Assembly (NCBI GenBank): GCA_025929585.1
Contig: JAICPY010000023.1
Location: forward strand, 1-49,476
DNA: 49,476 bases
DNA from: Steroidobacter sp.
Lineage (GTDB): Bacteria > Pseudomonadota > Gammaproteobacteria > Steroidobacterales > Steroidobacteraceae
Reading direction: 5' to 3'
Positions 1-49,476 of this stretch are shown here, piece by piece. The notes below the pieces were generated by a model. It was not told where the DNA came from, searched no databases, and saw nothing but the letters and a program-made list of their open reading frames with translations. Each line of letters starts with the position of its first letter. Position 1 is the first letter of the stretch. The translations under genes were made by a program, and so were the position numbers.

Positions 1-227
1 CCCGCTTCTTCCGGGGTCAGCGCCTGCATGCTCAGTGCATGAATCTCGCGGCCCATCAGCGCGCCGAGAGTGCTGTAGACCAATTGGTGCCGCTGGATCA
101 TCCGTTTGCCCACGAATTGGTCGGCAACAATGGTGGCCTCGAAATGGGTGTCGTCCTCGGAATTCACCCGCACGCGGGCACCGGGCAATCCGGCTTCGAT
201 TAGAGCTTGTACTTCGGCAGCGTTCAT
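1..227 (-). CDS. ibaG: BolA/IbaG family protein, C-terminus cut by window edge
   Basis: Reading the minus strand from the ATG at 227 gives about 75 residues beginning MNAAEVQALIEAGLPGARVR and running off the edge. The order VNSEDDTHFEATIVADQFVGK, then a QRHQLVYSTLG stretch and an IHALSMQALTPEEA end, is typical of the BolA fold: a central strand-rich part followed by the conserved R-H-x-x-V-Y helix. Family members bind monothiol glutaredoxins and Fe-S clusters; IbaG (YrbA) is the acid-stress relative encoded beside murA in E. coli. Here the gene points away from kdsD, leaving an 86-base divergent spacer. Only the last few residues are missing. Assignment to IbaG rather than BolA rests on its small size and the LPS-gene neighbourhood. 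Confidence 0.85.
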   Translation of the reverse strand, partial: MNAAEVQALIEAGLPGARVRVNSEDDTHFEATIVADQFVGKRMIQRHQLVYSTLGALMGREIHALSMQALTPEEA

Positions 228-313
228 GAAGGGTATAACTGGAATGTGCGATCAATGCGGATATTAGCTCATCGCCTAGCTCATCGCTGTTCCGAGATCT
301 GCCGCGTTATGAT

Positions 314-1303
314 GTGTCCATGAAGGAAACGCTCGATCCCAATCAACTGCTGGCGCGCGGTCGCCGGGTCCTGGACACCGAAGTCGCCGCGATCGCGGCG
401 CTCGGGGATCGGCTAGGAGACACGTTCGTGCAGGCTTGCCGTCTGCTGCACGCTTGCGCGGGCCGTGTGGTTGTCTCCGGAATGGGAAAATCAGGGCACA
501 TCGGCAACAAGATTGCCGCAACGCTCGCAAGCACGGGAACCCCCGCGTTCTTTCTTCATCCGGCCGAGGCTGGCCATGGCGACATCGGCATGATCACACC
601 TGGCGATGTATTCCTTGCGCTTTCGAACTCAGGCGAAACCAGCGAGCTACTGACGATACTGCCGGTCGTAAAGCGTTTGGGCGTTCCCATCGTGGCGATG
701 ACTGGCCGCGCGAGCTCCACGCTCGGACAAGCAGCCGCCGTGGTACTGGACGTGAGCGTTCCCGAAGAAGCTTGTCCGCACAATCTGGCGCCAACCGCTA
801 GCACCACGGCAACTCTCGCTATGGGCGATGCAATTGCAGTGGCGATCCTGGAAGCACGAGGGTTCTCTCAAGAGGACTTCGCACGATCTCACCCGGGCGG
901 AACGCTTGGTCGCCGATTGCTGCTGCGCATCCAGGACGTGATGCGCACGGGCGATCAGCTGCCCAAAGTCGGCGTGCAAACGCCCCTACGCGACGGATTA
1001 GTGGAGATGAGTCGTAAAGGCTTGGGGATGACGGCGGTCGTAGACGAACGCAGTCGCGTGCTCGGCATATTCACCGATGGCGATCTGCGTCGCACGCTGG
1101 ATCGAGACGCCGACTTGCGTAGCCAACGCATGGCGGACGTGATGACTGCGAATCCGAAGACCGTCAAAGCGGACATGCTAGCTGCCGAGGCTGTCCATCT
1201 GATGGAAACCTCTCGCATTACTCAGTTGCTCGTGGTGGATGAGCAAGGTGTGCTGGTCGGCGCACTGAACGTGCATGATTTGTTTCGGGCGGGAGTGATG
1301 TGA
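314..1303 (+). CDS. kdsD: Arabinose-5-phosphate isomerase KdsD (SIS + two CBS domains)
   Basis: This cytoplasmic enzyme converts ribulose-5-phosphate to arabinose-5-phosphate, the first step towards the LPS sugar Kdo. The 329 residues carry a SIS sugar-isomerase domain (about 35-180) with SGMGKSGHIG at 55-64, the segment LHPAEAGHGDIGM and ALSNSGETSE, then HPGGTLGRRLL and two CBS domains (about 205-327). Length and order match KdsD/KpsF/GutQ proteins. Because kdsC and lptCAB follow, the housekeeping KdsD role is preferred over a capsule-specific KpsF. The GTG at 314 and an ATG at 320 are both possible starts; neither has a clear Shine-Dalgarno sequence. A 37-base inverted arm begins 4 bases after the stop. 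Confidence 0.95.
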   Translation: MSMKETLDPNQLLARGRRVLDTEVAAIAALGDRLGDTFVQACRLLHACAGRVVVSGMGKSGHIGNKIAATLASTGTPAFFLHPAEAGHGDIGMITPGDVFLALSNSGETSELLTILPVVKRLGVPIVAMTGRASSTLGQAAAVVLDVSVPEEACPHNLAPTASTTATLAMGDAIAVAILEARGFSQEDFARSHPGGTLGRRLLLRIQDVMRTGDQLPKVGVQTPLRDGLVEMSRKGLGMTAVVDERSRVLGIFTDGDLRRTLDRDADLRSQRMADVMTANPKTVKADMLAAEAVHLMETSRITQLLVVDEQGVLVGALNVHDLFRAGVM

Positions 1304-1307
1304 TGAA

Positions 1308-1433
1308 GATAGAAGCGGTTAGCGGTTGGCGGTTAGCGGTTAGTGGCAGAGGAGTCAGCCTTGAGGCTCGAAGCCTGATGCCGCATCGTGTCTGTTACCA
1401 ACCGCTAACCGCTAACCGCTAACCGCTTCTATC
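1308..1433. repeat. Inverted heptamer repeat, TAACCGC class, between kdsD and kdsC
   Basis: Left arm 1308-1344 and right arm 1397-1433 are reverse complements at 35 of 37 positions, separated by a 52-base loop. Each arm is built of tandem 7-mers (AGCGGTT on the left, TAACCGC on the right). The left arm starts 4 bases after the kdsD stop and the right arm ends 3 bases before the kdsC ATG, so the element brackets the whole spacer. No T-run follows the hairpin, so it is not a standard intrinsic terminator. The kdsC start has no Shine-Dalgarno sequence outside the arm. Confidence 0.9.
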
Positions 1434-1436
1434 CGC

Positions 1437-1961
1437 ATGGACACCCTCATCGAACGCGCCGCAGATATTCGTCTACTCGTGCTGGATGTCGACGGAGTGC
1501 TCACAGACGGTCGTTTGTACTTCACCGCGCGCGGCGAGGAGATGAAGTGTTTCCACGTGCGCGATGGTGCAGGCATCGTGCAATTATTGCGGGGCGGTCT
1601 GCAGGTTGCGGTGATCTCCGGCCGAGATTCTCGAGCAGTCGAGCGGCGCATGGGCGAGCTTGGCGTGACGTGGATTCGACAAGGAGTCGAAGACAAGCTC
1701 ACCGCGTTGCGCGAGCTCTTGGATATCCTAGGACTCACGATTCAGAACGTTGCCTGTATGGGCGATGACTGCGCGGACCTTCCGCTGTTGGAAACTGCTC
1801 GATTGGCGATATCGGTGCCGGACGCTCATCCGAGCGCGAAGTCGCGAGCTCATTTCGTTACGCAAGCACCCGGCGGGCAAGGTGCCGTGCGTGAAGCGTG
1901 CGATTTGATTCTCGAGAGCCAAAGTCGTCTAACGTTGCCACGCAGAGATATCGACAAATGA
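1437..1961 (+). CDS. kdsC: 3-deoxy-D-manno-octulosonate 8-phosphate phosphatase KdsC
   Basis: This HAD-superfamily phosphatase releases free Kdo from Kdo-8-phosphate, the step after Kdo-8-P synthase. The 174 residues begin with the HAD motif I LLVLDVDGVLTDGRLYF (both catalytic Asp present), have motif II around VISGRDS, a Lys in EDKL, and motif III MGDDCADLPLL. The protein is of the short tetrameric KdsC type without a cap domain. Its stop overlaps the lptC start (ATGA), indicating translational coupling. Upstream spacing is unusual: the start codon lies 3 bases from a long inverted repeat and has no visible ribosome binding site. Confidence 0.95.
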   Translation: MDTLIERAADIRLLVLDVDGVLTDGRLYFTARGEEMKCFHVRDGAGIVQLLRGGLQVAVISGRDSRAVERRMGELGVTWIRQGVEDKLTALRELLDILGLTIQNVACMGDDCADLPLLETARLAISVPDAHPSAKSRAHFVTQAPGGQGAVREACDLILESQSRLTLPRRDIDK

Positions 1962-2509
1962 ATTGGCGCTGGATTTCCATCGCAGCGTTGCTCGGCGCAT
2001 TGGCGATCGGTTACGGCGCTTGGAACAGGCGGGACGCAACGCCCGGGTTTCTCTCCGCCGTCCCGGAGAGGCCAAAGTATTACTTGCGCAACGCTGTGAT
2101 CACGGAGACTCAAGAAGACGGCTCGGTAGTATCGCAGCTCGCTGCCGCACGAATCGAAATGCAGCCCGCGACCGAAGACTTGTCCATGCAAAACGTAAAT
2201 CTGCACTATCATCAGTCTTCGCAGCAGGAGTGGCGCATGACGGCGGAGCGCGGCTTCAGGGCCGGCAACTCTCCGGTCATCGAGCTCGCCGGAAATGTGC
2301 TGCTCAGACCCGCCGATGGCGATGCACGAGACGCTCTGAGCGCAGAGGAGTTAGCCATCGACACGCAGCGAGAAATCGCTTACAGCACCAGCTCACCGGT
2401 ACGGATCCGTCATGGCAACCACGCGATACTTGTCGATAGTTTCCGCTTCGACATGAAAGATGAAAAATTGCACATGAAATCTGTCCAGGGCCAATATGAA
2501 CAAGGCTAG
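1958..2509 (+). CDS. lptC: LPS export ABC transporter periplasmic protein LptC
   Basis: The 183-residue protein starts with a single N-terminal membrane anchor (about 4-21, WRWISIAALLGALAIGYGAW) and continues as a periplasmic beta-jellyroll domain. It forms the inner-membrane base of the Lpt bridge, passing LPS from LptB2FG to LptA. The recognisable family features are the YYLRNAVITETQEDGS region and repeated beta strands ending in [20 protein letters not shown]. The start at 1958 is preferred over an in-frame start at 1898 because it gives the canonical membrane anchor and the 4-base overlap with kdsC. It also overlaps lptA by 14 bases. Confidence 0.93.
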   Translation: MNWRWISIAALLGALAIGYGAWNRRDATPGFLSAVPERPKYYLRNAVITETQEDGSVVSQLAAARIEMQPATEDLSMQNVNLHYHQSSQQEWRMTAERGFRAGNSPVIELAGNVLLRPADGDARDALSAEELAIDTQREIAYSTSSPVRIRHGNHAILVDSFRFDMKDEKLHMKSVQGQYEQG

Positions 2510-3197
2510 GACTGGTTTCGTGCTGATTGCCGGAACACTGCTGGCCGCTGCATCGCCGGCGGTCCCTCAAGCACAGGCCAACTTGCAAGATGAAAGCTTC
2601 AGCTACAGCGCAGACATCCTCGACTCGAGTCTGCGCAGTGACACACTGGAGTTGAGCGGCAACGTGCGCGTCGCCCAAGGCGCGATGTCCATCGAAGCCG
2701 AACGAGCGACCGCGGATGACTTCCGTTCGGAAAACAGCCGCTGGCAATTCGAAGATTCGGTACACGTGCGTACTGCGGATGCGGAGTTGCTGTCACAAAT
2801 CGCAAGCGCTGCATTCCAACGTAACCAATTGGTCAAAGCAGAAGTAGAAGGCTCGCCCGCGGAGTTCGAACAAAGACGTGGATCACCGGATCGCTTAGTA
2901 CGAGGCCGCGCCCGTAACATCGAATACGATGTCACCAACAACTTGGTCACGCTTACGGGCGATGTTTGGTTTAGCTATGGCAAAGATGAGTTCCGCGGCG
3001 ACACCGTGATCTATGACATGAAAGACGAACGCGTGCGGGTGAATCCAGGTGGAGATTCTTCCGGTAGGGTCAAAGGCATCATCCGACCGCGCGCACGCAA
3101 TGGCGGAACAAACGTGAGCCCAAGCGCCCAAAACGAGGATGGGTCGAGCCTGCAGCGCGACCGGGATCGCGATGTAGCAAACGAGAGCGGTGCATGA
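2496..3197 (+). CDS. lptA: LPS transport periplasmic protein LptA
   Basis: The 233-residue protein has an N-terminal signal peptide (about 1-28, ending in PQAQA before NLQDE) and an OstA-like beta-jellyroll domain with repeats such as [20 protein letters not shown] and [20 protein letters not shown]. It polymerises between LptC and LptD to carry LPS through the periplasm. A hydrophilic tail of about 40 residues rich in N, R, D and S follows [15 protein letters not shown]. The gene sits in the tightly overlapping lptC-lptA-lptB block; its last 4 bases overlap the lptB ATG. Confidence 0.94.
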
Positions 3198-3919
3198 GTC
3201 GATTGCGCGTGGAGGGACTTGCGAAGCGGTTTCGCTCACGCCAAGTCGTCAAAGACCTTTCAATCGACGTCGCGCAAGGAGAAGTGGTCGGTCTACTTGG
3301 GCCGAACGGCGCAGGTAAGACCACCGCCTTTTATATGATCGTGGGTCTCGTGCCGACCGACGCAGGCCGAATCCTTCTGGATGATTTGGATCTTTCCAAG
3401 CTTCCCGTTCATCGGCGAGCTCGTCTGGGACTGGGCTACTTGCCGCAAGAAGCCTCAGTGTTCCGAAAATTGAGCGTCGAAGACAACATCCTCGCGATAC
3501 TGGAGACGCGCGGGGAGTTGGATGGCAATAAGCGCAAAGAAATTCTGGAATCCCTACTCGAAGAGCTCCACATCGGACACATCCGTCACGGCATAGGCCA
3601 AAGCTTATCGGGCGGTGAACGGCGCCGAGTGGAGATCGCGCGCGCGCTCGCAGCGGAACCGCGCTTCATGCTCCTGGATGAACCTTTCGCCGGAGTGGAC
3701 CCCATCTCGGTTTTGGACATCCAGCGCATCATTCGCCATTTGAGTGCACGCAATATTGGGGTATTGATCACGGACCACAACGTGCGAGAAACGCTAGGAA
3801 TCTGTAGTCGTGCTTACATTGTGAGCGCAGGATCCGTGATTGCGTCCGGGACTGCGGAGGACATCCTTGCAAATCGAGAGGTTCGTGAGGTGTACTTGGG
3901 CCAGGATTTCCGCCTTTAA
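3194..3919 (+). CDS. lptB: LPS export ABC transporter ATPase LptB
   Basis: This is the cytoplasmic ATPase of LptB2FG, powering LPS extraction from the inner membrane. All ABC motifs are intact in 241 residues: Walker [10 protein letters not shown] (36-44), Q-loop Gln85 in [10 protein letters not shown], signature LSGGE (138-142), Walker B FMLLDEP with Glu163 and the switch His195 in [10 protein letters not shown]. The C-terminus YLGQDFRL is typical of LptB. It overlaps lptA by 4 bases. lptF and lptG are not in the window, as is common in this class. Confidence 0.97.
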
Positions 3920-4050
3920 CTGAAGCTGAGAGGGATTCCCTGACTCCCAGCTCGAAAGCTATCGTGGTGCCATGTAATTGAGCCAGCGAGGCTTCGGCGG
4001 CGGCCTAGATCACCAAATGTTGTAAGCGCTTACCTTAATATTTCAGACGA

Positions 4051-5502
4051 ATGCTCAAGCCCGCCCTGCAGCTAAGACTAGGCCAGCAGCTCACGATGAC
4101 GCCGCAGCTGCAACAGGCTATCCGTCTGCTGCAGCTGCCCGTACTGGAGCTCCAAGCTCAGATCCGGGAGGCGCTCGAAACGAACGTCATGCTCGAGTCC
4201 GAGGACGAAGCAGGCGCTCTGGAAACGGGCGACGCATCGCTCGAGCCGCAGTACGAGGCGCCTGCCTCGAATACCGAATCCACCGAAACGCCCGAACGAG
4301 AGCAGGAAGTCGACCTGATCGACGATCCTGACTGGAATGACTCGCAGATGGCCGGGCCGTCGGAAGCGCCCTGGTCCGGTGACGGCGATGACTCCCAAGA
4401 TTTTTCTTCGGCACGTGGCGAGACGCTGCAGGAACATCTGACGTGGCAACTGGAAATGTCGCGGCTCAACGAGCGCGACATGCGAATCGGCGCTGCAATC
4501 GTCGATGCAATCAATGATGACGGATACGTTATCGAACCTCTGGACGAGATCGCGCGGAATCTCCAACCGGAAATCGTGGCGAGTGTGGAAGAGGTCGAAC
4601 GTGTTCTGCGGCACGTGCAACAAATGGATCCCGCGGGCGTCGGTGCGAGGTCCGTCAGCGAATGCATCGAGCTGCAGTTGCGTCAACTGGACCCTGATAC
4701 GCCCGGGCGAGACACCGCGATGCTCATCGCCGCTAATTATTTGGATGAAGTCGCCGATCAGCAGTACTCGCTGCTGCGCCGGCAATTGCGCGTGTCCGAA
4801 GAAGAGATGGAGCACGCGCTGGTTCTAGTGCGCGCTTGCCAGCCTCGACCGGGGTCCAGCGTTCACTCAGTTCCTGCCGAATACATTGTGCCCGATGTTT
4901 TCGTGCGAAGAACCGAGCGCGGCTGGTCGGTCGAAATCAATCCGGCCAGTCTGCCCCGCATTCGAGTCAATCAAAGCTACGCGGGATTGATCGGGCGCTC
5001 AGCGGACCACGCCATGCTGCGCACGCAGCTACAAGAGGCGCGCTGGCTGATCCGAAGCCTGGAAATTCGTAACGACACGCTGCTGAAGGTGGCTCGCTGC
5101 ATCGTGCAGAGACAGTCGGCATTCCTAGAGAATGGCGATGAGTACATGCAACCGATGATCCTGAAGGATGTCGCCGAGGCGGTGCAAATGCACGAGTCGA
5201 CGATTTCGCGCGTGACGACGAACAAGTACATGCACACGCATCGCGGTGTGTTCGAGTTCAGGTACTTCTTCTCGAGCCACGTTGCCGCTAGCGACGGTAC
5301 TGAAATGTCCTCGACGGCGATCCGAGCAAAAATAAAGAAGTTAGTCGCGCAAGAGGAGCCTGACAAGCCCTTGTCGGATAGCCGAATCGCCGACATCCTG
5401 TCTCAAGAGGGCGTGCAAGTTGCCCGGCGCACGGTTGCGAAATACCGTGAAGCCCTGGGTATTCCCCCTTCTAGCGAACGTAAGAGAGTTCCGGTGAGAT
5501 AG
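4051..5502 (+). CDS. rpoN: RNA polymerase sigma-54 factor RpoN
   Basis: This alternative sigma factor recognises -24/-12 promoters and needs enhancer-binding activators. The 483 residues contain the Gln-rich region I (LRLGQQLTMTPQLQQAIRLL near the start), an acidic region II (about 50-120, many D/E), the core-binding region, the helix-turn-helix (KDVAEAVQMHESTISRVT, then KYMHTHRGVFEFRYFFS) and the RpoN box ARRTVAKYRE at about 458-467. It follows lptB after 131 bases, the usual order in this class. The start at 4051 (MLKPALQLRL) is the family norm. A B-class inverted repeat lies directly downstream. Confidence 0.97.
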   Translation: MLKPALQLRLGQQLTMTPQLQQAIRLLQLPVLELQAQIREALETNVMLESEDEAGALETGDASLEPQYEAPASNTESTETPEREQEVDLIDDPDWNDSQMAGPSEAPWSGDGDDSQDFSSARGETLQEHLTWQLEMSRLNERDMRIGAAIVDAINDDGYVIEPLDEIARNLQPEIVASVEEVERVLRHVQQMDPAGVGARSVSECIELQLRQLDPDTPGRDTAMLIAANYLDEVADQQYSLLRRQLRVSEEEMEHALVLVRACQPRPGSSVHSVPAEYIVPDVFVRRTERGWSVEINPASLPRIRVNQSYAGLIGRSADHAMLRTQLQEARWLIRSLEIRNDTLLKVARCIVQRQSAFLENGDEYMQPMILKDVAEAVQMHESTISRVTTNKYMHTHRGVFEFRYFFSSHVAASDGTEMSSTAIRAKIKKLVAQEEPDKPLSDSRIADILSQEGVQVARRTVAKYREALGIPPSSERKRVPVR

Positions 5503-5520
5503 GTCCGTATGAACGAAGGC

Positions 5521-5591
5521 GATAGGGGATAGCGGATAGGCGATGGCAGAGCATATGACTCCGGCTGTTCTCCTATCCGCTATCCCCTATC
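5521..5591. repeat. Inverted heptamer repeat, GATAGGG class, between rpoN and hpf
   Basis: A perfect 20-base core on the left (5521-5540) is the reverse complement of 5572-5591, with a 31-base loop. Each arm consists of tandem GATAGGG/GATAGCG 7-mers. Looser similarity extends the arms to about 5514 and 5604. The element fills the spacer between the rpoN stop (5502) and the hpf ribosome binding site (5611). There is no T-tract after the right arm. Confidence 0.9.
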
Positions 5592-5610
5592 CGCCATCCC
5601 CTTCACTCCT

Positions 5611-5618
5611 AAAGGAGG
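5611..5618 (+). promoter_or_regulatory. Strong Shine-Dalgarno sequence of hpf
   Basis: AAAGGAGG lies 4 bases before the ATG at 5623. It stands out because most genes in this window have weak or no Shine-Dalgarno sequences, and it sits just outside the repeat arm, so hpf keeps its own translation signal. Confidence 0.75.
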
Positions 5619-5622
5619 CATC

Positions 5623-5946
5623 ATGCAACTGAACGTCACGGGTCACCATGTCGATGTCACTTCCTCGCTCAAGGGATACGTCGAAAAAAAGCTGGATCGC
5701 ATCGTTAGACATTCCGACCACATCATAGACGTTCACTGCATTCTCACTGTCGAAAAGCTCCGCCACAAAGCCGAGGCCACCGTACTGCTCAACGGCAGCA
5801 CCATCTATGCGGACGCGGTCGAACCCGACATGTATGCCGCCATCGACGCCCTGGCCGATAAACTCGACCGGCGCGTCAAGAAACACAAAGAGAAGCTTTC
5901 GGATCACCACGCCGCAGAAGCGCTGAGGGCAGCCAGACCGTCCTGA
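5623..5946 (+). CDS. hpf: Ribosome hibernation promoting factor, short form
   Basis: This 107-residue protein of the HPF/YfiA family (beta-alpha-beta-beta-beta-alpha fold) binds the 30S decoding region in stationary phase and promotes 100S ribosome dimers together with RMF. It begins MQLNVTGHHVDVTSSLKGYV and contains VEKLRHKAEATVLLNGSTIY, DMYAAIDALADKLDRRVKKH and a short basic/acidic tail. The length matches the short HPF of Gammaproteobacteria rather than the long form. It lies directly downstream of rpoN in the conserved order. Confidence 0.95.
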   Translation: MQLNVTGHHVDVTSSLKGYVEKKLDRIVRHSDHIIDVHCILTVEKLRHKAEATVLLNGSTIYADAVEPDMYAAIDALADKLDRRVKKHKEKLSDHHAAEALRAARPS

Positions 5947-5948
5947 GT

Positions 5949-6156
5949 GTGACTCGTGACTAGTGATTCGTGACTAGTCAAGAGCAGGAACGCTCCGGAC
6001 TCAATGCCCCAATCTGGGTCCTGTCTATGTGATGGACAGGGCCCGCATGCGTCTTATGTTGCCCCTGTGTCATGCGAGGGCTGTTTTGGCCTAAGATCAC
6101 GTCGCGTGACATCGCTTGCCCGCTTCACTCGTCACGAGTCACTAGTCACGGATCAC
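5949..6156. repeat. Inverted heptamer repeat, GTGACTA class, between hpf and rapZ
   Basis: Left arm 5949-5978 reads as GTGACTC-GTGACTA-GTGATTC-GTGACTA; right arm 6127-6156 is its reverse complement with a few mismatches. The loop is about 148 bases and contains a separate hairpin at 6016-6044. The left arm starts 2 bases after the hpf stop and the right arm ends 6 bases before the rapZ ATG. The element occupies the place where ptsN is usually found. Confidence 0.85.
6016..6044. terminator. Hairpin downstream of hpf, terminator-like without U tract
   Basis: GGGTCCTGTC (6016-6025) pairs with GACAGGGCCC (6035-6044), ten base pairs including one G-T, around a 9-base loop. No run of T follows, so a role in intrinsic termination is uncertain; it could stabilise the hpf mRNA end or pause transcription. 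Confidence 0.45.
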
Positions 6157-6162
6157 TTTCTA

Positions 6163-7053
6163 ATGCGCCTCGTCATCGTCAGCGGTCTGTCAGGTTCCGG
6201 CAAAAGTGTGGCACTGCACATGCTGGAGGATCTGGACTATTACTGCATCGACAACATTCCGGCAGGATTGTTGCCTATGTTTATCTCGCACACCGTGCGT
6301 TCGGGAGATATTGCCTATGGCTCGACCGCCGTAGGCGTGGACGCACGCAACAGTCCGCTGGACGTCGCGTCTGTGCCGAAGCTAGTCGATGAGTTGAAAC
6401 GAAGCGGTGTGAATTGCGAAGTTCTATTCCTGCGCGCCGAGGAAGACGCGCTGCTCAAGCGCTATAGCGAGACCCGCCGACGACATCCCTTGAGCCGCGA
6501 TGGGCTTGGGCTTGCCGATGCGATCAGGCAGGAGCACGTACTCCTGCAACCTATCGCGGATGCAGCCGATCTGGTCATCGACACCACGCGCAGCAGCGTT
6601 CATGAGTTGCGTGAGCTGATCCGCCAACGCGTGGGGGCGCGAGTGGAAGGTCGCATGTCGATCCTGTTCGAGTCCTTCGCTTATCGGCATGGAGTACCCG
6701 GCGATGCCGATTTCGTGTTCGATGTGCGTAGCCTCCCCAATCCTTACTGGGAGCCGGGCCTATCTCGACTGACCGGCCGCGAATCGCAAGTCATCGAGTA
6801 CCTGGAACGTTTCCCGATCGTGAACACCATGTTCGAGGATATCGTGGGATTCTTGGATCGCTGGATTCCCGAGCTCCTCAAGACCAACCGCAGCTATCTC
6901 ACCATCGCGATCGGTTGCACCGGCGGACAGCACCGCTCGGTGTACTTGGTCGAGCGCCTCGCCAAACACTTCGCAGCGAAATTCCCGCATGTCCACGCGA
7001 AGCACCAGTATCAAAAGCGGATGAGTGATGGGAAGGAAGGAGATAGGGGATAG
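6163..7053 (+). CDS. rapZ: RNase adapter protein RapZ
   Basis: RapZ binds GlcN6P and, in enterobacteria, hands sRNA GlmZ to RNase E, controlling amino-sugar synthesis. The 296 residues start MRLVIVSGLSGSGKS (Walker A GLSGSGKS at 8-15), followed by YYCIDNIPAGLLP, a FESFAYRHGVPGDADFVFDV block and the C-terminal GCTGGQHRSVYLVERLA with the HAKHQYQKR basic end. An in-frame start at 6004 would add 53 residues translated from spacer DNA and is rejected. The last residues (about GKEGDRG) and the TAG stop at 7051-7053 come from the following inverted repeat. ptsN and npr, common neighbours, are absent here. Confidence 0.95.
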   Translation: MRLVIVSGLSGSGKSVALHMLEDLDYYCIDNIPAGLLPMFISHTVRSGDIAYGSTAVGVDARNSPLDVASVPKLVDELKRSGVNCEVLFLRAEEDALLKRYSETRRRHPLSRDGLGLADAIRQEHVLLQPIADAADLVIDTTRSSVHELRELIRQRVGARVEGRMSILFESFAYRHGVPGDADFVFDVRSLPNPYWEPGLSRLTGRESQVIEYLERFPIVNTMFEDIVGFLDRWIPELLKTNRSYLTIAIGCTGGQHRSVYLVERLAKHFAAKFPHVHAKHQYQKRMSDGKEGDRG

Positions 7054-7190
7054 CGGATAGGGGACTGGTGAGAAAACCTCCGCCCCAAGCTCGTCCTCGA
7101 CAATTTAAGAGACAGAGCTTCAAAACACGCCAACCGCTTCCTCCGACTATCCGCTATCCGCTATCCGCTATCCCCTATCGCCTTCCTTCC
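7031..7190. repeat. Inverted heptamer repeat, GATAGGG class, between rapZ and mgtE
   Basis: Left arm 7031-7060 and right arm 7161-7190 are reverse complements at 29 of 30 positions, with a 100-base loop. Further tandem CTATCCG units extend the right arm inward to about 7147. The left arm overlaps the end of rapZ and provides its stop codon. The arm ends carry an extra GGAAGGAAGG/CCTTCCTTCC segment not found in the other copies. Confidence 0.9.
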
Positions 7191-7228
7191 TCCGCTACAC
7201 TGCGCGCCAATTTGTGGGCGATGGACGG

Positions 7229-8581
7229 ATGAAGACCGAAGCTCCAGAAAAAACGACTCGACTCGCTGCTCTGCGCGGGGCGCTAGAGCAGGGAACCATG
7301 CGCCACGGCCAGCGCATGATCAATTCGCTTCACCCTGCGGAAATTGCCTCCCTCATCGAGTCCTTACCGCCGGCCAAGCGCGAGATCGTTTGGGAATTCG
7401 TCGATCCGGAGCTCGAAGGCGATGTACTGATCGAGCTCAACGAGGAGGTCCGCTCCGAGCTCATCAGCGGTATGGATGCCGAGGAGCTGATCGCAGCAAC
7501 CGAAGGGATGGAGGTCGATGATCTTGCGGACTTGATCGGCGATTTGCCCGAGACGCTGAACGAGCGCGTGCTGCATTCCATGGACGCGCAGGACCGCGAG
7601 CGCCTGTCTGCGGTTCTCGCCTTTGAAGGAGATAGCGCCGGCGGTTTGATGAACTTGGATGCCGTGACGGTCCGACCGGACGTCACGATCGAAGTCGTCC
7701 TGCGCTACCTGCGGATGCGAGGTGAATTGCCCGACCGTACCGATCGGCTGTTCGTCGTCAATCGACATGACCAGTACCTTGGGGGCCTGGACATCACACG
7801 TCTGCTGACTGAAGACCCGGAAGCAACGGTCGGCGAGGTAATGGACTCCACCGTCGAGCGAATCTCACCTGAGACGCCTGCTCGGGAGGTTGCCAAGCTT
7901 TTCGAAGATCACGATTTAGTCTCTGCGGCCGTAGTAGGCCAAGACGGGCGGCTCCTGGGACGCATCACCATCGATGACGTGGTCGACGTGATCCGCGAAG
8001 AAGCCGAGCATTCCGTGCTGAGCATGGCCGGTCTCGACGAAGACGAAGACATGTTCGCGAGCGTCCGCACCAGCGCGCGCAGGCGTTCGGTTTGGCTGGC
8101 CGCCAATCTAGCAACGGCATTCTTAGCCGCTAATGTCGTGGGCTTGTTCGAAGCAACGATCGAGAAAGTCGTCGCGCTGGCCGTCCTGATGCCGATTGTG
8201 GCTAGCATGGGTGGCATCGCCGGCAGCCAAACTCTGGTCTTGATCATTCGTGGCTTGGCAGTGGGCCACGTCGAACATGCGAACGCTCGCTGGTTGCTGA
8301 CGCGCGAGATCGCCGTCGGCATGCTCAACGGCGTCGTGCTTTCATCGCTTGTCGGGCTAGCGGCGGGTTTGTGGTTTCACGCCTGGACGATTGGCTTGAT
8401 CATCTTTGCTGCATTGATGATCAATCTGTTAGCCGCTGCTTTGGCAGGTGTAGGCGTCCCGCTGATTCTGAAGCGGTTCGGCATCGATCCTGCTATCGCG
8501 GGCGGCGTGATACTCACCACAGTGACGGATGTCGTGGGATTCGCCTCGCTACTAGGCCTCGGCACGCTTTTCCTTACGTGA
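7229..8581 (+). CDS. mgtE: Magnesium transporter/channel MgtE
   Basis: This inner-membrane Mg2+ channel is gated by its cytoplasmic domains. The 450 residues show the MgtE N domain (superhelix of acidic segments, about 20-130), a CBS pair (about 140-260) and five predicted membrane helices (about 285-450). The pore signature MPIVASMGGIAGSQTLVL and the filter-region Asp in TTVTDVVGF are present. ATG 7229 is preferred over GTG 7214, since it gives the usual family length; neither has a strong Shine-Dalgarno sequence. No Mg2+ riboswitch is recognisable upstream. Its end overlaps the convergent patatin gene by 30 bases. Confidence 0.93.
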   Translation: MKTEAPEKTTRLAALRGALEQGTMRHGQRMINSLHPAEIASLIESLPPAKREIVWEFVDPELEGDVLIELNEEVRSELISGMDAEELIAATEGMEVDDLADLIGDLPETLNERVLHSMDAQDRERLSAVLAFEGDSAGGLMNLDAVTVRPDVTIEVVLRYLRMRGELPDRTDRLFVVNRHDQYLGGLDITRLLTEDPEATVGEVMDSTVERISPETPAREVAKLFEDHDLVSAAVVGQDGRLLGRITIDDVVDVIREEAEHSVLSMAGLDEDEDMFASVRTSARRRSVWLAANLATAFLAANVVGLFEATIEKVVALAVLMPIVASMGGIAGSQTLVLIIRGLAVGHVEHANARWLLTREIAVGMLNGVVLSSLVGLAAGLWFHAWTIGLIIFAALMINLLAAALAGVGVPLILKRFGIDPAIAGGVILTTVTDVVGFASLLGLGTLFLT

Positions 8582-9757
8582 GCTCACACGCCGGAAAATG
8601 CCGGTCGCCCCAGTTGATACCACGGCCGAGCCGCCGATGAACGCAAGCACATCGTCCGATCGCTTCATCGTGTCTTGATAGCCGAGCGCAATCAGCTCCC
8701 GAGTAAAGCTATCTTGGAATAGTAGATAGCTCATCAGTTGGCCACCGCCAGTGTTCATCGCACCCATCGTTCTCAGCAACACGCGCAGCGCCCTGGGCAA
8801 AGAGGCAACGTGATGGCGCGCGACTTCCGAAAGGTCGCGACTCGGCAGCAAGACCAACATGTCGATCCGTCGCAATGGCATGCCCGCATCGCTAATCGGC
8901 CCGATCGCATCCACGAGTTGGTTGAGCTGCGTCAAACGTTCCAGGTCCGAATACAGCCCATCGGAAAACAAAGCATCCAGCATGTAACCGAAGATCTGTC
9001 CGAACGTCGGACATTGCGCCGGCGTTGCACCAGCGGTTATCGCCTCGTTTCGAGTGCCAATGACCAACAGGCGTTGCGCACCCAAGTGAATTGCGGCGCT
9101 GAAGGGGTTCGCTTCGCGCATAGCGCCATCGCCGTAAAACTCTTCCCCCAGCAATACCGGCGGAAACAGAAACGGCACAGCGACACTCGCCATCAAATGA
9201 TCGAGCGACAACTCGGCAGGCTCACCCGCGCGCCGCATCCGGCTCCAAGGTTCGCACCCGGGCTTTGCCGTATAGAACGATACGGACCGCGCGCTGACGT
9301 ACCCGGCTGCCGACATCGCAAGCGCGTCCAAATGACCCGCCTCGATCGAGCGTTTAACCGAGCTGAAATCGAATTGCGCTTTGAGCAACTCGCGCAAAGG
9401 AGAGTTATCGAACAAGGAACGCGGCGGGGGCAATAACCAGCCGCCCGAGAGCATTGCGAGCAGCCAATGAAGCCCAGAGCGCAGCATGCTTGCGGTGTTT
9501 GCCCGAAATACTTGCTCGACTTGAAAGTTGCGCCAAACCCGCTCGAGGTTGCCCACCGCCACTCGAAATCGATCCGCATGGACGGCGATCGCCGTCGCGT
9601 TTACGGCACCGGCTGAAGTGCCCGTTACGATGGGAAATGGATTTACTGCGCGTGCAGGAAGCAAATCGGCTATGGCCCGCAGCGCGCCAACTTGATAAGC
9701 CGCACGCGCGCCGCCGCCCGGCAAGACCAAACCGATCTTTGGAGTTGTGGGTGCCAT
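8552..9757 (-). CDS. Patatin-like phospholipase family protein
   Basis: This Ser-Asp dyad lipid acyl hydrolase has 401 residues. The oxyanion loop PGGGARAAYQVGAL (13-26), nucleophile elbow GTSAG with Ser48 and catalytic Asp210 in FYGDGAMRE are all intact. No signal peptide is visible, suggesting a cytoplasmic or membrane-associated enzyme of the RssA/NTE-like group. The C-terminal third (about 250-400), with LPRALRVLLRTMGAMNTGGG, is a family-specific extension found in bacterial patatins. Substrate unknown; a phospholipid or lysophospholipid is likely. It is transcribed towards mgtE and the two ends overlap. Confidence 0.9.
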   Translation of the reverse strand: MAPTTPKIGLVLPGGGARAAYQVGALRAIADLLPARAVNPFPIVTGTSAGAVNATAIAVHADRFRVAVGNLERVWRNFQVEQVFRANTASMLRSGLHWLLAMLSGGWLLPPPRSLFDNSPLRELLKAQFDFSSVKRSIEAGHLDALAMSAAGYVSARSVSFYTAKPGCEPWSRMRRAGEPAELSLDHLMASVAVPFLFPPVLLGEEFYGDGAMREANPFSAAIHLGAQRLLVIGTRNEAITAGATPAQCPTFGQIFGYMLDALFSDGLYSDLERLTQLNQLVDAIGPISDAGMPLRRIDMLVLLPSRDLSEVARHHVASLPRALRVLLRTMGAMNTGGGQLMSYLLFQDSFTRELIALGYQDTMKRSDDVLAFIGGSAVVSTGATGIFRRVSSRKEKRAEA

Positions 9758-10051
9758 TCGCCGGGCAGTTCAGTTGAGGATCAATGCGTGCACGCAATCG
9801 CCTGTTGAAAAAGTTCTATCACCGCACATTGTCGGGAGTTCAGTCGGCATTCACTGCATCTACGTCATACAGGCGCTCAGGTCGCGAAAAGCGCACTGTT
9901 TGCGTTTTGTTAGTATGGCACAGTGCTTGTTTAGTCCAGCCTTGGTCCGCAGTCTGCGGTCTACGGCGAGAACAGACGTGGTTGCCACTCCTGGAGCCAC
10001 AGTCGGCCCTGCGGACTGCACCTGCAGACGCCTCTCTATCTTGGAGCCGTT

Positions 10052-10582
10052 ATGAGTCAAATTTTTAAAGTTCGCTACTGGCTGTTCGTCGCATTATTCA
10101 CAATGCTCAGCGCTGCGTGGGCCGACGCGCCCTCGATCGGGCGGGCCGCACCCGATTTCAAGCTACAAGACCAGGATGGCAAATGGCATACCCTGGCGGA
10201 CTATCGCGGCAAATGGGTGGCCTTGTACTTCTACCCAAAAGATCAAACCCCCGGCTGCACAACGCAGGCTTGTGACTTTCGCGACAACATCTTTGCCTAT
10301 CGCGAAGCAGGCGCTGTAATCCTCGGCGTCAGCGTCGATGACATCAAGTCGCACAAGGCGTTCGCGGAGAAGCACGGCTTGCCCTTCACTCTGCTCGCCG
10401 ATCCTACGAAGGAAACTGCCCAACGCTACGGCGTCATGAACTTCACCGGCTTCGCCAAACGCGAAACGTTTCTGATCGATCCGAAGGGCGTCATCGCCAA
10501 ACGGTACATCGTCTCGGAGCCTAAAGGGCACTCGGATGTCGTTCTGAAGGACATCAAGCAGCTACAGGTACAAAAGAAGTAG
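10052..10582 (+). CDS. Exported peroxiredoxin, Bcp/PrxQ-like
   Basis: This thiol peroxidase of the AhpC/TSA-Bcp group has 176 residues. An N-terminal signal peptide (about 1-25, YWLFVALFTMLSAAWADA) precedes the thioredoxin fold. The peroxidatic Cys69 is in DQTPGCTTQ and a resolving Cys74 is five residues later, the PrxQ arrangement. Classical Bcp is cytoplasmic, so the leader points to a periplasmic role, with reduction by some periplasmic thioredoxin-like partner (inference). The gene stands alone: the patatin gene diverges upstream and the acylase gene converges downstream, 15 bases away. Confidence 0.9.
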   Translation: MSQIFKVRYWLFVALFTMLSAAWADAPSIGRAAPDFKLQDQDGKWHTLADYRGKWVALYFYPKDQTPGCTTQACDFRDNIFAYREAGAVILGVSVDDIKSHKAFAEKHGLPFTLLADPTKETAQRYGVMNFTGFAKRETFLIDPKGVIAKRYIVSEPKGHSDVVLKDIKQLQVQKK

Positions 10583-10597
10583 TCGTATCGATCCGGG

Positions 10598-13078
10598 TCA
10601 CTGCAGGACCAATCGCAATACGTGCTCGGGTTCGCCTGGCCGCAGCGCGCGAGGTTTACCGTGCACCCATTGATCATGCCCCGCTCCATAGAACGGTGAG
10701 AGCGGATGTCCCGCTGCACCTCCCGGCATTTGAAACAGGCCTTCTGATTCGAGCCCCGGCGATACGACGAGCCGCTCCGAGGCGCCGAAACTTGGACTTT
10801 GGACGCGAGGCATCGCGGCATCTCCGCTCATACCGACGGCAGGCATGTCGATGAAGCGCGAGATCATCGGGAGGGCAGCAGACAGCGGATGACGCATCGC
10901 CAAGGTGTTCTCAGCCCCCCAGGTGCACGTACGCCACTCGGCGCATCCCTCCGACAACGCGTCGATAGCTAATTTGAACGAACCTCGTAGAGCTGACTCC
11001 CAAGAGTCGTATTTTGGGTCCAGGAGGTGTTGCGGTCGTTCGGTCACAATCGCCCACAGCGGGCCTTCGAATTGCGGCGACGGCGTGAAATGCGTGGCGG
11101 GGGACCGAGCACGTGCTGGCGCGATCAGCGATTCGTACACATCTGTACGAACTTGGTTGCGGAACGCTCGCACGATCCGATAACCAACATCATTGGCCGA
11201 AGCCCGGGCCGACCATTGCTCGACGAATGCTCGAGGCTCGCGAAACTGAGGATCGATCTGCCCTGCCGAAATCTCGAGCAGAAGATCCCGCCACCTGGTG
11301 AGAAATAGAGCCCGATCGTCGGTTTGCAGCGCACTCATTTCTTGAGCGGTCACGGAAGAATCCGACAACAACGCGTCTCGAATTTGAGCACCGCGTGCAC
11401 CCAGGTCGTAACCGCCCTCGCCCATGAACTCGAACCATTTTTCCGCATCGATGGTCCGAGCATTCGCGGTCCATAAGCGGGCCGTAGGTGGATCCACGAT
11501 GCGCGGATAGTCATCCGGGTCGCGCCATCCTTTCCAGCCAGCATCCCCGCTGCGCCAAGAAGTCGGAATCGTCGTGTCATAGCTGCCCCGCAGAGGAACT
11601 TGTCCAAGAACGGACCAACCGATATGTCCCTCTACATCCGCTGCAACGATATTTTGGACAGGAGCACCGGCGCGATTCGCGGCCGAGAGCAACTCATCGA
11701 CTGAACGCGCGCGCTCGAACGCGAGCAGCCCCAAATTCGTCGCACGCGAATGATGGGCCGTCCATGCAAGTGCGAGCGGTTGACCATCGAGCTCTTCGTT
11801 CAAAAGCGGACCCCAGCGAGTGGTCTTGAATTGGAACTCGATAGCATCCGCGCCATTCACTTCGATACGTTCTCGCTGAATGTCGAAAGCTTCGGAACCT
11901 TCGGATGTGAGATACGCGGAAGGGTTCATCCGATCCGGCTCGACGATAACCAGATCGGTCCAATCTCCATAACCATTCGTGTACCCCCAAGCAACGTGCG
12001 AGTTGCTACCGACGATTAGAACCGGCAAGCCTGGCAACGTCACGCCCACGAGATCACGTGCGAGATCTCCTTCTGCTTCGACGATCAAGCGCGCTTGGTA
12101 CCACACGTTGGGTAAGCGCAAACCCAAGTGCATGTCGTTGGCGAGCATCGCTGCGCCGTTGGAGCTATGCGTACTTGCGATCGCCCAGCTATTGCTACCG
12201 GGCATGTACCGATCCGGGCGATGACTCCAGAATCGGGGGTCGAGGGTAGAGGTACCTTCTATGTCCTCGCGAGAAGCAGGTACGTTGCGCGCCGCGGAGA
12301 TACCGCTCGAACCTTTTCGAATATCGAAGATTTCAGGTCCTGGGATGGCGGGAGTACGCCATGCTCGGCCCGCGATCGGCGCATCCCACTCGGTCCCGAC
12401 CGGATGAATGAATGCGAACAGTTCGGCCGGTAGGCTCTGTTTGAGTTTCGCCCGCTCGATTTCCTCGACACCGCTGGAATCATTCAGACTTAAATACATC
12501 GCGAACGCGACGAGCACTGAATCTTCAGATCGCCAGGCCTTGGGTTTCGCACGCAGTACTAGATATTCCCAAGGACGGGCGCGCAGCGATTCCAATCCAG
12601 CGTTTACGCCCTTTGTGTATGCATCGATTAGAGCGCGCTCTGCCGCACTCGCATTGTTCAACACCTCGGCGGAAGTCGAGCGAAAGCGATGCAAGCGCAA
12701 GTTCTTGTCGACCGGCACAAGCGACGCGCCGAGCAAGGCAGACAACTCGCCTGCAGCCGACCGGCGCAGAAGATCCATCTGAAAAAAGCGGTCTTGTGCA
12801 TGGACGAACCCGGTTGCAAACGCGAGATCGTCACGCGATGAGGCACGGATAGCAGGCACACCGATCGAATCCCGTTCGATGGTCGCCTCTGAGGACAGAT
12901 TGGAAACAGCGAGCTCGCCGTCGATTTGCGGCAAGCTACGGCGGGCACTCACATAGAGTGAACCGATGGCGAGCAGAATTAGGATTGCGACCGCACCTAC
13001 GCAATACGCCAGCCAGCGTAGCGAGGATTTGAGCCTTTTATCGAAGCCGCGCGATCGAACCTGTGCCAAGAAGTCCAT
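10598..13078 (-). CDS. Penicillin acylase family (Ntn) hydrolase
   Basis: This member of the penicillin amidase/AHL acylase/aculeacin acylase superfamily has 826 residues. A membrane anchor or uncleaved leader at about 22-44 (AYCVGAVAILILLAIGS) precedes the alpha chain with IERDSIGVPAIRASSRDDLA and GFVHAQDRFFQMDLLRR. The autoproteolytic site is Gly294-Ser295 in YMPGSNSWAI, Ser295 becoming the N-terminal nucleophile; LANDMHLGLRLPNVWY and the beta-chain AWTAHH region follow. The substrate could be an acyl-homoserine lactone, a beta-lactam or a peptide amide and cannot be told from sequence. It lies 71 bases downstream of pyk on the same strand. Confidence 0.9.
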   Translation of the reverse strand: MDFLAQVRSRGFDKRLKSSLRWLAYCVGAVAILILLAIGSLYVSARRSLPQIDGELAVSNLSSEATIERDSIGVPAIRASSRDDLAFATGFVHAQDRFFQMDLLRRSAAGELSALLGASLVPVDKNLRLHRFRSTSAEVLNNASAAERALIDAYTKGVNAGLESLRARPWEYLVLRAKPKAWRSEDSVLVAFAMYLSLNDSSGVEEIERAKLKQSLPAELFAFIHPVGTEWDAPIAGRAWRTPAIPGPEIFDIRKGSSGISAARNVPASREDIEGTSTLDPRFWSHRPDRYMPGSNSWAIASTHSSNGAAMLANDMHLGLRLPNVWYQARLIVEAEGDLARDLVGVTLPGLPVLIVGSNSHVAWGYTNGYGDWTDLVIVEPDRMNPSAYLTSEGSEAFDIQRERIEVNGADAIEFQFKTTRWGPLLNEELDGQPLALAWTAHHSRATNLGLLAFERARSVDELLSAANRAGAPVQNIVAADVEGHIGWSVLGQVPLRGSYDTTIPTSWRSGDAGWKGWRDPDDYPRIVDPPTARLWTANARTIDAEKWFEFMGEGGYDLGARGAQIRDALLSDSSVTAQEMSALQTDDRALFLTRWRDLLLEISAGQIDPQFREPRAFVEQWSARASANDVGYRIVRAFRNQVRTDVYESLIAPARARSPATHFTPSPQFEGPLWAIVTERPQHLLDPKYDSWESALRGSFKLAIDALSEGCAEWRTCTWGAENTLAMRHPLSAALPMISRFIDMPAVGMSGDAAMPRVQSPSFGASERLVVSPGLESEGLFQMPGGAAGHPLSPFYGAGHDQWVHGKPRALRPGEPEHVLRLVLQ

Positions 13079-13149
13079 GAGCCAAACAGGGCGTTCGCAG
13101 CTCGAGAATCAAACCCGAGCGTGCGCGCGCCGCGCTGCTGAACGCGTGC

Positions 13150-14583
13150 TCACACTTTGACTTCCACGATCTTCATCGCGTTTGTCTTGCCGGACACGCC
13201 CGACAGCTCACCCTTCGTCAAGATGATGCGATCGCCGACTTCGACCATGCCTCGATCGAGCATTACTCTGAAGATGTCAGCGTACAGGAGCTGCGCATCT
13301 GTGTGAGTGATATCGAAGGTGACCGGATAAACGCCGCGATACAGCATCACGCGACGGCGAGTTTCTTCGTGGCGGGTGAATGCGTAAATAGGAATGTCGG
13401 CACGAATGCGAGACATCCACAAAGGTGTCGAACCGGATTCGGTCAGCGCTACGATGGCTTTGACCTTCAGGTGATTGGCCGTGTACATGACCGCCATCGC
13501 AATCGCTTCGTCGGTTTTCTCGAACGCACCCTGCTCGGTACGCTGACGAATCGGAGTGTGCGTCGACTCGTACTTCTCTGCGCCCAAGATTACCTGCGCC
13601 ATGGCTTGCACGGCCTTGACTGGGTACTTGCCGACTGCGCTTTCGCCCGAAAGCATCACCGCGTCAGTGCCGTCCATCACAGCGTTCGCAACGTCGGAGA
13701 CCTCCGCGCGCGTGGGCACTGGGTTATGGATCATCGACTCCATCATTTGAGTCGCAGTGATCACCACGCGATTGCGCTTACGCGTCTCGGCGATGATGTG
13801 CTTCTGTAGACCGGTAAGCTCCGCGTTGCCAACCTCCACGCCCAAGTCTCCGCGTGCCACCATGACAGCATCGCTGGCGAGAATGATCCGCTCCAAATTG
13901 ACCAGCGCTTCGCTGCGCTCGATCTTCGCAACGAGGTGTCCGTGACCGCCTTCTTTTCTTAGAAGTCGGCGTGCCTCATCCATGTCGCTCCCATCCTGGG
14001 CGAACGATACGGCGAGATAGTCCACGCCGAGCTTTGCCGCAAGTTTGATGTCTTCCCGATCCTTATCGGTCAAGGCACCAGCCGACAGACCACCGCCTTG
14101 CTTGTTGATGCCTTTGTTATTCGACAGCTCTCCGCCGACCACGACCTTGGTTTCGATCCGAGGACCATTGACGGCTATGACGTCGAGCACGATGAGACCG
14201 TCATTCAGCAATAACGTGTCGCCCGCTCGCACGTCCTGCGGCAACGACTTGTAAGCCACGCCAACGCTCTTGACTGTGCCGGCATTGGGTTCGAGCGAGA
14301 CATCGAGAACGAATGGGTCGCCTTCGTTCAGGAACACCTTGCCTTCCGCAAAGCGCTCGATGCGAATCTTCGGGCCCTGCAGATCGCCCAGTACTGCGAC
14401 CCATTTGCCGACCTGATCCGCACACTCTCGAACCATCTGTACGCGGCGGGCATGGAATTCCGGCTCACCGTGCGAGAAGTTGACGCGCACGACATCGGCG
14501 CCGGCACGAATCAACTCGGTCAAAACCTTGGGGTCGTCAGTTGCGGGGCCGAGTGTCGTAAGAATTTTTGTACGGCGAAGCAT
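13150..14583 (-). CDS. pyk: Pyruvate kinase
   Basis: Converts phosphoenolpyruvate and ADP to pyruvate and ATP. The 477 residues begin MLRRTKILTTLGPATDD, include the RVNFSHG substrate-binding motif and the active-site signature LVAKIERSEAL followed by VMVARGDLGVEVG, the Mg2+/K+ site region, and the ATQMMESMI motif. The C-terminal allosteric domain (GSTPLWMSRIRADIPIYAFT) is complete. Last glycolytic gene of the tkt-gap-pgk-pyk minus-strand cluster. A run of TAACCGC units lies 14 bases upstream of its ATG on the sense strand. Confidence 0.97.
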   Translation of the reverse strand: MLRRTKILTTLGPATDDPKVLTELIRAGADVVRVNFSHGEPEFHARRVQMVRECADQVGKWVAVLGDLQGPKIRIERFAEGKVFLNEGDPFVLDVSLEPNAGTVKSVGVAYKSLPQDVRAGDTLLLNDGLIVLDVIAVNGPRIETKVVVGGELSNNKGINKQGGGLSAGALTDKDREDIKLAAKLGVDYLAVSFAQDGSDMDEARRLLRKEGGHGHLVAKIERSEALVNLERIILASDAVMVARGDLGVEVGNAELTGLQKHIIAETRKRNRVVITATQMMESMIHNPVPTRAEVSDVANAVMDGTDAVMLSGESAVGKYPVKAVQAMAQVILGAEKYESTHTPIRQRTEQGAFEKTDEAIAMAVMYTANHLKVKAIVALTESGSTPLWMSRIRADIPIYAFTRHEETRRRVMLYRGVYPVTFDITHTDAQLLYADIFRVMLDRGMVEVGDRIILTKGELSGVSGKTNAMKIVEVKV

Positions 14584-14597
14584 AGGATGAAGTGTTT

Positions 14598-14620
14598 GGC
14601 GGTTAGCGGTTAGCGGTTAG
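14598..14620 (-). repeat. Single TAACCGC-class arm upstream of pyk
   Basis: About three tandem 7-mers (TAACCGC on the minus, sense strand) end 14 bases before the pyk start codon. No complementary arm was found in the 163-base pyk-pgk spacer, so this is a one-armed copy or a remnant. Confidence 0.75.
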
Positions 14621-14746
14621 TAAGAGCACGCTTCTTAGGCGCATTTGACAGCGGCGGACAGTGTAATGAGATTGAGCAAACATGCGAGCGGTATTCGCGC
14701 CAGTACGGCCTTGGCGAACGGTTCTTCACCGTGCGCCATCCGCCGC

Positions 14747-15928
14747 TCACTTCTTGTTGGCCTGCTCCTCGAGCATGGCAACCGCTGGCAGCTTCTTCCC
14801 TTCGAGAAACTCCAGGAACGCACCACCACCGGTCGAGATGTAGGAGATATCTTCCTCCACTCCATATTTCTCGATAGCTGCAAGCGTGTCGCCGCCGCCT
14901 GCAATGGAAAAAGCCGAGCTGCGAGCGATGGCCTGTGCGAGCGTTCGCGTGCCTTCACCGAATTGGTCGAACTCGAACACACCTACGGGCCCGGTCCACA
15001 CGATCGTGCCGGCGCCCGAGAACATGCGCGCGAAGCGCTCTGCTGTGTCAGGACCGATGTCGAGGATCATCTCATCGGCGCCCACACTCTCGATACCCTT
15101 CACATCGGCTTCGGCAGAGGCAGAAAACTCTTTTGCTACGACGACATCGGTCGGCAGGGGAATATCGACGTTCAATTCCTTCGAGCGCGTCAGCAGGCTC
15201 TTCGCGATATCGATCATCTCCGCCTCAGCGAGCGACTTGCCGATCGCATGACCTTGCGCCGCAAGGAAGGTGTTTGCGATACCGCCACCAACGATCAACT
15301 TGTCGACCTTCGTGATCAGGCTTTCTAGAACGGTGAGCTTGGTCGACACCTTTGAGCCGGCGACGATCGCGATCAGCGGGCGCTTGGGCTTTTCCAACGC
15401 CGTCTCGAGTGCTTCCAACTCATTCATCAAGAGAGGCCCAGCGCATGCCACAGGGGCGAACTTTCCGACCCCATGCGTGCTCGCTTCAGCGCGATGTGCC
15501 GTCCCGAACGCATCCATGACGTACACATCGCATAGCGCTGCCATCTTCCGAGAGAGGTCTTCCTTATCCTTCTTCTCACCTTTGTTGAAGCGAACATTCT
15601 CTAACAGTACGACCTCGCCGACGCCGCACTCAACGCCATCGAGCCAATTCTTCTCGAATTTGACCTTGAAGCCGAGCAGCTCCGACAGACGCTGAGCTAC
15701 AGGTGCCAGTGAAAACTCTTCGTTGTAGACGCCTTCTTCTGGCCGACCGAGATGTGACATCACCATCACACGAGCGCCGGCGTCCTTGGCAGCTTGGATA
15801 GTCGGCAATGACGCTCGAATCCGGGCGTCGCTCGTGACGACCCCAGACTGCACAGGCACGTTGAGATCTTCTCGAATCAATACTCGCTTGCCGCGCAGGT
15901 CGAGATCGGTCATTCGAAGAATGGGCAT
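14747..15928 (-). CDS. pgk: Phosphoglycerate kinase
   Basis: Transfers the acyl phosphate of 1,3-bisphosphoglycerate to ADP. The 393 residues include the PGK signature [13 protein letters not shown] near the N-terminus, MSHLGRP, the TAHRAEAST segment and the nucleotide-binding [11 protein letters not shown] and [13 protein letters not shown] motifs. The start at 15928 ([11 protein letters not shown]) is preferred over 15943, since a GGAG lies about 8 bases before it. Placed between gap and pyk on the same strand; a one-armed TAACCGC repeat lies 27 bases upstream. Confidence 0.97.
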
Positions 15929-15955
15929 GGGAAGCTCCAGCAAGAAGGAAGCAGT

Positions 15956-15974
15956 TGGCGGTTAGCGGTTAGTC
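15956..15974 (-). repeat. Single TAACCGC-class arm upstream of pgk
   Basis: Two to three tandem 7-mers read TAACCGC on the strand coding for pgk, ending about 27 bases before its ATG. The inner edge (plus strand TAGTCAGAGGCGCTG) resembles the inner edge of other copies, notably 43208-43224. No opposite arm of the same class is seen in this spacer. Confidence 0.7.
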
Positions 15975-16015
15975 AGAGGCGCTGCCGCGCTTTCGTCCTT
16001 GAACCAACGCAGGTC

Positions 16016-16073
16016 GTGACTCGTGAGCCGCGGGTAACGCAAGAACTCTTACTACCCGCGAGTCACGAATCAC
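16016..16073. repeat. Inverted repeat, GTGACTC class, between gap and pgk
   Basis: Left arm 16016-16036 and right arm 16053-16073 match at 18 of 21 positions; the inner 8 bases (CGCGGGTA/TACCCGCG) are perfect, loop 16 bases. It uses the same GTGACTC/GTGATTC units as the hpf-rapZ element. On the minus strand it begins 13 bases after the gap stop codon, so it could also act as a 3'-end hairpin for gap. Confidence 0.75.
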
Positions 16074-16086
16074 TCATTACCGGCTT

Positions 16087-17100
16087 TTACGCCACTTTCG
16101 ACCACGCGACGGTGGTATCGAGCATGCGGTTCGAGAAACCCCACTCGTTGTCATACCACGCGCAGACCTTGACCATCGTGCCGTCGATGACTTTCGTCAT
16201 CGTCGCGTCATAGGTCGAGGATGCAGGATCGTGGTTGAAATCGATCGAGACCAGCGGCGCGTCCGTGTACGCGAGCACGCCTTTGAGCGCGCCATTGGAC
16301 GCTTCCTTCATGGCAGCGTTGATCTCCTCGATGCTGGTCGCGCGCTTCGCGATGAAGCTCAGATCGACGAGTGAGACATTGATCGTCGGCACACGCACAG
16401 CAAAGCCATCCAACTTGCCGTTCAACTCGGGCAACACCAGACCCACGGCCGCAGCGGCGCCGGTCTTGGTAGGGATCATCGACTGAGTTGCCGAACGTGC
16501 GCGACGCAGGTCTTTGTGGAACACGTCGGTCAAGACTTGATCGTTCGTGTACGAGTGAATCGTCGTCATTACACCGGCCGTGATGCCCACTTTCTCGTTG
16601 AGCACTTTGGCGACCGGAGCCAAGCAGTTGGTCGTACACGAGGCATTCGAGATCACGGTATGGCTGGACTTGAGCACGTTGTGATTGACACCGTAGACGA
16701 TCGTTGCATCGACGTCTTTTTCACCGGGAGCGGAAATGACTACCTTCTTCGCACCGCCCGTGATGTGAGCGCTGGCCTTCGCCTTGCTCGTGAACAATCC
16801 GGTGCATTCGAATACGAAATCTACACCGAGCTGACCCCAAGGCAACTTGGCCGGGTCACGCTCCGCCAACACACGAATGCGATCGCCATTGACGACCATC
16901 GAGTCGCCGTCGACCTGCACTTCACCCTTGAATTTGCCGTGAACCGTGTCGTACTGAGTCAAATAGGCGTTGGTCTTCGCATCGCCAAGATCGTTGATCG
17001 CGACGATCTGAATGTCTTTCGTTCGATTTGCTTCGTACAGGGCGCGAAGGATGTTGCGACCGATGCGGCCATAGCCATTGATACCAACTTTGATGGGCAT
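16087..17100 (-). CDS. gap: Glyceraldehyde-3-phosphate dehydrogenase, type I
   Basis: Oxidises glyceraldehyde-3-phosphate to 1,3-bisphosphoglycerate with NAD+. The 337 residues start [20 protein letters not shown] (Rossmann dinucleotide motif), contain the catalytic [12 protein letters not shown] with Cys155, [20 protein letters not shown] and the C-terminal [14 protein letters not shown]. All hallmarks of the phosphorylating glycolytic enzyme are present. A GAGG lies about 10 bases before the ATG. It is encoded between tkt and pgk. Confidence 0.97.
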
Positions 17101-17232
17101 TTCTCAATTTCCTCGATAAAGGCTGTGGACTATTGGCTTTGGGCTGTTGCTGCGAGCATTGCTCGCGCCCTTCGCGCCTTTTGCCTTCAGTACAGCAAAG
17201 TTAACAAACCACGAATCAAAAACGCTTGAGCG

Positions 17233-19245
17233 TCAGCGAACGCTTTGCAGCGAATGCTCGACGGTCTTCACCACGTGATCAGCGGTGAAGCCAAAGTGCT
17301 TGAAGAGTTCCTTCGCCACACCTGAAGCGCCAAAAGTCTTCATTCCGATAACGGCGCCGTGATCGCCCACGTAGCGCCACCAACCTTCCGGATACGCAGC
17401 TTCGATCGCAACACGGCATTTCACGTTGCGCGGCAGAACTTCGTTGCGATATGCCTCGTCCTGCGCGTCGAACACGTTGGTGCTCGGCATGGATACGACT
17501 CGGACCTTTTTGCCTTGCTGTTGAAGCACACCGGCCACTTCGACCGCCAGCGCAACTTCGGAACCCGTCGCGATCAGAATGACCTCGGGAGTGCCATCGC
17601 AATCTTTGAGCACATAACCACCGCGGCGAATCGCATCGAGCTGCACAGCCGTGCGCGGCTGAGCCGGCAACGCCTGGCGAGTTAGAGCCAGGATGGATGG
17701 ACCGTCTTTGTGCTGGATCGATTCAATCCAAGCCACAGCCGTTTCCGCGACGTCGCACGGACGCCAGACCGTCATATTCGGGATTATGCGCAGGCTAGGA
17801 ACGTGTTCGACCGGCTGGTGCGTCGGTCCATCCTCACCCAAGCCGATCGAATCGTGGGTCAGCACATAGATGACGCGTTGCTTCATCAACGCCGCCATGC
17901 GAATCGCATTGCGAGCGTAATCGGAGAACACTAGGAACGTGCCGCCATAAGGAATCAAGCCACCGTGCAGTGCGATGCCGTTCATCAACGCGCACATGCC
18001 GAACTCGCGCACGCCGTAGTGCAGATAGTTGCCGGTTGGATCGTCACCCGTGAACGGACGGGAATCCTTCCGATTGGTGTTGTTGGATCCGGTCAAGTCA
18101 GCCGATCCGCCGAGCAATTCCGGCAGATGCGGGCCCAATGCATTCAACGCTTGCTGCGAGCATTGACGTGTCGCAAGAGCGCCGGTCGCCGCGCCCGCTT
18201 GCGTGAGATATGCCTTCGCTTGCGTAGCCCACTCGTTCGGCAGCTCTCCACGCATGCGCCGCTCATATTCGGACGCCAGATCCGGGAACTGCGCCTTGTA
18301 CTTGTCGAATCGGCCACGCCACTCGAGCTCACGCCGCTCGCCGCTTTGCCGAGCGTCCCAGCCTTTGCGGATTTCGTCCGGGATCACAAATGCTTCATGG
18401 TCCCAACCGAGGTGCTTGCGGGTCGCAGCGACTTCATCAGCGCCCAGTGCAGCACCGTGAGTGGCTTCCGTACCTTGCTTGTTGGGTGCGCCGAAGCCGA
18501 TAACCGTCTTGCAACAAATCAGTGTCGGTCGGTCTTTCTGTCCTTTCGCGGCAACGATCGCTTGCTGGATCGCATCGGTGTTGTGACCGTCGACATTCGG
18601 TACGACGTGCCAGCCGTAGGCTTCGAACCGTTTCGGCGTGTCATCGGTAAACCAGCCGTGCACTTCGCCGTCGATCGAGATTCCATTGTCGTCATAGAAG
18701 GCAATCAGCTTTCCCAACTTCAACGTGCCAGCGAGGGAACAGGCTTCGTGAGAAATACCTTCCATCAAGCAACCGTCGCCGAGGAACACGTAGGTATGGT
18801 GGTCGACGATGTCGTGGCCCGGGCGATTGAAATTGGTAGCGAGCACCTTTTCAGCGAGCGCCATGCCGACCGCATTTGCGAGACCTTGTCCCAGGGGCCC
18901 CGTGGTGGTCTCGATTCCCAGATGCAGATCGTGCTCGGGATGGCCAGCCGTGTGTGATCCAAGCTGCCGAAACGACTTGAGCTGATCCATCGAGAGCGGA
19001 TAGCCGCTCAGGTGCAGCAAGGAATACAACAGCATGGACCCGTGACCGTTCGATACCACAAAGCGGTCGCGATCCGGCCAGGCGGGATTGTTGGGGTTGT
19101 GTTTGAGGTGGTCGTTCCAAAGAACTTCCGCAATGTCCGCCATACCCATCGGCATCCCTGGGTGACCGGAATTTGCTTTCTGAACGGCGTCCATCGCCAG
19201 AACACGGATAGCATCGGCAAGCTGTCGGCGGCGCGACGTCGTCAT
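17233..19245 (-). CDS. tkt: Transketolase
   Basis: Thiamine-diphosphate enzyme moving two-carbon units in the pentose phosphate pathway. The 670 residues begin [20 protein letters not shown] and show [18 protein letters not shown], the ThDP motif from [15 protein letters not shown] to [12 protein letters not shown], the central [10 protein letters not shown] pyrimidine-domain motif and the C-terminal [13 protein letters not shown]. An in-frame start at 19350 would add 35 residues unlike the family and is rejected. First gene of the minus-strand central-carbon cluster; its leader faces cpdA. Confidence 0.97.
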
Positions 19246-19700
19246 CGGGTGGGGATTCCTGGGGGAGTTTCTAGGGAGCCGCGCATTTTGGACTATCACA
19301 CTGCGCCGGCCAAGTCTTACGAGGAGGGATTTCTTCCAATTCCGCTCCATCCGCGGCTAGAACGCGGGTGAACTCAGCGTCTGACGGCCTGTCGAAGCCC
19401 TTCATTGCTGCCTTTTTCGAAGGTGGAACTGCGGATGCCGGCTGGCGTTGTGCCAGCAGCACGCCTATCGCCTACAGTGAGACAGACCGCATAGATTCGG
19501 CGCCTGTGCCACTTCCGGGCAGAGGATTAGACGCTGGTCACTTTTTGAGGAGACCTGCGTTGTTAGCATTCGGGCTCCAGGGAAGACCTGAGTGTTGCGC
19601 AGGCTTTGAGCACCTAAGCCCGTTCTGTCACATCAGGTCGCCTCTCGTGACGTAGTTAACGGTCCTTCTTTGGCGACGGCGCACGGAAGTCTTAAATCAG
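19246..19700. other. 455-base divergent spacer between tkt and cpdA
   Basis: I see no credible protein gene here; short open frames on both strands lack ribosome binding sites and recognisable content. It must hold the promoters of tkt (minus) and cpdA (plus). The part 19537-19651 folds into a closed multibranch structure and is listed separately. Confidence 0.6.
19537..19651. ncRNA. Candidate structured RNA element between tkt and cpdA
   Basis: On the plus strand GTCAC (19537-19541) pairs with GTGAC (19647-19651); GAGG (19547-19550) with CCTC (19641-19644); GACCTG (19552-19557) with CAGGTC (19634-19639). Inside, CGGGCT (19571-19576) can pair with AGCCCG (19617-19622), enclosing a CAGG/CCTG hairpin (19578-19590) and a GTGTT/GAGCAC hairpin (about 19593-19613). 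This makes a closed stem with a branched interior of about 115 bases. It matches no family I can name (not convincingly 6S RNA, SRP RNA, RNase P RNA or a common riboswitch). The strand is undetermined, since the pairing holds on both. Could be an sRNA, a leader of cpdA or tkt, or chance folding of GC-rich DNA. Confidence 0.35.
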
Positions 19701-20474
19701 ATGCAATCTGTCCGGCTGCTTCAATTCAGCGACATGCACCTCTTCGGGGACGCTTCTGGGCGTCTGCGCGGAGTCGCTTGCCTGCCCGCTTTGCAAGCCG
19801 CCGTTGCCGACGCCTATCGCCGCAACCCCCGCTTGGACGCAGTGCTATTGACGGGAGACCTGGTTCAGGATGATCCGGAAGGCTATCGCTGGATCCGGCA
19901 CGTATTCGGGCAATCGAAGATTCCTGTCCTGTGCCTGGCAGGGAATCACGACCTACCCGAGCAGATGCGAGCGACTCTCGACCGCCCTCCTTTCGTCATC
20001 GGCGGTGCAACAGGTTTTGACGGCTGGACGGTTGTGATGCTCGATTCCTGGATTGCGAACAACGCCAGCGGTGAGATCGGTGCCGATCAGCTGGAAAGAC
20101 TGCGCATCAGTCTGCAGTCCCACCGCAACCAACACGTGCTCATCTGCCTACATCATCATCCGATCCGCATGCGCAGCGATTGGTTGGATCATGTCGGCTT
20201 GCGCGACGCGGACGAATTTTTAAGCGTCATCCGGGCTCATTCGAACGTACGCGGAGTGCTCTGGGGCCACGTACACCAATCCCTGGATAGCTTTATTCAC
20301 GGTGTCCGCTTCATGGCGACGCCGTCCACTTGCGCTCAATTCCTTCCCGGAAGTCCGCAGTTCGCCCTGGATAATCGGCCGCCGGGCTATCGTGTTCTGG
20401 AATTGATGCCCGATGGCACCATCGCGACCGAAGTGTGCTGGCTGGAAAGTTACGCGGAACGAATCGTCGCCTAG
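19701..20474 (+). CDS. cpdA: 3',5'-cyclic-AMP phosphodiesterase CpdA
   Basis: This metallophosphoesterase hydrolyses cAMP and so tunes CRP signalling. The 257 residues contain the full metal-ligand set: D11-x-H13 in QFSDMHL, GDLVQD (52-57), GNHD (81-84), HHHP (151-154) and GHVHQ (189-193). Length and the C-terminal CAQFLPGSPQFALDNRPPGYR match CpdA rather than generic phosphatases. No Shine-Dalgarno sequence is visible before the ATG. It is followed after 106 bases by a TraB/GumN protein. Confidence 0.9.
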   Translation: MQSVRLLQFSDMHLFGDASGRLRGVACLPALQAAVADAYRRNPRLDAVLLTGDLVQDDPEGYRWIRHVFGQSKIPVLCLAGNHDLPEQMRATLDRPPFVIGGATGFDGWTVVMLDSWIANNASGEIGADQLERLRISLQSHRNQHVLICLHHHPIRMRSDWLDHVGLRDADEFLSVIRAHSNVRGVLWGHVHQSLDSFIHGVRFMATPSTCAQFLPGSPQFALDNRPPGYRVLELMPDGTIATEVCWLESYAERIVA

Positions 20475-20580
20475 CTCGATAGCGCTGACTTCAAGCTACG
20501 AGCTGAAGGCTGTACCTGAGAAAAAAGAAGCGCGCGTCACCGGCAGTTGCCGATATCCTTCCTTCCCTTCCATCAGGACG

Positions 20581-21489
20581 ATGTTTCGCATGTCGCGAAT
20601 TCGGCGCTTCTTCGCTTTCGCCTTGCTCGGCTTTGGCTACGGCCTCGGCCCTACGACCCACAGCCTGGCCGCTGAGCCGGCCGCCACCGAGCGCCATAGT
20701 CTTTGGTCATTGAGCGGCAAGACGAACACGGTCTATTTGCTCGGATCCGTCCACTTCCTGAGTCCATCGGAGAAGCTTCCCCAAGCGATGGAGGCTGCTT
20801 ATGCAGACGCCGAAGGATTGGTGATGGAAATCGATATGGACGATCTGGATCCGTTGGAGGCGCAGAAAGTTGCGCTCGAGCTCGGAATGCTCCCTGACGG
20901 CCGAACTCTCGAGCAAGAGCTCGGTGCGGCAACGTATTCGACTGTCGCCGCCAAAGCCAAGGAGATCGGCATCGATCCAGCGATGCTGACGCGTTTTCGG
21001 CCGTGGTTCGCGGCGCTGACACTGGTTCAGCTGCATCTCATCAAGATGGGCTTGGACCCAAGCTCCGGGGTCGAGCAACGGCTGACCGCTCGCGCCGCAT
21101 CGGATGGCAAGCCGATTCAAGGTCTGGAATCGCTGCGCGAACAGTTGGGCATCCTTGCTGGCCTGCCCGCAGAGCAACAACGCGAATTTTTGATGTACAG
21201 CGTCGAGGACTCCGAGCGTGCTACGAAGGAGATCAACTCGATGCTGACAGCCTGGCGCGCGGGCGACGTGGAAACGCTGGATGAGCTTCTTGCGGAAGGA
21301 ATGGAGAAGTACCCAAAGGTCTACCGTCCGCTGACGGTCGAGCGAAACCGCAAATGGATCGCGAACATCGAGAACCTGCTCGATGACACGGATGATTATT
21401 TGGTCGTGGTCGGCACACTCCACTTAGTCGGTGACGACAGCGTCATCGAGCTATTGGAAAAGAAGGGGCATCGAGTGAGACAGCATTGA
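20581..21489 (+). CDS. TraB/GumN family protein
   Basis: This 302-residue exported protein has a signal peptide at about 5-35 (FFAFALLGFGYGLGPT to LAAEP). The TraB/PrgY/GumN (EreA-like) motifs are visible: TVYLLGSVHFLSP near the N-terminus, GLVMEIDMDDLDP in the middle and VVVGTLHLVGDDSVIELLE near the end; these conserved GxxH motifs and the Glu are thought to form a metallopeptidase-like active site. Substrate unknown. The start ATG 20581 gives a clean leader; an in-frame start at 20413 lies inside cpdA and is rejected. An inverted repeat starts 3 bases after the stop. Confidence 0.87.
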   Translation: MFRMSRIRRFFAFALLGFGYGLGPTTHSLAAEPAATERHSLWSLSGKTNTVYLLGSVHFLSPSEKLPQAMEAAYADAEGLVMEIDMDDLDPLEAQKVALELGMLPDGRTLEQELGAATYSTVAAKAKEIGIDPAMLTRFRPWFAALTLVQLHLIKMGLDPSSGVEQRLTARAASDGKPIQGLESLREQLGILAGLPAEQQREFLMYSVEDSERATKEINSMLTAWRAGDVETLDELLAEGMEKYPKVYRPLTVERNRKWIANIENLLDDTDDYLVVVGTLHLVGDDSVIELLEKKGHRVRQH

Positions 21490-21492
21490 AAG

Positions 21493-21614
21493 GAGAGAAG
21501 GGGATAGGGGATAGCGGATAGGGGATGGTCAGAACGAACACGATCGCCTCACCGCTAACGAGCTGCCCTCCACTCTGACTATCCCCTATCGCCCATCCCC
21601 CATCGCCTTCTCTC
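21493..21614. repeat. Inverted heptamer repeat, GATAGGG class, between TraB/GumN and rubredoxin genes
   Basis: Arms 21493-21533 and 21574-21614 match as reverse complements at about 35 of 41 positions, several mismatches being compatible with G-U in RNA; loop 40 bases. The left arm begins 3 bases after one stop codon and the right arm ends 4 bases before the stop of the converging rubredoxin gene. This copy thus lies between two 3' ends and could serve both as a bidirectional 3' hairpin. Confidence 0.88.
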
Positions 21615-21618
21615 TTCC

Positions 21619-21783
21619 TCACACCTCAACCATCTCGAAGTCTTCTTTGCCGGCGCCGCAATCAGGGCAGCGCCACGAGAGCGGGACGTCTTCCCAGCGG
21701 GTGCCAGGCGCGATTCCGGAGACGGGATCTCCTTTTTCTTCCTCATACACATAGCCACAAATCACACACATGTAGGATTTCAT
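21619..21783 (-). CDS. Rubredoxin
   Basis: A 54-residue Fe(Cys)4 electron carrier. The minus strand reads [19 protein letters not shown], then a middle with [13 protein letters not shown], then [17 protein letters not shown]. The four ligands are in C-V-I-C-G-Y (residues 6 and 9) and C-P-D-C-G (39 and 42), the canonical spacing, with the usual aromatic residues around them. Typical electron acceptors or donors are alkane hydroxylase, rubredoxin reductase or oxidative-stress enzymes; the partner is not visible here. It is divergent from hemL, a neighbourhood seen in other Proteobacteria. Confidence 0.95.
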
Positions 21784-21930
21784 CGAAGGAACGCGCCGGT
21801 AGAAATGAGGGCGCGATTAAAGCGGGAAGTCCGTGTAGGTGCAATGGGAAAGAATGAACGCAGCGCACGGACGGGCGAGGGTTGCGCATCGATCTAGCTG
21901 TGCGACGCGCAACAGGTTTGCTGGCGCGCG

Positions 21931-23268
21931 GTGAGCGCCGTCCTTACACTTGCGGCCAATCTACGCGGAGCTCCCACCTTGTCCCTTTTTGACGAAGCGA
22001 GTCGCTACATCCCAGGCGGGGTAAATTCTCCGGTTCGCGCCTTCCGCGGCGTCGGCGGCGAACCGCTATTCATCGAGCGCGCACTCGGCCCTCACGTGTT
22101 CGATCATGCCGGTAACCGCTATATCGACTATGTCGGCTCCTGGGGTCCGATGATTTTGGGGCACGCGCATCCTGCCGTAATCAAGGCGGTCCAAGAGCGT
22201 GCTGCCTACGGATTGTCTTTTGGCGCGCCGACCGAATTGGAAACTCGCGTCGCGAAAAAGATCTGCGAGCTCATTCCTTCGATCGATCTGGTGCGCATGG
22301 TCAGTTCGGGTACCGAGGCAACCATGAGCGCGATCCGGCTCGCACGGGGCTACACCGGCCGCGATCGCATCGTGAAGTTCGAAGGCTGCTACCACGGCCA
22401 TTCCGATTCGCTGCTGGTGAAAGCGGGCTCCGGTGCCTTGACCTTGGGCGTGCCCACCTCGCCTGGCGTCCCGAAAGACCTCGCAGCACACACGATTACG
22501 CTTGCCTACAACGATATCGCACAGGTTCAACAACTCTTCGCCGATCGCGGTGATGAAATCGCATGCGTGATTGTCGAGCCTGTAGCGGGAAACATGAATT
22601 GTGTGCTGCCGGTACCCGGGTTTCTGGAGGCGCTCAGATCGGTTTGCGATCAGCACGGCGCGGTGTTGATCTTCGATGAGGTCATGACCGGATTTCGCGT
22701 CGCACTTGGTGGTGCGCAATCGTTGTACGGCATCAAACCCGATCTCACGACGCTCGGGAAAATCGTCGGCGGAGGCATGCCGGTCGGCGCATTCGGCGGT
22801 CGCCGGGAAATCATGGAGCAGATCGCACCATTAGGTCCCGTGTATCAAGCCGGCACTCTCTCCGGCAATCCGGTCGCAATGGCCGCCGGTCTTGCGACAC
22901 TCGAAGCGCTGGAGGAGCCTGGTTTTCATTCGAAGCTGGCCGAAAAAACGACGCGATTGACCGACGGCTTATTGAATGCGGCCCGAGCGGTAAACCTACC
23001 GTTCTCGGTCAATCAGGTATGTGGCATGTTCGGCTTGTTCTTCACCGATAAACCTTCGGTGCGCTACTTCCGTGAAGTCATGGCGTGCAACGTCGATCGA
23101 TTCAGACAATTCTTCCATCTGATGATGCACGAAGGTGTGTATCTCGCGCCATCCGCGTTCGAAGCGGGGTTCATCTCGATTGCGCATTCCGACCAGGAAA
23201 TCGAAGTGACGATTGCAGCGGCGAAAAAGGTCTTTCAGCAACTGGGGCGCACGGCGCCACAATCATGA
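21931..23268 (+). CDS. hemL: Glutamate-1-semialdehyde 2,1-aminomutase
   Basis: PLP enzyme making 5-aminolevulinate in the C5 pathway of haem synthesis. The 445 residues contain [65 protein letters not shown] and the PLP-lysine segment [21 protein letters not shown] at 21931 is taken as start; a TTG at 21979 would remove 16 residues and gives an N-terminus closer to common family members, so the start is uncertain. Its stop overlaps the rfbA ATG (ATGA). The 147-base spacer towards rubredoxin holds two 7-base inverted repeats of unknown role. Confidence 0.95.
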
Positions 23269-24146
23269 TCACCAAGGGCATCGTGTTGGCAGGCGGCTCC
23301 GGCACTCGCCTGTTTCCCGTGACGCACTCTGTCTCCAAGCAGTTGCTGCCGATCTATGACAAGCCGCTGATCTACTATCCACTGGCAACACTGATGCTGG
23401 CCGGCATCTACGACATCCTCATCATCACGACGCCGAGCGACTTACCGGCATTTCAACGATTGCTTCGCGACGGATCGCAATGGTCGATCAAAATCAGCTA
23501 TACGACTCAAGAGACGCCAGCCGGCATCGCACAGGCATTGATTCTCGCGGAGGATTTCATTGGCAACGACGGCGTCTGCCTAATCCTGGGCGACAACGTT
23601 TTCTACGGTCACGGTTTCCCGGATCAGCTGCGTAAGTCGTTGGGCGAACATGAGGGCGCAACCGTCTTTGGTTACTATGTGAGTGACCCCGAGCGCTACG
23701 GCGTGCTGACCTTCGACTCGGAAGGACGTGTCGTCGAGATCGAAGAAAAACCGAGCGCGCCACGCTCGCACTACGCAGTCACCGGCCTGTATGTTTACGA
23801 TCGACGCTGCGTGCAGATCGCGCGCAACATCAAGCCTTCCGCACGAGGCGAGTTGGAAATCACCGATGTGAACCGCGCGTATTTGCACGACGCGCAATTG
23901 CGGGTCGAGATTCTAGGCCGCGGCGTCGCCTGGCTGGATACCGGCACTCATGAGTCCTTGTTGCAAGCCGCGAACTACATCGCCGCGGTCGAGACTCGAC
24001 AAGGACTCAAAATCTGTTGTCCCGAAGAGATCGCATATCGACAAGGATTGATCGATCGGGAGCAATTGCGCGAGCTGACGCGGCAATTAGGACCGACTTC
24101 CTACGCCGACTATCTTCGGCGCATCGATGAGTTTCAGGTATTTTGA
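23265..24146 (+). CDS. rfbA: Glucose-1-phosphate thymidylyltransferase
   Basis: First step of dTDP-L-rhamnose synthesis: glucose-1-phosphate + dTTP to dTDP-glucose. The 293 residues begin [20 protein letters not shown] (nucleotide-binding signature), with [48 protein letters not shown] and the C-terminal [19 protein letters not shown]. The start at 23265 matches the family; an earlier in-frame start lies inside hemL. It overlaps hemL by 4 bases and rfbC by 1 base, so translation is coupled at both ends. Confidence 0.97.
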
Positions 24147-24694
24147 TGCGTGCGATCGGCTTGAGCATCGTTGGCGTTCTAAAGATCGAACATCAGCTTT
24201 GGCACGATGAACGCGGCACGTTCGTGGAAACCTGGAATGAAAAGGCGTTTCATGATCTCGGCGTGAAAGCCAACTTCGTTCAGGACAATCTGAGTATTTC
24301 CAGGCAATGGACCGTGCGCGGCTTGCACTATCAAGTGCAGCAGCCGCAAGGCAAGCTCATCCGCGTGCTGACTGGTGAGATTTACGACGTGCTCGTTGAT
24401 TTGCGCCGCAGCTCGCCGACATTTCGTCTTGCCATCGGCGTACATCTGAGCGCACAGAGCGGTGACTCTTTGTGGGTTCCTCAAGGTTTGGCTCACGGAT
24501 TTCTTGCGTTAGCCGAGCAAACTCGCGTCGCTTACAAAGTCACGGACTTCTGGCTGCCGAAGGCGGAGCGCACGCTCGTATGGAACGATCCTGAGCTGAA
24601 AATCGCCTGGCCCATTCCGTCAGGCATTCAACCGATCGTCTCAGCCAAGGATGCGGCCGGGAGCTCCCTTCAGAACGCAGACGTCTTTCCATGA
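24146..24694 (+). CDS. rfbC: dTDP-4-dehydrorhamnose 3,5-epimerase
   Basis: Third pathway enzyme, double epimerase of dTDP-4-keto-6-deoxyglucose. The 182 residues show the cupin core with WHDERGTFVETWNEKAF, VQDNLSISRQWTVRGLHYQ (catalytic His in RGLHYQ), GKLIRVLTGEIYDVLVDLR and LWVPQGLAHGFLAL, then the Tyr-containing YKVTDFW. ATG 24146 gives a TGATG overlap with rfbA; a TTG three bases earlier is less likely. The gene order A-C-D-B differs from the enterobacterial B-D-A-C. Confidence 0.95.
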   Translation: MRAIGLSIVGVLKIEHQLWHDERGTFVETWNEKAFHDLGVKANFVQDNLSISRQWTVRGLHYQVQQPQGKLIRVLTGEIYDVLVDLRRSSPTFRLAIGVHLSAQSGDSLWVPQGLAHGFLALAEQTRVAYKVTDFWLPKAERTLVWNDPELKIAWPIPSGIQPIVSAKDAAGSSLQNADVFP

Positions 24695-25575
24695 AAGTTT
24701 TGATCACGGGCGCAAACGGTCAACTCGGATCCGCCTTGCAGGCACGTGCGCCCTTTGACTGCGAGTACGTGGCAAAGACGCGAACACAGCTCGATATTAC
24801 CGACGCAGCCGCAGTAGATGCGATTCTGGAAACAGAGCGTGTACAAGTAGTGATGAACGCGGCCGCCTATACCGACGTCGAAGCCGCGGAGCGATCGACC
24901 ACGGCGGCCTTCGCCATCAATCGTGATGCTGTTTCGACACTTGCGAATGCCTGCGCATCGCATGATGTTCGGCTCGTGCACGTATCCACCGATTTCGTAT
25001 TCGATGGGACCAAACGAGTTCCCTATGACATCGTAGACGACCCACGACCGTTGAATATCTATGGAACGAGCAAGCTGCAAGGTGAGCAAGCGGTGCTTAC
25101 CGTTCTTGGAACCAATGCTTGCGTCATTCGAACCTCGTGGCTGCACAGTGCACAAGGTGCGAATTTCGTGACGAAGATGCTGGCCAGAATGAAGGCCGGC
25201 GAACCCCTACGCGTCGTCACCGATGAATTTGGATCGCCGACGTCCGCCTATTCGCTAGCCGAAGCGCTATGGATGGTAGCGAAACGAACGCTTCATGGTA
25301 TCCATCACTGGAGCGATGAAGGCGTCGTCAGCCGATTCGAATTTGCCGAAGCGATTGCGGCACAAGCGCTCGCTCTAGGGCTGCTTCCCGCGCAGGTCAT
25401 ATTGCAGCCGGCGGTCGCAGCCGATTTCGCGAGTGCCGCTCGAAGACCTAGCTATAGCGCTCTGGATACTCGCCGCACTCAAAGCGCGCTCGGAATGCGC
25501 GCTCGCAGTTGGAAGGAAGGATTGGATCTTACGCTTCGAGATCTTTATCGAGCCCAAGAGGTTCGCAGCGCATGA
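24691..25575 (+). CDS. rfbD: dTDP-4-dehydrorhamnose reductase
   Basis: Final step, NAD(P)H reduction to dTDP-L-rhamnose. The 294 residues form an extended SDR: MKVLITGANGQLGSAL (Rossmann GxxGxxG), VVMNAAAYTDVEAAE, VHVSTDFVFDG, and the catalytic YGTSKLQGE (Tyr-x3-Lys); TSWLHSAQGANFVTKML is conserved in the family. It overlaps rfbC (ATGA) and rfbB (4 bases). Confidence 0.96.
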   Translation: MKVLITGANGQLGSALQARAPFDCEYVAKTRTQLDITDAAAVDAILETERVQVVMNAAAYTDVEAAERSTTAAFAINRDAVSTLANACASHDVRLVHVSTDFVFDGTKRVPYDIVDDPRPLNIYGTSKLQGEQAVLTVLGTNACVIRTSWLHSAQGANFVTKMLARMKAGEPLRVVTDEFGSPTSAYSLAEALWMVAKRTLHGIHHWSDEGVVSRFEFAEAIAAQALALGLLPAQVILQPAVAADFASAARRPSYSALDTRRTQSALGMRARSWKEGLDLTLRDLYRAQEVRSA

Positions 25576-26669
25576 GTCGCCGATTGCTGATTACCGGAGG
25601 CGCCGGGTTCATCGGTGCGAACTTCGCGCACTTTTGGACTCACGCCAAGCCCGATGATCGCATTGTCCTCTTGGACGCGCTCACGTACGCGGGAAATTAC
25701 GCGAATGTAGCGGCTCTATGCGATCCAGGTGCTGTGCGTTTCGTCAAAGGGGACATTCGCGACTTCGATTTGGTCTGCAATCTGCTGCGTTCGGAAAAAC
25801 TGGATACGATCGTGCACTTCGCTGCCGAGTCGCATGTGGACCGCTCGATCGTAGGTCCGGGGGAGTTCGTCGGAACGAACATCGTGGGAACACAAGTGCT
25901 ACTAGACGCCGCTCGTGCGGTGTGGCTGAAAGAAGGTGTCGAGCATCGGTTTCACCACATTTCAACAGACGAAGTGTACGGATCGCTCGCACCCGATGCA
26001 GCGCCGTTCTCTGAATCTCACCCGTACGATCCGCGCTCGCCCTACGCAGCTTCGAAGGCCGCATCGGATCACCTCGTACGCGCCTATGGACATACCTATG
26101 GCATCCAGTATTCGATCAGCAATTGCTCGAACAACTATGGGCCCTACCAATTTCCCGAGAAGCTGATCCCGCTGTGCATCGTCAATATTCTTGAAGGACA
26201 GCCCTTGCCTGTTTATGGCGACGGCAAGAACATCCGCGATTGGCTCCATGTGCACGATCACTGTTCCGCGGTAATGAAGATCATCGAACACTCCCCTCCC
26301 GGCGAGACGTGGAACGTTGGCGGCAACAGCGAACGCTCTAACATCGATCTGGTTCGCGCACTATGCGCCGCTGTCGACGAAGCGTTCGCTCGCGATCGAT
26401 CGCTCGCGACTCGATTCCCGAATTGCCCCGCCGCAAGAGGTGCATCTTCAGCGAAGCTGATAACCTTCGTGAAGGACCGACCCGGCCACGATCGCCGGTA
26501 TGCGATTGACTCGCAGCGCATGAGCAATCAGCTAGGCTGGCGCGCTCAGATCGGATTGGCTCAAGGCTTGGCCGATACGATCGCTTGGTATCTCGACAAT
26601 GAGACCTGGTGGCGCAACGTAATGAGCGGAAAGTATCGCGATTGGATAACCCAGCAGTATGGTTCGTGA
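25572..26669 (+). CDS. rfbB: dTDP-glucose 4,6-dehydratase
   Basis: Second pathway step, dTDP-glucose to dTDP-4-keto-6-deoxyglucose. The 365 residues start MSRRLLITGGAGFIGANF and contain LDALTYAGNYANV, HFAAESHVDRSI, HISTDEVYGSL, the catalytic SPYAASKAASDHLVRAY (Tyr-x3-Lys), NCSNNYGPYQFPEKLIP and RPGHDRRYAID. The start at 25572, overlapping rfbD by 4 bases, is preferred over an in-frame ATG at 25509 inside rfbD. It ends the four-gene rhamnose operon; a GT2 glycosyltransferase follows after 76 bases. Confidence 0.97.
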   Translation: MSRRLLITGGAGFIGANFAHFWTHAKPDDRIVLLDALTYAGNYANVAALCDPGAVRFVKGDIRDFDLVCNLLRSEKLDTIVHFAAESHVDRSIVGPGEFVGTNIVGTQVLLDAARAVWLKEGVEHRFHHISTDEVYGSLAPDAAPFSESHPYDPRSPYAASKAASDHLVRAYGHTYGIQYSISNCSNNYGPYQFPEKLIPLCIVNILEGQPLPVYGDGKNIRDWLHVHDHCSAVMKIIEHSPPGETWNVGGNSERSNIDLVRALCAAVDEAFARDRSLATRFPNCPAARGASSAKLITFVKDRPGHDRRYAIDSQRMSNQLGWRAQIGLAQGLADTIAWYLDNETWWRNVMSGKYRDWITQQYGS

Positions 26670-26745
26670 GCCAAGTGCATAGCATGACTTCATCTCTCGA
26701 TGTGGTTTCTCAAGCGCGTGAGCAGGTCCGATACGTCGCAGCACG

Positions 26746-27777
26746 ATGACGTCTTCTCCCAAGATAGCTCGCGTTGACAACGAGGAACGGCGTCCCGCGA
26801 TTTCGGTCGTCATACCGACATACGAGCCCGAGCGCTTTCTCATAGATGCGGTCAGGAGTGTATTAGCTCAAGATCCTGGGCCTGCTCAGATGCAAATAGC
26901 GATTGTTGACGACGGCTCCGCGCGTGCTCGCCCGGCCGCGCTACTCGCGGGAATTGCTCCTGCGAATCGCCTCGAATACTACGAGCACGCCGAGAGGCTC
27001 GGCCTAGCAGGCAACTGGAACCGCGCGATCGCCCATGCACGCGGCGAATTCATACACATCCTGCACCAGGACGACACATTGCATAGCGGCTTCTACGCAG
27101 CATTGTTGTCGGGCTTGCGAAAGAGCCGACGCATCGGCATGGCATTCTGTCGCCATGCATTCATCGACGAGAATGACCGAGTCGAACGAATCTCGCATCG
27201 TGAACGCTGGCGTGCCGGCGTGCTTCCGCGCTGGCTCGATCGCATCAGCGAAAGGCAACGACTGCAGTGTCCCGCGGCGATGGTGCGACGAGATGTATAT
27301 GAGACGCTCGGCGGATTCAGAACCGATCTCCACTATGCACTGGACTGGGAGATGTGGGTACGCATCGCGGCACATTACGAAGTTTGGTATGAGCCGCGGG
27401 CATTAGCTAACTATCGTCGGCACCACGGCGCAGAAACTGCGCGTCTGCAAGCCGTCGACGGGACCGTAGCGGATACGATGGCCGCGATCGCCGCGCTAGC
27501 CGTGCATTTGCCCGCCACGCACCGCGCCCGCCTGCAGCAGCGCGCCTATCTGCGCCTGGCCCGCGTGCAGACGAAGCGCGCTGCCAAGCTGCTCGACTCC
27601 GGATTGCCGCAATTGGCTACGCAACAGTTCGAGGGTGCGCAGGCCGCATTTGGACAACTACCGGAGAACCTCGCCAAACGATGGCTGCGCTCGCGTCTGA
27701 TGCGTGCGGAGTTGCGACTCGCACGACACGAAGCAGCGCGTGAGCGCGAAAGCTCAAAGTCGGATGGTCTGGAGTGA
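26746..27777 (+). CDS. Glycosyltransferase family 2 protein
   Basis: This 343-residue GT-A fold transferase has ISVVIPTYEPERFLIDAVRS at the N-terminus, VDDGSA, HARGEFIHILHQDDTLHSGF (the DxD-like DD after HQ), a DWEMWVRIA acceptor-region motif and a C-terminal helical part (about 240-343) with many Arg/Ala. Such enzymes add single sugars, for instance rhamnose, to a growing polysaccharide. Specificity cannot be read from the sequence; its position after the rhamnose operon makes dTDP-L-rhamnose a reasonable donor (inference). Confidence 0.88.
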   Translation: MTSSPKIARVDNEERRPAISVVIPTYEPERFLIDAVRSVLAQDPGPAQMQIAIVDDGSARARPAALLAGIAPANRLEYYEHAERLGLAGNWNRAIAHARGEFIHILHQDDTLHSGFYAALLSGLRKSRRIGMAFCRHAFIDENDRVERISHRERWRAGVLPRWLDRISERQRLQCPAAMVRRDVYETLGGFRTDLHYALDWEMWVRIAAHYEVWYEPRALANYRRHHGAETARLQAVDGTVADTMAAIAALAVHLPATHRARLQQRAYLRLARVQTKRAAKLLDSGLPQLATQQFEGAQAAFGQLPENLAKRWLRSRLMRAELRLARHEAARERESSKSDGLE

Positions 27778-27853
27778 AGCCGAATCGAACTTATTTCCGG
27801 TTCATCCTCCAACCCGAGGCGATCGAATCCCGTGATCCTCGTAGTATCCGCAT

Positions 27854-28696
27854 ATGAAGACCATTGATTGGTTGAATGAACGCGAGTTCACGCTCGACGG
27901 CGTGAAGTTCTACTGTGCACTGGACGACTACTCACAGAAGACCAACGCTGCTCGGGTCGTCATCCTGAAGGATCGCGGCTCCCTCGAAGCCTACGCGTCG
28001 GTGTTCGCGGATGCACCACCGCGTAGCATGCTGGAATTCGGTATCTTCCAAGGCGGTTCTCCAACGCTCTTCTCCTTATGGTTCGAGCTCGACAAATTCG
28101 TCGGTGTAGACCTTTCCATGCCTGCGCTCGCGTTCGAAACCTTCTGTCGCTCGCATGAAGTAGGCCGTCGGATACGCTCCTACTACGGCACGTCGCAAAC
28201 TGATCAGGAGCGCATCGAACAAATAGTGCGCGATGAATTCGGTGATACACCGCTGGATGTCGTCATCGACGATGCCTCGCATCAGTACAGTCTGAGCCGC
28301 CGGACATTCGAGATCGCGTTTCCGCTGTTGCGCCCAGGCGGCACATACGTCATCGAAGATTGGGGTTGGGCACATTGGCCGAACAGTGACGTCTTCGTGG
28401 GCGAGACGGCGATGAGTATGTTGGTGATGGAGATCATGATGCTCTGCGCATCCAGATCCGATCTAATCAGCGAGCTGCGCGTCTTTCCATCGTTCGCATT
28501 CATCCGCAAGTCGCCAGACGCTACGGACATGTCAAACTTCTCGCTAGACCGCGCATATGCCAAGAGAGGGATCGAGCTCGTGGGCCTGAACCATACCAAT
28601 CTGAGTGGCGTCGCGCGCCTCCTGCGAGAGCACGTTGGAAATAGGGCTCGACAAGAACTGCAGCGCGTAGTGCAGCTGCTCAGGCGCGGAAATTAG
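27854..28696 (+). CDS. Class I methyltransferase of the CmcI/cephalosporin hydroxylase-like family
   Basis: The 280-residue protein has a SAM-binding Rossmann core: MLEFGIFQGGSPTLFS (motif I, about 59-74), KFVGVDLS, DVVIDDASHQY (about 137-147) and GGTYVIEDWGWAHW. This DDASH/IEDW pattern is that of CmcI-, RhmT- and TylF-like O-methyltransferases, which act on sugars or antibiotics. Placed after a rhamnosyl-type glycosyltransferase, it may methylate a glycan residue, for example as a chain-end modification (inference). Last gene of the plus-strand block; it converges with the WbsX gene 39 bases away. Confidence 0.78.
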   Translation: MKTIDWLNEREFTLDGVKFYCALDDYSQKTNAARVVILKDRGSLEAYASVFADAPPRSMLEFGIFQGGSPTLFSLWFELDKFVGVDLSMPALAFETFCRSHEVGRRIRSYYGTSQTDQERIEQIVRDEFGDTPLDVVIDDASHQYSLSRRTFEIAFPLLRPGGTYVIEDWGWAHWPNSDVFVGETAMSMLVMEIMMLCASRSDLISELRVFPSFAFIRKSPDATDMSNFSLDRAYAKRGIELVGLNHTNLSGVARLLREHVGNRARQELQRVVQLLRRGN

Positions 28697-28735
28697 CACC
28701 GCGCAGAGCAATCAGCCATTCGCGGGATCAGTAGA

Positions 28736-29941
28736 TCAGGTGTCGCGCAGACTACCTTGAGGGACCGCTGAACCCGCCGCCTCGCGCACGGAATGCGCAG
28801 CCGCAGGATGAAGCTGCCGCACCTCCTCGACCGCGTCGCGTATGGTGTCCAGAAAAAATGTACCGCGCGCTTCGTCGGGTTCCAGATATGCCCCCTCCGC
28901 CCATTCGTTCCATGCATTGATAAACAGAAAAGGCACGCCCGCCTGCGCCGTTTTACGCAGTTGCTCCCTAAAGCCCGAGGCGAACGCACGCGCATCGAAA
29001 TTTCGAAACACGATACCGCGCTCGAGCCCACGGCGCGGCGTATTGTCCCAGTCGACAAACGCGCCCGGATAGACCCTCGGCCGAATCGGCCGCTTGGCAA
29101 TTGCCTGCCAAACGGAGGGATAGTCGTAACTATTCGGTGGACCATTCGCCCGGCCGAACAGGCGTAGGCTCCACTTGCGAAACTTCCTGTAAAACTTCTC
29201 CTTCTTCCGCCATAGAAACGGACGACGCTGCACCTGAGTGTAAGCCGGCTCGAAGTCGGCGAACGCATCGAACAGAGCGGTGCGCGGATCGGGCGGAAAC
29301 GCGGTGAGCATGCTGACGATATGCAAACCAGGTAATCCCGCTCGCGAAGCGAGTTCGCGCCATAACTGCAACATGGGTTCTGCGCAACCGATGCTCGCAC
29401 TGCGATAAATCAACAACATCGGCTTGCCGTCTACGCGGATATAGCGAGGGTCGCTAAAGATCCGCAGCAGACATTCGAAGTGTGCCTCCCAATCGGCGCG
29501 ATCTGCGTACTCCTGCGGCATGAGCACTTCGCGATCGCCGCCGTCCCAGGCCCGAGTCCACGGTTCGTTCGCCCAGGCGAGACAGAAGGGAAAGTCGGGT
29601 GTACTTCTCTGTAGTAACAGTTCAACTGGTTTATCGAGCAAGCGCTTGCCCCTGAACCAGTAGTGGTAATAGCAGAATCCATGGATGCCGTGCTCTCTTG
29701 CGAGCGAGGCTTGCCACTCCTGCGTCGCCGGGTCCAGCAGGTCGTAGTAGCGCCCGTCGGCCGGTACTCGCGGTTGCAGATGTCCGCGAAAAAGCGGTCG
29801 CGCCTTGCGCACGTTGGTCCACTCCGTGAAGCCTTGACCCCACCATTCGTCGTTCTCGGGAATCGGGTGATACTGAGGCAACACGAAGGCCAATATTTTG
29901 GGCGGCTCCGCTCTCCCCTGCGATCGTGCGGCACTCACCAT
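28736..29941 (-). CDS. WbsX / GH99-like domain protein
   Basis: The 401-residue protein opens with ILAFVLPQYHPIPENDEWWG and GFTEWTNVRKARPLF and also shows GFCYYHYWFRGKRLLDKPV, LAWANEPWTRAWDGG, PMLLIYR and the C-terminal FINAWNEWAEGAYLEPDE. These motifs define the WbsX group, found in O-antigen and capsule loci and related in fold to GH99 endo-mannosidases. Whether it builds or trims glycan is not settled; the Glu residues of FTEWTN and WNEWAEG are candidate catalytic ones. No signal peptide. Its start overlaps the end of the wzi-family gene by 7 bases. Confidence 0.87.
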   Translation of the reverse strand: MVSAARSQGRAEPPKILAFVLPQYHPIPENDEWWGQGFTEWTNVRKARPLFRGHLQPRVPADGRYYDLLDPATQEWQASLAREHGIHGFCYYHYWFRGKRLLDKPVELLLQRSTPDFPFCLAWANEPWTRAWDGGDREVLMPQEYADRADWEAHFECLLRIFSDPRYIRVDGKPMLLIYRSASIGCAEPMLQLWRELASRAGLPGLHIVSMLTAFPPDPRTALFDAFADFEPAYTQVQRRPFLWRKKEKFYRKFRKWSLRLFGRANGPPNSYDYPSVWQAIAKRPIRPRVYPGAFVDWDNTPRRGLERGIVFRNFDARAFASGFREQLRKTAQAGVPFLFINAWNEWAEGAYLEPDEARGTFFLDTIRDAVEEVRQLHPAAAHSVREAAGSAVPQGSLRDT

Positions 29942-31890
29942 CGTTTGCTCATATAAAGACTCAATCCATCGACATCGACGTAGCGACGAGGTAAGCCGGG
30001 ATTCGATTCAGGATCCGAAGCGAGCCCTCTATCGCGATTCAGCTTATCGTAACGTCGATAATCAAGACCTACGTCCCAGCCCGGCAGAACGTCTCGGTAT
30101 TGAAGGCCGGCGCCGAAGTAGTAGCCGTGTCCATCGAGCGTGAGATCGTATCGACCTACTCCCAAGAACGCACCGACAGCGAGCTTGCGGTTCAACCGAA
30201 AACGATAGTCGAGTGCGCGTACCGAAATGAGACTGCGATCAGCAATCTGATCGAGCTCCAGACGCACTCCCAAGTCGTTGCGTTCCGATACTGCTCGGCG
30301 CGCGCCCACGCCGAAATGATAATTCGCCTCGTATGCGGTCGTATCGCGCTTATTGGAGGGAAGCCAAAGGATTTCGCTCGCTCTGCTGTACTGCAGACCA
30401 GCGTCGATGAACAAGTCGGTGCCGGAATACGCTGAGTCTTCGCTCTGCACCCGACTACTCGGAGCATCGCTCGGTGCAAAGTCGAAGGCAGCGCCCAGGC
30501 GAGCGAACGATTCGCCGAATACATCTTCCCCGATCTCGAGTTGCGCATCGATCGCGTGCCCGTTCCAGTGAGTTACATAGTTGATCCCAAGCACCTGCAT
30601 GGTCCGATATGGCCGGCCGCCGTTCGAGAAATCCCAACGCGGATCGAGATCGAGATTTCGGTAGCTGGCCTGCGCGTAGTCCCCTCTGGGCAATTGCCAA
30701 CCAACTCGCAACTGATGGCTGCGCCCGCCAATCGCATCGCGCGGCAGTCGGTTATCGCCAAACCAATGCCCAAGAGCCGCGCCTTCGTTGCGCGGTCCAT
30801 CAGGATAGATGTGATGGACGTACCAGCCATTCTGGAATTCCGAGAGCTCGTAACTCGCATCAAAATCTCGCCAAAGCATCGGAAAATCGATGCCTAGCGA
30901 TAGATCGGTCTGACCCAGTCGATATTTGCCTTCATAGGTATTGTCCTCGCCCGCGTACTCGACGCGAACCCCGAAGGGCACCGGACCAGGAAACAATATG
31001 CTGCTCGAGAGAGATGCGATGCGATTTACATCCGAGCTACCTTGCCCAGATGCGTCCTGCTCGTTGCTGCTTGTGAACAGCGCGTCGAAAAAATCCGAGA
31101 ACCCACGACCGCCGCGCGCACCGCCTCCATATTGAGTAATGCGATTCAATGCAACGGCATAGCCGGTGACCGGCTCCATGACGAGTTGCAGACCAGCAAG
31201 CCGCGGCCGACCCGCCGTTGTCGTGCCTTGAAAGGCGATATCCGTCTGCCGCGACATCTCTGCGGCGAAAACTTCGTAACTTAAGCCCAGCGGACTAATC
31301 GGAGCGTAGTTCGACAGCGTGACGGAAGGCATCGTGGGGGCCTGCGTACTAACGAGCATGCTGCTATCGCTCATCGGTCCCCACCAGTGATCGCGGAACC
31401 CGATATCTAGTTGGGCAAAATCAAAGCCCATGCTCAGAAAGGAGCCGGTCGCGGTGAAATTTCCGTCATAAGCGATGCCGCCGGCATTCACAATGACGTG
31501 GTCATTGGGCTGGAAATATCCGCTTGCGACAAGCCGCCACGTCGAGTCCACAGATTCGCCGTGTTGATTCGGGAGTGTTGCATTTGAATCGCCCGACGCG
31601 ATTGCGCCTTCGGCTCGAGCGTGGGTCACAGCATATTTACCCATATAGCGTTGCAAGTAACGGCGAACGTTCTCACATAGAGCAACGTCTCGTTCGCACG
31701 CCCGCGGCAACGCATCCAAGACCACCGCAGCTGCAATCGGTCGACGCATCACCGGCTTGCCTGCGAGAATCAGCACTCGCTCGATCTGCCGCTCGATCGA
31801 AGGTGAGATATCGAGTGGCAAATAAGGCGAAGGACCGCGAGCGTGGGCAAGCGGCGCGATAAACACACAGATGCCTATGAACATCCGCAT
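29935..31890 (-). CDS. Capsule assembly Wzi family outer-membrane protein
   Basis: The 651-residue exported protein has the signal peptide MRMFIGICVFIAPLAHARG and then YLPLDISPSIERQIERVLI, the N-terminal helical part usual in Wzi homologues. A long beta-rich region follows with alternating aromatic/polar strands, for example DIGFRDHWWGPMSDSSM, GLSYEVFAAEMSRQTDIAF and RVGWQLPRGDYAQASYRNLD, ending in Trp (LYMSKRW), consistent with a beta-barrel of the 18-strand Wzi type. Wzi is a surface lectin that attaches capsule. The start at 31890 was chosen for the clean leader; an in-frame start at 32034 would add a non-leader segment overlapping the next gene. Confidence 0.85.
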   Translation of the reverse strand: MRMFIGICVFIAPLAHARGPSPYLPLDISPSIERQIERVLILAGKPVMRRPIAAAVVLDALPRACERDVALCENVRRYLQRYMGKYAVTHARAEGAIASGDSNATLPNQHGESVDSTWRLVASGYFQPNDHVIVNAGGIAYDGNFTATGSFLSMGFDFAQLDIGFRDHWWGPMSDSSMLVSTQAPTMPSVTLSNYAPISPLGLSYEVFAAEMSRQTDIAFQGTTTAGRPRLAGLQLVMEPVTGYAVALNRITQYGGGARGGRGFSDFFDALFTSSNEQDASGQGSSDVNRIASLSSSILFPGPVPFGVRVEYAGEDNTYEGKYRLGQTDLSLGIDFPMLWRDFDASYELSEFQNGWYVHHIYPDGPRNEGAALGHWFGDNRLPRDAIGGRSHQLRVGWQLPRGDYAQASYRNLDLDPRWDFSNGGRPYRTMQVLGINYVTHWNGHAIDAQLEIGEDVFGESFARLGAAFDFAPSDAPSSRVQSEDSAYSGTDLFIDAGLQYSRASEILWLPSNKRDTTAYEANYHFGVGARRAVSERNDLGVRLELDQIADRSLISVRALDYRFRLNRKLAVGAFLGVGRYDLTLDGHGYYFGAGLQYRDVLPGWDVGLDYRRYDKLNRDRGLASDPESNPGLPRRYVDVDGLSLYMSKRW

Positions 31891-32008
31891 GCACTGAACA
31901 AGCTTGGATATGGAGTGAGCTTTCAAGTTAGATCGACGCGTCGAAGGCCTAGACAAGGGCGTGTAGAAATTATGAGCTGACTCAATCAGGCCGTGATTGC
32001 GTAGCCAT

Positions 32009-32890
32009 TTACAATTGAACGCATATCTTCTCATACCCGTCCGCTTGCTCGCGACTGAGCAACTTGTAGTCCAGCGTTGAGAGCCCGTCGCCGTGCGGAT
32101 TGGCGAGCCCGCGCAATAACTGACTGCGTCTACGCCGGTTCATTCGCACGTGCGGTAATGTTTGAATCGAGGAACGCTCGACTTGCTGGTGCGGCGGATT
32201 GGGCAGGTCTTCGAAGAAGCCCTGAGTGTCGTAGTAGCACAAGCAATCGGCCAACAGCAGACGAAAAAAGAAATCATCGTCTTCCTTGCCCCATCCACGA
32301 TAGCCATTCGAGAAACCGTTCGCTGCGAACGCTTGTTCACGTTTCACCGAGACGGCACCGGAGAAATAGTATGGCGTTCGATGCCATTGACCGTCCCACC
32401 TGCGCACCTTGCTGACGAGGCGTAGCGGTTGTGAGGGGCACAAGTAGTTCGCTTCCAACGGGATCGCGTCCACATCGTGTACGCAGTAATAGTCGGATTG
32501 ATCGGCTGCATGCTGCATGCCGACGTTGATCAGCTTACCGCGATTGAACAGATCGCTTCCGGCCTGCTCCACCACCAGAATTCGACTGCGTACCGGCTGT
32601 TTAGCCAACACATTCCTGAGTATCGGAACCAGGTGGTCCAGATGCTCATGGCGATCGCGAAACGGAATCACGATCGTGAGGCGTTGATCGGCCATGAAAG
32701 TCAACGGACGAGGCACTCGCTTTTGCAGCAGCAGGCGCTTCATTCCGGGCACGAGCTTCCAATTGGCGACGCTGACGGGAGCGTAGCGACCTTCGATCAG
32801 CAACTCATCGAGCGGATCTTGACCGACTCGAGTACTCGGCCACCAAGGATCTAGCCATTTTTGAGTTATCGTACGTTCTGACTCGAGCAT
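32009..32890 (-). CDS. Beta-1,4-galactosyltransferase-like (GT7) glycosyltransferase
   Basis: The 293-residue enzyme has the hallmark blocks of the animal beta-4-galactosyltransferase fold: TIVIPFRDRHEHLDHL, LFNRGKLINVGM (115-124 core), the metal-binding HDVDAIP (DVD 139-141) and NGFSNGYRGWGKEDDD (GWGKEDDD 199-206). There is no signal anchor, so it would act in the cytoplasm on a lipid-linked acceptor. An upstream in-frame extension to 33259 gives low-complexity Arg/Ser-rich residues and is rejected. It lies 118 bases upstream of the wzi-family gene on the same strand. The donor sugar (UDP-Gal or UDP-GalNAc) is inferred only. Confidence 0.85.
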   Translation of the reverse strand: MLESERTITQKWLDPWWPSTRVGQDPLDELLIEGRYAPVSVANWKLVPGMKRLLLQKRVPRPLTFMADQRLTIVIPFRDRHEHLDHLVPILRNVLAKQPVRSRILVVEQAGSDLFNRGKLINVGMQHAADQSDYYCVHDVDAIPLEANYLCPSQPLRLVSKVRRWDGQWHRTPYYFSGAVSVKREQAFAANGFSNGYRGWGKEDDDFFFRLLLADCLCYYDTQGFFEDLPNPPHQQVERSSIQTLPHVRMNRRRRSQLLRGLANPHGDGLSTLDYKLLSREQADGYEKICVQL

Positions 32891-33262
32891 GTCTGCCGGG
32901 CATACCTTTGCATGGACGCTCCGAAATTGAATGTGGTAGGAGCGCGAAAGGTGCGTATGGTAGCAGCGAGAGCCTAGGGACGTATGCGAACAGGGCGGCT
33001 TCCCTTCTCGTCGCCAAAGTGAAACACCGGATCGCGGCTGAGAAGCCGCATAGCGGAAGACGCATAGCGGAAGAGAAGGCCAACAAGGCGCGCCGGACGC
33101 AGGCGAAGCGCTAGTGGCGGCTCGATCAAGGCACCCGAGAGTTCTGGCCTCGAGTTGAACCCGACTGGATCTAAAACGGTCTCGCTGTAGTTCAGCAGGA
33201 CGGCTGTCCAGGGCGCCGGACCGACCGGCGCCCTCTTTCGTTTGGCATGAGCCAACCAATCT
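32891..33262. other. 372-base gene-free stretch, contains an orphan-looking terminator
   Basis: No convincing protein gene on either strand; a 68-codon plus-strand frame (32908-33114) is Arg/Lys/Ala-rich and has no ribosome binding site. Two copies of GCATAGCGGAAGA occur near 33047-33076. A D-arm-like fragment (TAGTTCAGCAGGAC) near 33188 does not continue into a tRNA. The strong hairpin at 33211-33243 is listed separately. Confidence 0.6.
33211..33243 (+). terminator. Rho-independent terminator, plus-strand orientation
   Basis: GGGCGCCGG (33211-33219) pairs perfectly with CCGGCGCCC (33225-33233) around a 5-base loop, followed on the plus strand by TCTTTCGTTT. No plus-strand gene is recognised upstream, so it may end an unannotated short transcript. 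On the minus strand it lies 20 bases after the stop of the 33263-33661 gene and could stop that transcript too, though without a U tract in that direction. Confidence 0.7.
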
Positions 33263-33661
33263 CTACCCGTTACCTGCTTGTGCGTTGCCCCGCCAAGGGC
33301 GCCGCTGTGATGTGCTTCCAGCAGTGGGCTGCAGTCTTCCGTGCTTCTCCAACCGAGCTTGTATCCCGGCGACCGTCCTCGCATGCGCTTGCGCAAGATC
33401 CTGAAGGGAGCTCCCGCGATCGAATTCGGCAAGCAGCTTTCGATCATCCTCCTCGGACCAAGGTTTGCCGGCATTGCTGGGAAGGCCCGTGCGAACCTTG
33501 GTCGGCTTTGCACGAGACTCCAGTGCCCGCGTGGCGAGGTACAACGCTCGCACGACCTCGGACGATTGATAAGGACTGTCGGCCGCAAATACTTCACCCG
33601 TAACGGGATTCACACCATTTGCGAGCGTCGACAGAATGTTGAGTGCTTTGGCTTCGTCCAT
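33263..33661 (-). CDS. Small conserved-type protein with Myb/SANT-like C-terminal segment, function unknown
   Basis: The 132-residue protein begins MDEAKALNILSTLANGVNPV and has TGEVFAADSPYQSSEVVRAL, a pattern I recognise from uncharacterised proteobacterial proteins. The second half has NAGKPWSEEDDRKLLAEFD (about 63-81), then a helix-turn-helix-like SLQDLAQAHARTVAGIQARL (about 85-104): a Trp followed by acidic residues and a putative recognition helix, resembling Myb/SANT or GcrA-type DNA-binding units. The tail after 110 is basic and disordered. The start at 33661 is chosen for AGGAG 8 bases upstream; an in-frame ATG at 33694 lacks this. DNA binding is an inference. Confidence 0.75.
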   Translation of the reverse strand: MDEAKALNILSTLANGVNPVTGEVFAADSPYQSSEVVRALYLATRALESRAKPTKVRTGLPSNAGKPWSEEDDRKLLAEFDRGSSLQDLAQAHARTVAGIQARLEKHGRLQPTAGSTSQRRPWRGNAQAGNG

Positions 33662-33804
33662 CTTAGATGCTCCTATGCTGACGAAGTCATTCAATCATCG
33701 CGCGAGACTTGCAAGGCAGCTGATTACTAGCTGTTTGCCCAGAAACTAACCTACGATCTGCGGTCGTCTCGTTGTTGACCCCCTTCGGCTAACGTCTCTA
33801 ACCC

Positions 33805-34680
33805 ATGCGCTCATTTCTGCTGTTCTTAGTCTTGCTTGCAGCCGCGCTGATCGTCGCGTCTGCACTGACCTATCCCGCGTGGCTACTCGTGGCGACGATC
33901 TCGGTAGAGCCCGTGCATCGAGTGATGAACCGTTTGGCGATGCTCTTTGCGCTGATCGGCTTGATCTACCTGACGCGCCGACTGGGGTTGTCCGATCGGC
34001 AATCCATGGGCTACGGAATGCCGCGTGGCCGGTTCCTGCGCCAGCTGGCAATAGGTTGGGTTGCCGGAGCTGCGCTGATGTTGCCGCTGATCCTGTTTCT
34101 GTTCGGGTTGGATATTCGCGAGGTCAAAGCCGGATTCGAAGGGGCTTGGACGCCGATCATTCTCGGTGGCATCGCTTCGGGACTGGCGGTTGCGCTCATC
34201 GAGGAAACCTTTTTTCGAGGTGTACTCTACAGCGCGGTGCGGCGTACTTCAGGCGTGCTGGCCGCAGTCGTTGCACCAAGCGCTCTTTACGCGGCGTTGC
34301 ACTTCCTGGGCGGAAAGCTCCGCGTTCCTGCGAACGAGGTGACCTGGAGCCATGGATTCCTCGTGCTCAGCCGCTTGTTCGAGAGATACACGCAGCCGCT
34401 CGCGTTCGTCGATTCGTTCTTTGCTTTGTTCATGCTCGGCATCTTGCTTGCGCTGGTGCGTCTGCGGACCGGCGCGATCGCTGCCTGCATCGGTCTGCAT
34501 GCAGCAGGTGTCTGCGTCATCGCCGTGCTACGCAAGACGACCATCGTGGATGCTACCGCGGAGCACGTCGAATGGGTCGGCACTTACGATGGCGTCATCG
34601 GCTGGGCGGCATTGATCTGGTTCGCGGCAATCGTGGCTGTCTACATCGCATCCACGAGAGGCGAGGCTAATCAGCGTTAG
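33805..34680 (+). CDS. CPBP family intramembrane glutamic endopeptidase
   Basis: The 291-residue inner-membrane protein has about seven to eight hydrophobic helices. The CAAX-protease-like (Abi/CPBP) motifs are present: IEETFFRGVLYSAV (the E-E-x3-R motif 1), YAALHFLGG (His motif 2) and CIGLHAAGVCV (His motif 3 near the C-terminal end). Family members cleave within membranes or act in protection and secretion; the substrate here is unknown. Divergent from the small SANT-like gene; converges with the LON-domain gene, with 27 bases between. Confidence 0.88.
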   Translation: MRSFLLFLVLLAAALIVASALTYPAWLLVATISVEPVHRVMNRLAMLFALIGLIYLTRRLGLSDRQSMGYGMPRGRFLRQLAIGWVAGAALMLPLILFLFGLDIREVKAGFEGAWTPIILGGIASGLAVALIEETFFRGVLYSAVRRTSGVLAAVVAPSALYAALHFLGGKLRVPANEVTWSHGFLVLSRLFERYTQPLAFVDSFFALFMLGILLALVRLRTGAIAACIGLHAAGVCVIAVLRKTTIVDATAEHVEWVGTYDGVIGWAALIWFAAIVAVYIASTRGEANQR

Positions 34681-34707
34681 CTGTGGGAAGCATCGCTTGA
34701 GCAGGTG

Positions 34708-35304
34708 TCAGGAACCCGATTTCAAACCGAGCTCATCAAGGTATTTCTTCAGATAGTGCAATCTCTCGATCGGATCATCCAACTCCAAGCACTCTTGACG
34801 ATTCTGCAGGCCAAGTGGCAAAAGCTCTGTCGCTCGAGCGCTCAACCAGCTCGCATCCGTTAGCAATGGTTCCGGATCCGCGTAGTGCGCGCGCACGTGG
34901 GGGTAGGCCAGTCGCACCATCTCCACGAGCTGATGGAAGTCAGCATCGACCTTCGAAGCCGGATCGGGTGCGAGCACCTCGACGCTAGCGACGTTCAAAC
35001 CGTCCGGTTGTACCTCGACCGAGCCAATCCTGAATCGACGGCAACCGCGCGCCGCGATTCCCAACAGTCCATCTTTCAACTGCTCGAAGTCGAAGATGCG
35101 GGCCGTCGTACCGATCGCGGCAGTCCGAGCGGCGCCAATCTCCATACCTTCGACGATCATCGCGACACCGAACTCTGCATCAGAACGCATGCAACGACCG
35201 ATCATGTCCACATACCGAGTTTCGAAGATTCGCAACTTGAGCGGTCCTCCTGGAAAGAGGACTGTATTGAGGGGAAACAAGGGAATCGTGAGTTGCGGGT
35301 TCAC
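34708..35304 (-). CDS. LON peptidase substrate-binding domain protein
   Basis: The 198-residue protein comprises only the LON N-terminal (PUA-like) substrate-binding domain: LTIPLFPLNTVLFPGGPLKL and RIFETRYVDMIGRC, then GVAMIVEG, IGTTARIFDFEQLKDGLLGI and the helical end LLPLGLQNRQECLELDDPIE. No ATPase or protease domain follows, and the length is the normal stand-alone form. Its role is uncertain; it may bind unfolded proteins or modulate Lon. GTG start at 35304. It lies 40 bases downstream of mpl on the same strand. Confidence 0.88.
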   Translation of the reverse strand: MNPQLTIPLFPLNTVLFPGGPLKLRIFETRYVDMIGRCMRSDAEFGVAMIVEGMEIGAARTAAIGTTARIFDFEQLKDGLLGIAARGCRRFRIGSVEVQPDGLNVASVEVLAPDPASKVDADFHQLVEMVRLAYPHVRAHYADPEPLLTDASWLSARATELLPLGLQNRQECLELDDPIERLHYLKKYLDELGLKSGS

Positions 35305-35344
35305 GGTTCACTGTCCTATCGCGCAACGTTTCTTACCGTGACCT

Positions 35345-36724
35345 TCAATGACCTGTCTGCTCCCGCAAACGCGTCAGCAGCTTCTCGTGAATTCCGCCGA
35401 AACCGCCGTTCGACATGATCAGCACGTGATCGCCAAATCTGGCCGCTGCTGAGAGTCGCCGCACCAGCTCATCGATATCGCTCACCACCTGCGCTCGTTC
35501 ACCGAGCGATGCGACTGCGCCTGCAACATCCCATTGCACGCTCGGACCTTGATACATCCACACTTCATCGGCACCTGAAAGCGATTTCGCGAGCGCATCG
35601 CGATGAGTGCCAAGCTTCATCGTGTTGGATCGAGGCTCGAGTACCGCGATCAATCTCTCACTGCCCACGCGGCGGCGCAATCCGTCGATCGTCATATCGA
35701 TCGCGGTCGGATGATGCGCGAAGTCATCGTAGACGGTCACGCCGTTCACAACACCTCGTACTTCCATGCGGCGGCGAACTCCGCGGAACTCTCTGAGGGC
35801 TGCGGCGGCTTGCCCGACTCGCACGCCCGCATGGCGGGCAGCCAACACCGCTGCGAGTGCGTTCTGTGCATTGTGCCGTCCAACCATCGACCATTCGATA
35901 TCGCACACGTGCTCGTTGCCTTCCATGATCGCAAAGTTCGTGTAATCGCTTTGCGGGGCAGCCAGCACGTACCACGCCGCATCGCCGCGTACGCCTGCAG
36001 CAAATCTTTCGACCGGCGTCCAGCAACCCATATCGATGACTTCCATCACGTGCGCCTCGCCGGCGTTTGCGACGACGAGGCCATTGCGTGGAACCATGCG
36101 CAATAGCTGATGGAACTGCCATTGGATGGATGCGACATCGGGGTAGATATCCGCGTGGTCATGCTCGAGATTGTTGAGCACTGCGGTGCGAGGACGGTAG
36201 TGAACGAATTTGGCGCGCTTATCGAAAAAGGCCGTGTCGTACTCGTCTGCCTCGACGACGAAATGCGTGCCGCTGCCTAATCGTGCGGTCGTGGCGAAAT
36301 TTCCCGGCACACCACCGATCAGGAAACCGGGTTCTAGTCCTGCGTGTTCGAGTATCCAGGCTAGGATGCTCGATGTAGTGGTCTTGCCGTGCGTACCTGC
36401 AACCGCGAGCACCCAACGATTCGCCAGCACATGACGGGCAAGCCACTCCGGGCCCGATGTGTACGGTATCGAGCTTTCGAGCAATGCTTCAACGAGCGGA
36501 TTGCCGCGACTCATCACATTGCCGACCACGACGACGTCCGGCTTCAGTGCGAGTTGCGAAGGATCGTATCCTTGGATCAGTTCGATACCGAGCGCAGAAA
36601 GCTGATCCGACATCGGCGGATAAACGTTCTGATCCGAACCGGTGACGCGATGCCCCGCGGCCCGCGCCAACGCAGCGATGCCGCCCATGAATGTGCCGCA
36701 GATGCCTAGAATATGAACGTGCAT
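35345..36724 (-). CDS. mpl: UDP-N-acetylmuramate:tripeptide ligase Mpl
   Basis: This murein-recycling ligase reattaches L-Ala-gamma-D-Glu-mDAP to UDP-MurNAc. The 459 residues start MHVHILGICGTFMGGIAALA (Rossmann UDP-binding), followed by GSDQNVYPPMSDQL, the ATP P-loop AGTHGKTTTSSILAWIL, VVEADEYDTAFFDKRAKF, NLEHDHADIY and VYDDFAHHPTAI. The Asp-rich DEYDTAFFDKRAKF block is characteristic of Mpl rather than MurC. An in-frame start at 36799 adds 25 unrelated residues and is rejected. Divergent from rnd. Confidence 0.95.
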   Translation of the reverse strand: MHVHILGICGTFMGGIAALARAAGHRVTGSDQNVYPPMSDQLSALGIELIQGYDPSQLALKPDVVVVGNVMSRGNPLVEALLESSIPYTSGPEWLARHVLANRWVLAVAGTHGKTTTSSILAWILEHAGLEPGFLIGGVPGNFATTARLGSGTHFVVEADEYDTAFFDKRAKFVHYRPRTAVLNNLEHDHADIYPDVASIQWQFHQLLRMVPRNGLVVANAGEAHVMEVIDMGCWTPVERFAAGVRGDAAWYVLAAPQSDYTNFAIMEGNEHVCDIEWSMVGRHNAQNALAAVLAARHAGVRVGQAAAALREFRGVRRRMEVRGVVNGVTVYDDFAHHPTAIDMTIDGLRRRVGSERLIAVLEPRSNTMKLGTHRDALAKSLSGADEVWMYQGPSVQWDVAGAVASLGERAQVVSDIDELVRRLSAAARFGDHVLIMSNGGFGGIHEKLLTRLREQTGH

Positions 36725-36826
36725 ACGTGGATTGACGTCTTGGGATGCGATCCATCCTAACATCTGCGATGGCAGCAATGGCTCCATCACCCCTAACACC
36801 TTATCGCCTCATCGAGTCATGAGACG

Positions 36827-36855
36827 CTGTGGATTATCGCTTGCTTTCCTATAAT
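36827..36855 (+). promoter_or_regulatory. Putative sigma-70 promoter upstream of rnd
   Basis: A perfect -10 TATAAT at 36850-36855 is preceded at 17 bases by CTGTGG, a poor -35. It lies about 95 bases before the rnd ATG in the mpl-rnd divergent spacer. The -10 is the best match I noticed in the window, but one hexamer alone is weak evidence. Confidence 0.4.
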
Positions 36856-36950
36856 GCCGACGTGCACCTCCAATACGTCACTGCGCTGCGTTCAGCCGCT
36901 ATCACCTCGACCCGCATTCAGGCGTCGATTATCACGCTGAGGCCGCCCAG

Positions 36951-38093
36951 ATGATCGTCACTGAAGCCGCACGAACGACCAACTATGTCAGCAGTGCCGA
37001 GGAGCTGTCTGGAGCCCTAGGAATACTGGCTCGAAGCGATTTCGTCGCGCTCGACACAGAGTTCATGCGCGAGAGCACGTACTACCCCAAGCTCTGCCTC
37101 GTTCAGCTGGCAAGCTTGGATTACTGTGCCGTGATCGATCCACTTGCGATCACCGATCTCAAGGACCTGTGGTCATTTCTAACCGATCGCTCACGCTTGA
37201 AAATCCTGCATGCGGCTCGCCAAGATTTGGAGGTGCTCGCCGTGCACGCGCCGCACGCCGGGCCCATGGCGCCGATCTTCGACACGCAGATCGCGGCTGC
37301 CCTACTCGGGCTTTCCGCACAAATAGGCTATGGCGCACTCGTGTCCGCGCGGCTGAAACACTCATTGGCTAAAGGTCACACGCGCGCCGACTGGAGCAAG
37401 CGTCCTCTAAGCCCGGAGCAAATCGAATACGCAGCGGACGATGTGCGTTACCTGGCGCCTCTTTACGCGCATCTGCGCGCGGAACTTGCGGAACGCAAGA
37501 GATTAGATTGGCTCGAGCAAGAAACTCGCGAACTGGAGACACCTGATCTGCACAAGGTCGAACCTCACCTCGCATGGCGTCGCCTGAAAGGACTCGACCG
37601 TCTCAAACCCGAACAGCGGGCAGCGGCAAAATTGCTCGCCCAATGGCGTGAGGAATTGGCTGTCCGACACGACAAGCCACGCGGATGGATTCTGGCGGAC
37701 GAAGCCTTGCGTGAGATCAGCGAGCGCATGCCTCGCAACATCGACGAACTGGAGCAGGTGCGCACCCTGCCTGCGGGAACTATACGAAAGCGTGGCCAGG
37801 AGCTTCTCGATCTCATCGAGCGCGGCAATCAAGGTCGAGATGCGGAAAAAGATCAGGCGCAGCCAATGCGTCCGGAACCCCATCAACTCGCGCTCGTTGC
37901 CCAGCTCATGAGCTTCGTCCGGGCGCAATCCGACGGCTTGGCCGTAAGCCCTGAACTGCTCGCGACCCGTCGAGATATCGAACAACTCGTCCTGTCCGGC
38001 AAGACGGCCCACTTGCTTGAAGGTTGGCGTGCCGACATCATCGGCAATCGACTGGTAGCAATGGCGCGAGCGCAGGAGCGCGGGTCCTCGTAG
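36951..38093 (+). CDS. rnd: Ribonuclease D
   Basis: This 3'-5' exoribonuclease trims tRNA and small stable RNA 3' ends. The 380 residues have the DEDD nuclease core: FVALDTEFMRESTYYPKLCL (Asp, Glu), ILHAARQDLEVL, and YAADDVRYLAPLYAHL (Tyr and Asp of motif III), followed by an HRDC domain at about 210-290 (LLAQWREELAVRHDKPRGWI) and a helical C-terminal HRDC-like part. Length is that of typical RNase D. It converges on adk with a hairpin between. Confidence 0.95.
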   Translation: MIVTEAARTTNYVSSAEELSGALGILARSDFVALDTEFMRESTYYPKLCLVQLASLDYCAVIDPLAITDLKDLWSFLTDRSRLKILHAARQDLEVLAVHAPHAGPMAPIFDTQIAAALLGLSAQIGYGALVSARLKHSLAKGHTRADWSKRPLSPEQIEYAADDVRYLAPLYAHLRAELAERKRLDWLEQETRELETPDLHKVEPHLAWRRLKGLDRLKPEQRAAAKLLAQWREELAVRHDKPRGWILADEALREISERMPRNIDELEQVRTLPAGTIRKRGQELLDLIERGNQGRDAEKDQAQPMRPEPHQLALVAQLMSFVRAQSDGLAVSPELLATRRDIEQLVLSGKTAHLLEGWRADIIGNRLVAMARAQERGSS

Positions 38094-38170
38094 GGATTCG
38101 CGTTGCTCTCGGCAGGGTGCGGCGTGCAGCTCTGATCACCTCCCCTGCTTGCGCGGGGGACGGCTAGCAG

Positions 38171-38198
38171 GCGGCCACTTCAGTCTGAAGCTGGCCGC
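38171..38198. terminator. Hairpin between converging rnd and adk
   Basis: GCGGCCA (38171-38177) pairs with TGGCCGC (38192-38198), with an inner CTTCA/TGAAG extension, giving about 12 base pairs with one small asymmetry. It has no T tract but its position between two 3' ends suggests a shared terminator or 3' stabiliser. Confidence 0.45.
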
Positions 38199-38215
38199 AG
38201 CCCGCCCAACTCCCG

Positions 38216-39184
38216 CTATTTCTTCGCTCTCGCTTTGGTCTTCTTCTTCGTAGTCCGCTGCTTCGCAGACTTCCGCGGCGCTCTCTTCGCGCCTTTTTTG
38301 CCCGCCTTTTTCGCCAGCACCTTTGCAGGCTTCTTCACGACTTTCTTCGATGCCTTCTTCTTGCTTCGCGCCTGCTTAGCTGCCTTGTGAGGCTTGCTCC
38401 CTGCTTTCTTCTGGCTCCGCTTCTTTTTCGCGCTCTGCTTCTTGGTCGGTGCTTTTACCGACTTCGCCGCCACGCGCGGCTTATTGGCTTTGGATGGCTT
38501 TCTCGGAGCCTTCCGGACAGAGACCTTGTCCGCGGGAACAAGCTTTGCGAGCGCGGCTGACTCCATGCGCTCGAAGACTTCATCGAGTTCTCCCTCGCCC
38601 GCGATTATCCGCAGCAGACCGAGCTTCGAATAGTGCTCCACCAACGGCCGAGTTTGTCGCTCGTACACTTCCAGGCGTTTGGCGATGACTTCTTCGTTGT
38701 CGTCCGGTCGTTGCTGAAGCTCCGTCCCGTCTTTCGCACAGCCTGTGGCGCCCGGCGCCATCGTATTCACGTTGTAAACCGTCCCGCACTTTGGACAGAC
38801 ACGGCGGCCTGCAAGCCGCTTGATCAAGGTTTCGCGTTGCACCTCGAGCAGTAGCACCGCTTCGATCGGTTGACCCAGGGCATCGAGCATCTCCGTCAGG
38901 GCATTTGCTTGCTCGATATTGCGGGGAAACCCGTCAAGTACGAACCCGTTCACTGCGTCGGGCCGACTCAGGCGGTCCCGGATCAACCCTAAGACGATGT
39001 CATCGGAGACGAGTTGGCCTGAGTCCATGACAGCTTTGGCCTTCAAGCCAAGCTCGGTGCCCCTGGCCACGGCGTCGCGCAGAAGATCGCCCGAGGACAC
39101 CTGTGGCACGTTGTACTTGGCCTGCAGTTTTTGAGCCTGAGTGCCTTTGCCCGATCCGGGCGCCCCCAGCAAGACAATACGCAT
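38216..39184 (-). CDS. adk: Adenylate kinase with long polybasic C-terminal tail
   Basis: Residues 1 to about 220 are a complete long-lid adenylate kinase: P-loop GAPGSGKGTQ (7-16), SSGDLLRDAVARGTELG, DGFPRNIEQANAL, lid with C-x2-C-x15-C-x2-D (CPKCGTVYN to GCAKDG, a zinc-lid type) and QRPDDNEEVIAKRLEVY. Residues 223-322 form a tail with 37 Lys and 9 Arg and no Asp or Glu, rich in AKK/KKA/PRK units like histone H1 tails. Normal Adk ends near 214-220. The tail is in the same frame with no stop or shift and ends KKKTKARAKK. It may bind nucleic acid, polyphosphate or membranes (inference). Start at 39184 with AGAGGA upstream. Confidence 0.93.
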   Translation of the reverse strand: MRIVLLGAPGSGKGTQAQKLQAKYNVPQVSSGDLLRDAVARGTELGLKAKAVMDSGQLVSDDIVLGLIRDRLSRPDAVNGFVLDGFPRNIEQANALTEMLDALGQPIEAVLLLEVQRETLIKRLAGRRVCPKCGTVYNVNTMAPGATGCAKDGTELQQRPDDNEEVIAKRLEVYERQTRPLVEHYSKLGLLRIIAGEGELDEVFERMESAALAKLVPADKVSVRKAPRKPSKANKPRVAAKSVKAPTKKQSAKKKRSQKKAGSKPHKAAKQARSKKKASKKVVKKPAKVLAKKAGKKGAKRAPRKSAKQRTTKKKTKARAKK

Positions 39185-39603
39185 CGTCGATAGTCCTCTC
39201 GCGAAAAGCTCCGGCAATGTTGGAGCAGGCCAGAAATCGGTGGCTCGCCGGTTTTGAGCGAGCGTTTGGTCGGTGCCTCGGCGCAATCCCCGGGGCTTCG
39301 TTTTGGGATCGCTACCCTACAGAAAAGCGCGCCGGCTGGGTACTGGTGTGGTCTATTTTGGAAGCGGATAGGGATAGGGGATAGTCAGGACCGGCGCGCA
39401 TTCACAAGTGCGTCTCCTTTCCGTCCGTTCCATCTCAGACCGCGCGCAGACGCCTTTCTCAATCATTCGGGTTCGTGGGTGTGACTCAGAACGACTCGCT
39501 CTGACTATCCCCTATCCCCTATCCCCTATCCGCTTCTCTCATACCACCCGTCCTGCGCTATCCTTCGCGACCACTTTCAACCCGCACGAGGATTCAAGCT
39601 GTC
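39185..39603. other. 419-base divergent spacer between adk and pfp
   Basis: Must hold the adk and pfp promoters, but I see no clear -10/-35 pair. The notable content is the inverted heptamer element 39361-39536; two small hairpins (GCTCC/GGAGC and GCTCG/CGAGC) lie between 39200 and 39270. Confidence 0.5.
39361..39536. repeat. Inverted heptamer repeat, GATAGGG class, upstream of pfp
   Basis: Left arm 39361-39387 and right arm 39501-39536 are reverse complements except that the right arm carries about one extra 7-to-8-base unit, a sign of unit gain or loss. The outer ends (GAAGCGGATAGG / CCTATCCGCTTC) and inner ends (GATAGTCAG / CTGACTATC) match exactly; the inner end also recurs in the 21493-21614 copy. 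Confidence 0.88.
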
Positions 39604-40875
39604 ATGCCCAAAGCACGTCTGCGCAATGCCTTTTATGCTCAGTCGGGCGGCGTTACCGCCGTCATCAACGCGTCGGCCTGTGGAGTGATCGAGGCCTGCC
39701 GCAAGAACAAGCGGAAAATCGGCAAGGTTTATGCAGGTCGCCACGGCATCGTCGGCGCGCTCACCGAAGAGCTCGTCGATACCGGCAAGGAATCGGCAGC
39801 CGCAATCCGAGCATTGCGTCACACGCCTTCCGGCGCCTTTGGCTCCGCACGCTATAAGCTCAAAAAATTCGATGACAACCCTCGTGAGTATGAGCGGCTG
39901 ATCGAAGTCTTCAAGGCACATGACATCGGCTATTTTTTCTACAACGGTGGCGGCGATTCGGCAGATACCTGCCTGAAGGTTTCCCAGTTGGCGGACAAGA
40001 TGGGTTATCCGATCCAGGCCATCCACGTGCCGAAAACGGTCGACAACGATCTTCCGATTACCGATTGCTGTCCGGGTTTCGGCTCGGTCGCCAAGTATGT
40101 TGCGGTGTCGATCCGCGAGGCCGGTTTCGATGTGGCCTCGATGGCCAAGACTTCTACGAAAGTGTTCATCCTCGAAGTGATGGGCCGTCACGCTGGATGG
40201 ATTGCAGCGGCCGGCGGTTTGTCAGCCACCAAAGCGGGCGAAAGTCCACATATCATTCTGTTCCCCGAAATCACCTTCGATGAAGAGAAGTTCTGCGCAC
40301 GCGTGAAGGAGTGCGTTGAGAAATACGGCTACTGCACGATCGTCGTGTCGGAAGGCGTGAAGAACAGCGAGGGAAAGTTTTTGGCCGATGCCGGTTTGCG
40401 CGATGCATTCGGCCATGCACAGCTTGGTGGTGTTGCTCCCGTCGTCGCTCAGCTCGTGAAGGCAAAACTCAATTACAAATATCATTGGGCCGTGGCCGAT
40501 TATCTGCAACGCGCAGCACGTCACATCGCATCGAAGGTCGATGTCGAGCAGGCCTACCAGGTAGGCAAGGCGGCTGTGGAGCTCGCGCTGAAAGGACACA
40601 ACTCCGTCATGCCGACGGTGGTGCGCGTCAAGGACAATCCTTATAAGTGGAAAATCGGTGTAGCCAAGCTCGAAGATGTCGCGAACAAGGAAAAAATGCT
40701 TCCTCGCGATTACATCACCGAGGATGGTTTTCACATCACCGCGAAGGCTCGAAAATACTTGAGTCCGCTGATCAAGGGTGAAGACTACCCGCCGTACAAA
40801 GATGGCTTGCCGCAGTACGTCACGCTCAAGCATTCACCGGTGAAGAAGAAGCTGAAAGAGCCCTTTGTGCTATAG
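39604..40875 (+). CDS. pfp: 6-phosphofructokinase, PPi-dependent type
   Basis: Phosphorylates fructose-6-phosphate, probably with pyrophosphate and reversibly. The 423 residues begin MPKARLRNAFYAQSGGVTAV and carry YNGGGDSADTCLK (115-122 core), PKTVDND (143-149) and VMGRHAGWIAAA. Lys in PKTVDND replaces the Gly of ATP enzymes (PGTIDND) and is the mark of PPi users. The neighbouring position is Ser (GGDS), where classical PPi enzymes have Asp (GGDD) and ATP enzymes Gly (GGDG), so the donor call rests on the Lys, the length and the downstream hppA. No ATP-type pfkA is in the window. Confidence 0.88.
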   Translation: MPKARLRNAFYAQSGGVTAVINASACGVIEACRKNKRKIGKVYAGRHGIVGALTEELVDTGKESAAAIRALRHTPSGAFGSARYKLKKFDDNPREYERLIEVFKAHDIGYFFYNGGGDSADTCLKVSQLADKMGYPIQAIHVPKTVDNDLPITDCCPGFGSVAKYVAVSIREAGFDVASMAKTSTKVFILEVMGRHAGWIAAAGGLSATKAGESPHIILFPEITFDEEKFCARVKECVEKYGYCTIVVSEGVKNSEGKFLADAGLRDAFGHAQLGGVAPVVAQLVKAKLNYKYHWAVADYLQRAARHIASKVDVEQAYQVGKAAVELALKGHNSVMPTVVRVKDNPYKWKIGVAKLEDVANKEKMLPRDYITEDGFHITAKARKYLSPLIKGEDYPPYKDGLPQYVTLKHSPVKKKLKEPFVL

Positions 40876-40922
40876 TCCCGCCCCTTTCAACGGCGGAACT
40901 CCTCGAGGAATTTTTTGCTTAT

Positions 40923-40962
40923 AGCCATTCGACGAACGTCGCTAACGTTCGTCGAAATGGCT
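40923..40962. promoter_or_regulatory. Strong hairpin in the pfp-hppA spacer
   Basis: AGCCATTCGACGAACG (40923-40938) pairs with 40946-40962 over 16 base pairs with one bulged A and a 7-base loop. A T6 run (40911-40916) lies before it, not after it, so it is not a plus-strand terminator; the run follows only a very short CCTCGAGG palindrome. It sits in the 232-base leader of hppA and could terminate, pause or protect a partial pfp transcript. Confidence 0.6.
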
Positions 40963-41107
40963 CGGTATCCTTCCACCTGGGTTGTGGGGGGATAACGACA
41001 CAGCTTCCTTAGGTACGATCGAGGCGCGCTTGAATGTGCGCCCGGTTTTCACCGCCGCATATCAACACGACTGCATACAATGCTGCCCGTTTCGGGGAGG
41101 GAAATTG

Positions 41108-43168
41108 ATGTCCACTGATGTCGCGCTCTGGCTAGCGATCGCCTGCGGCGTACTCGCCGTGCTGTACGGTGTGTTCTCAGTTAGCTGGATCAACAAGCAA
41201 CCGGCAGGCAACGCGCGCATGCAGGAAATAGCGGCGGCGATCCAAGCCGGCGCGAAGGCTTATCTCAATCGACAGTACACAACCATTGGCATCGTCGGTG
41301 CCGCGCTGTTCATCGTGCTGGGCTTCGCGCTCGACTGGTGGACTGCCGGTGGCTTCGCGATTGGTGCTTTGCTCTCCGGTGCGGCGGGCTTCATCGGCAT
41401 GAACGTGTCGGTGCGAGCAAATGTAAGAACTGCGCAAGCAGCGAGCGTCGGACTGAATCCTGCGCTGGCAGTCGCATTTCGCGGCGGTGCGATCACCGGC
41501 ATGTTGGTGGTCGGCCTGGGACTGTTGGGCGTCGCAGGTTACTTCGCACTGATTCGCGGTCACGTCGGCGATGAGCACGCACTGCACTCGCTGGTCGGGC
41601 TCGCGTTCGGCGGATCACTCATCTCGATCTTCGCGCGCCTGGGCGGCGGCATCTTCACCAAGGGCGCAGATGTCGGCGCCGACTTGGTCGGCAAAGTCGA
41701 AGCAGGCATTCCCGAAGACGATCCGCGGAATCCAGCGGTGATCGCCGATAACGTGGGTGACAACGTCGGGGACTGCGCTGGCATGGCCGCCGACTTGTTC
41801 GAAACCTATGCGGTCACTGTAGTGGCAACGATGGTTCTCGGCGGCTTGCTGTTCCAAACCGCCGATGGCGCACTCGAGATCAACTATGTGCTGTATCCGC
41901 TGGTGTTGGGTGCGGTATCGATTGTCGCTTCGATCATCGGCACGTTCTTCGTGAAGGCCTATGAAGGCGGCAAGATCATGAGCGCTCTGTATCGCGGCAC
42001 AGCCGTGTCGGGCTTGATCGCCTTGATCGCGTTCTGGTTCGTAACCAAGCCGCTGATGGGCGATCAATCCGCAGCATTGTTCGGTTGTGCCGCAATCGGG
42101 CTTACGCTCACCGCGGCATTGATTTGGATCACCGAGTACTACACCGCGACAGAGTTCGCACCGGTGCGCCGTGTTGCCGAAGCATCCCAGACGGGACACG
42201 CGACTAACGTTATCTCCGGTCTCGCAGTTTCGATGCGCTCAACTGCTTGGCCCGTGCTAGCCGTGTGCGCCGCTATCTGGGGCTCGTATGAGCTTGCAGA
42301 GCTCTACGGCATCGCCATTGCAGCAACGGCAATGTTGTCGATGATCGGAATGATCGTCGCACTCGATGCATACGGTCCAATCACCGACAACGGCGGCGGC
42401 ATCGCACAGATGGCCGGGTTGCCTGAGAACGTGCGCACCATTACCGATGCACTCGATGCGGTCGGCAATACCACGAAGGCAGTCACGAAGGGGTACGCGA
42501 TCGGCTCCGCTGGGCTTGCTGCACTCGTGCTGTTCGCAGACTACACGCACAACCTGGAGATCCATCTCGCGTCGACCGGACGTGAGATGGTTCAGTTCTC
42601 GCTGTCCGATCCCGCCGTCATCATCGGCTTGTTCATCGGCGGGCTCATTCCGTACTTGTTCGGCGCAATGGCGATGGAAGCCGTGGGACGCGCCGCCAGT
42701 TCTGTCGTCGTAGAAGTGCGCCGTCAATTCCGTGAAATCAAAGGCATCATGGAGGGCACGGCAAAGCCCGACTATTCGCGCGCCGTAGATTTGTTGACCC
42801 GGGCCGCGATCAAAGAAATGGTCGTCCCCTCGTTGCTACCCATTCTCGTGCCCGTGGTCGTCGCCTTCGGCATGAATTATCTGATGGGCGAAGGAGCAGG
42901 CATTCGCGCGCTGGGCGGCCTGTTGATCGGCACGATCGTGACCGGCTTGTTCGTCGCGATCTCGATGTGCACCGGCGGCGGCGCTTGGGACAACGCAAAG
43001 AAGTACGTCGAGGAAGGCAACTTCGGCGGCAAAGGGTCCGAAGCGCATAAGGCTGCAGTCACCGGCGATACGGTTGGCGATCCCTACAAAGATACAGCCG
43101 GTCCAGCAATCAACCCGCTGATCAAGATCATCAACATTGTTGCTCTCTTGCTCGTGCCGCTTTTGTGA
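41108..43168 (+). CDS. hppA: K+-independent membrane H+-translocating pyrophosphatase
   Basis: This integral membrane pump hydrolyses PPi and moves H+. The 686 residues have about 16 membrane helices; catalytic loops [20 protein letters not shown] (187-205 region), [20 protein letters not shown] and [12 protein letters not shown] are intact. Lys457 in [10 protein letters not shown] marks the K+-independent subfamily, where K+-dependent pumps have Ala. The ATG at 41108 has GGGGAGGG 6 bases upstream, one of the best ribosome binding sites in the window; an earlier in-frame start at 40982 is rejected. It follows pfp on the same strand, separated by a 232-base leader with a strong hairpin. Confidence 0.96.
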
Positions 43169-43182
43169 GCGGCTCGCCAAGC

Positions 43183-43407
43183 GACGGGGTGACGACGTGA
43201 CGGAGTGACGAAGTCAGAGGCGCTGCGCTAAGTGGTGCGTGGTACCCGCTACTCGACGGCAAAAATCAAACGGCGCAGTCTCGGCTGCGCCGGTTTCGTT
43301 TGTGCTCACCCAGATTGCGAACGATCAAGGTTGATCGTGAGCGCCGCGGGAGACGACGACCGCCGAGCTTCTTGCTTCGTCACCTCGTCACGCCGTCACC
43401 TCGTCAC
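43183..43407. repeat. Inverted octamer-type repeat, GTGACGA class, around the hppA terminator
   Basis: Left arm 43183-43213 (GTGACGAC-GTGACGGA-GTGACGAA units) and an equal-length right arm ending about 43407 match as reverse complements with about five mismatches over 31 bases. The arms enclose about 160 bases including the intrinsic terminator at 43271-43302. The inner edge AGTCAGAGGCGCTGC repeats that of the 15956 copy, linking this class with the TAACCGC class. Located between two converging 3' ends. Confidence 0.8.
43271..43302 (+). terminator. Rho-independent terminator of hppA
   Basis: CGGCGCAG (43271-43278) pairs with CTGCGCCG (43285-43292) around a 6-base loop, followed by GTTTCGTTTG. 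Plus-strand orientation, 100 bases after the hppA stop. Confidence 0.75.
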
Positions 43408-43429
43408 TGCGCAGCTCCTGCTGCGCCCG

Positions 43430-45751
43430 CTACGCACTCCGCGCCACAATGCGCGCGAGTGGTTGCGGTCTACCCAAGTGATAACCTTGGACGAAATCGA
43501 CACCCATCATTTTCGCGGTTTCCAATGACTCGCCATCTTCGACTTGCTCGGCGATGACTTGGAATTTCAAGGTGCGCGCCAGCTTGATCATGGCCGCAAC
43601 CATTGCTTGATTGACCGAGTCCGCGGCCAAGTTGCGAATGAATGAGCCGTCGATCTTCAAATAATCGAGCGATAGATTCTTCAGATTGCCAAAGGACGAC
43701 AATCCGCGGCCGAAATCATCCAACGCGAACTGACAGCCCATGCCGTGCAAAACGCCGATAAATCGCTGCGCATGTTCGATGTTGGTGATCACGGAGTTCT
43801 CGGTCACTTCGAAGCACAATTGATTCGGCGAGACCCCAGTGCGATCCAGAACATCGACGACGAACTCGAGGAACTGCGGATCGCCGAGTGTTTGGCCTGA
43901 GAGGTTGATAGCAAGGCTCCGCTGAGCGGGCAACCTGATTCCACCTCGGCCCAATGCGGTTAGCGAGGTCTGTACGACCCATCGATCCACGTCAGCCATG
44001 AGGCGATAGCGCTCGGCGGCGCGCAGAAACTCTACCGGCGAGATTCCCTCCGGCACGGTCTCATCCTGTAGGCGTAAGAGAACCTCGAGCGCGGGGCCAT
44101 TCGCGGCGGCGGTCGCGGACGAGGTCGCGATGATCGGCTGAGCCATCAGCTCGAAGCGATTCTCTTTTAGCGCCGACTGCAAGCGCTGCAGCCATTGGAT
44201 CTCGCCACGGTGCCGCGCCACGGCTTCGTCGCGGGCCGAATACACGTGCACATGGTTGCCGCGCTTCTTGGCAACGTAACAAGCCGAGTCTGCCGCGCTC
44301 ATCAGCTCTTCAGGCGCGCCGCTTTCCCGCGAAAGCTCCACCAAGCCGACGCTAACGCCGATATTGAAGATCTTGTCCTTCCATACGAATCGGTACTCGT
44401 TGACCTTTCTGACTACGTCATCCGCGATCTGACGCGCCTTCTCCAGAGGACATCCCACGAGCAACAAGCCGAATTCATCACCGCCCAAGCGACCTACCGT
44501 GTCGGAATCACGCACGGCTTCTTTGATGAGGGCTGCCACTTCGCGCAACATGTTGTCGCCTGCCAGGTGGCCGCAGCTATCGTTGACCGCCTTGAAGCGA
44601 TCCAGATCCAAATAACACAGCACGTGCCGCGCCGTGTTCGCGTGCGCAATCTCGAGAGACTCCTCGAGCCGTCGCTCGAATTCGCGGCGATTGACGAGGC
44701 CCGTCAATGCGTCATGACTTGCCTGATACGACATCTGACGCGTCAGCCCCCGCAGCTCGCTGACATCGCGGACCACGATCACTGTGCCGATCAGATCTCC
44801 TTTCTGTCCTTTCAACGGCGTAACCGTCAGCTCAACAGAACGCTCGTGATTTCCCGCGCGCGAGATCATCAATCCACGACGACCGACCGTGACGCGCGAT
44901 TGAGTCGCCAAGCAATGTCGTACCGGATCTCCCAACGAGCGTCGATCGTGCTCATCGACCAGGCTGATGATATCCGTGATCGTCTGCCCCAACGCTTCGA
45001 GAGCGGTCACGCCGGTCAACTGCTCGGCGGCTTGATTCACATAGTCGATACGCCCGCTTACGTCGGTCGTGATGATGCCTTCACCCAAGGAGTCGAGCGT
45101 TTCCCATGCAGTAGGACGTCCGCGCGCTGCCGCCGCTGTAGTAACCGCCGCCGGAGGGCCCATTTCGACGAGCGTGAGCAACAGCGCCGGGCCACCCTGA
45201 TAGTCGATCTTGACTGCCGACAGCTCGATGCGGGCTCCTTGTTCGGCGTGCGGATGCAGCTCCAATTCCAAGCGTTCGAGACTGGGCTCACCAAGTAACG
45301 AACGATGCAAATGATCGCGTACCAGCTCGGTGTAATCCGGGTGGACCAGATCGGACATGGCCCTGCCGAACAGAGATTGCGCGGTGGGCTGACCGACGAG
45401 CGATGCAAAGTGTTCGTTCGCGAACACGATGGTCTCACGATGAACAGCAACCGCTTCGTGTAGGCCGCCCAGCAATCCGACCAACGAGCGCTCACGCTCG
45501 CTGATCATCAAATCCTTCATCGCGATGTGTTCGAGGAGAAGATTTGCTTTCTCCGCAAACGGTGCGGCAAAGCCGGGCGCGCGGACACGTTCGGTGTAGC
45601 GTCCCGATCGGATGATGCTTTCCAATTGGCCCGCGGCGCGTGCAAGCGCGCCCGTTCGACGCGCGCGCCAGACGAATACGCCAAGCGCGGCGAACAACAG
45701 GAATGTCACGATCGCTAGTGCGATGGTCAAAGAGCCTAAATTGGCACTCAC
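43430..45751 (-). CDS. Membrane-anchored PAS-GGDEF-EAL c-di-GMP protein
   Basis: The 773 residues comprise one N-terminal membrane helix (about 8-28), two PAS domains (about 95-195 and 215-330), GGDEF (about 340-505) and EAL (about 525-773). The cyclase motif GGDEF (423-427) is intact, as is an inhibitory-site RxxD (RDSD, 414-417). The phosphodiesterase domain has EVLLR (556-560) in place of EALLR but keeps NLSG, EVTEN, DDFG (678-681), KIDGSFI and AEQVED, so it is probably active. The net activity cannot be told. It converges on hppA; an inverted repeat separates them. Confidence 0.93.
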   Translation of the reverse strand: MSANLGSLTIALAIVTFLLFAALGVFVWRARRTGALARAAGQLESIIRSGRYTERVRAPGFAAPFAEKANLLLEHIAMKDLMISERERSLVGLLGGLHEAVAVHRETIVFANEHFASLVGQPTAQSLFGRAMSDLVHPDYTELVRDHLHRSLLGEPSLERLELELHPHAEQGARIELSAVKIDYQGGPALLLTLVEMGPPAAVTTAAAARGRPTAWETLDSLGEGIITTDVSGRIDYVNQAAEQLTGVTALEALGQTITDIISLVDEHDRRSLGDPVRHCLATQSRVTVGRRGLMISRAGNHERSVELTVTPLKGQKGDLIGTVIVVRDVSELRGLTRQMSYQASHDALTGLVNRREFERRLEESLEIAHANTARHVLCYLDLDRFKAVNDSCGHLAGDNMLREVAALIKEAVRDSDTVGRLGGDEFGLLLVGCPLEKARQIADDVVRKVNEYRFVWKDKIFNIGVSVGLVELSRESGAPEELMSAADSACYVAKKRGNHVHVYSARDEAVARHRGEIQWLQRLQSALKENRFELMAQPIIATSSATAAANGPALEVLLRLQDETVPEGISPVEFLRAAERYRLMADVDRWVVQTSLTALGRGGIRLPAQRSLAINLSGQTLGDPQFLEFVVDVLDRTGVSPNQLCFEVTENSVITNIEHAQRFIGVLHGMGCQFALDDFGRGLSSFGNLKNLSLDYLKIDGSFIRNLAADSVNQAMVAAMIKLARTLKFQVIAEQVEDGESLETAKMMGVDFVQGYHLGRPQPLARIVARSA

Positions 45752-46201
45752 ATCAGCCGCCGATTTTCCTTCTTCCCCTCATCGAGTGCCGCGGGTCGCA
45801 GCATTCTTGTCTTGCGGAGTCCTTGCTGTCGCCACGCCGATTTCTATCGTCGATTTGCGCCGGCGCCCCTACAAGATCTGATTGTCGTGGTCACAGCATA
45901 TAGAACTAAGGAGTATCTGCTGCCCGGATTGACCATAATGGTAATTGGCGTGTGAACTGTACAGGGACTGAAAGTTGTTTCGGGGGATCCCGCATGCGAG
46001 GAATCAGAACGTCAACGGTATGAATCCGAACGTAACGACGCGGGCTTGCGCGTGCTTGTCCAACCTTTTCAAAGTTCGTACCCTGTGCGCCCTCCGCTGC
46101 TGGCATTGCACATGTTGGAAAGTGTCAATGAATCCGACGTTTTCCGCTCGCGAAGCCGGCGCCAAAATCCTCCTTGATCGATGGCTGACTCTAGGGAATG
46201 C
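45752..46201. other. 450-base spacer between GGDEF-EAL gene and pcm, nothing recognised
   Basis: Divergent upstream regions of both flanking genes. No protein of recognisable family, no repeat of the heptamer type and no clear hairpin with T tract. TTGACC at about 45932 resembles a -35 but has no good partner -10. A short AAGGAG-preceded frame near 45912-45960 is too small to support. Confidence 0.5.
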
Positions 46202-46852
46202 ATGAATACCCACGCCGTACGCGAACAGATGATCGAACAGCAGGTGCGAGCCGGCGATGTGCTGGATCTGCGCGTATTGGACGCCATGAGAGACGTCCGA
46301 CGAGAGCTGTTTGCGCCCGAAGCGTACCGCAAGGTTGCCTATGCCGACGCGCCCATCCCGATCGCCCATGGTCAATGGATGCTGCCGCCGCTCATTCACG
46401 GGCGCATCCTTCAAGCGCTGACCCCAAAAGCGGACGAGGTCGCCCTGCTGGTGGGCACGGGAACCGGCTATCTGGCCGCCTGTCTTGGACGTCTGGCTGC
46501 GCGCGTGCGCGCGCTGGAAATTTTCCCGGACCTAGCCGACCTGGCGCGTGCGAACCTACTTTCGGTGGCAGTCAACAACGTCGGCGTGGAAGTTGCCGAC
46601 GGTATGCAATTGGATGAGCACGGCATGTACGGCGCCATCGCGGTCACCGGCTCTTTACCCCTTTATGATGAGCGCTTTCAACGAGCATTGCGGGTCGGAG
46701 GGCGGTTGTTCGTGGTCGTCGGCCAGTCCCCGGTCATGGAGGCGTGGAAGGTCACGCGCGTCGGCGAACGCGAATGGCAGCGCGAGAGCCTGTTCGAAAC
46801 CGTGATCGATCCGCTCATCAACGCCGCACACCCGCCATCGTTTGTCTTCTAG
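46202..46852 (+). CDS. Protein-L-isoaspartate O-methyltransferase family protein
   Basis: The 216-residue SAM methyltransferase has the Pcm fold: REQMIEQQVRAGDVLDLRVL at the N-terminus, ELFAPEAYRKVAYADAPIPI, MLPPLIHGRILQAL, the SAM motif VALLVGTGTGYLAACLGRL and LARANLLSVAVNNVGVEVAD, ending GGRLFVVVGQSP. It is close to the Pcm-like proteins encoded next to tolC in many Gammaproteobacteria; the repair function on isoaspartyl residues is likely but unproven, as the Ser/Thr motif differs from classical Pcm. ATG 46202 is preferred over 46181. The rhodanese and tolC genes follow in the same direction. Confidence 0.85.
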   Translation: MNTHAVREQMIEQQVRAGDVLDLRVLDAMRDVRRELFAPEAYRKVAYADAPIPIAHGQWMLPPLIHGRILQALTPKADEVALLVGTGTGYLAACLGRLAARVRALEIFPDLADLARANLLSVAVNNVGVEVADGMQLDEHGMYGAIAVTGSLPLYDERFQRALRVGGRLFVVVGQSPVMEAWKVTRVGEREWQRESLFETVIDPLINAAHPPSFVF

Positions 46853-46880
46853 CCTGTGGGCTGTAGCCGCGGCTTCCGAT

Positions 46881-46917
46881 CTAACCGCTAACCGCTAACC
46901 GCTAACCGCTAACCGCT
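46881..46917 (+). repeat. One-armed TAACCGC tandem repeat upstream of the rhodanese gene
   Basis: Five perfect TAACCGC units (46882-46916), the longest perfect run of this class here, ending 8 bases before the ATG at 46925. No reverse-complement arm is found in the 72-base spacer after the pcm stop. The gene has no Shine-Dalgarno sequence downstream of the array. Confidence 0.9.
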
Positions 46918-46924
46918 TCCAAGT

Positions 46925-47245
46925 ATGTCCATCCCCGAAATCACGCCCGCCGAATTTCTCGCCCGTCGCAACCAAGGCGAAGATCTCACCCTGCTGGATG
47001 TTCGCGAGGAGTGGGAACTCGGCGTCGCCAGCGTGCCAAACGTCGTACACATTCCGATGGGCGAGATCGCCAGTCGCATCGGGGAGCTCGATTCGAATAA
47101 GGAAACAGTCGTCTTGTGTCGCTCCGGCAGGCGCAGCCTCGAGGTTGCCAAGTATCTGCAACGCAATGGCTTTCGTACGGCCAATTTAGCCGGCGGGATC
47201 TTGGCATGGTCTCGCGACGTCGACGCAACCATTCCGACCTATTGA
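46925..47245 (+). CDS. Rhodanese-like domain protein
   Basis: The 106-residue single rhodanese domain has LTLLDVREEWELGVASVPNV, HIPMGEI, VLCRSGRRSLEVAKYLQ with active-site Cys65 in CRSGRR, then GGILAWSRDVD. The length is that of GlpE/PspE-type sulfurtransferases; the CRSGRR loop favours persulfide chemistry rather than phosphatase function. No signal peptide, so cytoplasmic. It lies between pcm and tolC, an arrangement seen elsewhere in the class. A 6-bp hairpin (47260-47275) follows the stop without a T tract. Its start codon is preceded by a TAACCGC array. Confidence 0.92.
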   Translation: MSIPEITPAEFLARRNQGEDLTLLDVREEWELGVASVPNVVHIPMGEIASRIGELDSNKETVVLCRSGRRSLEVAKYLQRNGFRTANLAGGILAWSRDVDATIPTY

Positions 47246-47436
47246 GGCGTCCAACCACGGTGGCGTATGCGCCACTGAAATTACACATTCGGCATTCGAG
47301 GGCCATGTCATCATTGGCGAAGCCCTCCGCCATGCATGCATGATGCGGATGAGCAGACCTTGCGAGCTCGAACATGTCGAACGGATCCTCTCAATGTTAG
47401 ATAAGCGCTGCTATCGGCGCTGACGGGAACAACAAC

Positions 47437-48855
47437 ATGAAGTTAAGAGCGCACATCTTATTGGCCTGCGGCACCAGCCTTGTCGCACCTTTTGCGAGCG
47501 GTGCAGACCTGCTGGAGGTCTATCAGCGCGCACTGCAGAACGACCCGATCATTCGCGAAGCGGATGCCAATCGGCTTGCGAGTCGCGAGTCGAAGCCGCA
47601 GGCGCTCGCCGCACTCCTGCCTCAATTGGACGTTTCCGGCTCGTACACTCAGAACGACGAAGAGTTCTCACGCACGACACTGACTCCAGAAGATCCGGCC
47701 GACCCGACCAGCCCGCTCGTTGCCCGTGACATCACGAGCGATAGCGACGGCGACGATCAGCGTTACAACATTTCACTGCGTCAAACATTGTTTCGCTGGG
47801 ATCAGTGGGCGGCACTGAAACGCGCTGATGCTGAAGTTGCCCAAGCCGAAGCAGACTATCGAGCCGCGCAGCAAGACCTCATTCAACGCACGGCCCAGCG
47901 TTACTTCGATGTGCTTGCGGCTCAAGACACCGTCGATGCGACCCAAGCCACGCTCGAAGCGTTCTCGCGGCAGCTCGAACAGGCGGACAAGCGGTTCGAA
48001 GTCGGATTGATAGCAATCACCGATGTACAAGAAGCGCGAGCCGCTCATGACCAAGCTGCGGCCGACGTCATCCAGGCAAAGCGCACGCTCGCGACCGCGC
48101 ATGAGTTATTGCGCGAGCTAACCGGCGAACCATTCGATTCATTGGCTGCTCCGGTCGATGAAATGGCGCTGACGTCTCCAGATCCACAGAACGAGGAGCA
48201 ATGGGTTGCGACCGCTTTGGAGCAAAATCTGCGCGTGATCTCGGCGCGCCTTGCGACCGACATCGCGAAGCAAGACGTGCGCGTAGCTCGTTCGGGACAC
48301 CTCCCTGCGATCGATTTGATCGCAAGTCGCGGCGATCAAGAGTTCGATGGAACGCAGCTTAGCCGCAACGTTACGGGTACCGTGACCGAAAGCCCCGCGG
48401 ATCAAACGCAAGTCACCGACTCCATCGGCATTCAAGTCACCATTCCGATTTACTCCGGCGGCGCCACTTCTTCGCAAGTTCGCCAACGTGTCTATCTGCA
48501 TCGCGCTGCACGAGAGCGCTTGGAGCGAACGGCTCGAGAAACCGAGCGAGCGACGCGCGATGCCTATCTCGGTGTCATTAGCGAAATCTCGCGAGTCCGA
48601 GCGCTGCGCCAGGCGCTGGAATCCAGCCGCACGGCGCTGCAAGCTACGGAGGCGGGTTTCGAGGTGGGCACGCGAACGACGGTCGATGTATTGGATGCGC
48701 GCCGCCAGCTATTCGAGGCGCAGACCAACTACTCCCGCAGCCGCTATGACTACATTCTCAACGTCCTGCAGCTGCAAATCGCCACTGGAACTCTAAACGC
48801 TGACGATCTCGGGGAGATCAACAAGCTGCTCGAGGAAAGAGCGATCACGCGATAG
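47437..48855 (+). CDS. tolC: TolC family outer-membrane channel protein
   Basis: The 472 residues have a signal peptide at about 1-23 (ILLACGTSLVAPFASGA) and then the two-fold repeated TolC fold: DLLEVYQRALQNDPIIREAD, SLRQTLFRWDQWAALKRADA, the long coiled coil with KRFEVGLIAITDVQEARAAH, and in the second half VTIPIYSGGATSSQVRQRVY and GFEVGTRTTVDVLDARRQLF. It would form the trimeric exit duct for RND/ABC efflux pumps and type I secretion. No pump genes adjoin it; the pcm-rhodanese-tolC order supports the general-purpose TolC. A perfect 12-bp hairpin follows. Confidence 0.94.
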   Translation: MKLRAHILLACGTSLVAPFASGADLLEVYQRALQNDPIIREADANRLASRESKPQALAALLPQLDVSGSYTQNDEEFSRTTLTPEDPADPTSPLVARDITSDSDGDDQRYNISLRQTLFRWDQWAALKRADAEVAQAEADYRAAQQDLIQRTAQRYFDVLAAQDTVDATQATLEAFSRQLEQADKRFEVGLIAITDVQEARAAHDQAAADVIQAKRTLATAHELLRELTGEPFDSLAAPVDEMALTSPDPQNEEQWVATALEQNLRVISARLATDIAKQDVRVARSGHLPAIDLIASRGDQEFDGTQLSRNVTGTVTESPADQTQVTDSIGIQVTIPIYSGGATSSQVRQRVYLHRAARERLERTARETERATRDAYLGVISEISRVRALRQALESSRTALQATEAGFEVGTRTTVDVLDARRQLFEAQTNYSRSRYDYILNVLQLQIATGTLNADDLGEINKLLEERAITR

Positions 48856-48874
48856 GACGTCGGTGACTTCTGTC

Positions 48875-48904
48875 GTGGGCGAGGCCATCGTAGGCCTCGC
48901 CCAC
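48875..48904. terminator. Perfect 12-bp hairpin between tolC and TonB receptor gene
   Basis: GTGGGCGAGGCC (48875-48886) pairs exactly with GGCCTCGCCCAC (48893-48904), loop 6 bases. Lies between two converging genes, 20 bases after the tolC stop and 14 before the receptor stop, so a shared bidirectional terminator is likely although no T tract is present. Confidence 0.6.
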
Positions 48905-48917
48905 GCCCCATGCCGAC

Positions 48918-49476
48918 TTAGAAGTTGAACGACAGCTCGCCAAACAACACGCGACCGCGCGGATCGTAATAGCGCGCGTCATAGCCGATCTGGAAGTTCG
49001 CTGCCGTCAACGACAGCGGCGGGTCCTCGTCGAACAGGTTCAATGCACCTATCGTGATCTCCAGCGAATCGGTGGCGTTCCAGCTCGATTGCCAGTCCAC
49101 CGTGTAGTACGGATCTACATCCAACCGAACGTCCGCAACTTCCCCGTTGAAGTTGCCCTGTTCATCGATTCCATCCACGGTTGTCTCGATGTCTCTGTAG
49201 CCGCTCTTGAAGTTGAACGTCAGCGTGTGCGCCCATGAACCGGCCTCGAGCGACGTTAGGAGCCGCCCCGACCAACGGAACGTGACCTCATCGAGCTCCG
49301 AGGAATAATCGGCGATATTGTCGAAGTAAGGCCCCCCCTCGGTCAGCTGCACGTCGTTCCTGATCATGTAGGTCGTGATGAGCTGCGAGCGCAACCTTCC
49401 GATGCCTGTGTCCCAGCTGCCCTGCACGTTCAAGTCGACGCCGCTGTAATACTCCTTGCCGGTATTTACGTTCGAC
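48918..49476 (-). CDS. TonB-dependent receptor, C-terminal part only
   Basis: The open frame continues past the window edge; 185 codons are visible. The sequence has the alternating strands of a receptor beta-barrel: EYYSGVDLNVQGSWDTGIGR, VTFRWSGRLLTSLEAGSWAH, the ...YYTVDWQSSWNATDSLEITI... region, then GALNLFDEDPPLSLTAANFQ and YYDPRGRVLFGELSFNF, with terminal Phe for BAM recognition. The NLFDEDPP and YDARYYDPRGR motifs are typical of TonB-dependent receptors of the large Caulobacter/Xanthomonas-like groups. The ligand (iron complex, B12, sugar or peptide) cannot be told without the N-terminus. Confidence 0.9.
   Translation of the reverse strand, partial: SNVNTGKEYYSGVDLNVQGSWDTGIGRLRSQLITTYMIRNDVQLTEGGPYFDNIADYSSELDEVTFRWSGRLLTSLEAGSWAHTLTFNFKSGYRDIETTVDGIDEQGNFNGEVADVRLDVDPYYTVDWQSSWNATDSLEITIGALNLFDEDPPLSLTAANFQIGYDARYYDPRGRVLFGELSFNF

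Follow-up and report, generated by a model that had tools for sequence, protein, structure and literature searches.

The window analyzed here, a stretch of 49,476 nt from a Steroidobacter genome, carries spacers in which short tandem units form two inverted arms. An independent scan of the window recovered all seven two-armed elements that an earlier note on this DNA had described; like the shorter example given below, they have no strand assigned. A GTTAGCG (TAACCGC) element lies in the kpsF/kdsC spacer (1293-1448; arms ~1308-1350 and ~1391-1433, loop of 40), a GATAGSS element in the rpoN/hpf spacer (5515-5598; arms 5515-5543 and 5569-5598), a GTGACTA/GTGACTC element in the hpf/rapZ spacer (5949-6156; arms 5949-5982 and 6123-6156, with a small hairpin inside its loop of 140) and another GATAGSS element between rapZ and mgtE (7031-7190; arms 7031-7064 and 7147-7190), where the left arm overlaps the called 3' end of rapZ. 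Two further GATAGSS elements occupy 21493-21614, with inner boxes TCAGA...TCTGA, and 39360-39534 (39360-39531 in the scan), with TCAG boxes and a loop of 112, and an element of the 8-mer GTGACGNN stands between converging genes (43172-43415; arrays 43183-43214 and 43377-43407). One-armed GTTAGCG arrays, reported near 14598, 15956 and 46881, were confirmed at 14596-14620 (plus strand), at 15950-15972 (plus strand, followed by the inner box TCAGAGGCGCTG) and at 46881-46917 (minus strand, 5.3 units, placed 7 nt ahead of a start codon). A short two-armed GTGACTC/GCGGGTA element at 16013-16073, previously placed at 16016-16073, falls under the threshold of the scan and was confirmed by a shuffle test of its arms, which scored 15 against at most 11 in shuffles (300/300 beaten).

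The elements withstood the shuffled-spacer comparison that the earlier note had proposed as a means of refuting them: 7 pairs were recovered from the ten spacers with elements, none from 100 shuffled versions of them. Likewise, 60 Markov-2 versions of the window yielded 2 pairs altogether, with at most 1 per version, against 7 in the real window. An identity as an Rfam RNA or CRISPR was rejected, and an Rfam search of the window at gathering score returned 0 matches.

Such elements are abundant genome-wide and belong to many families. We found 140 two-armed pairs in 800,255 bp of the same genome; none of three Markov-2 controls yielded a single pair. The density in this sample is inflated because the contigs chosen were those with TAACCGC matches. 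A 430-kb sample held 77, 10 and 12 arrays of period 7, 8 and 9, and one Markov-1 control held 1, 0 and 1, which makes the period of 7 a specific trait. About 10 unit families occur in the genome, so the four classes counted at first were too few. Arrays measure ~24-28 bp irrespective of unit size, the median being 27 bp with 7-mers, 24 bp with 8-mers and 27.5 bp with 9-mers. Inner edges had been said to recur across sites; they do, in the corrected form of one YMAGA-like box (TCAGA, CCAGA, CAAGA, TAAGA) that stands at 120/274 inner arm ends versus 26/274 outer ends, its reversed form scoring 51/274 and the inner 5-mers being CAGAA, TCAGA, AAGAA and CAGAG. A palindrome in the outer flank, past the family end, was seen in few elements.

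The elements also lie between genes, beside gene ends, and have a fixed polarity. According to our own simple gene caller, 132 of 133 placeable pairs are intergenic, 86 of them in tandem, 38 in convergent and 8 in divergent spacers; with background spacers of at least 80 bp numbering 258, 72 and 96, pairs are over-represented in convergent spacers and under-represented in divergent ones. The constant layout beside stop and start codons that had been claimed holds at this scale, as the median distance of the outer arm edge, by the same caller, is 3 nt to a stop codon (n=162) and 14 nt to a start codon (n=102). In almost every case the G-rich strand leads away from the gene edge, toward the spacer interior, and 22 of 23 unpaired arrays near a gene edge aim the same way. 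Among array neighbors no more than 250 nt apart, 54 were convergent and complementary, 4 convergent and different, 2 in the same direction and 0 divergent.

Comparison with relatives reveals that one lineage has gained whole units, that a few copies have similar loops and that sister genomes have lost or lack elements. A 123-nt in-frame element lies inside a Peristeroidobacter agariperforans (G012) gene, within the signal peptide, and the gene is uninterrupted in three relatives (G001, G003 and G011), which also lack the element at L203 13622-13716. The kpsF-kdsC junction spans 133 nt here; among 11 relatives, 10 have a junction of 0-5 nt and one has 23 nt. Both this junction and the 123-nt insertion contain new loop DNA. 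These gains bear out the earlier suggestion that something is inserting, and its companion, that something is spreading, agrees with three G012 elements at unlinked sites whose loops are alike (scores of 22, 18 and 16 versus a shuffled 99th percentile of 10). The GCGGTT elements of G012 are missing from its sister G001, 92.8% identical to it, at 7/7 comparable spacers, and 2 of these 7 are also found in G003; since G001 is the closer relative of G012, losses happen as well.

At some orthologous sites the unit itself differs. Arms occur in the rapZ-mgtE spacer of 4/12 genomes with differing units, and S. gossypii has changed units at the mutL and L125 sites, which upholds the claim that the element lets its unit change; other sites, where changed arms had first been seen by eye, added little to it. 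The shuffle test did not support such arms at locus 3 of G011 or in the rpoN-hpf spacers of L001 and L007, and it supported those at G004 locus 3 weakly (4/300 shuffles equally good), in a test that halves the spacer at its middle, so that off-center pairs such as the L008 pair found by the scan can escape it.

The loops are mostly private to each element. A comparison among 69 loops gave 6 marginal matches, 16/112 loops match elsewhere in the sample of the same genome, chiefly array sequence, and 20 of 23 G012 loops have no clear partner, the other 3 being those clearly alike. Of the features of a MITE, terminal inverted repeats are present and conserved internal sequence across copies was not found. 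Junctions inspected by eye showed at most ATG as a target-site duplication at kpsF-kdsC and none at the 123-nt insertion.

On balance, we lean toward the view that these elements are probably miniature, non-coding mobile hairpins resembling REPINs or MITEs, moved by a putative mobilizer and then subject to unit turnover. One unit would comprise two inverted ends of ~30-40 bp on either side of a loop that is not conserved and spans roughly 5-180 bp. An end consists of a ~24-28-bp array of 3-4 tandem 7-9-mers, to which this bacterial family adds a YMAGA-like box on the inner side. The mostly unrelated loops tell against mobile units, as does the outcome of the mobilizer search given below. We infer that the putative mobilizer acts in trans on a single-stranded DNA hairpin or on the paired ends and that surviving insertions mainly adjoin stop and start codons. 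After insertion, replication slippage may lead arrays to gain, lose and homogenize units while pairing is kept. As RNA, the elements are predicted to form very stable 3'-end hairpins, which may be tolerable or even useful near stop codons.

An unlikely alternative is growth in situ, in which slippage expands native unit-like sequence and hairpin template switching or selection makes the second arm without any mobile unit. The loop in the mutL spacer of G012 shows homology to the native promoter region of armless relatives (scores of 20, 20 and 16 versus shuffled maxima of 11-12), and this site fits insertion of a whole unit less well than arms that grew around DNA already in place. The native codons CGTCAACCACTGACTGCT flanking the 123-nt insertion equal the right-arm end CGCCAACCGCTAACCGCT save at synonymous positions, and because the native target resembles the arm end, homology-guided copying is possible there. 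By eye, armless relatives at locus 4 encode the same KRLAVGG end with other codons, and some arrays are long and perfect, which also agrees with growth in place. It is harder to reconcile with the novel loop DNA at the kps junction and the 123-nt insertion, with same-family arms at many unlinked sites or with the three loops in common. Moreover, template copying of the second arm from the first predicts a clear excess of likeness between an element's own arms, but among pairs preselected for their own complementarity these scored 27.4 versus 24.7 for same-family arms of other elements in GATAGSS and 25.1 versus 25.6 in GTTAGCG; such an excess is at most slight, and template copying was set aside. 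The earlier idea of converting arms is not borne out by these scores. A native origin was also rejected for the hpf-rapZ loop, which is unalignable to the spacers of relatives, its similarity to those of 13 relatives not exceeding that of shuffles.

It is quite improbable that the elements are instead selected cellular 3'-end or insulator hairpins, for example Rho barriers, mRNA 3' stabilizers or terminator substitutes whose similarity reflects a binding factor. Their closeness to stop codons, the excess in convergent and deficit in divergent spacers, the great stability of whole elements (median -64.6 kcal/mol, median z of -7.7) and the different small hairpins that relatives carry in the equivalent spacer at two G012 sites would all suit such a role. 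However, a U-run follows the 3' arm in just 11/162 gene-downstream elements, by which an ordinary intrinsic terminator was rejected, and signals like those of intrinsic terminators are few whether or not an element is present (4/63 and 9/95 converging ends; 0/80 and 8/202 tandem ends). In addition, insertions into a signal peptide in G012 and into an operon junction of 0-5 nt look parasitic, and the sister G001 does without elements at all seven sites.

A RAYT/REPIN system with unusual REPs is very improbable: inverted doublets, singletons, variable loops and placement are REP-like (as far as described in the excerpted PMC3733652 and PMC3116915) and the genome has one Y1 transposase, a RAYT on a 4.3-kb contig, but single arms barely fold (median -4.8 kcal/mol, 0.75 below shuffles), that contig has no period-7 array, and G012, G003, G001 and G011, which carry such elements now or did so formerly, gave no Y1 match. 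The earlier exclusion of REP, CRISPR and standard terminators is fair for identity, not for placement, with inverted doublets, stop-codon proximity and few divergent spacers recalling REPs and the Xanthomonas heptamers. No mobilizer was found in a search that covered Y1 transposases. Loss of the hairpin nuclease SbcD (TIGR00619) was rejected as the cause; it is absent family-wide, with 1 weak match (G010) among 23 Steroidobacteraceae genomes, and is non-discriminating because it is also missing from the element-poor G001, although its loss may be permissive. We give hardly any credence to G-quadruplex repeats, as suggested for GGGAATC in Xanthomonas and Nostoc, since the four-unit preference, G-rich polarity and placement agree with the excerpted text of PMC4692102 but the GGGNATC unit with G-quadruplex capacity that defines the Xanthomonas case was not found, with four GGG runs in just 6/280 arms and none in families such as GTTGACR and GTGATGN.

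More tentatively, and we consider this possible but doubtful, the elements may belong to a widespread superfamily of mobile hairpins whose mobilizer would read not sequence but shape (a ~30-bp stem whose G-rich strand points inward, plus a short box at the inner end) while the unit word is freely replaceable, with Xanthomonas, Steroidobacteraceae and the distant genome G390 as branches. In 164,576 bp of G390, picked around GGGATTC matches, we found 28 pairs, in families CACGAAGGA, GCCAAGAAC, CACGGAATC and CGGGATT. A long GGGAATC array lies at G000:C111, outside the analyzed element set; GGGAWTC in three copies occurs in 4/369 genomes of the class, and the strict three-copy pattern CACGGAGNN in 0/398 genomes of the phylum. 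If paired arrays are the ends of mobile hairpins, the question shifts from the role of the repeat to what moves it, and mobility would be testable through sister-strain comparison. It would also be unusual for the end of a mobile DNA to be recognized by conserved size and polarity with its sequence replaceable.

The STRR repeats of cyanobacteria likewise consist of numerous heptanucleotides in tandem. A literature text search with five unit strings gave no match for those strings. The TAACTGA repeats of Beggiatoaceae (PMC4679880, excerpted text) are likewise intergenic tandem heptamers of patchy distribution but are direct and mostly 5' of start codons, with one inverted case. REPINs, as the available part of PMC3116915 presents them, share two inverted ends, a variable spacer, singlets and doublets, extragenic location, a predicted hairpin and proposed movement as one unit; their REPs, however, are palindromic and tied to RAYTs, whereas the arms here are tandem heptamers that do not fold by themselves and do not follow the distribution of RAYTs. 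The GTAG/CGTC REPs and TIR families in the excerpted PMC3733652 resemble our elements in having several families per genome, dimers, hybrid dimers and tandem or convergent placement, and differ in their tag plus palindrome, the YMAGA-like tag here being at the inner end; our inner-end k-mer lists, the extent of that search, contain no GTAG or CGTC end tag.

The closest published case is that of the paired GGGAATC heptamers of Xanthomonas. In Xanthomonas and Nostoc, the GGGAATC and GGGGA(C/T)T repeats (Rehm et al. 2015, PMC4692102, in the part of the text available) form one unit family per genome and were read as G-quadruplexes, with 70 (Xcc) and 75 (Xac) convergent double arrays and 83% conservation of position between two species. 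Heptamer repeats are known to be over-represented in bacterial spacers, and the same source describes their role as still to be elucidated. Compared with that excerpted account, our elements share heptamer arrays, a four-unit preference, a mostly intergenic location near stop codons and few divergent spacers, but they differ in comprising ~10 families in one genome, units of 7-9 nt, a constant array length and an inner box, in arms that are mostly not G-quadruplex-capable and in gains of whole elements.

Paired inverted arms of tandem 7- to 9-mer units, set around a loop between genes, are a real and abundant class of element comprising multiple families. The earlier note had described seven sites with two arms, three with one arm, and a short pair in the window (contig C283 of a 5.13-Mb draft genome in 297 contigs, with Steroidobacter, Peristeroidobacter, and Povalibacter as its closest named relatives in RpoN comparison), and all were confirmed by re-scanning or shuffle testing. 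The pairs also proved to be above chance, as 60 Markov-2 (randomized) versions of the window gave 2 in total and 100 shuffles of the ten element spacers gave 0, against 7 observed. A larger sample of the same genome (800,255 bp, 41 stretches) contained 140 pairs versus 0, 0, and 0 in Markov-2 controls, a count that is biased because most stretches come from contigs with TAACCGC hits.

Those 140 pairs are made up of the unit families GATAGSS (31 pairs), GTTAGCG and GTGATGN (17 each), GTGACKN (15), GTGACGN and GTTGACR (10 each), GTCYGYA (9), GTAGGGG (8), GCAGCGGC (6), and GGCYRYR and GTGTAGN (2 each), together with 12 pairs of other units and 1 with no family assigned. Median array length is 27 bp for 7-mers, 24 bp for 8-mers, and 27.5 bp for 9-mers (3.9, 3.0, and 3.1 units, respectively), and the median loop is 45 nt. 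A YMAGA-like box (TCAGA, CCAGA, CAAGA, or TAAGA) marks the inner end of 120 of 274 arms, and an outer GAAG, chiefly in GATAGSS and GTTAGCG, is present in 114. Most strong 7- or 8-mer arrays (151 of 193) lie at most 400 nt from an inverted partner, and 9 have a direct partner. Neighboring arrays no more than 250 nt apart form 60 pairs, of which 54 are convergent and complementary; another 4 converge but differ, 2 share one direction, and none are divergent. Two pairs (stretches L059, 6456-6536, and L080, 8958-9120) combine arms from different families. Unpaired or nested perfect heptamer arrays of about 9 to 11 units, GGGTGAC/CCCGTCA or GGGAATC, were also seen (L052, 6917-6995; L050, 7313-7378; genome G000, contig C111, 48301-48377).

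According to a simple gene caller made for this analysis, 132 of the 140 pairs are intergenic, 1 is intragenic, and 7 lie at stretch edges. The intergenic pairs occupy 86 tandem, 38 convergent, and 8 divergent spacers, compared with 258, 72, and 96 among spacers of at least 80 bp, and cover a median of 86% of the spacer. Of 23 unpaired arrays close to the edge of a gene, 22 are directed into the spacer; this count excludes 13 other arrays that fall within predicted genes. Start codons near arms seem generally to be without a Shine-Dalgarno sequence: a similar motif precedes 5 of 41 starts within 20 nt of an arm versus 253 of 670 called genes overall, a contrast that is only rough because the caller rewards such motifs. 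The kdsC start (window 1437), 3 nt past an arm region, has no visible Shine-Dalgarno sequence. At locus 4 (stretches L143 and L192 to L195), read by eye, the right arm overlaps a gene end and encodes KRLAVGG-stop, the same peptide that armless relatives encode with other codons. Even where no element is present, few gene ends in this genome appear to carry a U-run terminator (9 of 95 converging and 8 of 202 tandem in a simple scan of the larger sample).

Comparison of relatives, whose species names were assigned from contig coordinates, points to gain and loss. Peristeroidobacter agariperforans and S. agaridevorans are 92.8% identical across 106 kb, and GCGGTT-type elements are common in the former; 23 were read, and for 8 of them one or more orthologous spacers were available for comparison. 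S. agaridevorans carries no such element in any of 7 comparable spacers. P. soli has the same family in 2 of 7, and one of these two shares a clearly homologous loop with P. agariperforans (score 56 versus at most 15 in 500 shuffles); a third P. soli spacer has a single arm of a different unit. The clearest gain is an element of exactly 123 nt, or 41 codons, within the start of a gene on P. agariperforans contig C15 (L204, 7670-7834), where the reading frame stays open throughout and the corresponding frame, VTRKRQPLTASLLTIS, is unbroken in S. agaridevorans, P. soli, and S. gossypii. Another element (L203, 13622-13716) is missing in the same three genomes. At the kpsF-kdsC junction, which holds a two-armed element in the window, 10 of 11 relatives have 0 to 5 nt and the eleventh, genome G010, has 23 nt.

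Units also differ at some orthologous spacers. Between rapZ and mgtE, the window genome has GATAGSS arms, genome G002 (L006) nested CACGGAG and CACGGGG arms, Povalibacter uvarum CACGGGG arms, and stretch L009 GGGATTC arms, while scanning and reading by eye found no such arms in the other 8 of 12 genomes examined. In L006 (4242-4506, equivalent to L157, 4254-4442), one hairpin, CACGGGGAA, is nested within the loop of another, CACGGAGAA. In the mutL spacer, the S. gossypii and P. agariperforans loops are homologous (score 20 versus a shuffled maximum of 11), and the S. gossypii arms, of another sequence, give a weak but significant match (12 versus at most 11 in 300 shuffles). At the L125 site, S. 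gossypii scored 16 versus at most 14; the remaining cases spotted by eye failed or were marginal in the shuffle test.

Movement of arms and loop as a whole unit is demonstrated in a few cases, and we infer it for the others. Three P. agariperforans elements from unlinked locations resemble one another in their loops; most loops are unrelated, however, and the majority lack a partner, which argues against such movement, as does the resemblance of native codons at the 123-nt insertion site to an arm end. Moreover, the mutL loop matches the promoter region of S. agaridevorans and P. soli, whose spacers gave no arms in the shuffle test applied to S. gossypii, and therefore the arms there appear to have arisen around native sequence. 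Also against it, no clear target-site duplication was found at junctions read by eye and no mobilizer in a search for Y1 transposases; RAYT, the Y1 transposase tied to REPs, is disfavored in this role, since its occurrence does not follow that of the elements. A search of 23 Steroidobacteraceae genomes for the hairpin nuclease SbcD (TIGR00619) yielded nothing in 22 and a subthreshold match in G010, while 13 of 14 control genomes matched.

Pairs in two further genomes show that the architecture extends beyond Steroidobacteraceae, although the YMAGA box may not. G390, from a different gammaproteobacterial family, has 28 pairs of other 7- to 9-mers in 164,576 bp of regions selected around GGGATTC hits, with no clear YMAGA box, and 80,000 bp of regions from G423 yielded 9 pairs, of which several are GC-rich coding repeats and roughly three are of the GGGAATC type. 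Several G390 contigs (among C14, C32, C39, C49, and C123) begin with GGGATTC arrays, and assemblies may therefore break at long arrays. Identity with REPs is disfavored, as the elements fail the tests that define them. The elements are nonetheless like the paired GGGAATC arrays of Xanthomonas in layout and like REPINs in behavior.
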